DNA of 64,000 nucleotides, from positions 6,068,999 to 6,132,998 of the forward strand of contig OU696591.1 of assembly GCA_916048095.2 (NCBI GenBank), in the 5' to 3' direction. Shown piece by piece: positions 1 to 64,000 of this stretch. Origin of the DNA: Sacculina carcini (Eukaryota > Arthropoda > Thecostraca > Sacculinidae). The translations under genes and the position numbers were made by a program. Below the pieces are notes generated by a model, which was not told the origin of the DNA, did not search any database, and saw only the letters and a list, made by a program, of their open reading frames with translations. Each line of letters begins with the position of its first letter. Position 1 is the stretch's first letter.

Positions 1-104
<104 letters not shown>

Positions 105-128
105 GTGTGTATCATAGACAGCACTCAC

Positions 129-1558
129 CTGGGCTCAAGCGGAAGACATGCAGGTAAAATTGATCCTTGAAATGAAATCGGAGAGTTCATTTTAATCACA
201 GCCACATCATTTGCATAGAGGACCGGATCCCAGTTGTGATGTACACTGATTTGTGTGGCCAGGCGGAACACGGAGCTGGTTTCATGCATACTGCTGATGT
301 CATGATCGCCCACACTCAAAATCAGATGGCGACGAATATCGCTGTAACGAAAACTGACGAATCTGTCGGAAAAACGGACGTGTGCCTGTCAGATGTTGAA
401 CTAGAATTGGAAAATATCGAAAACAAGTGCTATATATTCTGTAACACCTTCATTAATTAAAGGTAGGAAAAATATTAAGATCATGTGCTTCATTTTATAC
501 AATTCCTCCATTAATTATAATTAAAATTATCATCAAAAACACGTATTTCATTTTATACAACACCGCTATTAAGTAAAATTAATAATATGATCAAAACACG
601 TTGTTCGTTTTATACAACACCTTCATTGATCAAATTTTCTGCAATATATGAAAACACGTGTTTTATTTTATACGATTCCTTAATTAATTGATTTTTAAAT
701 TGATCAAGAACATGAGGTTTATTTTATACAGCACCTACATTCACTGGAATTCAAAGCAATAGAGAAGATAAAAACTACAGTGCAACCTAATCTGGACGTT
801 GAAAAAAAGAATCTGACTCAACATCCATGGATTAGATTTATAAAAAATTATTGATGACAAATAAGAATTGAGATATGTCAGCAGTCAAAAGGTTAAAGGT
901 TAAAGGCCTTGATTGACAGCTGCTACACGGGAAGAAGTCGAACCTTATGAACACACACAGGTGTCTTCCGTGCAGCTCGCTGCCACCGCAGAACCGACCC
1001 TCTCCACGCTATGACGCCAGAAGGACGGAAGACGTATTAGAGAGGACCACCTCCCCAGAATGCATGACACAACACATGACTGATATATGGTACTATTCAC
1101 TGCTGGGTGGACAGGGGCTGTTGGATTATATAATTCACCCAATGAAATTCTGCTCCGCCGGGTTTTGAACCACGGACCTCCCGCTTTTGAGGCGGGTGTG
1201 CTACCACTACACCACGCAGTCCACGGAGAGTGCTAGTGTGCCGGTGATATCCTCGTGTGTGATCACCTGGTGACACAGTGCGCCACAGATAACACGTGCC
1301 ATTCGCTGATCAGCACTCCTGCACAGAAGAAGCGCAACTGCCGCTCGTGCAGCGAACGTCGCTTGAATATGGCTACCTGCCAGGGCCACTCGTTGACACG
1401 AGCCACACTTCCTCCGAGAATCTTCCACAGCAGCAGGTCAGACGAGATGGCCGGGTCATTGCGGCCGTTTAGTGATGAGGATGAGGACGGGGGTGACGGC
1501 CCCGAGTTACTGCTGTTCTGCTCCGCCTCGACGCCGATCACAGAAGCAGCTCGCTCCT
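129..1558 (-). CDS. Protease exons 10-11: trypsin-fold catalytic domain (partial)
   Basis: Exon 1558-1267 begins with a Ser/Pro-rich stretch and then has the activation junction WK/ILGGSV (about residue 498), NEWPWQV, FCAGVLIS, and the catalytic histidine in SVAHC (about residue 545). Exon 362-129 has HLILSVGDHDI, the catalytic aspartate in NDVAVIK (about residue 601), and ILPACLPLEP, ending at the consensus donor CCCAG/GTGAGT. The acceptor for the second exon was chosen as CGTTTTTCCGACAG at 363 because it is the one that keeps the frame. The serine exon and the substrate-pocket residues are beyond the left edge, so specificity cannot be read. Confidence 0.9.
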
Positions 1559-3536
1559 CTACAACATGCAACAATACGCAATATGTGTGTCAATGTGTCA
1601 ATATGTGTCAATATGTGTCAATGTGTCATTATGTGTCAATATGTGTCAATGTGTCATTATGTGTCAATATGTGTTAATGTGTCAAGATGTATATGTGTCA
1701 ACATGTGACAATGTGTCATTGTGTCAGTGTGTCAGTATGTATATGTGTCAATGTGCAATTATGTGTCAACATGTGCCAATTTGTATATGTGTCAATGTGT
1801 CAATATGTGTGTCAATGTGTCAATATGTGTGTCAATGTGTCAATATGTGTGCCAATGTGTCAATGTGTCAACATGTGTCAATGTGTCAGTGTGTCAGTGT
1901 GTCAGTATGTATATGTATCAATGTGCCATTATGTGTCAACATGTGCCAATCTGTATATGTGTCAATGTGTCAATATGTGTGGCAATGTGTCAATATGTGT
2001 GGCAATGTGTCAATATATGTGCCAATGTGTCAATATGTGTGCCAATGTGTCAATATGTGTCAACATGTGTCAATGTGTGTGTCAATGTGTCAATATGTTC
2101 TGCAACACGCAATAATACGCCACGTACAGGTTGCATCATGCAACACACTCGTGTGTGTGCATGTGAATGGCAACAAGCTGCAACAAAAACAAACACTCCG
2201 AAAAAGTGATATATTTTCATTGTGTTTAAATTTCAATCATTATTTCATTATTGTCTGTTTATTTTTATTTTTATTCTTCTATGTATTCTCTCTTTGAATT
2301 TCTTCACTCTATTCAACAATACATTTTTGTCATGGGATTTTTGCTTCAAATTACATCTTTTCTTCACAGCCTATTCTTTGTGCAATACCTTTTTTGCTCG
2401 GTTATTTCTGGCACGTGTCAGAATGAGTGAGGACAATTTGTGAGCACACCTGTGTCGGAGAAATTTCCCCAGACATCCCGCCGCCAAATCTCCCGCTCAG
2501 GCTTGTCGAATATCAGAGAATAGTTGGCCAACTGTCGCGACAACATCTCATGCTCCTGGTCAACTGCTCCAGAGAATACCCGCCGATGCCGCACACTACC
2601 TTCGTTGCGTCGACCACATACTGATAAATTATCTGCCATCACATCATGAAAAACAATCATTTTCTTACAAATAGCTAAAACACGTGATTTATTTCATACA
2701 ACGCCTCCATGAATGTAAATTAATAAATTCCTAAAACACGTGCTATATTTTATATAACACCTTCATTTGGAATTCTTCAACTGGAATTATACCAATTATT
2801 ATTATTATATTATAATAATTAGTAATTATTTGTTTATTAATTGATTATAATCAATAATTACACAATTAAATATAATGTTCTCTATTAGTCCTACACTGTA
2901 ATTTTTTATAATTAACAAAAAATTACATTAATCAAATAACAAACATTATCTGCTTAATGTATAATGTAATTATATGAATTATTAATGTTTTCACCTCACC
3001 ATCTCACCTTTCATCCAATGCTGAGCGTGCGAGCAGAAAATTTGCGTGATGCGAATGTTGAAATGATACGCCTCGTTGCTTCCCAGCACCTGACTGATCA
3101 CCACGGGTCCCTCGCCTCTTCTCACGACAATGGTGGCTGCCACACATCAGCACGTGCACTAAATATTGCAAGAAATTAAAGCAATTTATGTTGCAATATA
3201 ATATTTAGTAAAATAAAGTTTAAAACGCAACAAATTGTGTGTGTGTGGGTGTGTGTGTATGTGTATACTGTGTGTGTATGTGTCTATATACCAAAAACTA
3301 TTTGTACACACCAATTTTTTGAACAGTTTTGTGTTGAAGAGTTAATCGTGAGAGGGAAAGACAGATTAAAAGAGAGAGAGAGAGAGAGAGAAAGAGAGTG
3401 GCTGTGAACTCACATGCTCTTCCTTTCAGATTGCCACAAATTGGACTGCTACGTTGAGATGCTCCCACGAGAATTGAAAGCTGCGTATCAATACAAGATG
3501 GTAAAATTGCCGTGCTGTAATTCAAATACTCCACCC

Positions 3537-3599
<63 letters not shown>

Positions 3600-4373
3600 G
3601 AGAACGTGAGTATAATTCAAAAATACATCCAATCATTATAGATAGATAGAGAGATTGAATTTTCTTCGAAAATTTTTTAGAGAAATAAAATGTTTAGTAA
3701 AATTGTGTTAATCTGAAAATTATATTTTAATATGTTAATATAGACTTGCACACACACACACACACACACATACATACACAGACACTGACACACCCACACA
3801 CACACATACAATGTTTAGTTATACAGAGCAAATGAAGAAACAAATATGAAACAAATGAAACATTTGAAACATTGAAGAAACATTTAGTCTTCTATTTCTA
3901 TATTCACCGTTTTCTCTTCTATCTATTTATTATGCAGTGTGTCTATATTTATATATTTACGTGTATTTTTGCCCACAAAAATCAAAATATTCAACAAGTT
4001 AATATAGTAATAAAAAATTTAGCATACAATTTTTTACGGTTTTATATTTTCATTGCCTCTCCATTCCGATCACACTGAAATAAATGTAAAAAAAATTGAA
4101 TATACATGCATATGTATATCAATTTATTTAATATGTAATAATTATCTTTATATTTATAAACAGAATGTAATTATTCATATAATGTATATAATTTAATAAT
4201 ATATATAATGTTAATATATTAAATAAGTAATATTTACCTGACACCACACACGCCAGGCATCACATTGACGCGGTAGTTGCATATCATGTTGCCTGTGTCG
4301 TTACCAGGGTAACTGGGGTTGCGGAAATATGATACCACCTGCTTGCTGACTGTGCTGCAACTGTGTATGTCTT

Positions 4374-4413
<40 letters not shown>

Positions 4414-6318
4414 TAACACACACACATACACATAACACGAATAACTATATATAAAAATGTATACTGTAAAACTATATTTGAACGATATTTATTACGACAC
4501 CACTGACACGCTATTAGAGTGGTTGTTGTCATGGTTACCAGGCTAGTATAATGAGACACACACACACACACACACACACACACAACACGAATAACTCTTT
4601 AATAAATATTATATACTGTAAAATCTCTAATTGAACGTCATCTTTAATTAATCGTTACTTTGATGAATTATTATTGTTTGGCAATAGTTATTACTGAATG
4701 ATTCTTATAAGTGAGTATGTGATTAATTACCAGTAATAATCCTGTATATGTGTCTTTTCTTCAATAAACATGCATATTTTATCTGGTTCTTTTTTCATCC
4801 ATAAAAAGTTTGCATTAAAATTGGCGGAGGTGCCTGTTTATATATTTCACGATAAATACGCTGGTGAATTTTCCAGTTTAATAGATAATTTGTCGGTGTG
4901 TTCAGTGTTAGTTTGGTCGTGCATGTTGATGTTCTCGTGCTTACATTTGCAACACACTTCCGCTGATGATTGCTTGTTGTCAGGACTGTTAGCGACGATG
5001 CAGCGGGAATCATAGCCTCCTCCACCCATCATGCAACTCACTGCAGACTGACACACTCCGTGATTCCGACTCGAATCACTGCATATTGCACCGGAAGAGG
5101 GCGAGCGTTGCAGCACTGCAACAAAATAATTTTACTAAAAAACCATTTTTTATATTTTTTTAATAACAATTTTTTAACATATTTTTTTTAATAACGAAAT
5201 TGTTGTGACAAAGGCTAAAAAATTCACTCATACAAGATGCTAATTTTGATGAAATATTTCATATGTTGATAAACATGCGTTTAATTAATGTACTTACGTA
5301 ATTTTCTGTACAACCTAGTGAAAATACAACAGCATGTATTATAACACCACATATGGTATTCAATATATAATTTCGCTTAATCAAATAAATAAAATAAATT
5401 ATATTAGTAGAAAATATATTAAAAATTTAAAAATAAAATTTGATTAAAACTCATCGAATTACATGAATGATTTTTTTAATCTATTAATAGTTATTTATTT
5501 TAATTTAATTGTTTTAAATGTCAAAATGACAAGTTATAACCTGGTTTTGGTGTTTTGAAAAATCCGAAAATTGTTTTTTCAGTGAAATTCTCCTTCATTG
5601 AGGCCGTTTCTTCAACTTGTTCAAGCTGATGTTGCACGGATGTCATCTCCTCCTGCTGCTGCTGCGGTTCCTGTGTTGATGTTGAAGACACTGGTGACGT
5701 GGTGCTCTCCCAGAAGTCACCATTATCCTCCCCATCACCCGATACACCTTCATCCTGATAATGTGAGTTTCACTTAGCTATGCTTATTAAGATGAAGAAG
5801 ATTTTGGCGGGTGAAAAGTTGGCACAACACAAAATATGCGATCAACATAGCATAGATATATTTAATAAAATTACCTATACATTTCTTTAACCAATTTCAC
5901 ATTTTTCAAAAACACTTATATAATTTAACAGCTTTTCACGTGTTTTAGCGTATAAATATTTCTTTATAATTGACTTCTTGAAAACATATACAAGTATTTT
6001 GGTAATTTCATTGAAATACAATTCCAAAAATATTATGTCATAGTATGTGTGTATGTGTGTATATGTGTGTGTATATGTGAGTGTGTGTGTATGTATGTAT
6101 GTGTGTGTGTGTATGTATGTATGGTTGTGTGTGTTTGTGTGTATATGTGTTTGTGTGTATATGTGTTTGTGTGTATATGTGCTTGTGTGTATTTGTATGA
6201 GTGTGTGTATGTGTGCATGTATGTATATGTGTATGTTATATTCTCTCACTGTTTCTGCTTGGTCGCCAATGGAGTCCTCACTGACAAAGTTAGCAGATTT
6301 CATCCAAGAGTACGCTAC

Positions 6319-6358
<40 letters not shown>

Positions 6359-9300
6359 TATACACATACATTACATTACATTACATTAAGACATTTATAT
6401 CGCGCTTTTCACCCGAGGGTATCAAAAGCGCTCACACACACACACTCACACACACACACACAACACACACACACACACAAACACACAAGCAAAAGAGTCA
6501 TACACATACACAATCACGAACACACACACTCACCTACATACACACACCCATACACACACACAAAACAGACATATAACAGACATATAGACAAGTACATATA
6601 CGCACAATCACGAACATACACTCACGTTTACATACTCAAAAACACAAAAATGCACACGCACACACACATACATATTGAATAAGATAGCAAAGCCGACATA
6701 CAGCACAGAAGACAACACAACATACAACACATTAAGACAACACAACAGGCATACAACGACATACACTCAGATTGACAAATCACAACAAAATAGACACACA
6801 AATACAAACCAGAAAACACAACATAACAGACACACACAGACATACACTCAAACAAATAGACAGAGAACACAACACAACAGACACACAAACACAGATAACA
6901 GAGCTCAACACAACAACACACATACAGCATACAATGGAGAAACATACAGACACAAGAACAGAAAACACACGCATGAAGCACATACACATAGAAGACAGAA
7001 TTAGGAAACAATCAGACCTTATATTCAGTACTAATATATACAATATTATTAAGACAGTAATAAGACTTAGTGAGAAAGAAATTTTTAGTATGTTTTTTGA
7101 AAAGAGATAGAGATTTGATTGAGCGTATTGAGGGAGAAAGCCTATTGTAGATACGAGGTCCTAAGATAGAGAAACAACGATTGTAGTGAGAATGCCTAGA
7201 AGGAAAGGAAGGTTCAACTAGTAGAAAAGGATCGTTAGAAGACCTAAGAGAAAGAGATGAGGTTTTATAAGACAGAAGGTCAAACAGATACGCAGGCTTA
7301 CGAAGATAAAGAGCTGAATGAATAATTAAACAAATACGATACTCAACAAGAGCCTTAATGGGAAGTAACCTAAGTTTTTGTAAAGAAGAAGATACATGAG
7401 AACCCGAAGGAAGATTAAATATCATACGACATGCTTTATTAATAATACATTGAAGTTTCCTAAGCTGGCGGTGGTTGAGAGATAGTAGAAGAGAACAGCA
7501 GTACTGAGTTTTACTAAAGATGAATGAGTTAGCTAACTTAAAGGCAGCAGAGATGGTTATATATCTACGAATGGAATAGATACGCCTAAGTTGATAGTTA
7601 CAACACCTGATAATGTCGGATATGTGTGGATCAAAAGAAAGAGAGTTATCGAGTATGATACCAAGACTACGTACAGAGCAGGATAGAGGTATACTAAGAG
7701 AAGTAGTACTATTAGAAGATGGAAAGAGAATATACTTAGTCTTATCAGGATTAAGTTTGAGATGACGAGTGAACGCCCATCTTTCTATATCAGATAGGAT
7801 GGTACTAACTGAAGAGTGAGAAATAGACTCAGACGAGAGAAGGATTTGAATGTCGTCAGCGAATATTTGGAAGGACACATCGTGACGACGAAGAACTTTC
7901 CCTACAGAGGTAAGATACATATTGAAGAGGAGAGGGCCTAAGACAGAGCCTTGAGGTACACCACAAGTTAGTGGGCAAGCCTCACTACAAGAATCAGCAG
8001 AGGTAGAAACAAACTGAAGTCTATTAGAAAGATAAGAGCGAAAGAAAGAGAGAGCTGTGCCGCTAATGCCTAAATCTAACAGAGTATCAATAAGAAGCAG
8101 ATGATTAACAGTGTCAAATGCAGCAGAGAAGTCTAGTTGTATAAGTAGAACATCATTACCAGAGAGAGTAGATTTGACAATAGAATCATAGAGAAAAATG
8201 AGAGAAGTTTCAGTAGAGTGAAAGTGCCGGAAGCCAGACTGCTCAGCAAGAAACAAATTGTTAGATTCAAGATATTCGGATATCTGTATGTAGGCAGCCA
8301 TTTCAAGAACCTTAGACAGCCAAGGAATTCTAGAGATTGGTCGATAGTTAGAAAGCGTGTTAGCATCCAGACCAGATTTCTTAAGTATAGGGAGAATACT
8401 GGAAGTTTTAGATGCAAGAAATTCCCCAAGAGTGAAAGAAGCATTGATGAAATTAGCTAAGAAAGGAAGGAGCAATTCAATGGAGTGAGGAATCCTGGAA
8501 AGATCAATGGGGTCGAGAGATGAAGAATGGATTTTAACATGCCTTAAAATAGTTCTACAGTCAGAAAGGGTAACTAAAGTAAAAGAGTGAATAACAGAGG
8601 AGGGTAAGGGCGGAGAGTATAATGGTAGAGCAGCAGGGAACAAGCAACGAATCTTATCATTTTTAGACTGGAAGAAATTCATAAATATGGAAGGTAACTG
8701 ATCAGAAGCATAATCTGGGAAAACAAGACTACGGGAATTACCTAAGAGACGGTCAAAAAGCTTCCAAAGTTTCTTAGAATTGAGACAGGAAGAAATTTTA
8801 GAATTATAGTAAGATTTTTTGGCGGAATCACAAAGAAGATGATGATGACGGCGGGCAGAACAGAAAGATTGCCAGGAAGAGTCAGTCTTGAGACGACGCC
8901 ATTGGCGCTCAAGCCGACGAAGGGAGGTTTTTGAATTTTTAATATCAGAGTTATACCAAGCACAGCGAGTATTAGTGGAACGAAAGACTTTAATAGGAAT
9001 AAAGGTTGATTTGAGAGAATCGAGGGATGAGTTAAAGTATCCTAAGAGAGAATTAGGAGGTATATGAACGAAACATTCAGTAGCAAAAGACAAATGCATA
9101 TTGACATAAAGAGAGTCCAAATCAGCGTTACGATAATCCGAGAAACTAATAAGTTTGGGAGATTTGTAAGTGATAGGGAGGCGGGCAGAAAATTTAACTA
9201 ATGAGTGATCAGAAATGAAGGAATCAATAGGAAAAACAGTGAGATCTCTAATAAGAATAGTAGAATCGGAGAAAGAAAGGAGGAGATCAAGTGTGTGGCC

Positions 9301-10271
9301 GTGAACATGAGTAGGGCAGCAGATATGATTACAAAGACCTAATGAATCGATTAATTGTAAAAACATAGAAGAACAAGACTTGAGATGAGGCGCATCAACC
9401 CAAAGGTTGAAGTCACCACAAATCACTATTCTAGAAGAAAAAATTGGAAGAAGTGTGTCTATAAGAGAAGAAAACTCATCAAGAAAAATTGAGGAAGAGA
9501 AAGAATTAAGACGGTAAATGTTGACAATACATACAGGCAGAGTAGTTTTGCCAATTACTTTACAACAGATGTATTCAAATGACTTAATAGGAATTTCTAC
9601 ACTACATAGATAGGCATTAATGATGTTAGAATTATAGACAAAAGAATCACCACCGCCAGCGCATTTAGTAGGATTAGATACATTCAAAGGGCGACAATTA
9701 TGAAAAGCTGAGTAGCCAGCAGGAAGAGAGCGGTCAAAGGAGGATATTTCAGCAACAGAGAGCCATGACTCAATAATCAGAAAAATATCATACTTAGGAA
9801 GGATGGACGCAAAAAGTGATATTTTAGACCTAATAGACCTGAAATTCAAGAAAGCACATTTTAATAAACCAATTGCATTATTAGATTTAGAACGAGAAAT
9901 AATAGAAAATGAGTCAGAGAGAGAAGAAAGACACTTATCAGCGGATAAGTGTCTTTCTGTCTGTCGATAAGTACACATACACACACATACACACACACAC
10001 ATGCATGCAATTACATATTGTTAGACAGTGTGATAACTTTCAATTTTTTACTTATGAAATACAAAAAGTTACTCATATTATGATTAATGTATTAATTTTG
10101 AGTAAAGATATAAATAACAAATTAAATTATGCGCAAGAATAGACTGTGTGTCTGTGTTTGTGTGTGTGTGTGTGTTTGTGTGTGTGGATAGTGATAATAT
10201 TCATAGTCATCGTATATATCAGGCATTATAACGGATTTTGCTGTCGACGTCCAGGTTGAGTGACCTTTACC

Positions 10272-10342
<71 letters not shown>

Positions 10343-10871
10343 AACACACACACACAGAGACACACAGGCAGACAGACAGACAGACAGACATGGGTTAAAA
10401 CTGGTTCTACTTGTGTGTGAGCGTAATGAGGAAGGGTGGTTGACTTGAACAATGCTTTTGGTTCATATCCTTAATGAGCACAATGTGTGTGAGTGAAGTT
10501 GGTACCTGATGACCAAAACTCAAGAGAAATGAGGGAAATTCATCAGATATTAATTATCGACAAATAATTGCTTGGTCGAATAAATATTTCTACTTCTTTA
10601 ATAAAATGTAACGTGATTAATATATCAATTTTACTTAAATATATAGTAAATCCAAGATATAAAGATATTAAAAACAGAGAGTTTGAATAAATATCGTATA
10701 TACAAAGGGTTTATGTTAATACCAATTTCTGCTTCACAAGGGCCTTGTAAATTAACTTGCAAAAGTTTCATTTTTAATTGAATAATCGGATTAGCTGGGA
10801 GTTTATTTGTGAGCGAAAGTTTGTGTTTAACTTGTGTTAGCTAAGCTTACAATTTACTCGTCAATCACAAA

Positions 10872-10941
<70 letters not shown>

Positions 10942-11372
10942 AGATCTATAGTTGTTTAGCGCAAATCGTGTGAAATTTGTACAAACTTCTAAGCAGTAAA
11001 TTATATTTAACAAAGTATATTTTTGTGTTGGGTGAAAGATTTTTTTTCTAAATATAAGTGAATTTGCAAAGGAGTGAAATTTGATTTTTAGTGGAATCAG
11101 ATTGATTATTTTCAATATTACGCGATAGTACAATGCAAATTGGCAAAAAATATACACTTCGCAATAAATTATCTATTTTTTCTACTATATATATCCACTA
11201 AAATATTGTCTATTTTGAAAGATTGAATGCATCATATGAATTTAAGTTTATTTGCTTACATCTGGATTTTGTTTTTTGTTTTCTTGGTATTTTGAGAGTG
11301 ACTGTAAGACAAATTCGATCAGAAATCTGACACAGAAAAGCTTCTTGAAATTCCACACCACAACATATATCT

Positions 11373-11413
<41 letters not shown>

Positions 11414-13892
11414 CCCTTGTGTTTCGCATGTCCAATCATCGAGGTGTCAGAAAGTGTGGCACCAAATTTCATCGAAAGATGTCCATCATATAGCTAGTTG
11501 GAAACGGTGGAAATTTGTTTTTTTAATATCAACTGCCTTTTTTGCTTGACAAACGCATTTCTGACGGCGTGTGTGTAGGTGTGAAAGCACGCAACACTAT
11601 GTAATTTAAACATTATTGCAAAATCATTTTCACTAAACTACTCAAAATATACTCCAAACAGAATAGAGAATATTATTGGAGCAAATATATTTGTGATTTA
11701 TTCTTGACGATGGGTGACATTTTTTGGCCTAAATTTGTGAACATTTTAACTTTCAAAACACGTGCTAAGCTAGCTAACTCACTCTCAAACAAAAAAAATC
11801 ACTGGCATTTTCATCAGTTTTCTTGTGATAATTAGTCAAACGAAACGTGACCTAACTCCCATTACACCTTCACTTGAAAGAAAAACATAATATATTTCAG
11901 AAAAAATGTATATTACTGGAGAAATACTACATTTTTATTAATAACTAATTGATGAGATACTAATCTTTGGATAATAATTGTTGTGTGTATTGTTGTGTGT
12001 TATTCTTGTATAATTGTTGTGTATTTATGTTTGCGTGTGTGTTTTTTCTTGTTTCCTTGTGGTTTTTTTGCTTTTGTGTTTTGTGTTTTTTGCGTTTTTT
12101 GTTTTTTTGTGTCTTTTTTTGTTTTTTGTGATATTTGGCTTACGTGAAATGTCTTCAATTCGACTTCTTTCAAGCCACAACGGTTGGTGCGATTCCGCTG
12201 CAAATTGCAGAGTCCCTGGCTGTGCAATTTCTGCTTTTTGTTCATAATCGTTCCACTGGTCCGACCAATCTTCTAGGCCAGCAAGAAGCAAGAGGTTCTG
12301 GTTCTGCTGGTGCTGGTGGTGGAGACTGTCGGGTGTCGTTGTGGGAACCGCAGAAGTTCCCGCTGTCACGTGACCACTAACTTCCGGTCCGACAATTCTG
12401 CTTGCGCCCATCTCTGATATGTTTGCCAGTGTATTTTGCAATGACCACGATGAATCAGCCATTGCAGTAAAAAATGGCGCTCTGTTAGAATTTATCCACC
12501 AAAATCACGTGCATATTATCAAGTGATACTTTTAGATATAAAATAATTGAGCATTAATCAAATTTGACATTTTCATGGGATTCTCGTGCCTGATTTCGTA
12601 CGGCACTCATGGATAACTCACTACTGAGTAATTAAATTTATTTTATAAATAAATTATTTAACTATAAATAATATTGTTTCTATACAAAAATAAAACGCTC
12701 ACATTCGTTGAAATGTATAATCTGTGTGTGTCTGTGTATGAGTGTGTGTGAGTGTGTGTGTTGGTGTGTGTGTGTTAGTATAAAGTGTCGCCAGCCATCT
12801 ACACTTTTGTCAAGATCACACTCAATTCGCAACGAAACTGGCCATTTTCTGCTTGAGTAAGCAGAATTATTTCTGCTTGGCGGAAAATAATATTTTTGCC
12901 AAGTGTTTTATGTCATTTTTGTTCGGTTTTTATTCAATTATAAGTGGTGATTTATTGAGTTTCGTTTTGCGGGATAATTCAATCTTGGACCGTATAATAT
13001 AATCGTTTTGTCAGCAAATACACGCACATTATGAAACTAGGTGGAGGTAATGCAAAAATTGGTGCACGAGATTTGGCTACATTTTTGCGAAATTTTCTGT
13101 CAGTTCTGAGGTTCAGTTTCGAGTATGCGAAAAAGTTATTATTACGAGCGAGCGAAGCGAGCAAGTTCATACTTGGTGTTACTAGAAAAATGAGTATGAG
13201 GCCGGCCGGCCGGCCGGCCGGCCGTGGTCACGCTTTTCAGAGGCTTATATCTCTGGAACCATAAGTCCGATTAACATGCTTTTTTGTTGTTCGGTAGCCT
13301 CATCCTTCCTGCCGCGAATGAGACTATGCCGAATCATGTCAATGCCCAGCATGGCATGTGGCACGTGTCATATGCCCTCTTAGAATTTAGCAGAAAACTT
13401 TGCCCATGCACGCAGACAAATGCATTTACGACAAAGTTTGATTACATATGATAGCTTCGCGCTCGCTCGTTCATCGCCGAACACGGCGCCTTACTGGTAG
13501 AATATAAATGAGAGCGATAGAGAGTACAATTGAAACGCGGTTCAAAAGACGACAAAATATATACGAAAGACATGCATGAATGCAAAAAAGACAAGATATG
13601 AATGAAAAAAGACAAGATATGAATGAGGCAAATTTACACTCCTCATTCGTATAATACAGTTTCTCTTCAACCAAACACCTTTCTCCTGACATTCCAAATG
13701 ACTTCATCACATTTTCCCAGTCAAATCTCGTGCTTACGGCATATGGGGCCTCTCGTGTGAAATTGCATCCTATTTATCCACGTCTAAATCTCAACTAGGG
13801 TATTATTTTATTAAACAGCTTACGTATAACCATGTGTGTGTGTGTGTGTGTGTTACTTACATCAGGAGAAATGTCGGCGTACAGACGAGCAT
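129..13892 (-). CDS. Secreted CUB-domain trypsin-like serine protease, 11 exons in window, 3' end missing
   Basis: Coding exons read on the minus strand: 13892-13861, 12481-12144, 6314-6250, 5754-5541, 5115-4945, 4349-4238, 3535-3414, 3136-3008, 2620-2450, 1558-1267 and 362-129. Every junction has AG/GT borders and the phases agree throughout, giving 1880 coding bases (626 residues) to the left edge. The order is signal peptide, Ser/Thr/Gln-rich region, a compact cysteine module, a CUB domain, a linker and a trypsin-fold catalytic domain cut before its active-site serine. The expected role is a secreted or haemolymph protease acting in a proteolytic cascade, with CUB for binding; this is inferred from the architecture. 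Because the exon with the Ser195 equivalent is outside the window, an inactive homologue cannot be excluded. The gene holds an intact LINE in intron 2 and a tRNA-derived SINE in the intron between the last two exons. Confidence 0.85.
885..1221 (-). mobile_element. tRNA-derived SINE-like element in a protease intron
   Basis: Read on the minus strand from about 1221, the sequence has a tRNA-like head: GTGGTGTAGTGGTAGCAC (D-arm, A-box region), a CCCGC...GCGGG anticodon-like stem, and GGTTCAAAACC (B box). A ~260-bp unrelated body follows and ends near 885 in repeats of TTTAACC. The head has mismatches in the acceptor and T stems, so it is not a working tRNA gene. This is the layout of a tRNA-derived SINE; only one copy is seen in the window, so copy number needs a genome search. 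Confidence 0.55.
1574..2110. repeat. TGTGTCAA-type minisatellite next to a splice acceptor
   Basis: About 540 bp of degenerate 8- to 12-bp units built from TGTGTCAA, TATGTGTCAA and TGTGTCAG. On the protease sense strand this reads TTGACACA and stops within ~20 bp of the acceptor of the exon starting at 1558. It produces long open frames rich in Cys/Val/Met that are artefacts. Confidence 0.93.
2450..2620 (-). CDS. Protease exon 9: linker between CUB and catalytic domain
   Basis: This 171-bp exon (acceptor TTTATCAG, donor CACAG/GTGTGC) encodes a charged segment, VCGRRNEG to WGNFSDT, with a single cysteine. It matches no domain that I recognise. Phase 1 at both ends fits its neighbours. The Cys could be the partner that links the heavy chain to the catalytic chain after activation, as in many chymotrypsin-fold proenzymes; that is inference. 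Confidence 0.65.
3008..4349 (-). CDS. Protease exons 6-8: CUB domain
   Basis: Exons 4349-4238, 3535-3414 and 3136-3008 together encode one CUB domain. Landmarks are YFRNPSYPGN at the start, a CNYRV strand, VCGVRVEYLNY, a C..D..L.I segment, SPICGN..GRA, and the closing YHFNIRITQIFC strand. The second exon is preceded by a pure (TG)n tract ending TTAG in place of a pyrimidine tract. The usual cysteine after the ITQI..C strand (as in C.QYHTG) is not at its normal place; HAQHWMK is seen instead, so the C-terminal edge is divergent. Exon 4349 could start at one of several nearby AG sites; I chose the one that matches phase 1. Confidence 0.75.
3236..4583. repeat. (CA/TG)n and (GA)n tracts within protease introns
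   Basis: Short arrays at about 3236-3285 (TG), 3372-3393 (GA), 3541-3598 (pure CA), 3751-3810 (CA), 4376-4412 (CA) and 4556-4583 (CA). The 3541-3598 and 4376-4412 tracts lie directly upstream of the acceptors at 3535 and 4349 on the minus strand, so they read as (TG)n in the pre-mRNA. Confidence 0.9.
4945..5115 (-). CDS. Protease exon 5: clip-like cysteine-rich module
   Basis: This exon (acceptor TTTGTTGCAG, donor AAAT/GTAAGC) encodes a compact module with cysteines in the order C-x8-C-x5-C-x9-C and then a CC pair, with a GVCQS turn and a GGGG run. This spacing resembles the short cysteine module found before CUB domains in arthropod secreted proteins (C...G.C...C...GG...C...CC), which is where it sits here. 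The adjacency to CUB is seen in the sequence; the family match is from memory and not searched. Confidence 0.7.
5541..6314 (-). CDS. Protease exons 3-4: acidic Ser/Thr/Gln linker
   Basis: Exon 3 (6314-6250) follows a (TG)n tract ending GTTGTAG and stops at ACA/GTGAGA. Its phase change, 1 to 0, is exactly what is needed to join exon 2 to exon 4. Exon 4 (5754-5541) starts at ATTATCAG/GATGAAGG and ends at CCAG/GTTATA. The product is acidic and polar, with a four-Gln run, and looks like a disordered spacer. The LINE 3' end lies only ~50 bp upstream of the exon 3 acceptor. Confidence 0.7.
6042..6240. repeat. (TG)n/(TATG)n-rich array in a protease intron
   Basis: About 200 bp of imperfect TG and TATG repeats. 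On the protease sense strand this is a CA-rich tract that begins shortly after the donor of exon 3 at 6250, while the same exon's acceptor is preceded by TG repeats. Confidence 0.85.
7012..9962 (-). CDS. LINE ORF2: AP endonuclease and reverse transcriptase
   Basis: This single open frame of about 980 residues carries an N-terminal exonuclease/endonuclease/phosphatase-type domain (CAFLNFRSI near the start, GDFNLW, SDHSLV) that nicks target DNA. It is followed by a reverse transcriptase with NYRPIS, LDFSAAFDTVNH, GVPQGSVLGPLLFN, the catalytic FADDIQ and LGIILD. A C-terminal segment ends in GPRIYNRLSPSIR, typical of the Jockey/CR1/L2 group. No stop or frameshift interrupts it, so the copy may be competent for retrotransposition apart from its missing 5' end. 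The nominal first 20 codons lie in a CA repeat and are not real; coding similarity begins near 9890. Confidence 0.92.
9928..9955. other. Perfect hairpin at the LINE 5' end
   Basis: Arms AAGACACTTATC and GATAAGTGTCTT (12 bp each) are separated by AGCG. It lies just upstream of the endonuclease coding region on the element's sense strand. It may be part of the element's 5' region, or chance. Confidence 0.6.
10003..12143. other. Protease intron 2, remainder: AT-rich with CA arrays
   Basis: I see no exon here. It contains (CA)n arrays at about 10275-10340, 10873-10939 and 11374-11411, a (CAGA) run at 10368-10390, and T-rich sequence at 12040-12130. The rest is AT-rich with no recognisable element. 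Confidence 0.6.
12144..13892 (-). CDS. Protease exons 1-2: signal peptide and N-terminal low-complexity region
   Basis: Exon 1 (13892-13861) encodes ten residues starting MLVCTPTFLL and ends at the strong donor GAT/GTAAGTAAC, in phase 2. Exon 2 (12481-12144) begins after the acceptor ATTCTAACAG and completes the codon, continuing APFFTAMADSSW. The joined start is a short N terminus, a hydrophobic stretch and a small-residue cleavage region (TAMA), a convincing signal peptide that neither exon gives alone. The rest of exon 2 is rich in Gln, His, Thr and Ser with no recognisable domain, and ends at CAC/GTAAGC in phase 1. Exon 1 sits at a plausible gene start, but I found no convincing TATA box, so a further 5' untranslated exon is possible. 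Confidence 0.7.
13198..13224. repeat. (GGCC)n palindromic run in a GC-rich island
   Basis: Tandem GGCC units form a self-complementary GC-rich block in otherwise AT-rich DNA (protease intron 1). It lies between a GAGCGAGCGAAGCGAGC run at about 13146-13162 and a related GCGCTCGCTCG run near 13449. I do not recognise the surrounding 13030-13460 unit; it may be a fragment of an unclassified repeat. Confidence 0.6.
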
Positions 13893-16800
13893 CTTAGTGG
13901 AAGTGACGGATTGTCTGCTGCGGATTGGCACTGTTCTACTCTGTCACGGATGACTGAGATGAGCAGAAATAAATAGCAAATAGTTGTCCACACTTGTTCC
14001 TCCACTTCTCTCTCTCTCTCTCTCTTTCTCTCTTTCTCTGTCCGTCCACAAATTACGGCGTTACTGCGTGATGTGGCTGACCAGAACGAAAACCACTTTT
14101 AGTTAGATATTCGGCCGCTAGATGGCGTGGAGACTCAACGAGACACTTATCAGAATGTGGAACTTACAGCCCCGGGCTATTGGAGGCTGTCGAGAATGAC
14201 GAATCAGCGAGGAAGTGAAGTTATATTGGCAATCAACACATCCCACGCGCCACTTAATTGAAACAAAATCCATCCTGAAACAATTTCGAACCTGAAACTG
14301 AACTACCTCATTTTCACCTTGTCTATAGTCTGGTATCAAGATGCATGGAGATTGCCGTTGCATGTGCAACTTATAACCTCTTCCCATTTCACCTCTTCAA
14401 TTCATTTTAATAAAAAGGCCAATAATAATAATAATGATAATAATAATAATAATAATAATAATACCAATAATAATAATACCAATAATAATAGTAATAGTAA
14501 TAATAATAATAATACCAATAATAATAATAATACCAATAATAATAATAATACCAATAATAATAATAATACCAATAATAATAATAATACCAATAATAATAAT
14601 AATACCAATAATAATAATAATACCAATAATAATAATAATACCAATAATAATAATAATACCAATAATAATAATAATACCAATAATAATAATAATACCAATA
14701 ATAATAATAATACCAATAATAATAATAATACCAATAATAATAATAATACCAATAATAATAATAATAATAATATTGTTGTTGTTATTATTGTTATTACCAT
14801 TTTCGTTTTAATTAGCAAATACGTGAAGTAATTTAGTTTTACACTCGTACATATATAATGGTATTTAGACATTATTAAGCATATCCATAGGTTTTCAGTA
14901 GAGTTAGAAATTGTATGTGATAATTTTCGGCGTTTTATGTTTTTATTATGTGACGAAAAATGTCTAAATATGTTGTCAAAAACCCCAAAATATCTTATTA
15001 AATTTTCATATAATGTTTGAATTTCGGATTATTTCGTAGATTATTTGCATTTTAAGCATGTATTTAGCGACACTGCGTTGGGGAGCCACCTTTAAGGAGG
15101 GGAAGTTTGCGTAGCACGTGGTGAAAATGATTGGGTCCTTCCGATAACGTAGAGGTACAATGGCGGCCCCAGGATTTCTCCGGTGGGGGGTTGAGGAAAA
15201 ACATGCAGGGATTTAACGAAACACTAGGAACTTCATTAGAAATTTGCATGTTCAGTATTTCTTGGGGGGCTTAGGGAGGCTCGGCATATTTCCCGAGAGG
15301 AGCTTCAACTCCACGTCGTGGTTTCATTTTGTAGTTTTGTTTATTGAATTCTGCATATGTAGCTGCATATAATGTCTCTAATGTTGGTGGTCGAGTTTTT
15401 GTGTTGTTCTAGCTGCGATTTGTGACCAGCGGACACGTTTTTCTCACATGCAACACAAAACATACTGCTTCCATCAGACACGTTTTTTTCTGGGAAAATT
15501 CAACTTCACGTTCAAATTCGTTCAATCCATTTGAGCGTAACGATACATACACCATTTGTGTTTAATATTCTCCTAAAAATGCAGCTATGAAGTACATGCA
15601 TGTATCATTCCTACCTTACCAATAAGACAACGCCACGTACACCTAGCTTAGAGTTATTTGTTCTTCATATCGAGTTATTGCGGACCATTTGAAAACCGTT
15701 ACCAAGCTGTCTCACTTAAGAATCTATCAGGAACGTAGCTATATATTCATTGTTAACATTGCTTACGTTAATATTGTACCTAAATGCAGTGTTTGAGTGG
15801 ATCATAACATGTTGAATCCGTGATCTGTGTGATTACAATTATTAACAGAGTTAACAATTATTAATTTCAGGCGCAACATATATAATTATATATTTGGACA
15901 ATATTTTTCAGTGAAAATGACATTTTACGTTTTTTCCTCTTAAAATGGTCTTTTTATGTGAAAAACTATTTTTTGTGATCGCATTTTTTGTGAACGGTAA
16001 CATTAATATATATTTATATACTTATATACAATTACATTATTATATTACTATTTTTTATATGCACTCTTATATACTCATAATTGGTAATGTGTAATTTGGG
16101 GGTAAAATTTTGACACCACGATAAGGAGGAGACGAACATACATGCCCTCTATACACCATCATATCCATCCACCTTCTTCACCATATAATCCTGTCGTCAC
16201 GATGAATAAACCCCTCGTTTATATAATAAACTCAACTATATTAACACCACTTGATTAAAATCAATATATAAATATATTACAAGCTTATATAATCTCCGAA
16301 ATCTTGTCTTATGTGAGAAATATTATCCTGGGTGATTTCATGTTTAATTTTTTCAAATTTATTTCGATAATAATGAGGGGAAAATTATAAGGAATATTGT
16401 TATATAAATAAATTGCAAAAATGAAAAAAATGTGTATTCAATAGTTTTTTCTGAAATATATTTTTTGTTTTATTATTTAACACAAGAACAATACGGAATT
16501 TTGTGCAATAATATTTAAAAAATTATAACATTTAGAGATTTGAACATTTCTGTTGTCATAGCGATGAAAAAATTCCATGTTGAAAATTTTCCGCTTTTTG
16601 AGAATTCGGAAGATTTGAAAATTTTTGAAAATAATTTTTGAAAATTTTCATTCGCGAAAAAAATTCACAAAATTTGTATTTTATGTGTTTATTCATGACT
16701 GCCCATTTTTTAATTCATGTTTGTATAATTGTGTAATGACATTAAAAAGCAAAATTAATTCCAAAAAATTATGCACGAATTTTTAGGGAGAAAAATGCAA

Positions 16801-17138
16801 AATATAAATGAGATTATATAGAAAAAATTCAAATATTCTTCAAATTCATTTCCGGTTTCGAGGCATTTGCGTTTCCACACAGCTGTTTTGCGCTATTGAA
16901 AAACAAACACACACACACACACACACACAAACACGCACACACAAACACACACAACACACACAAACACACACACACAAACACACATTGAGCCGATGTAAAT
17001 ATATATGTGAGATACTTTTTTTCAAATAGCAAATAATTTTGACGTTTAAGAGGAAAATCACAAAAAGCGTGACATATTGTCATCAATGCCTGCTTTCATC
17101 ATATCAACGATAATTTGTGCAAAATTAATTGTTATACC
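13893..17138. other. Intergenic region between the protease and the cysteine-rich peptide gene
   Basis: It contains the 14325-14775 repeat described separately and a (TC)n tract at 14008-14038. At about 15060-15330 is a GC-richer patch that could be a decayed transposon. There is also a (CA)n array at 16909-16983. Otherwise it is AT-rich; I could not support a gene on either strand. Confidence 0.55.
14325..14775 (+). mobile_element. SINE-like repeat (family B) whose (AAT)n tail has expanded into an 18-bp minisatellite
   Basis: The head, around 14337-14375 (GATGCATGGAGATTGC followed by GTTGCATGTGCAACTTAT), is shared with copies at 43160-43271 (plus) and 32348-32456 (minus). All three end in AAT repeats. 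Here the tail grew to ~350 bp: first irregular AAT units, then about 15 copies of an 18-bp unit made of five AAT and one ACC triplet register (AATAATAATAATAATACC). The long Asn/Thr or Leu/Val frames across it are artefacts. Confidence 0.75.
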
Positions 17139-19100
17139 TCAAGACTTGCAAAAGCATTTTTTCACGCAGTTGATGGTGTAGGGCACTTTCAGACACCATT
17201 CCATGTAGTTGGGACACGGGCTGTTTTGCAAACACATCAAAATGTGTCTGTATAAAATCGGTAATGAATAGGGCTGTCAAAAAAGTAACCTAAAAATCAG
17301 AAAAAAGTAACTTTATTTTCGAGAAAAAGTAACCTAAAAAAGTAACCTAAAAATAACCTGAGTTTTAATGTTATTATTACTTTTGCATCGCTATATCACA
17401 TGTTTATCACGCCTTTGCTGATTAGTGCGCTATAGGAAATAAACGGTTTGTTTGTGAACCTAAAAAGTAACCTAATAGCAAATATAAAAGTAACCTAAAA
17501 TAACCTAACCTTCGTAAAATTAACCTCCTTCAAAAAAGGGCAATTTTTTTGCAGTTATGAAGGAAGAAAATACACCAGTCCTTCTTTTTTATCATCTTTC
17601 CATTTCCTATTTTCCACCCTTTCTCCGATCTGGTACCATTCTTACAACAAATCACCAAAAAGTGACTCAATATTATTTGGCTAACATCGTAAAATGGAGC
17701 ATAACCATCAAAATGAAATTTAAAGTGGAAAGCTAGTATAAAAGTGAAATACACTAATTGCAAATGTAAATATGTTTTATTAATGGTCGCAATAATGTTC
17801 TTTATATTGTTTCGATGGAACTTTTTATCAAATAGCACGTACTACAGCTTTTATATTAGTGTGAGCGTAAACACTGCATGTGTGAATGCCCCCCGTCCTC
17901 CCATATGTAGCACCCTGTGCACACAGTCTTATAAATGCCAAACGTGGGAAAATGGCGCTATCTCACGCCCTGAAAATCACGTGCTAATTCCTGTTCAAGG
18001 AAATGCGTACTGTCAAGTGCTACAGTGCAGTATCTGGTATAGAGAGCTCACACATCGTACTATACCACGCTCCAAACATCTCACGACACCCTCCGGTTCG
18101 TGGACATTTCCTAAAATGGAATTACACTATCCTGCGTACCCAAAAACGTATAAATATCGAGTAGCACGAAAATTAAGGTGAATATCAATTGCTAAATCCT
18201 AACAGAAGAAATGTTGACATTTCTTGATCTTCAGACCTGATATGCCATCTCTTTTCCTATTTTTTCCTCATATATACCGTTTAGTGCCTCTTATCTGCAA
18301 AAAGTCACCAAACTTCGTGGTAAAGTGACCTAATAACAAGAAAAATAACAAAAGGTAACCTGACGATAAAAAAGTAACCTAAAAGCTAAAAAAGTAACCT
18401 AACGATGAAAAAGTAACTTTTGGTAACCTAATAACTTTTTTAATAATTATCGTACACAACTTTTTCATGCAGTTTTAGGTAGCTTATGAAAAAGTGACCT
18501 TTAGGTGAAAAAGTAACTTTATTAACTTTTGACAGCCCTAGTAATGAATAATAAGATGAAATGTTATTCAAAATATTGCTTATATAATGCATTAAGGATT
18601 TGAGATTAAAGATAATATTTGCATAATTGAATATTTTTATCAACACATATCGTAAGTATATTTCAATGACAAAAATCTCGGCTTCTCAATGAAAAAAAAG
18701 ATAGAAAATGAAAAATATAAATTAAATTCAAACCGATATTTGTCTACAATCAAATTAAAAATTATATTTATATATTGTCATTGATCATATTCAAAATTTT
18801 TAGACAATAATTTAATAATAATATTAATAATAATATTTAAATATATTTTTGAATTTTTTTATAATACATTTTTGTTCCGCCGCAGCTGAAGAACAGATCA
18901 CTGCACTGATCCTGAGTGAATCTTCCTGCCAGACGAACACAGGAGGACCAGACACGAGGACAGCCAAACTCATTGAGCAATTGTTCGTAGTTAGTGGTGC
19001 CTGTGACGTCACCATCAGTAACAACCCCTCCATCAACCTCTCCCATCATAAACCAAGCCAAAATGATGGCACACAGCTGTAAACGATGAAATGATTGCAT
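17139..19100 (-). CDS. Small secreted cysteine-rich peptide, two exons
   Basis: Exon 1 (19100-18868) starts at ATG and encodes a signal peptide (hydrophobic LCAIILAWFMM, then GEVDGG), a short spacer and a first cysteine block with motifs FGCPRVWSSC, QDQC and FFSC. It ends at AAAAT/GTATTA in phase 2. Exon 2 (17220-17139) starts after GCAAAACAG, completes the codon, and encodes a second block, PCPNYMEWC ... NCVKKCFCKS, then TGA. The total is about 104 residues with nine cysteines after the signal. Both blocks open with CP followed by a C six residues later, suggesting an internal duplication. The family is unknown to me; a secreted defence peptide, inhibitor or matrix protein are all possible. 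The donor is weak (GTATTA), so exon 1 could end elsewhere, but phase and cysteine spacing support this join. The intron carries a hAT-like element. Confidence 0.65.
17269..18540. mobile_element. hAT-like DNA transposon, probably non-autonomous, with intact ends
   Basis: The ends are inverted repeats TAGGGCTGTCAAAA and TTTTGACAGCCCTA. The element is flanked on both sides by the identical 8-bp direct repeat GTAATGAA (17261-17268 and 18541-18548). An 8-bp duplication and TAGGGCTG ends fit the hAT superfamily. Subterminal regions at both ends carry many AAAAGTAACCT copies, possible transposase-binding sites. No transposase is recognisable in the 1272 bp; an open stretch at 17744-18181 resembles nothing I know. 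It sits in the intron of the cysteine-rich peptide gene. Confidence 0.88.
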
Positions 19101-23137
<4,037 letters not shown>

Positions 23138-23174
23138 TATAAATAGCGCTATGATCACAGTTGAGGGATCAGTT
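23138..23174 (+). promoter_or_regulatory. TATA box plus TCAGTT initiator
   Basis: TATAAATA at 23138-23145 and TCAGTT at 23169-23174 place the initiator A (23171) 33 bases after the first T of the TATA box, the canonical spacing. TCAGTT is the arthropod initiator consensus. The start codon follows 53 bases downstream. This is the clearest core promoter in the window and supports the exon model of the small peptide gene. Confidence 0.8.
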
Positions 23175-23223
23175 ACCGATTCGCCCTCACTAAACGGCAG
23201 TCCACAATTCACAAGCAAAAATC

Positions 23224-24498
23224 ATGAATTTGGTGAGTGCTAAATTTATAACTATTCCTTGTATGTATGTGTTGTATAACTCTATGTATGTTTGTATTGT
23301 ATATGTATGTATGTACTGTATACACACACACACACACACATACATACATATACAACACATACAGACAGATTTAACAAATGTATTTGTATGTTTGTATTGT
23401 TACAATTTAGCTTAATCTAAAAAATATCATATTAAAACGACTTTATGGTATAAATCAATACGATTTAATATCGATACGAAATATATATATATACAGGATT
23501 GAGATTATAATAATACGAAATTGTGACTATTTCTTATTATCCTTTTTTACCTCACTTTGTCATTTCTTCATGCTCAAACTCAACTCCCTAAATCAATGAG
23601 AATCACAAAACATTTAAACGCTAAACAAGAAATATAATTTAACATTAAAATGAAGCGGTTGTTTTTTATATATAAACGCTGTATAATTTCAAGCTTCATA
23701 AGCTTTCACAATCTTTTCAAACTTAGTGTGTGTGTGTGTGTTATTTTTGCGGCCAAAGCAAATCAAATTGCCCAAAAATGTCATTACAAAGCGTTCAGCA
23801 CTCAAATTTAATGCAAGCAGTAATTTTCAACATTTTTGCGCCGTTTCCAATTAAAATTTCAATTTGACATTTGCAAAAAAAAATCAATTCAATTCAAAAA
23901 GATATTGGTCTAAAATTGCGAAAAAATATATAATACCTGGGTACTTTTAAACTGCTTGAATCAAAAGTAAAATTTGCTGAATTCACACTAATACAAGAAT
24001 TAAAAAAAAAATTAATTGTAGACTATATAGATTTAATTGTCAAGTAGTAATTTGTAAAAATTACTAGATCAATATAGAATAAAAATTAACAAATTCACTT
24101 AATAAATTAAAACAAATTTCAGGCCGAGCGTAACAATATTATATTTAGCTTCACCTTTTCTACTGATTTAATTAAACTATCTTAATTGAACATAAAATTA
24201 AACAATAGTCAATTGCAGCTAAGTTGGAAATATATTCGTTTAGGAATGACTTTAATGTGAGTGTGTGTGTGTGCGTGAGTGTGTGCAGGTTCATTTCATG
24301 GCCCTGGTTTTGGCTGTATGTGTTGCCATGGTGATGGCGGTGCCCCTGTCCTCTTCTGATCCACTCCCAAACTCTGCATCTGTGGATGACGCCGCTCTGC
24401 CTGAATCCACTGCCGAAGCCGCCGGAGATCTTCAAACCGAGGAATTCTTCTTCCGTCCTCGCTTCTATCGCCCCAGGTATCAAAAATAAAAGTGTGAA

Positions 24499-24531
<33 letters not shown>

Positions 24532-25013
24532 GACACATACACAAGAAAATTGCTCTAAATAAGCAAATATTCGCCAATAAAAACGTTCGAAATAAAATGT
24601 TTGATATATTTACATCTCACCATATTTTTAATTCTTGAGCATTTTTTAAAATAATATTGTGATACATTTTTCATATAATATCAACTTCAGAGTAATATTA
24701 ACAGACAAATGTAATAAAATATTTCATCAAGTATAAAAATTGTGTAGTTAAAATAACATTTCAATTACATCTCAAATTTGAAGATTTTCAATATAATTTT
24801 TAATTTAATAATAAAAATGGTAATGCGTTTGTTTGAAAATGCAAAATTACAATTTAAAATCCCCCTTATAGAGAATGAGTAGTTTTTTGGCAGTTTAATT
24901 TTTTGTGTATCATAATTTGTGCTCGCTAACTTTCGTATTTTTGTATTTTCTATTTCAGACATTACCGCCGTCACTATTACCGTCCTTCATATTATCACGA
25001 CTATTACTACTAG
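23224..25013 (+). CDS. Small secreted peptide: acidic pro-region and basic Tyr/Arg/His-rich tail, three exons
   Basis: Exons are 23224-23232 (only ATGAATTTG, donor TTG/GTGAGT), 24289-24476 (acceptor TGTGTGCAG, donor CCAG/GTATCA) and 24959-25013 (acceptor CTATTTCAG, stop TAG). Phases match, giving 83 residues. The first ~21 residues form a signal peptide (FMALVLAVCVAMVMA, then VP). Next comes an acidic Ser/Pro/Ala-rich stretch ending DLQTEE, then an abruptly basic aromatic tail with RPRFYRPR, HYRRHYYRP and the terminal DYYY; it has no cysteine apart from the one in the signal. The layout of signal, acidic propeptide and cationic mature part is typical of antimicrobial peptide precursors, but also of small cuticle or adhesive proteins, so function is unassigned. 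Splitting the signal peptide over a 9-base coding exon means single-exon ORF searches miss it. Confidence 0.75.
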
Positions 25014-25189
25014 ACGACAAAACGGACGTACTCAAAACGAAGATACTGATAGCACAAACCCGATCGTCTCATTCTACACAACTCATTCGCCGCACGGAAA
25101 GAACATAATTTCATCATATTTCAGCAGCCTTATCGACACGCGTATTTCTGGTAATTGAAAAGTTTGACTGTATAAACGCCTGATGTATA

Positions 25190-25195
25190 AATAAA
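25190..25195 (+). terminator. Polyadenylation signal AATAAA of the small peptide gene
   Basis: AATAAA lies 177 bases after the stop codon at 25013. A GT-rich/G-rich stretch (25212-25231, TTGGTTTTTTGGGGGGAGGG) follows, as expected downstream of a cleavage site. Confidence 0.7.
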
Positions 25196-25235
25196 AATAC
25201 ACAAACGCATATTGGTTTTTTGGGGGGAGGGGAGA

Positions 25236-25649
25236 AATTTAGACAAATATATTTGACAAATTTTCAAATTAATATCGTTTTCATTGCAAAACAATTTTTC
25301 GCGATTATTGACGACAATTGGCAACCGATTGAAAATATTAAAAAAACAATAAGAAACACAAAATGACGGCGTGTTAATGATATATTCATATATTTCAGTC
25401 GACATTTCGTACAGCAAAAACCGCGGAATCATTTTGATAATCACACTGACACACACACACACACACACACACTGACACACACACACACACACACACGCAC
25501 ACACAGGTACCACAACCAAACAGCAGGCATCGCAGAATAAATGAAGCAAAGAAAGACACAAAATATGCAATAATAATAATAATAATAATAATAAAACGAC
25601 CCAGTAAAACACGCTGAAATTCTCGTTAACAAAACGGTCACAGCGGAAT

Positions 25650-25690
<41 letters not shown>

Positions 25691-25733
25691 ACACGCTGAC
25701 ATACTGACACACACACACACACTGACACTGACA

Positions 25734-25774
<41 letters not shown>

Positions 25775-26041
25775 ACACACTGACACACATGATTAATCGC
25801 AGGCAAGCTTGAATATAAATGATATAGAAAAGCGATCACAAACACAAACACAAAATAACACACTCACACACACTGACATACATACACAACAACAAACTCA
25901 CACACACACACACACATACTCACAACCACACTCAGATACAAACACACACACAAATGTTGTGCCCACGCTTGCGTGTATATGACTGTCTACACTGATTCAG
26001 CAACATTATCAACAATATCGCAGCGGAACTAGCAGTGACTA
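25236..26041. other. Region between the convergent 3' ends of the small peptide gene and CARMIL
   Basis: AT-rich to 25440, then CA arrays interspersed with CTGACAC units (25440-25505, 25652-25790, 25860-25955) and an (ATA)n run at 25570-25592. It probably includes the CARMIL 3' UTR, but I did not find a clear AATAAA on the minus strand. Confidence 0.55.
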
Positions 26042-29000
26042 TCACACGTTAATCACGTCTTCCGAGCAGAACATAGAGCTCGCACCGACCCGCCTATTAC
26101 CCGCCTCACTGCCAGGTTTAGCTGGTGCTACTGGGGTGTTACTGAGCAGTAACGGAGAAGATGATGTTGTTACTGACGAGGGGGGCGGGCCACATGACGA
26201 CGAGGAGGATGAGGGGGGCTTGATAGAACGTCGCTCAGCAGAAACATAAATAGAAGGCAACGAGCGAGGCCCATCTCCACACCCCTCATCCAGATTCTAA
26301 CATAAAACATATATAAATATGTATAAGCATACATACACATACATTACAATACTGCTATAATTAAGACGACATTCCAAACAAAAACATATATAAATATATA
26401 CAGACATAAGTAGAACAAAAATACATAAGTAAAACATAAGCACGCATATAAACATATATAAATGCTTATATGTAACATAGATAAACAAATAAATATATAA
26501 AAAATAATCGAAATTCATAAACACATATATCTTCACAAAAATAGTAGAATACATAAGCAAATACACATAAGCATAGATAAATACATTTAACAAGTAAATA
26601 AAACATATATATGTACACACGTAAATACATAAACACACACATAAATATATAATTAAAATAAAATAGATTTATTGAAATAGAGATGGGCAAATAGAGATGG
26701 GCAAATAGAGATGGACAAATAGAGATGGGAAAATAGAGATGGACAAATAGAGATGGACAAATAGAGATGGATAAATAGAGATGGACACATAGAGATGGGC
26801 AAATAGAGATGGACACATAGAGATGGACACATAGAGATGGACAAATAGAGATGGACAAATAGAGATGGGTAAATAGAGATGGGCAAATAGAGATGGACAA
26901 ATAGAGATGGAGAAATAGAGATGGGCAAATAGAGATGGACACATAGAGATGGGCAAATAGAGATGGACAAATAGTGATGGGCAAATAGAGATGGGCAAAT
27001 AGAGATGGGCAAATAGAGATGGACAAATAGAGATGGGCAAATAGAGATGGACACATAGAGATGGGCAAATAGAGATGGACAAATAGTGATGGGCAAATAG
27101 AGATGGACAAATACAGATGGGCAAATAGAGATAAGCAAATAGAGATAAGCAAATAGAGATGGACACATAAAGATGGACACATAGAGATGGACACATAGAG
27201 ATGGACACATAGAGATGGACAAATAGAGATGGACACATAGAGATGGACAAATAGAGATGGACAAATAGAGATGGACAAATAGGGATGGGCAAATAGAGAT
27301 AAGCAAATAGAGATGGACACATAAAGATGGACACATAGAGATGGACACATAGAGATGGACACATAGAGATGGACACATAGAGATGGACAAATAGAGATGG
27401 GCAAATAGAGATGGGCAAATAGAGATGGGTAAATAGAGATGGAAAAATAGAGATGGGCAATTAGAGATGGACAAATAGAGATGGACAAATAGAGATGGAC
27501 AAATAGAGATGGACAAATAGAGATGGACAAATAGAGATGGACAAATAGAGATGGGTAAATAGAGATGGACAAATAGAGATGAGCAAATAGAGATGGGCAA
27601 ATAGAGATGGACAAATAGAGATGGACAAATAGAGATGGACAAATAGAGATGGACAAATAGAGATGGACACATGGACGCACGGACCTCCATTTCAGAGGCG
27701 GTAATTCTGCGACTTCTACGTTTCTCCCAGCGAGCCAACACTGCAGAAGCTGATGAAAGAAGCACTGCCCCACTAGCTCCACCTAGCGGCAATATCAACA
27801 ACTACCAGTAAGCTCATGCTCTGACACACTGACACTGACAAGCACTCACACACTGACACTGACAAGCACTCACACACTGACACACTGACAAGCACTGACA
27901 CACTGACACAAATACGGAGAGACAAGGAGAGAGAGAGATAAATAAAGAGAGAAAATACAATAAAGAGAAAAGAGAAAATGAGAGAATGAGAAAAATAATA
28001 AAGAAAGATAAAAAAGAATGATAGCGAAAGAAAGATACACACACACACACGAACAGAAAGACAGAGAGAGAAAGAGAGTCAGAGAGAATGAGAAAGAGAA
28101 AGATAGAAAAACAGAGATGGACAAACACACATATATACACGAGGAGACAGAGAGAGAAACAGGAAATAGGGAGATAAGAAAGAGATAGAGAGAGAAAGAG
28201 AGAAAGAGAAAGAGAGAAAGAGAAAGAGAGATAGACACACACACAGTGGAAAATTTAGCATGCACTCAGTTTGTTGTTTAATTATTGCGAAAAAAACAGG
28301 ATAAAGCAAAATTAGAGCGTTTTAATCAGCCAATAATACAAATGCTGAAAATGAAGACAGCTAAAAAATGATACACAGCCCAGATAAGCAGGTTTTGTAC
28401 AGCATTGGCAAGACACAAACAAACAAACATTTTGGACGACAAAAAATAACAAAAAAAAACTATTTTTTGATTTTGCACTAAACACACACAAACACACACG
28501 ATTAAGCCGACGAACAAACACAAACATGCAAACAATTAATGTAATTCAAGCACATATATAAAATCACAAAAGTGGAGGTGCCACAGTTCATTTAGACAAA
28601 GCACGTGCAATTTTCAAGTTTCAGTGGTTTTCAAACCAACACACACACACAAACCTGTCGTGGAGTTGTTATTATCGAGGTTTTTCCCTGTTGTTGTTGT
28701 TGTTGTTGTTGTGTTGCTAATGGTCTCGCCTGAACATGAAGATGATGAAGAAACGGGACGAGGGGGACGCAGGGAAACACCAGCACTAGCACGAATAACA
28801 GCCGACTTACACGCTAACACACACACACACACACACATACACATATAAATGCATTTTTACACATACATACACACGTATAGAACAAAAAAATACTATGTTT
28901 TTTCCATAATCAAGAAATATACAATATAAAATTGATTAAAATAATTAAGACTACTGCATTTATACATATGTATATGTATAATGTTCGTGAAGGATGTTTA

Positions 29001-29892
29001 CTAAATCACGTGTGCGTGTTATGGGTCTACCTTCATCTTGAGTGTCTTGATCTGTGATCGCATGATCGACGAGCGATCGCGGTGCTGCACGAGGTCTTCC
29101 ACGTGCCACGTGCGACGGAGAACAGTTGACATCATCCACATCATCGATAACCGAGTTGCTGTTAATGTTACTGTTAATGTTACTGTTACTGTTGCGTTTC
29201 TCCTGCTTACTGCGCATTTCGGCCAGTAGATCGGCCCCTGATAACAACCCCCCATTGTTGTTGCTGTTTTGATGTGGGCGCCTCATCTTGTTGCAAGAAG
29301 ATGAAGAAGATGATAACGAAGGAGGAGAAGCAGAAGAAGAAACAGTCGGCAATGTTGTTGTTGTTGTTGTTGAAGAAGAAACAGAAGAAGCAGGAGGAGG
29401 GTCGGCGGCCTCACAAGAAGCAGAACTAATAGCAGAAGAAGCGGTGGATGAAACACACGCGCTAGTCGCACTGAGAATATGATTCAAAAAACTGTCCGCA
29501 CAATCTGTCAACAAACACACAAACACGTGTCTTATGAGGACAGATTGAGGAAAATTAATGAATTAGCAAGGCTTGAGGAGAGAAAATTGTGATTTAATTA
29601 ATACATACAGATCAGTATGAATGACACGATCAACACACAATATATCGGCTTACATTTTCCAAGAAAATGTGTGCGGAAAAGACACTAAAAAAGCTGAAAA
29701 ACACGTTGTCGAGAAAATATATATAAAAGTGGTTAGTTTCCCGTCGAGGAGCGTAGATAAATAAAATTACAATAAGACAGCAAAATAGTTGAAGCTAGAA
29801 ATTAAGAACTTGCTCCACATATGGATGTTAGATGAATTATGGAAGACACTTCTTATCTCATATCCTGTAGAAGAACTGTAGGTGAGTACACA

Positions 29893-29926
<34 letters not shown>

Positions 29927-29929
29927 ATG

Positions 29930-29963
<34 letters not shown>

Positions 29964-32571
29964 GGATGAAACTTATTATAGGAAACGTTTGAATTTCAAT
30001 GAGTGCTGATGGAATTATTATGGTTCAAAAAACCTGTGTGCGTGGTATTTTTTGAAAAATGCAAATTTTCAGAACTAGCTCACTTCTTTCAAAGTTTCAA
30101 GATTTTCTATTGCACAAATTAAATATGTACAAATTTTCACGATAAACATGTATTATTGTGTTTCAAGTATAATCAGCTGCCATTTTCGTGCCAAATTTCA
30201 ATAATAAAAGTTTGAGGGGAGGAGCATTATATTTGAGTATGTGAGAAATACCAGTTTTCAAAGTACAATTCTGTGTAAGCAGGGAGATGTAAAATTATGT
30301 AGTATATTTTATTACTACGTTTGTGCTATTTTATCAATCAATATGAATTTTTTTTGAAAACTTAGTGGGAGCGTTATACTTGGGTGATTAGAGAAATATA
30401 GTGTGTGCGTGTGTGTAGGACACACACACACACACACACACACACGTTGATAAATATGATTTTGTTGAAAAAAAGTAGGAAAACTTTGTATGTCAAATAA
30501 AAAACAAACAGACAAACACATAAAGAGACAGACAGACAGACAGACAAACAGACAAACATACAGACAGACAGACAAACAGACAGACAAACCTTCATGGTCG
30601 CGAGCAGTTTCGGACGAGGGTTTCGCTGTTGTTGCTGTTGATTTTCTGTCTGTTTGAGACGAAAGAGCAGAAACAGGAGAACAGGGAATATCGGAGTTAG
30701 CAGAAGAAATAGTAGGAGCAGGAGCAGGACAATTACTGCTCAAATCTCCACCAACACCAGCCATACTACCGCTATTATTATTATTATTATTAATATTGGT
30801 GGAAGAGGGGGGTTTGGTATTTTGCGCTGGCGATGGTGCTTGTTGAGCAGACAGTTTGTCAGCGTCCACGCGATGAAAGCGAGACGATTTCTTCAACACG
30901 ACCGAGGCATCAGTCGAAGATGACGGAGCGCAAGAATGATGCGAAGAAGAGGAGGAAGAAGAGAATTTGCTCAAAACAGAAGACAATCCCTTGCGAATCG
31001 ATTTACTGTAATAAAAACACACACAAACACACACACACACAAACAAACACACACAATTGCAATCTATAAATATCTTGCGAAAAAAGAAGTGGTACAAAAT
31101 CAAGATTTATTCGAATTGGCAAAATAAAAAAGAGGTCACAAATTTGGTCTACAGAAACGAAGAATAAAGAGACGTTCAAAAATTTCAGTTTCCCCAATAG
31201 GGCGATAGATGATTGGTACAAGCTACCAGAGGAGATCGTAAATAAAAAAACAAAACAATCATTCAAAATAAAATATGATACTTGGAAGGCAGGAGTCACG
31301 AGTCTTTGACTCATTCCTGCGGAGTCAACTAGGTAAGAACAACTAGGTAAGACCACACACAAGACACAATACACATATGATATGTTATAGTTTAAATGTA
31401 TTAATGTATATTTCTGATGGTGTTGTTACGGAAACATGGCATACGATCACACATGTATGAGAAATTATATAAAAATGGTATGAAAATAATGTCGTAGTCG
31501 TTTTTATGGAATTAGATCGAGAATTAGATGAGATAATATTTAGTGATATTCAATTATAAATTAGTTGTACGATTTGATATTTTAATATTGATGTTGAATT
31601 AGCGAAATCACGTGCTGTATGATAATGGCAAGTACCCCCACAAAACACAACAACACTTACCGAATCAGGTGTCTGTAAACATAACAGCAAGAAAAATACA
31701 AACCCTAAAAAAAGAGAATAAGTTGATATTGAAGTTGAAGTTGATAAGAGAAAACAGAAGAGAAAAAGTACGATAAGAAGTAGGAAAATGAGAAGAATAA
31801 GATAAGAATTTAACAAGAAAAAAAACAAGTGAATAAAAAGAAAACGAAAGAAAAACAACAGCAAAACAAATGTAATAAATCAAGCATTGAATGGGAACAA
31901 AGAGAGAGAAACACAGTAGGAGAAAGAGGGAGAAAGGGAGAGAAAGAGAGAGAGAGAAACATAGACGGAGAGAAAGATAGAGAGACAAAGAGAGACATAG
32001 ACAGAGAGAAAGAGAGAAAGAGAGAGAGAGAAAGAGACATAGACGGAGAGAGAAAGAGAGAGAGAGAAAGAGACATAGAAAGAGAGAAAGAGAGCGTACA
32101 CTCTGCGTTCGCGTCGTGTCGTTGGTTCGCCGGATACGTCAGAATCTGTGACGGACGTCAATTTGCCTGACACAGACACAGCACTGTCCGCACGCCGCAT
32201 CAACGAAGATGAACTAGAATTAGTGGTGTCTGAAGCTGCTGTCGTATCACCCCTTATCACCCCCCCACACACACACAGACACACAGACACACACACAGAA
32301 GAATACGAATTAAAATATGAGATAAATGAGATAAAAGTCAACGAATTATTAGTATTATTATTATTATTAAATTGATGAGCAATATTTGAAACGGGTAGAG
32401 AGTGTTTAAACGTTATATAAAAGATACACATGCAACTGCAATCTCCATGCAAACAAATTTAGTATTATTTAGAAATAAAGTAAATTAGCGAAATAACCTT
32501 ATATATAATAATAATAATATTATTAATAGACAAATTATTAAGTTGAAACAATAAAGATTGAATGGATATAT

Positions 32572-32645
<74 letters not shown>

Positions 32646-32696
32646 TACTGATTTTGTGTAGAGGAAATATTTTGCCAGCAAATGCGTATAAGAGAA

Positions 32697-32730
<34 letters not shown>

Positions 32731-33684
32731 AGAACAAAGTAAATATAAAAAAACAAACCGTGATTAAATCAGGTGAAAACTCACCTGTTGATGTACGATA
32801 GCGAATCATACACGTGAATCTTGTGTGTGTGTGTTTGTGTGTCTGACTAAAATAATACACATGCACTAACACACACACACACACACACGCATGCGATTGT
32901 CAGTGTATTAACACACACACACACACACACACATACATGCAGCCCGACAAACATGTTAGTTTTGTATACAAACATGCACACAAACTACAAACTAACAAAC
33001 TAACTAACACACAGACAGACATATATTTTAAAAAAGCATGCATATACCTGGTTAGTTGAATTAACGTTGTAATTTGCACAACACACCTTACACACACCAA
33101 TCAATAAAAATAAACAATAAATAAACCTAATAACAGATTCCAACGGAAAAAAAGAAGAATTTACAACACACACAAACATGCAAATAAACACACAAACACA
33201 CACACACACAATGATAAATTCTGAAGAATTCTAGCTACTTTGAGCGCGTGCATCAGGGGTGTGGTTGCCGCCCCGGTTCATGCAGAGACGAAGAGACTTC
33301 GCAATCCGCACCCACCTGTTGGCTCGAGGCACCTCAGCCAGTTTGCTTGTGGTAAGAGGTGAGGTGAAAAAGTCGCTCATCCCGGCATCCACAGAGGCTG
33401 AACGTGCTGTATCGCTGGTGTAATCATCGTTCGTCAGAGCAGAATATGATGGAGGAGGAGGAGGAATGGTGGAAGAAGAGGGAGAAGTCAGGGGTGCACG
33501 CGAAGGAGCACGAGCTTTGGCTCGCCGAGGACGAGATAGACCGAGATGATGCAGTTTGCCATCTCCTGCCGATGTACTGCTGATGATGTTACTGGTGTTG
33601 TTGATGTTACGAGAAGATACATCAACATTGGAGAATGGTGTACTGGCATTCAATTCGCAAACCGTCTCCAATTCTGACCACCCA

Positions 33685-33728
<44 letters not shown>

Positions 33729-34865
33729 ACACAAATTAAGATATTAACTCAATTTGTGCAAGTTTATACAGCTATATTAACTATATTCTAGACTTTATAG
33801 AAATTAGCAAAAGTCAACTGTTATAGCTCTAGCTGGGAAAATTCTATATACACACAAAAGAAAATGGTAAAGTAAAATAGACAAAGAAAATGGACAATGA
33901 AAATAGACAGTAAAAACAGACATAGAAAATAGACAAGGAAAATGTACAATGAAAATAGACAGTAAAAACGAACATAGAAAACAAAGAAAATGGACAAATA
34001 AAATGGACAAGGAAAATAGACAAGGAAAATACACAATGAAAATAGACAAGGAAAATAGACAAATAAAATAGACAAAGAAAATGGATAAGGAAAATAGACA
34101 AAGAAAGAAGACACCTACCTTGGACAGTTTCTAGCGGAGTGCGTTGTTCATCAAGAACTTCAGTTAATTGATCGGCACAAACCCCGTCAACCTTGTCTGC
34201 TCCGAACAAGCCAGGAATAAGTACAGAGGAAGAGACATAGAAACAGAGAGAGAGAGAGAGAAAAAGAAAGAGAAATAGAGAGGGAAGGAATGGAGTAAGG
34301 AAGGAAGGAACACACACACAAGAACCAGTGCGACATAGTCACAATACCAAAAAGAATTAAGAAGAGAAAGAATGAAGGAAGAATGTGACGCAAGAGAACC
34401 GAGTGTAAGAGAAATAGCGAACAGAACAGAACAGAACAGAACAGAGAGAAAGAGAGAAATATAGAAAGAGGAAGAGAGAAAGAGAGAGAAAATGAAAAAA
34501 TGAACACAAAAAAACACACAACGTGTATTAGATCATGCAAAATAAATTATAAGACCAGTATAAGAGCAAAAAAGCAATTTAAAAAAAAATAAACCAAACA
34601 AAAAGCGACACACTCAAAAAACAACATAAAAAAACACGTAAACATAAATTCTGTCTACAATGCATCGTATAAAGCATATTGAAGCAAGCACAATGGGTGT
34701 AAATGCTGGGGGTATGGGGTATATATATACCCCCAACAAATTGACTGAGGGTATGAATATGCAATTATACCCCCCCCCACACCGAAAATTATGCTGAGTT
34801 CAGTTCATTTGAGGGTACATTGGGTCATCAAAATCAGCATAGCAGAAAAAGTAACACAAATGTGT

Positions 34866-34897
<32 letters not shown>

Positions 34898-36947
34898 TGT
34901 AATTGAACAGCCCAATTGGCTAGCATAATAGAAAATCATAATAATAAAGCTACCAAGCATATTGAAGCTGGAAAATACAACTACCAACACCCAAAAACCA
35001 AGCGATCGTACACACCGACACAAACACAACACACGTACAAAAGCAAGCACTAATTCTAATACATTATTTTCTTACTTGTAAAATCCACCACGGACCGATG
35101 CATGGGAGCTGTATAAAGTGTGTGTGTTTGTATGTGTGTGTGTGTACGATTGTGTGTGTTCGTGTGTGTGTGTTTGTAGGTTTGTATGTGTACGATTGTG
35201 TGTGTTCGTGTGTGTGTTTGTGTATGTGCAGTGAAATCATACAGAAATTATAAGATACCAAATACCAAATAACAAATAACAAACACACACACGAGAACAA
35301 TTTAGGCATTTTTTGGAATGTACAGTATTTGAACGTTGACGGATATAATAAAAATAAATCACCGACAAGCAGAAATTAATTGTACGGGAAAAATACACGT
35401 ATAATGTTTTTTTGTAATATTGTAGCAAAAAAACACACACTAACACACACACAGCCAAATTAACACACACACACATACAGATAGAGTAAGAGAGCAAAAC
35501 TGACCGGCTACAGAGTTTGGGCGCATTTTACGACCGAACTTCCTGTGTATTTTGGCTTGCATTTGCGGTGTGGCCTAACAAAATAAAATAAACAGCAAAA
35601 AATATATGAGTAATACTCAACACACAAATATATTTATATAATTCAATTCTGCAAGTACATGGAAAATATATATAATTAAGTATTGTTCGTGTTTTAGTGG
35701 TCGGAAAAGATTAAATTCACGAAAAATAACACGAAAAAAACCGTCGATTGAAAAAGAAGACAGTGGAAAATAAATTAATTAACTGAAAATCAAACCTCAC
35801 TTTGCAAACACACAAAAAAACAAAAACACACACACACACACAGTAAAAAAAAACACTCAAATAAAATCATTCATAAAAACAAGTTAAGTTTGAGTTTTTC
35901 TATTATATGAGAAAAAATGTGATTAAAATAACACTGGAAACACACATAATCACAACACACACTGACACACACACACATACATACAGATTCTCACCAGATT
36001 CAAATAGTCCAAATACTGTGTGTGAGTGGTTGCCATGACAACCGGCAGCAAGTCAAACACACAAACACACAAACATACAAACATACATACATACACAGCT
36101 TCATTGCAGAAGCCAAGTTAAAATATATCAACTGTATATAAACACATACAGACACACACACACACACAGAGAGAAAGAGAGATATGTGATAGAACACAGT
36201 ATATACACACACACACACAGTATGATATTATAAAAAATATACTATTTACATACTGTTTAACATGTAATATTATAATAAACAGTCTATATATACATATATA
36301 TATATATGATATAAGTTGAAGTTAAGCTTCTTCAGACACAAGTATGTATTTTTTATTACACCACTTATTTTTTATTATCTATAGTGGTGTAATAAAAAAT
36401 ACATATTTGTGTCTGAAGAAGTTCAACTTCAACTTATATCACACATATCCACCAGACACGTGAGTACTCCATACATTTTGGATCTAAATACCAAGGAACG
36501 TGGGCGGAGTGACATTATGGATTGCTATCGGATGATGGTTTATTATTTATTGTTATTTATTTATTATTTTCTTTCCAACTCTCTTTCTAGACTTTTTTTC
36601 TCTTCGAACTCTCTTTCTCTCTGAATCTTTTGGGTGCTTCCGGTACATGGGTCCACCTTAGGGTGGTAATAGTGCTTGCACTCTTCCCATGCTACTGGAT
36701 TTGCCTGTAATTAATAATAATAATAATATATATGTGTATATATGTACGTACTGACCGGGGGAGAGAGTTCTGCTTGATGGGTGTTGGTGGTGTTAGAGGT
36801 ACAGTGGTCTCGTGCAGTGGTGGTGTTCAGTGTGGAAGAGGAGGAAGAAGAGCAGGTTGTGGTATCCTCGACCAAGCGAGACAGAGAACGAGACGACTTG
36901 AGAACATCACAAGTGGAAGTACGACGTCGCAATGAAGATTCTCCAAT
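26042..36947 (-). CDS. CARMIL: CARMIL exons 20-30: regulatory tail with capping-protein-binding motif
   Basis: Exons: 36947-36756, 36015-35995 (a 21-base micro-exon, YLDYLNL), 35574-35505, 34196-34119, 33673-33316, 32252-32100, 31005-30590, 29504-29031, 28813-28655, 27782-27685 and 26296-26042. Exon 22 has HRKFGRKMRP, which matches the basic patch before the capping-protein region. Exon 24 has KLHHLGLSRPRR (about residue 1090), the CPI motif that binds capping protein, then GMSDFF, the likely CSI motif. Exon 27 has the conserved GADLLAEMRSKQEKR. The protein ends EDVINV, comparable to the short hydrophobic end of vertebrate CARMILs. Exon 24 could also read through its donor to a TAG at 33231, giving a shorter isoform. 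The exon 25 donor (GT/GTACGC) is weaker than most. Confidence 0.88.
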
Positions 36948-37520
36948 CTTACAATACACACATACAAACATACACACATGAATAAACATTGAACAAACAT
37001 ACACACACACACACAAACATATACATATACGATACATACATAACAACAAACATATACATATATAAACATATACAAACATACATATTTATACATATATTTG
37101 AACTCTGACGTACATTAAATATAGACATTCGTGTATAAGAAAACAAGATGTAAGATAGATGTGAGATAAGAAAACAAGTGATTATCAATTGTGTTAGAGA
37201 AAGAGAGAGAGATAGAGAGAGAAAGAGAAAACAGATACAAAGAATACAGAGATACAGAGAAAGAGAGAGAAAGAGAGAGAGTTTGTGAGATAGTTACCAG
37301 GGTTCTATGAGATTTCAGTAGATTAGCCACCACTTCATCAATAACTCTATCACTCAATTGTGTGGCCACTGCTAGTTGAGAAAGAGAGAAAGAGAGAAAG
37401 AGAGAAAGAGAAAGAGTTTGTGAGATATTTACCAGGGTTCTATGAGATTTCAGTAGATTAGCCACCACTTCATCAATAACTCTATCACTCAATTGTGTGG
37501 CCACAGCTAGTTGAGAAAGA

Positions 37521-37554
<34 letters not shown>

Positions 37555-37667
37555 AAGAGAGAGTTTGTGAGATAGTTACCAGGGTTCTATGAGATTTCAG
37601 TAGATTAGCCACCACTTCATCAATAACTCTATCACTCAATTGTGTGGCCACAGCTAGTTGAGAAAGA

Positions 37668-37714
<47 letters not shown>

Positions 37715-40700
37715 ATAGTTTGTGAGATAGTTACCAGTGTTCTATGAGATTTCAGTAGATTAGCCACTACTTCATCAATAACTCTATCACTCAATTGTGT
37801 GGCCACTGCTAGTTGAAGCTGAGAAAGCTGAGCGGCCAGCTGATGACCAGCTGACTGTACAATCAGCTGACGTGTGCTATCACGGCTCTGTCTAGCTCGC
37901 TCCATACAGGCACTGTGTATCTGTCGCTGTACTGACTCCGCCAGCACGTGGGGACATTGTGTGCCCGCCTCCGATAATATACGATCAACCACCGTCTAAC
38001 AAACAGTCATAATAATATTATTATTAATAATACCGTATATTTCGGCGTATAAGACGACCGTTAGATAAGACGAGGTACAAAATTAGAGCAAATTTTTATG
38101 CATCTAACATATATATCGGTTGTATAAGACGACTGCTAAATGACGAAACCATGTTTGTTTGGCCAAGGCTAGTGTGCCTAGAGTGCTAAGCTGTAGTAGC
38201 CAATCCTGCCAAGAGATGGCGCCCGCAGTCCATTCCATGCGTTGGCGTCGCCATGGGAAAGAAGATGGAGAAAGAAGGAGCATGATATAAGACAAATGCC
38301 AAATGTATATGACAAATGTATACGATATATGACAAATGTAATAATAAATGATATTTCCGTTGTTGTTTTATATTAGCGAAAGAAAGACACATAGCACAAA
38401 AACATACATAAATCAAAACAATATAACAAACTACGCAGTGGAAAACAAATAATATCAACCATATCTTTTTAATGTCATAAGCGCTTTATATTTTTCGAAG
38501 AGTATATATGTGGATATATGTGTCGGTGTGTATGTATGTGTATGTATATGTATGTGTGTGTGTCTGTATGTATGCGTGTGTGTATATGTGTATGTACCTG
38601 TGTGTCGGTGTGTGTTTATGTATGTATGTGTATGTCGGTGTGTGTGTGTATGTATGCGTGTGTGTATATGTGTATGTATGTATGTGTGTGTGGGTGTATG
38701 TTGCAAGTTACCTCAGTGTGTTGCATGATGACTGAGTGTATATCATCAACCACCGTGGAGAGAATTTTGTCCACAACAGCAGTACCTGCATTATTGGAGT
38801 TGGCGGCATCTACACCAGCCTCACTACACTCTTGTTCCATGACTATCGAATGAAAACGAGCCAACAACTGAACAAACAAACACACGCACACACACGCACA
38901 CACACGCACACACACACACACACACATACACACACACCGTAACACACATCGAAATTTGTTTAGAACTATCAAGATTAGAAGAAAAAATCCAGGAAGATCA
39001 CAAGCAGCAAAATCACGTGCACAAAATCTTGCAGAAAATAATATTTGGTCTCGTGTTTGTAGCGTCAGGGCACTTCCAATAAAACACACTTAATTGTATT
39101 TATTAAATAATTGTTTGATAGTAATAATAAAGAGCCGATATTCAAGTAACAATGATTTCAGAGAGAGAGAGAGAGAGTGAGAGAGAGAGAGATACCTTCT
39201 TGCAAAAGCTATGTTCACAGTTGAGTTTGAACTGAGAAGAATCATTATTTGTTTGTTTCTTATTGTCGTCAATGGCAGCAATATTTGCCGACTTATTCGA
39301 CTGGGTCGATTTGGCCGCTGGTTCTGCCTGATCTTCCTGCGTCTTGATGTCTGCGTTCCTGCCTGATGCACGCGCTGATCTAGTGCTTGATTTAGAAGAC
39401 TTGATCTTGCTAGTTTTTCTGGAATCAGCACAGCAGGATTGGCCTTCACTGGGATCTGTTGCTGTCTTCTTGTGGCATCTCTGTGACTTCCCCGCACAAG
39501 ACGAAGAACCAACTATTGCTCGAATACCACTGATCACATGGTCTTTATCATGGTTCTGTATCGAAGCGGAACTTGTCGATGCGTGATTATCAGACACATC
39601 AGTCGCCACAGATAAGAATTTGTTCTCCACCACGGAGGATTCGCCACCTCTATCACCACTCTTCTTTCCAACATCTGTACTTCCACCTTGAACACCTGGT
39701 TGTTCATCAACTTCTTCCAGATTGATTGATGTATTTTGTCGTGAACTTTTTCTCCTCACTTCAACCGCCAATCCACTCTTTTTCGTCCGAGTTTTGCCTG
39801 TTTTACGAGTGACCTTACTGTGACAGACAACAACATTCAATTCGCTCTGCAATCCCTCTTTCTTAGCATCATTATCTGCCAGGGAATCATCCATGTTGCA
39901 ATCAATCAGAATTGCAGCCACAAAAAACAAAAGATCCACGAGATATCACGCACGAGAGAAAAACACTTTCTTAACTGTCACACTGTCGTTCTCGATATTC
40001 ATAGCGTGGTGAAAATGTGTGAACAATAGCGAGGAGGTGCTATTAGCACATAAATCACGAGAAACCGTGTTACGAAAACAAACACATGCAGATGACAAAA
40101 ACACACTCACACACTGACACTCACACAAGACGCACGCACACACTCACTCAGAAGATGAGCTGCTAGTTGCAAAACCACACTGTGATGGGCACTTGGCCAA
40201 CACAGGTAAATATAAACTAGATTTAGCCCATACACATACACACACACACGCGCATACATACACATACATATTGACCAGAGCGCCAGCCAATATTCACTAC
40301 ATGACCATTAAGAAGAGTGGATAAATTCACAAACACACACACACAATAATAAAAATTATCAATGAAAAAAATTTATGTTAACTAAAACTATCTTATGTTA
40401 TCTTATCTATGTAAGTATATATGTATCTGTTATTCCATCTTATCTATGTAATGTAATGTAATGTAAAAATGTAAATGTAGTGTAACATAATAAACAAATT
40501 ATGTTAACTCATCTTAAATTAAATTAAGTAGCAAGTGTTTTCTTAAATGAAATATAATATTAGTTTAAAATAAGGAGAATTTTAGATTTAATAAAGATAA
40601 TTAGTGTTTTATGTTGTGTTAGTCTTAACTCTATTAGTTAGACCAGTTTTCTCTGCTCTTCAGCTAGTTTATTCAACAATACTGAAAAACATGGACATTT

Positions 40701-40940
40701 TTTACCTCGTTTCAACACAAGTCGATTTCAAGACTTGAGCTTGTGTATACGAGTGTGTGTGTGTGCGTGTGTCATATTTGATATATAGATATAGAGACAA
40801 ACACACAACCACAGAGAGAGATATAGAGAGAGAGATAAAGAAAGAGATAAAGAGAGAGATAGAGATAAAGAGAGAGAGATAAAGAGAGAGATAGAGATAA
40901 AGAGAGATAGATAGAGATAAAGAGAGAGAGATAGAGATAA

Positions 40941-40975
<35 letters not shown>

Positions 40976-41629
40976 AAGACACATCACCTGCTTAGAACAC
41001 ACACAGAGAGAGAGAGAGTGAGAAAGAGAGAGAGAGTGTGTGTGTACCTGTTTACAACGTTCGGCATCTTCACACACGGCTTCTGCATGTTGTATTAGCT
41101 GTTGTTGTTCTGATTGTGACGTCACTGATCCGTCACATACTGACGTCATAGACTCAGATCTCGATGTGCCTGTTTCTTCTGGCTCGCTGGAGGATGGAGG
41201 ATTACACCCCGCCTCACAGGGGGTGGTCACAGGGGCGACGGTGGGTGTGGTGGTAGTGGTGGTGGTAGTGGGGTAATTGTTGAGTTGGGTGTGACAGCGT
41301 ATTTGTGACACGAGACGATCTATCATTTGCTGTGTACTCGACAATAAAAAACCCTACCAATACACACACACACACATATACACTGAATATACACGTATAA
41401 TACGAGATCACAGACACACATTTAACTAGAGTGGTATTTTCAACGTGGACACACAATTTCATCTTCAAAATAATATTCTACTCTAACAATATGTGCCAAT
41501 TATTTTAATATTTACAAGCCATTAATTTCCGAGTGTGAAAATTGATAATTCACGAGCAGTAATTCACGAGTATCTTTCACTTACTAGAATTAATATCGCC
41601 GTTTCATATTTATTGGTTTTCATTCTGTA

Positions 41630-41687
<58 letters not shown>

Positions 41688-42564
41688 AATTCAAGTGAAT
41701 GGAAGTGCGTTGAGCGTGAAATCACGTGATATTTCATTAAATCAATCACAATATGTAATTAATCCCAAATCAACGAATATTCACCGTTGCCATGGTAACA
41801 CACAACAGAATTTGAATTCTAATAATGTTATTGTTGATGTTGTTGACGTTATGAATTTGAGCTATACGAACGTATTTTCAACAACAAAAAATTACACTTA
41901 GTACATGATTTCACATTGAAGTTGTTAATGGAATACTTTAAATTTAATAATTGTAATTTTTAAGTTGATAATTTTCGTTTTTGAAGTAGATATGTCAATG
42001 TGTGTCAATGTATCAGTGTGTATATGAGACCTGTTGCAGTTTGAAGGCTTGTCGCGTGGGGGGTCGGTGTTGTTGTGTGTTACGATGCAACAATTGTTCA
42101 ATACGACGCCACACCACCTCCACACGATCACTAACGCCAGCCCGAACCCCGGCAGCAGCCAAATCACTCAACGGAGTCGCGATGTGTGATAACGTACAAT
42201 TACTGCGCAAAAACATACGTGTTTATATTTATATATATTTACTATTAACTAAATTTACTATTATTACTATTACTATTATTTTCTAAATTTACTATTACTA
42301 TTATTTACTATTACCATTACTATATATATTTACTATTAACAACTATGAATATAATAAATGCACACAAATAAATTATATTAGATTTAATATTAAAAATAGA
42401 CAGGGTGTATTCTTGGCGGTGACCTTTGTAGACTGTATGCGATATCGGACAGTCCCTGTACAGCTATGTTGTTGTGGTCGAGGGTGATGTGACGTAGTCG
42501 TGAATTAATCTGCAGTGCCTTGGCTAGCAGCCGCGCCCCCGTGTCACCCATCATATTACCACTA

Positions 42565-42597
<33 letters not shown>

Positions 42598-42958
42598 CGA
42601 CACAGTGTTAGATGGAAAATCGGCAAGCTATACTTTTTCACACACAAAAAAAAAAATATATATTTTATTTGTTTTTTTTATTATATAAAAATGAGTATAT
42701 TTATTATTGATTTATTATTTTGTTTTCTAATTCTCTTTATTCCTAGAAGAATTACTTTGCTGAAGTATCATTCTCTCTGTACATCTTTTGGTTAGCTTCC
42801 AGTACACATGGGGGGTCATCACACAGGGTGGTAATAGTGCACTTGCACTCTTCCCCCATGCTACTGGATTTGCCTGTAATTAATAATAATAATATTAATT
42901 GGAAGACGGGATATTTTTCACCAGTTTTTCGATTTCTTCCTGCTTAATACAACTCGCT

Positions 42959-43000
<42 letters not shown>

Positions 43001-44674
43001 TACACACACATATATTGCACTGTAATATAAGTAACTCCAGTTAAGTAATTGAGTAATATTGGTTCAGTTTAATATTACGTGTTTCCATTTTCCACTCTTA
43101 TTGCTCTTCCCTTTCTCTCTCCCTCTCTTTCTTAATCACTGTGTGTATGTTTGTTGATGATCAAGATGCATGGATATTGCAGTTGCATGTGTAACTTATA
43201 TATAACGTTCAAAACACTTTCTACCCGTTTCAAATCTTGTTTATTAACTCAAATAATAATAATAATAATAACATGTTGTCTATATATATTTACCCTCTTT
43301 CCATGCTCCCATGCTTTTTTATGATGGTGTATGTATGTGTATGTGTGTGTGTGTCAGTGTGTATGTTACCTGATATCAATGAATTGAAGACAATTGTTAC
43401 TGCCCAGTGCGTTGAGGAATGGATACAATTCGCTCTTCAAGCGGGAATCACTGATATCCAGTGATTCCAACGTGCATTCCTCATCCTAACACAGTACATT
43501 ACATTACATTACACACACACACACACAAACACATACACACACACACACACATACACACATACATATAAATTTGATCTCACTTTTCATACATTATGTCTCG
43601 AATAAATGCGCTAAATACTTGTATATTATATAAAATTAAACACTCATATATTTATTCACAAACACATTAATAAGCATACATACACACACACATACATTCA
43701 TAGCTACACTTGAATGAACACCAAACTATTTTTCAATAAACGTCCAATGATAATTTGAATAGTTTTACGATTACAAGTATAAGTATAAAGTATATTATAA
43801 GGAAATAATAATGCCAATCAATGTGTATACTTTGATTATAATGCAATTCTACTGATGTGTGTCTATTGGTTTGAATACCACTGAATTTGTTACCGAGTTT
43901 GACCTCAATAGTCTCGCATATACAAGCCAGTTAAAAATCAGTGAAAAACGAAATCACGTGCCTAAGCACACAAGGGCACTCTCGGATCATATTAAATTAT
44001 TATCGCGTGTTATTGATGTGTGTGTGTGTGTGTGTGTGTTTGAAAGCCACTGGAAAACGGAGCCTATTTGACCTGCACCAGTTGAACGAGCGCATCGACC
44101 ACGTGACGCATATGTTTCGGCTTCAGTTGGGTCATATTGTGAGACACATTGAGCACACGCACTGAACGATTACGATTCACCGCCGCCAACAACCCGGCCA
44201 ACTCCTGCTCGAAACCTACACACACACACACATACACACACACACACACATATAACAGACTTTATACATATTCATTATTTTCAAAGACAAAAATAAATTC
44301 TACAAATTTTGACATAAATAAATGTGCAAGTAAAAAGTCAATGATTTTCAACAAGGACAATAACTTGACAACGTTATAATAATAATAATAATTATATTAC
44401 GCACTAAGAATTAATTTTAAATGTTTAATAAAAAATTGTTTATTTATATATTTCAATTTTCACGCAATAATAATAAGAATAATAATAGTTATATTATTAT
44501 AATTCACCGTTGTCGGCAATGTTGAGTGTGTGGAGACAACGCACGCCGTGCACACAAGACTCCATGACATGAGCTCCTGTGGAGGCCAGGTTATTAGCGC
44601 TGATGTCCAGTGTGACGTCACACAATGACTCATTGCAAGCCAGTCCCAGCAACAAGTGTCTGCGTGTTGATATC

Positions 44675-44709
<35 letters not shown>

Positions 44710-45250
44710 ACAACAACAATGACCGTAACAGACAGAGATAAAAATAATAAGACAGGAATGGAAATATATGTTTATAATGTTTTAATCTTATGTTTTAGAT
44801 CAGTGGTTCTTAACCTGTGTGTGTGGGGAATTTCCTGTATGGTGGGGAATGGAAGAGTTGTCAAGTGGGAAGCTAAAGGTCGCACAGAACAGGACAACTA
44901 TGTGTGTTTTTATCAATTCAAATTCGTTTATTTTTGTTTCTCATGACTTCTAATGACATTTACTTTGATGTAACAAGTGAATTTATTGAATTTATCAGCG
45001 CTGTGTTGTGTGGAAAATGAAGAGATGACTCATTAAGAAGAAGAATTGAGGAATCAGTGAGAGAAAAAAGGTTGAGAACCACTGATTCAGAATGATTTTG
45101 TACATTTTGGTCATTTTCAAAGTATTTTACACACAGATACAAAAGATAAACATATAGAGTATTTTATCGAAATTACTCCAATGAGAAGCAGAAATCACAC
45201 ATGTAAACATAATGGAAGAAGCAGAGTGTGTGTGTGTGTGAACGAATATG

Positions 45251-45292
<42 letters not shown>

Positions 45293-45985
45293 AGAGAGAT
45301 AGAGAGGGGAGCAAGAAACAAGACATTAACGAAAAAAAGTTGAAAATGACGCTACAATAAAGAAAACAATAACAACAACAATAATAATATTATTATTAGA
45401 ATGGATATGAGCTGGTGTTTGTTGAAAGATACTAACTTGAGGGCTTCTTGTGTGATTTTGCACGAGACGAGCTTGATATGTTTGAGCGCGGCCGCACTGG
45501 TGAAGAACTGTTTGAAGGCGGCAGGAAGCTCGCGAGATTTCTTACTAGAAAATGAATTGTACGACAGATCCAGCTCTACCAGTTGACTCAAACAACCACG
45601 CAACAACGCTCCAAATATCTGCCACACACACACAAACACACATAAATACTAACATACAACTAAACAAACACACACACAGGGAGAAACACACACACAAATA
45701 CAAATACACACGCACACACAAATACATACAAATACAAAACACACACAAATACACAAATACACACAAACACACGCACATATAGACAAACACACACACACAC
45801 ATATAGACACACACACACACACACACACACAAATACACACACAAATACACAGATACAAATACTAACATACAAATACTAACATACAAATACACACACACAC
45901 ACACACAAATACTAACACACAAATACACACACAAATACACACACAAATACACACACACATACAAATACACACAGACAGTCAGACA

Positions 45986-46032
<47 letters not shown>

Positions 46033-48032
46033 AGAGAGGGAGAAACACACCAGATCCAGAGTGAGTTCACAGTTGCTCAGTGTGAGCGTGCGTAATGAGC
46101 AGGATTTAGCGAGCAGCTGAGTGAGCGCAGTACATTCGTCTCGTAACGTATTGCCCGACAGATCGAGATGTGTCAGAGGTGCGCCACGATTCGCCGCAGC
46201 CGACAGTGCCTGACACAATTGTGACGCACCTCGCGCACCAACACCACAGTGAGCCACACATAAGCGCTGCAGTGATGAACCGCTACTGTGACGCTGCCAT
46301 TTGGTCACAGCACTCGCCAGGTGACATACACCTGACACACACAAACATACATACACAGTGTGTATGTGTACATACAGTGTGTACAGTGTGTATACATACA
46401 CAGTGTTGTAAATATGTGTACACGTTTTTTATATAAATATATTTGCTTGAATGTCAAAAAATACATACATACACACATACATACACAAAAACTCACACAT
46501 ATATACACATATATGCAAATACATACATACACATATATACACACATACATACACACAAACACAAACACATACACTTGACACACACCCACGCAAACATACA
46601 TACACCAGACACACACATACATACATACACCAACACACATACAAACACATACACACAAACACAACAGTGTCAACGGTACGATTTCGTGCCGCTGGCTATT
46701 GAGACCACCGGTGTGATGGGGGCATCCCTGGACGACTTCGTCAAGCTCCTGGGCGGGAGAATAAGTGAGCGTTCAGGGGAGCCGCGAGAGACGGCCTGGC
46801 TTCGACAACGAATAAGCCTGGCCGTCATTCATGGCAACGCCGCCTCCATTGTTTTATAGTAGTATTGTCAATATGTGTACGCGTTTGTAAATATATTTGT
46901 TTGTGTAAAAAAACATAAAAAAACACACACACGCACACTTGACAAACACACACACACATACAAACATACATACACATATATACATAAACATACACACGCA
47001 CATACACATATATGCATAAGCATACATACATATATACATAAACATACATGCACACACACACATACACACATATAAGTTGAATATATTAACTTGTCAATAA
47101 CTACCTAAATGCTACTGTATTGTAGTGTATTTGATTAATGTATTAATGATTGTGTATGCGTATGTATGTATGTGTGTGTATATATATAATATCGTAATAA
47201 TACTAGCATTTGGATTTAAATAAACGTCATCTAATGAAAAATCAATCAAAATCATTGATTTAAACGAAGACTGGAAAAATATGCATATTAATTGTTATTA
47301 AATATATTTAGTTATACACAAAAACTGTTTACATTGAGAAAATATATGTAGGCTTAACAACAATTATAACACAGTTAGATTAATTAACAAAAACATAACA
47401 ACACAATTCCATCAAAGTCTCTTTTGTGTGAATGAAATATTATACCAAATCTCGTGCAATTGTTTCATGCAAGACCGCTCCTATTGAATAACATTGAAAA
47501 ATCAATATGATGAGTGAACAACGACGCCTTATAAGGTAACACTCACTGACTGACTGACACACACACACACACTGGAATTGTGGACCAATATTAGGTATAC
47601 AGTTACCGCAGCCACAGCGTGGTTACAAGAAGAAAATAAAAAAACACAAAATATTGCAATCACTAATGGTGTTTTCACGTTATAAACACTTAAACACAAA
47701 CACACACACTTACACACACACAATGTATACAACGCCCGAACAATACTGTAATATATACTCGCACAAAAAAACTCATAAACGTATGCGTGTGAAAGAATAT
47801 ATACACCGCCTAGTGCATGTATGCATTGTATGCACGTGTGTGTGTGTATGTGTGTGTGTGTGTGTGTGTGTCGTGGTATGAGTCATTCACTCGTTTCCTG
47901 TCCATTTCCCAAATCCTCACACTGACACACACACACACACACACATGATTTACGTAGGTGTATGTGCATGCGTGCGTGTTTGTATGTTCGTATGTATCCA
48001 GATATATCCACACACACACACACTGACACATA

Positions 48033-48065
<33 letters not shown>

Positions 48066-49634
48066 TACGCGACCGAAAATCAAAATGTGTGAATTTGAGT
48101 GAGTGAAAAATAAGCAACAGAAGAGTGTCAAATATGAAGATTATGCAAAACGGTCATCCGCGAAATTTCCCACAATATAGGAAAACTGTCTAGAAACTAG
48201 TGTGGAATGTATGTGCAAGCGTGTGTGTGATAGATAGAAATATATAGTATTAATAATACCTTATTTGTCATATTTATATGAGCAATAAACAGTGTCACTT
48301 CATCTCATCCTGGGGACTAGATCTGTGTGAGAAATGGAAGAGTTGCCAAGTAAGAAGCTAAAGGTCGGACAGAACAGGACAACTATGTGTGTGTTTTTAT
48401 CTATTCAAATTCGTTTATTTTTGTTTCTTATAACCTCTAATGACATTAACTTTGATGTAACAACTGAATTTATTGAATTTATCAGCGCTGTGTTGTGTGG
48501 AAAATGAAGAAGAGATGGCTCATTAATAAGAAGAAGTGGGGAATCAGTGAGAGAAAGAAGGTTGAGAAACACTGATTTAGATCGTATGTTAAACATTGAC
48601 ATGACAAATATCCGAGTTCACATTATCAATGGAGTGCGAGGTGCATTGTGCAACATGACACGTGATTTAGTCAACACACAAATCATGCGACTGTTGTTGG
48701 AAATACAAGTCGCACATTCCGGCTGAGAAAGTAGTGTAGTATGGAGGAATTGTAGTGGCGAAAAAACCATTTTACGAACAAGCACAGTACAAATATTTCA
48801 CCATGACCATTCATTTCACCATCAATTCCAGGCAAAACAACAGCATGACAGATTTCCTCAAACTCGAATAATTTATTTACAAACCACCACAAACACATAC
48901 ACACACACACACCGTGATTCAGGCGTATATGTTGAGGAGTGGGGAGTTACAGGCTTAAGATCAGCTCGGAATCACATGACTGCTCAAAAAAATCACCCTC
49001 ACCTATCCCATCACCAAAACCACTCAACTCATCGCCCACAAAATATCCCTACACTAAGCATACACAGCTACCAATACACACAGAAACTGGAAACACTGGC
49101 GACGAAACTTGCTGCGAAATTGACGGGCAGGACCTATGAGGAACGACTACAAGCTCTGAACCTAACTAGTCTGGAGGACAGAAGAAAGCGGGGCGACTCG
49201 ATACACATATTTAAGTATATTAAAGATATGACTACTCCAGTAATTACAGGATTTGATAAGCAGATGAATGGAAGAGAACACAAGTATAAATTAAGGAAAA
49301 CCCGCTGCAAAAATGATATAAAGAAGTACAGCTTCCCATACAGAGCTATAGATAGTTGGAATAAACTACCCAAGGATATTGTCGAAAGTGAAAAAATATC
49401 AGAGTTTAAAAGTAAAACTGATAGGTTGAGAGACAGGTCAGCTCGAGCTTAAGCTCAAATCCTGTAGAACAACTCGGTGAGTACACACACACACACACTG
49501 ACACACACACATTACATTACATTAAGACATATATATCGCGCTTTTCACCCGAGGGTCTCAAAAGCGCTCACACACACACACACTCAAGCACAAGAGTCAT
49601 ACACATACACAATCACGAACACACACACTCACCT

Positions 49635-49665
<31 letters not shown>

Positions 49666-50432
49666 AAACAGACAAGTATATATACGCACAAACACAAACA
49701 TAAACTCACGTTTACATACTCAAAAACACAAAAATACACACACACACACACATACACATACATATTGAATAAGATAGCAAAGCCGACATACAGCACAGAA
49801 GACAACAAAACATACAACACATTAAGACAACACAACAGGCATACAACGACATACACTCAGATTGACAAATCACAACACAATAGACACACAAATAAAAACC
49901 AGAAAACACAACATATCAGACACACAAAGACATACACTCAAACAAATACACAGAGAACACAACACAACAGACACACAAACACAGATAACTGAGCTCAACA
50001 CAACAACACACATACAGCATACAATGGAGAAATACATACAGCATACATACACACACACACACAGAGACGAATAAAACCTGGTTAATCCCGACGGATTAGT
50101 ATAAATATTTACACCACCAATACCAGCACACACACATGTGTGTGTGTGTGTGTGCTGGTGTTATTACTGATTACTGAGAAGGAATGCAATGTATGACTCA
50201 TTGAATGTGACCGTGCGTGTTAGTGTTAGTCAGCGAGCGAGTGAGTAAGTGAGTGAGAGACATAAAATAAAGAGAAAGAGAGTAGGAGAAAGAAAGAAAG
50301 AGAAAGATAGAGGGAATGATAGCGAGAAAATAATAAGTTATCTTATAATTATTAACAATTCTAAATATAATATATATATATTAGTTAAAAAAATCAATAT
50401 TTATCTCTAGTCTACCAATATCCCATCCTATT

Positions 50433-50497
<65 letters not shown>

Positions 50498-50627
50498 GTT
50501 ATAAACACGCCATACACAGACGAGCCGAAAAGACAAACAACAATAAATATACCCTGAGAGACATAGCAATAAGTCAGGCTATTTTTGCCCACATTTTCAC
50601 CGAAAATCTTCATTTAAATATGACATC

Positions 50628-50670
<43 letters not shown>

Positions 50671-52791
50671 TGTGTTAGTGTGTAGACTGACCCTTATCTT
50701 CGATGTTGTTGTGTGATAGGTCGATAGAGTTCAGTACTGAATTTGTGTTGGACAACACAGCACTACACAACCTCTGTACAATCTCACTGTATTAACACAC
50801 ACATATACATATATAAAATAAAATAAAATAAACAAAAAATCAGATTTGTGTGTAAAATTATTGCAGCATTAAATTTCATAGCATTGTTATAATGACAGTT
50901 TAACGAGGTTTTGACATATACATACACACACACACACATATATGACATAGAAATTCATAAATATATATGTAAAATATATACAAATATAGAAAATTCAGTT
51001 TATACACACAAACAGACAGACATATAAATGGTTTAGACTAGACAAATGATTGTACACGCCCTAATATAATGTCTTGTTAACATAAACACACACAAACACA
51101 CACACACAACGCTTGCAAACTAACTAATGTGTGTGTATGTGTGTAAGTTAGTGTTTATTTGTCCGTGTGTATGTGTGTCAGTGTGTCAGTGTATTGAAAG
51201 CCACCGCAATATACAAGAGTGTAAATATGAGACTTATATCACTCATTCACTCTTTCTCACACAATCACTCTCTCTTTCTCTTTCTCCTGCAATCAAACTT
51301 GGCTTTTATGACAGTTAATTGCATATCCTCTACAAAAAAGACAAATTATTTGTGTGTGTGTGTATATATGTGTGTATGTGTATGTACTCACCTATTTGTT
51401 TACTTATATCCTATCTTCTTTAAAAATTCCCACTATTATATTCATTCATATATAGTATTATATTCTATATATTCTTTATAGTATTATATTCTCAGTACCA
51501 TAAACAATGTATGTTCCAATTTTCCCGCACGCTGTTAGATTCTACCGATACTAGATTCTACGATCACCCCCAAATAACTGATTCCAGACATCAACACACC
51601 TTTATATGTATAGAAAACTATACTTCTTAACAGTGTGTGTCAGTTAGTGTCATTATGTGTCAGTATGTCAGTGTGTATCAGTGTGTATCAATGTGTGTAT
51701 CAGTGTGTATCAGTGTGTGTCATTATGTATCAGTGTGTGTATCAGTATGTATCAGTGTGTATCAGTGTGTGTCAATGTGTGTATCAGTGTGTGTATCAGT
51801 GTGTGTATCAGTGTGTGTCAGTGTGTGTCAGTGTGTGTTAGTGAGTGTCAGTTAGTGTCAGTGTGTGTTAGTGAGTGTGTGTGTCAGTGTGTGTGTCAGT
51901 GTGTGTCAGTGTGTATCAGTGTGTGTCAGTGTGTGTCAGTGTGTGTCAGTTAGTGTCAGTGTGTGTTAGTGAGTGTGTGTGTCAGTGTGTGTCAATGTGT
52001 GTCAGTGTGTGTGTCAGTGTGTGTATCAGTGTATCAGTGTGTGTCAGTGTGTGTCAGTATGTGTCAGTGTGTCAGTGTGTATCAGTATGTGTCAGTATGT
52101 ATCAGTGTGTGTCAGTTAGTGTCATTATGTGTCAGTTAGTGTCAGTGTGTGTCAGTATGCATCAGTATGTGTCAGTGTGTTAGTATGTGTCATTATGTGT
52201 CAGTGTGTTAGTATGTGTCAGTGTGTTAGTATGTGTCAGTGTGTGTTAGTATGTGTCAGTGTGTGCCAGTGTGTGCCAGTGTGTGTCAGTGTGTGTCAGT
52301 GTGTGTCAGTGTGTGTCAGTGTGTATCAGTATGTGTCAGTGTGTATCAGTTAGTGTCAGTTAGTGTCAGTGTGTGTCAGTATGTACCTTTTGAGAGCTGC
52401 ATTATCGAGATGCAAATGTTGCAAACTGACAGATTGTGCTAGCACGTGCAGAATTTGTTCGAGGGCGTCGCCATGTAGTCTCATATGAGAGGCGCGTAGT
52501 GAAGTAAACCACGTGTTATGTTCCAGTGCAGATATTATAGGTACCATGTCCCTGTTACATACACATACACACATAATTACATATACACACAAATACACAA
52601 AGATACATAGACAAGAATTACAGGCAAATAAAGAACTACAGATACACACACACACATAATTACACACACAAAGATACATAGACAAGAATTACAGACAAAT
52701 AAAGAATTACATAAACACACATACAAAATTACACACACACACAAAATTACACATAGATATATAGGCAAAAATACGTACACACACATACACG

Positions 52792-52823
<32 letters not shown>

Positions 52824-54288
52824 GTACATACAAACAGGCTACATATTGAGCAGAAAATACAAGACTACCCAAATAAACACTCACACACACCACAAACTTA
52901 ACTTAACCACACAAAAAAACAACCAAAACTAATATTAAAATTTATCCAACTATTTCCAGCATCAATGAACGCTTCCAATGAGAATTGGAAAAAAAACAAA
53001 AAAACAAACTATCTCACTTGGAGTCGAGATGTTCAAAATCTCGCAGGTTCAGTTCGCGACAATCGTGAGAAGCGTATATCGTGTCCACATCCTGTGATAA
53101 ATTGACACAATAATGGAATAACTCACCATATAGACAATTGTGTGTACGTGTGTGTGTGCGTGTGTTTGTATGTGTGTGTGTAACACCAACACATCGTCAC
53201 GAATAATATTGATAATAATATTAATTATATATGTTATTTTGAATTATACAGTCTGGTTTTCCGGTGATATTTCTACTGAGAAAGTAATTAGAGCCCGAAG
53301 CGACTTTACAAACAGTCGTGAAATTAAAAGTAAGTGTTGAATAGTGCCCTGGGGCTAAAATCAGTTTCTTACTGTTTCTCACTGATTAAAAAAACATTTT
53401 CTGACAAGGCCACAAAAAACTGTTCTCACACAAAATAATAATAAACACACATTTATATTGTGGTTTATACAGTTACATACTTGTTAATAATACTTATTAA
53501 TAAGTATATTATTACTAACCCAGGCTACTTCATCACAAATAATAATAACAATCATAATAATATTTATGATCATTATTAATAATATTCATTATTACTGACC
53601 CAGGCTACTTCATCACAAATAATAATAATAATAATATGTATGATTATTATTAATAATATTTATTCTCACTGACCCAGGCGACTTTATCACAAATAATAAT
53701 AACAATCATAATAATATTTATGATCATTATTAATAATATTAATTGTCACTGACCCAGGCTACTTCGTCACGACATGGAAGCGAGTGGAAGTCACACATGC
53801 ACACGTACTGGGCTGAGAAGCCCCCACAAGCCCCCGGGTCTCTCGCTTCTATTACACGACAAACCTCGTACAACTTGTTAATACGATGAGCAGGTACCAC
53901 GTCCAACCTACGTACTACGTGACTGACAACACACACACACATGTATATATATACAGGTACACACACACATGTACATATATACAGGTACAAACACACACAC
54001 ACATATATACAGGTACACACACACACATACATATATACAGGTACACACACACACACACACACATATATACAGGTACACACACACAGGTACATACATATAT
54101 ACAGATATATACAAATACATTAACACACACACACACACACACACACAGGTACACATACAGATATACAAATACATTAACACACACACACATACACATAAAT
54201 GTATACACATATAGACAAAGATACACACACATACAAACACATATACACAGACTTATACAAGCACAATACAATATATACAGACACATAT

Positions 54289-54322
<34 letters not shown>

Positions 54323-54380
54323 TTCACTGTGTATTTCAACATATACAGGTTTAAAGATGACAAAAACCACACATATTGTT

Positions 54381-54441
<61 letters not shown>

Positions 54442-57400
54442 GAGAGTGGGGCTTACTTGAGCGGTACAGAGGGGAAGATATTTTTGATGGAAACGCCCAG
54501 GTTGATAATCATGGCGTCAATTTCATTGTGCCGCTCATCAAACACACCGAAACAATACCGCTTACCCTCGTTCAATAACACCACAAACTACACCCATACA
54601 CACACACACATACATGATTACCATGGTAGAATAACTATTATTACCATGGTAAAATCACTGATTACCAATAACTTATTACATTATCATGGTATAATTACTG
54701 TTATGAAACAACAATAATTACCATGGTACAATAACCATAATTACCATGGTAAAATAACTATTATTACCATGGAAAAATAACTATTATTACCATGGTAGAA
54801 TAACCATAATTACCAATAACTTATTACATTAGCATGGTATAATTATTACTATAAAACAACAATAATTACCATGGTAAAAGTGTTATTAATATTAATACTA
54901 TTGTAAGTCATTCTTATGATATAATTATTACTATAAAATATTAATTACAATGACACAACCGTTATTACCATGATATAATAATGATTACCATGGTACACTT
55001 GGCAATAATCAGGTACTGTAATAACTATCAGAATACAATCATTGTTACCATGGTACAGTCATAATTACCATGGCATAATCAGAATTACCATGTTAAAATC
55101 ATATTTACTACACATTATGAAATTGTATAATATTTCAATATAAGCAATACTAAAACTAGGTGCTAATATTTGATCAAACATATTTGATTTGATTTTAAAA
55201 CACAATACCAAAACGAGTTGGTGAAAAAAGATTGGACACAATCCAATCAGACAATCCACTCACCTGATTGGGATTTTTACTCTCAATTGCCTGTATGTTC
55301 AGATAGTGAAAGTGGTGGTCCAACTGTGTATACACACACAAATACCAATACACAGTAAAATAGAGGAGAGAGAACACAAATGCGGGACTCATAAATGAAA
55401 ATAAATATTAATTATATTTTCATATTTAAATAAGCATTTATCTACAAGAATCTACAAGAATAGGCACGTTTGTGGAAGTATGGGCGCAGTGTGACATTAT
55501 GGAGTGTTATCGGATTGATTGTTTATTGTTATTTATTTATTATTTACTTTTCCGACTCTTTTTCTCTCTGTACATCTTTTGGTTAGCTTCCAGTACACAT
55601 GGGGGGTCACCGCACAGGGTGGTAATAGTGCACTTGCACTCTTCCCCCATGCTACTGGATTTACATGTAATAAATAATAATAATTTGTATGATATTTATA
55701 TGATATTTGTAAATATTATTATGATAATAATAATAATTTGTATGTATGTATGTTAGTATCTATGCTAGATAGTATGGGGTTTTAAGGTCGGGTATAAGTT
55801 CCCTTTGTTGTCATTACGGCTCAAAATTGTTATCACCTTCCACCACCAGATGGCGCGCACAACCTTTGAAAATTTGAAAATGCGTTTTTCTACAGCAGTA
55901 TATAGTAGTGTTGTATGAGGCCACATATTCCACGTTGGAGTGTTGTTTGTGACACATACACGCATTCACTACACAACTAAATATTATAGTTATTATATTA
56001 AAATGCAGCACAAATCCACATCAAACATATAGCTCATCTGATGTGTGACAACTATGTTATATACACATAAATAGTTGACAATTTAGACGTATACGATTTA
56101 CACAAATGAAAACACAAATGTACAGCTAGGCTAGTCAAAAATTGTGTGTCGTCAGTGACTTGAGACATATTAGTAACCCAAAAGCATACACACATACATA
56201 CGTATAAACGTGATACGTATCAACGTCAATGCATAATATACCCACAATGGACATGTGGCATGTGAATCAAGCTGCAATCGTAAATGCAATAAGTAAAATA
56301 TGCACACACAATTCCTGGAAATTGCACCACAAAACCACATACACCAACACACCCACACACACATAGGAATACCGAGAAATGACGAGAAAATTCAAACAAG
56401 TGAATACGTTTGGTGTTCAGGTGGAAAAGAACACAACAAACGTCTTGATAATTGAATTTACTGAAAACAGAAGAGGCCTGCTTACGAAGCGCGAGAAGTC
56501 ACTTAAATATACTGCTTTGAAATTAATATGCACAAACAAATCGAGAAGATAAAGAAACTGGAACATTGTGATTTTATAGGCTAGATCAGTAGTTCTTAAC
56601 CTGTGTGTGGGAAATTCCCATGTCTGGTGGGGAATGGAAGAGTTGCCAAGTGGGAAGCTAAAGGTCGGACAGAACAGGACAACTATGTGTGTTTATATCA
56701 ATTAAAATTCGTTTATTTCTGTTTCTAATGACCTCTAATGACATATACTTTGATGTAACAAGTGAATTTATTGAATTTATCAGCGCTGTGTTGTGTGGAA
56801 AATGAAGAAGAGATTGGGCTCATTAAGAAGAAGTGGGGAATCAGTGTGAGAAAATAAAGGTTGAGAACAACTTAGGATAAATAAGTCGAGCATGTTACAA
56901 ATCATACATCACTCACCCGAGTGGGAACTTTGGCTGTCAGGATGAACAAGCGACAAGCTGAAAAAGCCTGCCAACATGCAAATATAATGCGTAAATCACG
57001 TGCGTGTGAATAATGCCACTTCTCTCCCACACACACACACACAAATTACCCTACGAATTTCTCACGAATATTCAGCACACAATTACCATAAATAAAAGAT
57101 ATGGAATATTTTCAAGCTTAAAAAATTACTTTACATTATACTATATCGTTTTATATTTAAATCTAAACAAAATCCATAATATTCACACCTCTCTTTCTGT
57201 CTGTATTAGGGGAAGAACATTCTACCGCTTGCAAACGCCAGTGATATTCAGTTGACGTGTCATACGCATGAAGATGTTGAAGAGAGAAAGAGAGAAAGAG
57301 AGAGAGAGAGAGAGAGAGGAAGGATGCTCACCAGGACCCGGTTCTCGAACTTGTCGGTCTTAATCTCCAACCGTACCATACACTTCATCGTTACCTTGAC

Positions 57401-57702
57401 GTTGCTACCAAGACATGTCTTCACACTCTCTACATCACACACACACACACACACACACACACATAAATACACAAGAATCAACCAAGTAGACGCTCGTGTA
57501 TATATATGTGTGTGTTTTTTCCCAATTTTCTATTGAGAAAAACACAGAAAACACCAATAAGTTGTTGTTATTGAGATAATTTGTCTAGAAATGAGCCTGT
57601 TGTATCATATATCATATCATATATCATATCATTTGGTATGTATAATAATCATACCACATTTGGTATGTATACATATCATACACAGCTTGCACAAAAAACC
57701 CG

Positions 57703-57770
<68 letters not shown>

Positions 57771-58790
57771 TCATTCACACGTACATGCATAGAGTTTAGA
57801 CCAGTGGTTCTCAACCTTTATTTTCTTACTGATTCCCCACTGCTTCTTATTAATGAGCCCAATATCTTCATTTTCCACACAACACAGCGCTGATAAATTC
57901 AATAAATTAAGTTGTTACATCAAAGTAAATGTCATTAGAGGTCATTAGAAACATGAATAAACGAATTTGAATAGATAAAAACACACACATAGTTGTCCTG
58001 TTCTGTCCGATTTTTAGCTTCCCACTTCCATTCCCCACCAGACAGGGGAATTTCCCACACACAGGTTAAGAACCACTTGTCTAGCATATTGACGAGCGTA
58101 GTTTTGGTAGTGGCCGCAGAGGAGGCTTGAAGAACATAGCACGTGTTAGTGATGACAACATAGCATCGCTAGTATTGCCAGAAAGCGGCAGCGATTACTC
58201 ACTCCAGAACACACGCACACACAGTGGTCTTCAAACATTACCTCCAGAAAACACAACGTATATCTCAGTATTGACAACAAAAGCAGCTAACATTTGTAAA
58301 TATCGGGAAAATTAATCAAAAATCAAAAACCTAATTGGCATAGGAAGGTGTATTAGATGAAACCATCGAGACGAACGCGAGATATTTGCCACGACCCTTC
58401 CTGGTGCCGCTTCTACTAATAAATACATAATCCTACATTAGCGCACAAATCATCATTAATATTTATGAAATTTGACACCATATGACGCATCGCTGCAAAT
58501 ACCTAATCCCCCGAAATACTCAAGATGAGGTGATTATAAACAAGCTCACTTATATCATTAATTAGATTGAATCCACCGACATAACAACTAAGCATACATA
58601 CACATATACAAATGCAAGGGAATGAAATTGTCAATGCAACTAAGAATCACAGATTTAGCAGCAAGAAAAGCCTCAATGAACAAACGACATAAATCCACTA
58701 CAAATCCACTCAAAGCAGGGCAGAAAAGCTAGATAATGTACAATACGTACCGCTCAAGTCCCTGGTCAGAGAGCTCCGCAGTGACATCAT
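26042..58790 (-). CDS. CARMIL: CARMIL, capping protein/Arp2/3/myosin-I linker (leucine-rich repeat protein), 30 coding exons
   Basis: I traced a complete coding sequence on the minus strand, from ATG at 58790 (an in-frame TGA lies directly before it) to TGA at 26042. It has 30 exons, every intron with GT...AG borders and all phases consistent: 5064 bases and 1687 residues. Exon blocks are listed in the next four entries. Domain order matches CARMIL proteins: a PH-like domain, a long leucine-rich repeat, a helical dimerisation domain, the capping-protein-binding motif and a long Pro/Ser-rich tail. CARMIL proteins bind actin capping protein, weaken its hold on barbed ends and so promote leading-edge actin assembly at the plasma membrane. 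The product is longer than the ~1370-residue human homologue because of Ser/Thr/Asn-rich tail expansions. Introns are packed with microsatellites and transposon fragments. Confidence 0.95.
26672..27675. repeat. 14-bp minisatellite, about 70 copies, in the last CARMIL intron
   Basis: Tandem units of AAATAGAGATGGGC with variants at a few fixed positions (GGAC for GGGC, ACATAG for AAATAG, occasional AAGC). On the CARMIL sense strand the array starts ~10-20 bases after the exon 29 donor at 27685, so the first unit abuts the 5' splice site. It creates long spurious frames (ISICPSLFVHLYL repeats) because 14 is not divisible by 3 and all frames lack stops. Confidence 0.95.
27825..28235. repeat. CTGACA/CACTCA minisatellite and (GA)n-rich tract
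   Basis: 27825-27910 consists of repeats of ACACTGACA and AGCACTC; 27915-28235 is GA/GAAA-rich with short CA runs. Both lie in CARMIL intron 28. Confidence 0.85.
29525..29890 (+). mobile_element. Degraded LINE 3' fragment (family C)
   Basis: The plus strand encodes SYEDRLRKINELARLEERK, matching the YEERL...LEDRR segment of the copy at 49095-49485. It then loses frame and ends with a tail (CTCATATCCTGTAGAAGAAC) matching the tails of the copies at 31090-31345 and 49095-49485. It is antisense to CARMIL, in intron 26. Confidence 0.6.
31090..31345 (+). mobile_element. LINE reverse-transcriptase C-terminal fragment (family C)
   Basis: The plus strand reads FSFPNRAIDDWYKLPEEIV ... SFKIKYDTW ... 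then TGA, the typical end of CR1/Jockey-like LINE ORF2 (F..R.i..WN.LP..vv). A short 3' tail with CTCATTCCTGCGGAGTCAAC and duplicated AACTAGGTAAGA follows. It is 5'-truncated and antisense to CARMIL. Confidence 0.75.
31900..32098. repeat. (GAGAAA)n/(GAGACATAGA)n tract at the CARMIL exon 25 donor
   Basis: A purine-rich simple repeat that begins two bases after the 5' splice site GT of exon 25 on the sense strand, where it reads as (TC)n-rich. Confidence 0.85.
32348..32456 (-). mobile_element. SINE-like repeat, family B copy
   Basis: The minus strand reads GCATGGAGATTGCAGTTGC, then GTGTATCTTTTATATAACG, and ends in (AAT)n. It is alignable to 14325-14775 and 43160-43271. Confidence 0.7.
32576..32935. 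repeat. CA, TA and GA microsatellites in CARMIL intron 24
   Basis: (CA)n at 32577-32607, (TA)n at 32609-32646, (GA)n at 32693-32735, and CA/TG runs at 32823-32842, 32870-32888 and 32909-32935. No exon is seen here. Confidence 0.85.
33860..34108. repeat. GGAAAATAGACAA-type minisatellite at the CARMIL exon 23 donor
   Basis: About 20 degenerate units of 11-13 bp (AAAATAGACAAGG, AAAATGGACAA). On the sense strand the array starts ~10 bases after the 5' splice site at 34119. Confidence 0.85.
36308..36440. mobile_element. Short foldback element with ~58-bp inverted arms
   Basis: Arms 36308-36365 and 36383-36440 are near-perfect reverse complements (outer ends GATATAAGTTGAAGTT / AACTTCAACTTATATC; inner ends TACACCACT / AGTGGTGTA) around a 17-bp AT-rich spacer. 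The likely nature is a MITE. It directly abuts the family A repeat that follows. Confidence 0.75.
36499..36728 (+). mobile_element. Dispersed repeat family A (SINE-like), copy 1
   Basis: About 220 bp shared with 42695-42895 and 55478-55695. It has a start region GGGCGGAGTGACATTATGG, a T/C-rich middle with TCTCTCTG, a block GGGTGGTAATAGTGC and CTTGCACTCTTCCC, then GGATTTGCCTGTAATTAATAAT running into (AAT)n. The short length, shared 3' end and trinucleotide tail suggest a SINE. Confidence 0.75.
37298..37653 (-). repeat. Three tandem partial copies of CARMIL exon 19 with splice sites
   Basis: Copies at 37653-37580, 37506-37433 and 37371-37298 each repeat the last 74 bases of exon 19, followed by the same donor (CTG/GTAACTATC or close). 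Each is preceded by a TC-rich tract ending CAACTAG. All three keep an open frame encoding VATQLSDRVIDEVVANLL. With the real exon the array has four copies of one 5' splice site, at 135-155 bp spacing. Because a copy is 74 bases, including one would shift the frame and give an early TGA. Confidence 0.92.
37735..41353 (-). CDS. CARMIL: CARMIL exons 17-19: helical dimerisation domain
   Basis: Exons: 41353-41048, 38867-38712 and 37995-37735, all phase 0 at the borders. Exon 17 opens with STQQMIDRLVSQI and has a run of eight threonines and a Ser/Thr-rich loop before EDAERCKQ. Exon 18 has VVDKILSTVVDDI. Exon 19 has VVDRILSEAGTQCPHV and ends with QLSDRVIDEVVANLLKSHRTL, the conserved helix preceding the tail. 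The last 74 bases of exon 19 plus its donor are repeated three times in the following intron (see 37298-37653). Confidence 0.93.
38030..38300. mobile_element. Probable DNA transposon fragment with TATAAGACGAC motifs
   Basis: TACCGTATATTTCGGCGTATAAGACGACC at its left end and a second GTATAAGACGAC ~85 bp on resemble terminal sequences of non-autonomous cut-and-paste elements. I could not find the opposite end or a target duplication, so the class is uncertain. Confidence 0.35.
38508..38705. repeat. TG/TATG array following the CARMIL exon 18 donor
   Basis: About 200 bp of TG- and TATG-rich repeats; on the sense strand it is CA-rich and begins ~10 bases after the 5' splice site at 38712. Confidence 0.9.
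39196..39894 (-). CDS. Possible alternative first exon of CARMIL: 233-codon ORF in intron 17 with a donor
   Basis: From ATG at 39894 (an in-frame TGA lies upstream near 39944), an uninterrupted frame runs 233 codons to the donor AAG/GTATCTC at 39196, in phase 0. The next CARMIL exon, 18 (38867), starts in phase 0, so splicing would fuse this segment to the dimerisation domain and tail. The protein is Lys/Ser-rich, with KSSKSSTRSARASGR-like basic stretches, a few cysteines and no recognisable fold; it looks disordered and possibly nuclear. Composition is far less repetitive than the surrounding intron. Alternatives are a nested gene, or a retained cassette exon (less likely because no phase-0 acceptor is seen before the ATG). 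Confidence 0.5.
40790..41042. repeat. (GAGATA)n/(GA)n array at the CARMIL exon 17 donor
   Basis: About 250 bp of GA- and GATA-like repeats; on the sense strand it reads (TC)n after a short (CA)n directly at the 5' splice site. Confidence 0.9.
42031..53922 (-). CDS. CARMIL: CARMIL exons 6-16: leucine-rich repeat domain
   Basis: Exons: 53922-53754, 53091-53018, 52551-52387, 50786-50692, 46331-46051, 45618-45437, 44659-44508, 44215-44073, 43485-43370, 42561-42424 and 42202-42031. Exon 6 has the linker hallmark ACGGFSAQYVCMCDF, and exon 7 DVDTIYASHDCRELNL. Repeats with LxxLxLxxNxL signatures follow (SIDLSHNNIEDKG, LTHLDLSGNTL, VELDLSYNSFS, LDISANNLAS, GNMMGDTGARLLAKALQIN). Exon 16 closes the repeat and starts the following helices (FKLQQ). 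This domain gives CARMIL its horseshoe-shaped scaffold. Several of these exons are immediately preceded by (TG)n. Confidence 0.95.
42695..42895 (+). mobile_element. Dispersed repeat family A, copy 2
   Basis: It shares TCTCTGTACATCTTTTGG, the GGGTGGTAATAGTGCACTTG block and the CCTGTAATTAATAATAAT end with the copies at 36499 and 55478. The 5' part is divergent. Confidence 0.75.
43160..43271 (+). mobile_element. SINE-like repeat, family B copy
   Basis: AAGATGCATGGATATTGCAG and TTGCATGTGTAACTTATATA, then CTACCCGTTTCAAATC and an (AAT)n tail, as in the copies at 14325 and 32348. Confidence 0.72.
44801..45084 (+). mobile_element. hAT-type MITE (family D), copy 1
   Basis: Ends CAGTGGTTCTTAACCTG and GGTTGAGAACCACTG are imperfect terminal inverted repeats of the classic hAT/Charlie type. 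The ~255-bp interior is shared with copies at 48322, 56587 and 57802. Flanks TTTTAGAT and ATTCAGAA resemble a decayed 8-bp hAT target duplication. Confidence 0.8.
45648..46049. repeat. CA-rich and (GA)n arrays between CARMIL exons 10 and 11
   Basis: 45648-45975 is made of ACACACAAATAC-like units and 45980-46040 of (GA)n. Almost the whole 432-bp intron is simple repeat: TC-rich after the donor and TG-rich before the acceptor on the sense strand. Confidence 0.9.
46660..46859 (+). mobile_element. LINE 3' coding fragment (family E)
   Basis: The plus strand encodes FVPLAIETTGVMG ... LGGRISERSGEPRETAWLRQRIS ... HGNAASIVL then TAG. This resembles the C-terminal segment of a widespread class of invertebrate LINE polyproteins (F.P.A.ET.G ... 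LG.R....G..R...L.QR.S.A...GNA). It is 5'-truncated and antisense to CARMIL, in intron 9. Confidence 0.7.
47076..48321. other. CARMIL intron 9, central part: no gene seen
   Basis: AT-rich DNA with CA/TG arrays at 47560-47572, 47698-47722, 47838-47871, 47924-47945 and 48010-48065. Nothing coding could be supported on either strand. Confidence 0.55.
48322..48574 (+). mobile_element. hAT-type MITE (family D), copy 2, 5' end deleted
   Basis: It lacks the CAGTGGTTC end but retains the interior (GAGTTGCCAAG, GGACAGAACAGGACAACTATG, TCAGCGCTGTGTTG) and the 3' end GGTTGAGAAACACTG. Flanks GACTAGAT and ATTTAGAT look like a decayed 8-bp duplication. Confidence 0.78.
49095..49485 (+). mobile_element. LINE reverse-transcriptase C-terminal fragment (family C), best preserved copy
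   Basis: The plus strand reads TYEERLQALNLTSLEDRRKRGD, YSFPYRAIDSWNKLPKDIV and SEFKSKTDRL, ending TAA, followed by the tail TCCTGTAGAACAACTCGGTGAG shared with the copies at 29525 and 31090. The frame is open upstream to ~48976, but that part is Thr/His/Pro-rich and may not be LINE. Confidence 0.8.
49510..50030 (-). mobile_element. 5'-truncated copy of the L2/CR1-type LINE (3' UTR only)
   Basis: Plus-strand sequence 49771-50025 matches 6675-6935 with roughly 8 differences in 265 bases. The shared stem-loop GCGCTTTT...AAAAGCGC and TTACA-repeat tail is at 49510-49570. A few internal CA-rich segments are deleted. Similarity stops near 50030, the truncation point. The orientation is the same as the full-length copy (minus). 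Confidence 0.88.
50436..50690. repeat. (CA)n at 50432-50496 and (TG)n at 50629-50690
   Basis: Two opposed arrays ~130 bp apart. The (TG)n block is CA on the CARMIL sense strand and starts ~8 bases after the exon 9 donor at 50692. Confidence 0.9.
51630..52386. repeat. GTGTCAGT minisatellite directly at the CARMIL exon 8 donor
   Basis: About 90 units of GTGTCAGT with GTATCAGT, GTTAGTGT and GTCATTAT variants. On the sense strand it is (ACACTGAC)n and starts within eight bases of the 5' splice site (GTACATACTGACAC). Confidence 0.95.
53510..53753 (-). repeat. Three tandem copies of the CARMIL exon 6 end plus 5' splice site
   Basis: On the sense strand, after exon 6 and its donor (GTAGCCTGG/GTCAGTGAC), the intron repeats GTGATGAAGTAGCCTGGGTC or a one- or two-base variant (for example, GATAAAGTCGCCTGGGTCAG) three more times at ~75-95 bp spacing. 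These are separated by AT-rich (AAT)n spacers. Each copy carries ~15 bases of exon end and a potential donor. Confidence 0.88.
53935..54445. repeat. TATATACAGGTACACACACA-type repeats and (GA)n in CARMIL intron 5
   Basis: 53935-54170 has ~20-bp units (ATATATACAGGTACACACAC), 54180-54320 is CA-rich, and 54384-54439 is a pure (GA)n of 28 units. The GA array is (TC)n close behind the exon 5 donor on the sense strand. Confidence 0.92.
54457..58790 (-). CDS. CARMIL: CARMIL exons 1-5: PH-like domain
   Basis: Exons: 58790-58751, 57429-57332, 56967-56917, 55323-55264 and 54587-54457. Exon 1 supplies MMSLRSSLTRDLS and exon 2 continues ESVKTCLGSNVKV. VRLEIKTDKFENRVL, CRLFILTAKVPTR and HFHYLNIQAIESK are close to the N-terminal PH-domain strands of animal CARMILs, and exon 5 ends with the amphipathic helix (KNIFPSVPL). 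The exon 3 acceptor was set at TGTTGGCAG (56968) rather than the more pyrimidine-rich TTTTTCAG a few bases later, because only the former keeps the frame and adds the AFSA residues expected in the alignment. Confidence 0.93.
54612..55110. repeat. ATTACCATGGTAaAATaA repeats with a palindromic TACCATGGTA core
   Basis: At least a dozen copies of TACCATGGTA or a one-base variant, separated by 10-40 bases of AT-rich sequence (AATAACTATT). Each unit has a self-complementary 10- to 12-mer core. It fills most of CARMIL intron 4. Confidence 0.85.
55478..55695 (+). mobile_element. Dispersed repeat family A, copy 3
   Basis: The best-preserved copy: GGGCGCAGTGTGACATTATGG, TCTCTGTACATCTTTTGG, GGGTGGTAATAGTGCACTTG, and a terminal GTAATAAATAATAATAAT. 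Confidence 0.78.
55696..56586. other. CARMIL intron 3, remainder: no gene seen
   Basis: Mixed AT-rich DNA with no recognisable repeat. It contains a CCACCAGATGGCG motif at 55843-55855, discussed in the findings. Confidence 0.5.
56587..56872 (+). mobile_element. hAT-type MITE (family D), copy 3
   Basis: Starts CAGTAGTTCTTAACCTG, shares the full interior with 44801-45084, and ends GGTTGAGAACAACT. Confidence 0.8.
57705..57769. repeat. (CA)n microsatellite, CARMIL intron 1
   Basis: A pure CA run of about 64 bases next to the family D copy 4 element. Confidence 0.95.
57802..58079 (-). mobile_element. hAT-type MITE (family D), copy 4, inverted
   Basis: On the minus strand it reads CAAGTGGTTCTTAACC to GGTTGAGAACCACTG. 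Flanks TGCTAGAC and GTCTAAAC (minus strand) fit a decayed 8-bp target duplication with a CTAGA core. Confidence 0.8.
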
Positions 58791-59794
58791 TCACGCTTCG
58801 AATAAACCAGACTAGACACAACTAGCCCGCAGGCAGAATTTCACAAGCTCATCACACAAACACGCACATATTGCACACACATACGTGGGAAAATCACGGA
58901 ATCAGCAGAAAAGCACAACAATCGAATGTCACCGATCAACCTACTACGAATAATTTTACATTAACACTGTCGACGCAATAACTCCACGGACACACCCGGT
59001 CAAAACAGCGCGGCACTCGACCACTTAACCACATCATACTCAGCAACTTGTTTATGATAGCAAGACAATTACTGCGCTCATAAGCAGAAATGAACGATTT
59101 TTATCGCTTATCAAAAAAACGCTTGCAAGTAAATATTTTTACCATGATAACTCAATAAATATTTTCAAGTATTCGTACAGGGATATAAAATTTCCTAAAT
59201 TTTTCTACTATGCGTCCATTTAGCATGTGACATGCCGGCATATATGCGCATATTTGACAAAATAGAATTACGCATTTTCATCACGGCTATATATGAATGT
59301 ATGCGATTTTATGGTTGTTATTTAATGTTCGCTCAATTGTTTGTTTAAAAAATTGCAGCATTCCACCGCATGTCTTAATTTTATAATTGGTTTGCTATGC
59401 TGTTTCGTACGTATTCAACCATTCATTCGCATGAACATACTCATATACTCCCTGGAAGCTTCCCTGGAAGAGGCCTTAATTGGCCTGTGGCTCCAGTACT
59501 GCAGCCTGAACACTTCGTTGGCTGCGTTCGGTGTCTAATTGGGCTCTTTAACAAAACATTTGTTCTTGATCTTTCCAAAACCTATCTAGTTTGCCTCAAA
59601 TTTATCCACTAACTTCACTACCTACTATGAACATTGTGTCATGTCAGTTTTCCTATCTGAAAGTTCTTATTTTTGCAGGGCGCTGTATTTTTCTGGACTA
59701 TTGAGCGGGCTGGTTTTTTATTTGTTTTTTCATCGTTGCTGTTATTTCGGGTGTGAGTCTTTGTGAGCGTTGAAAGCAGCAGTTGTGCAGAGCC
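58791..59794. promoter_or_regulatory. Divergent promoter region between CARMIL (-) and GABPA (+)
   Basis: About 1 kb separates the two start codons, and both genes point outwards, so their promoters must lie here unless a 5' exon is missed. I see no TATA box at a convincing distance from either ATG. A GC-richer patch occurs at 58980-59000. GABP factors bind GGAAG motifs, and no paired site is evident by eye. Confidence 0.5.
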
Positions 59795-61933
59795 ATGTCC
59801 GGTCGCTCTTCCCATACTTCTGAGCCGTTCGACTCGTCTGAAGAGGTTGACAGGTAGATCTGCTCACAAGCCAGGGCTCTGAGTTACATTGCTCATTAGT
59901 GCTATGGTTTTTGGTGCTATAATCAACTGCGCTTTTTGTTTATTCAATATATAATTAAATATATCGCTGTCAGTCATGAGTAATATATTGTAATAAATAA
60001 TAAATAAGTAATAAATTGCTGATTGTAATGTGGAATTCGTTCTCTCTTCTTCGTCTGCGATTGACATCATGCTGTTTGTTACAAATGAAGCAGTTTCAGT
60101 GCCTGTGCTTCTAAACGCTTTAATTATCCACTTCAATTAAAGTGCTGTGTTTGCTGATTGTGTGAACGCTAAAGATGCGTGTGTATGTGTGTGTGTGCGT
60201 GAAGTGTGGATGAGCTGGACGGCTCTGACGTTGACGCCGACTATCAGCGCGCGTGTGACATCAATCTGCTAGACTACTCGGTGCCGAGTCCGCTTGGAGC
60301 CAGCGACAGGACGTTGGATCGCGTGGGAGTTCACGAAGATGATGAAGACGATGTGATGCAGGATCCAGCGACTGGCGAGGGAGGTATCCGTCTGTCGGAA
60401 CATGTGGATCTTCAGCAGCCGCTGTCGGTACTGCGGAGACTGCTGGAGCGGCGGGTGGGCACCAGTTTGACGGGCTGCCAGTTTTGGCTGCAAGGAGTTC
60501 AGCAACTTCAGCCCCAACAGACCCTGGCCGAACAGTGTATTGAAGGAGAAGGAGTGGTGCAGGTGAATGTGGAACTCTCCTCTGACAGAATCAACATCAT
60601 CGACGTGTTGAAGCCAAGCGATGACTTCCTGGCCACTGACAATGCGGACGTTCAAGATATCGATGCAGAACGAGGTGAAATCAACGCAGCAGAAGGATTC
60701 GGTTTTCAGCGTCCGTCTCGTGTTCTGGAGGAGAATAGCGCAGAAAATGGCGCTGATCCGTCCTACATACTCGGCATGAACATGGGTCATGTGCAGACGT
60801 TCAACAACGAGTATCTCGACGAAGACATGGACTCAGATGACGACGGAGACGAGAATGACTTTGTCCAAGTGGAGGACATCACCACTGCGAACGATGACGA
60901 CCAGCAGCATGATGAAGAGGTGGATCTTGTGAGAGCTGCGGCGGCGGCAGCCTCATTTCACAAACCTCGGCCATCAACATGTCGCTCGCGCAAACGAGCC
61001 GTCACTCGCAGCAGCCACTCGGTGCCCGCGTTTTCACACGCACCACTGTCGTCGGCGTTCACTCCCCGTCCTTCCCTGCGTGTGGTTCAACCTCGTCCAC
61101 GACCGAGCCTCTCAACAACAACAACGGCGGCTTCACCCGCCGCCTGCTCGGCGCGCTCCCCGAGTGTCGAGTCCAAGATGGTGACGCGTTGGGCGTGGTC
61201 TCCCAAGTTCCGACAGCTTCAGATGTTGCACGACGTGCCGTCCGACCCGACATCATGGACGCGCGCGCACGTGGCCGTCTGGCTGGACTGGGCCGAAGAG
61301 CAGTTTGGACAGGCGCAAATCGTGCGCGCCAGCTTCGAGCGCATGATCGGTGCCGATTTGTGCAGCATCAGTCGCGATCGCTTTCTCCAACTGTGTCCTG
61401 TCGATGCTGACGACCTGTTCTGGACCCATCTGGAGCTGTTGCGCAAGTGCAAGTTTGTGGCCACCGTACAGAGGGACCACGTGGTCACGCAGGTGAAGAC
61501 CAACAAGCGGTGCAAGGAGAAGTTCAACGTGGAACATCTGGCCGACCCCAGTGCCGCCGGGCATATTCAGTTGTGGCAGTTTCTGCTCGAGCTGCTGACC
61601 GACAAGTCACGCACTGATGTCATCCACTGGATCGGCGCCGAGGGAGAGTTCAAGTTCGCCGACCCGGACAAGGTTGCTCAGCTGTGGGGCAAGCGCAAAA
61701 ACAAGCCCAACATGAACTATGAAAAGCTGAGTCGTGCGCTACGCTATTATTACGACAGCGACATGCTTCAGAAGGTGGTAGGCAAGCGCTTCGTCTACAA
61801 ATTCATCTGCGACTTGCGCGCCGTACTCGGCTACAGTCCAGAAGAACTGTCACACTTGGTCGCTCAGGCCGATGCACGCGATGCAAATGACAGACACAGT
61901 AGAACTCATCGACGCTTGAAGCGCATGCGATAA
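59795..61933 (+). CDS. GABPA: GABP-alpha / Ets97D: ETS transcription factor with OST, PNT and ETS domains
   Basis: Exon 1 is 59795-59853 (ATG preceded by an in-frame TGA; donor ACAG/GTAGAT) and exon 2 is 60205-61933, after a (TG)n acceptor ending GTGCGTGAAG. Phase 2 joins give 595 residues. An N-terminal ubiquitin-like OST domain (~83-159) has [17 protein letters not shown] and [13 protein letters not shown] long acidic and then Ser/Pro-rich region follows, then a PNT/SAM domain (~345-434: [34 protein letters not shown]). The ETS DNA-binding domain (~474-556) has [25 protein letters not shown] and the two DNA-contacting arginines in that helix. GABP-alpha binds GGAA sites with GABP-beta and controls nuclear genes for mitochondria and basic cell growth. 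Nearly the whole protein is in one exon. Confidence 0.96.
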
Positions 61934-62091
61934 TTCACCGTTTTGCTGTGCTATTTTGTCTGCTCCTGTCGAATTGACCATGTTGTTATTGTGAAGTTTT
62001 GGACGAGATGTTTATACGAGATAGAGTGAATATAATTTCTGCCATTTTTTCGCATTTGATTCTTTCCATTTGACCCTTTTGTCCAACAACA

Positions 62092-62771
62092 ACAACAACA
62101 ACATGTATTTAATATAGCGCACATATTTATACACAGGCGCGAAAAAGACACAACTGACAGGAACATCACAGCGAGCAGGGAGTAGGCACAAATAGAAAAA
62201 TGAAAACACGTTTGCAAACTGGAACAAGCTAGATGGCCGTTGGCTATCATATAGCTCATCCGTCATATAGCTCATCCGCCATTGGAACATGTTGTTTTTA
62301 TTCCTGTCGGGTGTCTAGCCCCCCTCCTCACTGCAGAACAGCGGGGGAGCCGGTTTAGTCGCCGACGACTCGACCATGAATCTGGTTGTACTGGAATTAC
62401 ACGGTTACCAGTAGCAGGGCGAAGCCTGACCAGACAACGACGAATGCAGACTTTGTACTGGTAATCGTGTAATTCCAGTACAACCAGATTCATGATCGAG
62501 TCGTCGGCGACTAAACCGGCTCCCCCACTATTCTGCAGTGAGGAGGGTGTCTAGACACCCGACAGGAGTATAAACAAAACCTGTTTCAAGGGCGGATGAG
62601 CTATCTAATAGCCAACGGCCATCTAGCATGCTCCAGTTTTGCAAACGTGCTATCTTTTCTATATTTGTGCCTACTTCCTGCTCGCTGTGATGTTCTTGTC
62701 GGTTGTGTCTTTATCGCGCCTGTGTGTAAATATGTCCGCTATACCAAATATATGTTGTTTGTTGTTGTACC
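62092..62771. mobile_element. Large foldback element (two ~320-bp inverted arms)
   Basis: The left arm (~62092-62413) and right arm (~62456-62771) are reverse complements around a ~42-bp spacer. Shared landmarks are GCCGGTTTAGTCGCCGACGACTCGA, GATGGCCGTTGGCTAT and GTGATGTTC(T/C)TGTC near the outer part. The innermost ~100 bp are almost identical, with more indels towards the outside. The outer ends run into CAA/TTG repeats, and no target duplication is obvious. It begins ~160 bases after the GABPA stop codon. No transposase or other coding sequence is seen. Confidence 0.9.
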
Positions 62772-62780
62772 GGTTTTGTT

Positions 62781-63393
62781 GTATTGTCAGTTGAGATGCG
62801 GATACAAATTAGTTTCAAACTTCATTTTATGAATCTGATTCATTATTCATTCATGTTCGAAATTTAATGATTCGCCACTCTATGCGTCCGGTTGAAAGTA
62901 CTATGTGTTGATGAGCATAAGATCAGATCAGATGAAAGGTTGAGGGTTAGCCTTTGCAACTCCTCAGGCCCCTCTTCGCTCATATTTGTATCACTTAATA
63001 TCAATATGTTCGTCCTGTTCGTCCGTTCCGTGTTTCTATTCTGTCTTTATCCCATTCTCCCTTTTCTTCCTCCTTTTCCAAAAACCATACAACCCCTCTT
63101 TCACTTTTTCCATTTCTTCCTTGTTTTCAAACATAAACAATGCTCTTCCTATGACTTCTTCCGCTGTCTCCCCCTGTCCGCTCAACGCCCCTACCTTTTC
63201 CCTCAGATCTGCATATTGTATGGTGCCGGTCTGGCATCATCAGTAGCGGGGAAGCGATAATGACGCGAGAGCGACATTCACTGTGGAGGCGTGTTTTGGG
63301 ATTTTGGTGGTTGGAGATTAATGTGATGTGATTGAGATATTGCTGAGTTATTCTGGTGGTTTTGTGGTTAGTTAATTTGACCAGTTAATTTGA
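62781..63393. other. Region between the foldback element and the Ty3 fragment: no gene seen
   Basis: Mixed-composition DNA with pyrimidine-rich stretches (63040-63120). It contains a direct repeat AGTTAATTTGACCA at 63370-63395 that ends at the point where Ty3 coding similarity starts. No reverse transcriptase motifs were found here. Confidence 0.5.
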
Positions 63394-64000
63394 CCACTGC
63401 GAAAGGATGTTGAATGGCGTTGGGACGAGGCCATACACACACCGGCGTTTGAGGCAACGAAAAGATCCCTGACGTCACCTCCTGTATTGGATTTCTACGA
63501 GCCCTCGAGACAGACGGTGGTTGAGACTGATGCTGCTCGTTTGCACGGTCTCGGTTTTGTTGTACGTCAAATGGACGAACAGCAGCGCTGGAGACTGGTT
63601 CAGTGTGGTTCGCGCGCCTTTACGGAAACTGAAACCAGGTACGCTGCCGTGGAACAGGAAATGTTGGCAGTCGTATGGGCCTGCCACAGAGCAAATAATT
63701 ATCTTGCTGGCGCCAAGAAATTCGTCATCATGACAGACCACAAACCACTCTTGCCCATACTGAACACAAAAAGTATCGCGGAAATAAGCAACCCACGCTT
63801 GCAGCGTATGAGAACCAAGCTATCGCACTTGAGATATGAAGCCGTTTGGAAAGCAGGCAAGGAACACGTAATTGCGGATTGCCTATCCCGCTCGCCACTG
63901 CCGATTTCCAGTGACGAGAACATTGATACGGCAGTTTGCGATGAAACCGGCGGAAAATTTGAGCATTCCATCACGATATCACGCCTGTTGGACGAGCAAG
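63394..64000 (+). mobile_element. Ty3/gypsy retrotransposon pol fragment: end of reverse transcriptase and RNase H
   Basis: An open frame from just after TGA (63391-63393) runs to the window edge. It starts LRKDVEWRWDEAIHTPAFEA, the connection following the reverse transcriptase palm. An RNase H domain follows with the acidic residues in VVETDAA, AVEQEMLAVVW and IMTDHKPL, and the closing HVIADCLSRSPLP. No polymerase catalytic YVDD-type motif precedes it, so the 5' part is deleted or replaced; integrase would lie beyond the right edge. It is the only LTR-class element in the window and no LTR is visible. Confidence 0.93.

Follow-up and report, generated by a model that had tools for sequence, protein, structure and literature searches.

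The window, by which we mean the whole stretch of 64,000 nucleotides analysed here, is part of an assembly of 264 Mb in 43 contigs. It holds a CARMIL gene on the reverse strand, a GABPA gene on the forward strand and a gene for a trypsin-type protease. The placed exons of CARMIL (37734..57429, reverse strand) are supported by tblastn hits, a continuous reading frame and PDB matches. The 16 placed exons, when joined, have a translation that is open throughout, and two of them match PDB structures of LRRC16A/CARMIL1. Placement is incomplete at both ends of the gene, and the PH-domain exons between 56913 and 53914 are missing. GABPA is identified by three Pfam domains (Ets, GABP-alpha and SAM_PNT) and the protease likewise by Pfam. 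Together with the muscle-type myosins sampled outside the window, these genes point to an animal as the source of the DNA.

Repeat tracts at the splice sites of the window

We counted a splice site as carrying a TG (or CA) tract when runs of the repeat, each at least 6 nt long, add up to at least 8 nt; for acceptors, the last 50 nt before the AG were considered. In CARMIL, 11 of the 16 placed acceptors have a TG tract and one has a CA tract. Read from the sequence of the reverse strand, the TG tracts stand before the exons at 57429 (57436..57463), 53914 (53929..53940), 52551 (an interrupted tract, 52552..52601), 50786 (a short tract, 50787..50836), 46331 (46332..46381), 45618 (45623..45634), 44215 (44218..44249), 43485 (43511..43526), 42561 (42565..42590), 41353 (41362..41375) and 38867 (38872..38937). 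On the same strand, 6 of 15 CARMIL donors are followed by CA: CA-rich stretches follow the exons ending at 52387 (52327..52386), 42031 (41971..42030) and 38712 (38650..38711), and CA tracts those ending at 50692 (50632..50691), 44073 (44017..44039) and 43370 (43342..43354). Across 15 introns, one of which spans the missing exons and one of which has a donor off by 2 nt, TG repeats cover 27.6% of the last 50 nt, 18.3% of the next 50 nt and 6-13% of the bins out to 400 nt. In the same set, CA repeats cover 18.4% of the first 50 nt past the donors and 5-8% of the following bins to 350 nt.

The GABPA exon at 60205 also follows a TG tract (60186..60197, forward strand), while the two protease acceptors that we placed (exons at 1558 and 362) have none. 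A sequence-only reading of the window had reported TG tracts in CARMIL and GABPA, as we find, and also at three protease acceptors, which the two placed sites do not bear out. Its overall count of 24 among 43 introns was not reproduced; our placements comprise 16 CARMIL acceptors, two of the protease and one of GABPA.

Acceptor tracts in ten genes

To the CARMIL gene of the window we added genes from elsewhere in the assembly by locating the exons of myosin heads (PF00063) and of CCT chaperonins (PF00118) genome-wide, which gave nine regions. Ten genes on 9 contigs, split evenly between the two strands, make up the sample: CARMIL, one CCT chaperonin and eight myosins. They contribute 55 complete introns, with 75 acceptors and 73 donors in all. 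SNF2 genes, also located, lie outside the sample. Profile matches give PF00063 and PF00118; myosin class names and CCT5 were assigned by eye. All splice sites come from one genome and are inferred from homology and reading frame, partly by hand. Exons were predicted with the homology hits as hints. The finder weighs coding content and, at donors, a matrix; an acceptor is scored by nothing except its AG and the bases at -3 and +1. Counted sites are homology-anchored, and predicted exons lacking homology support were left out. Examples of the short or unsupported predictions removed in this way are the 11-nt and 2268 exons of L032, a 7-nt exon in L030, two exons of low complexity in L031, 3295 and 6394 in L036, the beginning of exon 1 in L029 and, in L033, the 5602 exon together with the first four predicted. 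Intron pairs that span missing exons or lie between alternative exons were removed as well. Sites placed or corrected by hand are, in CARMIL, acceptors 42561, 42202, 41353 and 38867 and donors 41048 and 38712; elsewhere, they are L031 donor 5378, L032 donor 3497, L034 acceptor 3677, L036 donor 7596 and the CCT donor after MPK. The donor dinucleotide is GT in 72 of 73 cases and GC in one. AG is present at all 75 acceptors (required by the finder, hence partly by construction), and 98% of them have C or T at -3.

The TG tracts recur throughout this sample. Within the last 50 nt, 43 of the 75 acceptors carry TG and 2 carry CA, compared with 79 and 33, respectively, of 536 windows from intron interiors. 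Acceptors have TG roughly four times as often as interiors do (odds ratio 7.8, p = 1e-14), and TG exceeds CA at the acceptors of all ten genes. Resampling by gene, with eight of the ten genes being myosins both here and in the counts, gives a 95% bootstrap interval of 44-67% for the fraction of acceptors with TG. Coverage falls off outward from the AG in steps of 50 nt, from 27.7% to 12.4, 6.7, 5.1 and 6.0%. The acceptor half of the sequence-only observation is therefore real: TG tracts are linked in position to the 3' splice site and sense-oriented, and in these genes their frequency equals neither that of CA at acceptors nor that of TG in interiors, the two equalities that the earlier reading had named as decisive against it. 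A sense-strand (GU)n stretch near the 3' splice site is a trait that these 43 acceptors share with (AC)m-(GU)n introns.

Intron interiors themselves lean to TG on the sense strand (the 79 against 33 windows above), unlike a 264-kb block of the genome, in which the strands are balanced (419 TG and 430 CA of 4879 windows). Because the interiors lean in this direction too, part of the TG signal at acceptors is a general sense-strand bias.

A check that uses no gene models is available from the whole genome. Directly after (TG)6, the ratio of YAG to YAA is 0.95 (5566:5836), whereas the mirrored pattern before (TG)6 gives 0.49 (4027:8288). The two sides of (CA)6 are alike (25337:38534 and 34349:52154, both 0.66), and the background ratio in the 264-kb block is 0.60. 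Within that block the counts are small and the trend is the opposite, with 12:28 after (TG)4 and 55:121 after (CA)4, both below background. The genome-wide asymmetry is consistent with acceptors lying at the ends of TG tracts, although it falls short of proof.

What do these acceptors have in place of a usual 3' signal? In animals, the polypyrimidine tract to which U2AF2 binds is generally regarded as a core element of the 3' splice site, and the place where U2AF2 normally binds is where the TG or keto (G/T) tract stands here. Between -20 and -5 the acceptors contain 47% T, 33% G, 10% C and 11% A (interiors: T.35, G.19, C.17, A.28). TG stands in the pyrimidine tract's place, as had been proposed. 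Keto content over these positions is.79 as against.55 in interiors (p = 1e-22), and the longest G/T run is twice as long (13.9 against 6.5). Pyrimidine content over all 75 acceptors is slightly higher than in interiors (.562 against.524, p =.03), but the longest pyrimidine run is shorter (3.5 against 4.5, p = 9e-6), and runs of at least 8 occur at 3 of 75 acceptors against 60 of 728 interior stretches. Where TG repeats are absent (32 acceptors), the sequence still leans to keto bases (.695 against.547, p = 3e-6); pyrimidine content there exceeds that of interiors modestly, though more clearly than over all acceptors (.578, p =.009), and the longest pyrimidine run averages 3.9. The pentamers UUGUU, UGUUG and GUUGU are enriched 3-4 fold at -75 to -15. 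The zone free of AG before the acceptor has a median length of 71 nt with TG and 39 nt without, compared with interior AG-AG gaps of 11 nt. We found no enrichment of a branch-point motif at the sampled introns. As a group, the 75 sampled acceptors lack the polypyrimidine tract of a U2-type 3' splice site, a general feature that the sequence-only reading missed. Most introns of the sampled genes end instead in T/G stretches, and these, placed at the acceptor, oriented along the sense strand, low in C and A and scarce in pyrimidine runs, suggest that the splicing machinery is given a different end signal.

It could be argued that TG is tolerated at acceptors but not used: microsatellites would expand across this repeat-rich genome, TG would do no harm near acceptors whereas repeats of CA or with AG in them would be purged, and splicing would use other signals. 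The CA/TG repeat load of the 264-Mb assembly is enormous, the sense-strand excess of TG extends to interiors, and CA is indeed rare at acceptors. Tracts also appear to come and go. The intron before a conserved G-K of the myosin motor, with positions matched by eye, has a TG tract in three of six paralogues and none in the other three. The intron itself seems to be old and its tract young, in keeping with slippage having produced such tracts repeatedly from U/G-rich sequence. However, tolerance alone does not produce a fourfold excess of TG at acceptors, and the acceptors that have no TG repeat are keto-rich as well, with no pyrimidine runs left for the job. We regard tolerance as an unlikely account of the tracts.

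Donor CA tracts and the pairing of intron ends

The sequence-only reading had further proposed that (CA)n at the donor pairs with (TG)n at the acceptor and brings the splice sites together. This would resemble the (AC)m-(GU)n introns described in zebrafish, where splicing would proceed without U2AF2. Some of the counts agree with this proposal. CA follows 10 of 73 donors compared with 33 of 536 interior windows (odds ratio 2.4, p =.027); TG follows 7 of 73. Strict runs would allow a CA:TG stem of at least 8 bp (donor CA and acceptor TG each at least 8 nt) in 8 of 54 introns, and the reverse arrangement occurs in none of the 54, CA being rare at acceptors anyway. Acceptor ends are also better duplex partners for donor ends than interiors are (-33.6 against -27.3 kcal/mol in 36 introns, p =.018, computed before the correction of one CCT intron).

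Closer comparison does not favour pairing. In the nine genes other than CARMIL, CA follows 4 of 58 donors and TG 6 of 58. Nine of 55 introns have donor CA, and TG is found at the acceptor of 8 of these 9 and of 29 of the 46 others (p = 0.24). The 8 introns capable of a stem compare with 6.2 expected under independence, and the rank correlation between donor CA and acceptor TG is negative (-0.21 with dinucleotides, p = 0.14; -0.08 with tetramers). Duplexes computed by RNAduplex between the first and last 100 nt of each intron are no more stable for an intron's own ends than for mismatched ends (-33.1 against -33.2 kcal/mol, 54 introns, p = 0.51), and in CARMIL alone the own ends pair more weakly than permuted ones (-27.2 against -30.6, 14 introns, p =.83). 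Since mismatched acceptor ends pair equally well, the gain over interiors reflects acceptor composition. AC-GU bridging is not supported as a general mechanism and seems to us quite improbable as the explanation of the tracts, although a minority of introns may be bridged by CA/TG pairing. Given that donor CA is found at 6 of 15 sites in CARMIL against 4 of 58 elsewhere, and that the pairing tests are negative, the coincidence of CA and TG is mostly peculiar to CARMIL, a single repeat-rich gene, and comes in addition to an acceptor rule that is real. Thus the earlier observation holds for TG at acceptors and not for donor CA as a general feature, and its interpretation holds as far as the sense orientation of the tracts and their tie to the 3' splice site, but not as to pairing as the general mechanism.

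Candidate readers and related systems

The reading that we favour, and consider reasonably probable, is that a U/G (keto) tract, often (UG)n, replaces the polypyrimidine tract and is probably read by a protein, with PUF60 as the leading candidate. Between branch point and AG, the splicing machinery would then recognise a U/G tract, very often a plain (UG)n microsatellite. Its position and composition suggest that the tract is functional, and the negative pairing tests argue for a protein as its reader in preference to the donor end. The repeats probably arise by slippage within the U/G-rich tract and would be kept since they serve equally well.

Which proteins might read such a tract? It is not that the usual reader has been lost, because two copies of U2AF2 are encoded. 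Both lack introns and share 73% identity over 386 residues. The one in L021 aligns to human U2AF65 chains over RRM1-RRM2 and the UHM. A PUF60 gene in L024 scores above the family cut-off and aligns to human PUF60 structures, again over RRM1-RRM2 and the UHM. A second PUF60-like locus scores 410 bits, below the cut-off of 444, and lies within an open frame of 1685 residues. Passages of PMC6093180 and PMC7969005 report that human PUF60 has high affinity for UG-rich motifs and is competed better by poly(GU), and that the human exons it activates are preceded by UG-rich tracts; the authors asked there whether PUF60 could serve the GU introns of zebrafish. Two features of a PUF60-dependent 3' splice site, the UG-rich tract upstream of the acceptor and an encoded PUF60, are both present here. 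By analogy with the human work, PUF60, which is related to U2AF2, might be the main reader, perhaps beside U2AF2. A broader version, in which the general 3' signal of the whole lineage has switched to poly(UG) or keto sequence, with PUF60 in place of U2AF2 as main reader and the microsatellite as a core signal genome-wide, is offered tentatively, and we think it rather doubtful.

Proteins other than PUF60 could bind UG repeats, and the tracts might be regulatory sites for TDP-43 or CELF in alternative splicing, outside the core signal. Three loci match the TDP-43 N-terminal domain, and L023 holds an intronless CELF-like gene (identified as CELF by eye). A precedent, according to PMC12171016, is the UG-rich sequence upstream of CFTR exon 9, which with TDP-43 leads to skipping of the exon. 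However, the tracts found here precede conserved motor-domain and chaperonin exons that are needed in the mature mRNA, and with over half of the acceptors affected they are too common for a special site; a regulatory role is very improbable as their main explanation. Hardly credible is an artefact of placement, in which exon edges were drawn to the ends of TG tracts by the finder or by hand: the non-coding model does know TG repeats as non-coding and several sites were set by hand, but the finder's acceptor score covers AG, -3 and +1 alone, CA repeats are equally non-coding and yet rare at acceptors, the placed exons yield continuous, conserved proteins, and the genome-wide YAG asymmetry is independent of gene models.

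In the titles and abstract openings listed by our searches of open-licence literature, we found no report of UG-type acceptors prevailing in any invertebrate. If the favoured reading of a protein-read U/G tract is true, the polypyrimidine part of the splicing code could be rewritten even while U2AF2 is encoded, and the species would be a natural system for separating the functions of PUF60 and U2AF2. Microsatellites would have a direct role in ordinary splicing, and such genomes may defeat gene finders trained on pyrimidine tracts.

Three known systems resemble the acceptors described here. The (AC)m-(GU)n introns of zebrafish are said to have been described by Lin et al. in Genome Research in 2016, and the tract before CFTR exon 9 reportedly includes a (TG)m repeat. 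The zebrafish class, cited in passages of PMC6093180 (as about 10% of introns) and of PMC9198270, resembles the present introns in its sense-strand (GU)n stretch ahead of the 3' splice site and, for some of them, in (AC)n after the donor. The differences are that here the tract stands at over half of the sampled acceptors, most introns have no donor partner, pairing is no better between an intron's own ends than between mismatched ones, and acceptors that have no repeat are U/G-rich too. In CFTR, as described in PMC12171016, a UG repeat likewise stands just before the acceptor and affects splicing; there it favours skipping via TDP-43, whereas the tracts here precede conserved exons. The exons activated by human PUF60, as presented in PMC6093180 and PMC7969005, are likewise preceded by a U/G-rich tract upstream of the acceptor, which replaces a U/C tract or lies beside it; such tracts mark a subset of exons in human and are the prevailing form in the genes sampled here.

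Sense-strand TG bias within introns

The interiors of introns in the 10 sampled genes (CARMIL, eight myosins and one CCT chaperonin) carry a general excess of TG on the sense strand, with TG runs in 79 of 536 windows scored and CA runs in 33 of 536. Unlike these interiors, the 264-kb block is balanced overall (TG, 419/4879 windows; CA, 430/4879).

Genes of candidate tract-binding factors

Two U2AF2 genes, both intronless and 73% identical, adjoin each other in divergent orientation in the assembly (G000:C26:1032223-1036658). A second PUF60-like locus (G000:C16:7533077-7534285) lies within an open frame of 1685 residues and scores 410 bits, which falls under the family cut-off of 444 bits. The N-terminal domain of TDP-43 is found at three loci (G000:C29:895365-895583 and C26:5886003-5886991), two of which are divergent and less than 1 kb apart.

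Repeats, tandem domains and duplicated exons

Within the window, a stretch of CARMIL exon is present in approximately three tandem copies separated by CT-rich spacers (37248-37995), and the CARMIL region also contains a minisatellite of approximately 71 copies of a 14-bp unit (26675-27669). Between the protease and CARMIL, an open frame of 1002 residues on the minus strand (7015-10020) resembles, on visual inspection, the endonuclease and reverse transcriptase of a LINE-type element.

Elsewhere in the assembly, among the 130 of 714 candidates that were scored, protein-kinase domains occur in tandem on contigs C20, C24, C31, C15 and C35, each series contained in one open frame of roughly 1,500-2,900 residues; the domains are clustered, with a spacing of 1,386 nt between hits on C20, C24 and C31. 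In L031, a region containing one of the sampled genes, a donor sits within a short tandem array of GTACTG-like units (about 5378-5402), which provides several possible donors. Two myosin genes (G000:C23:545260-547380 and C36:4878646-4879747) each contain the same exon twice, at profile positions of about 378-436, and these adjacent copies are probably alternative exons.
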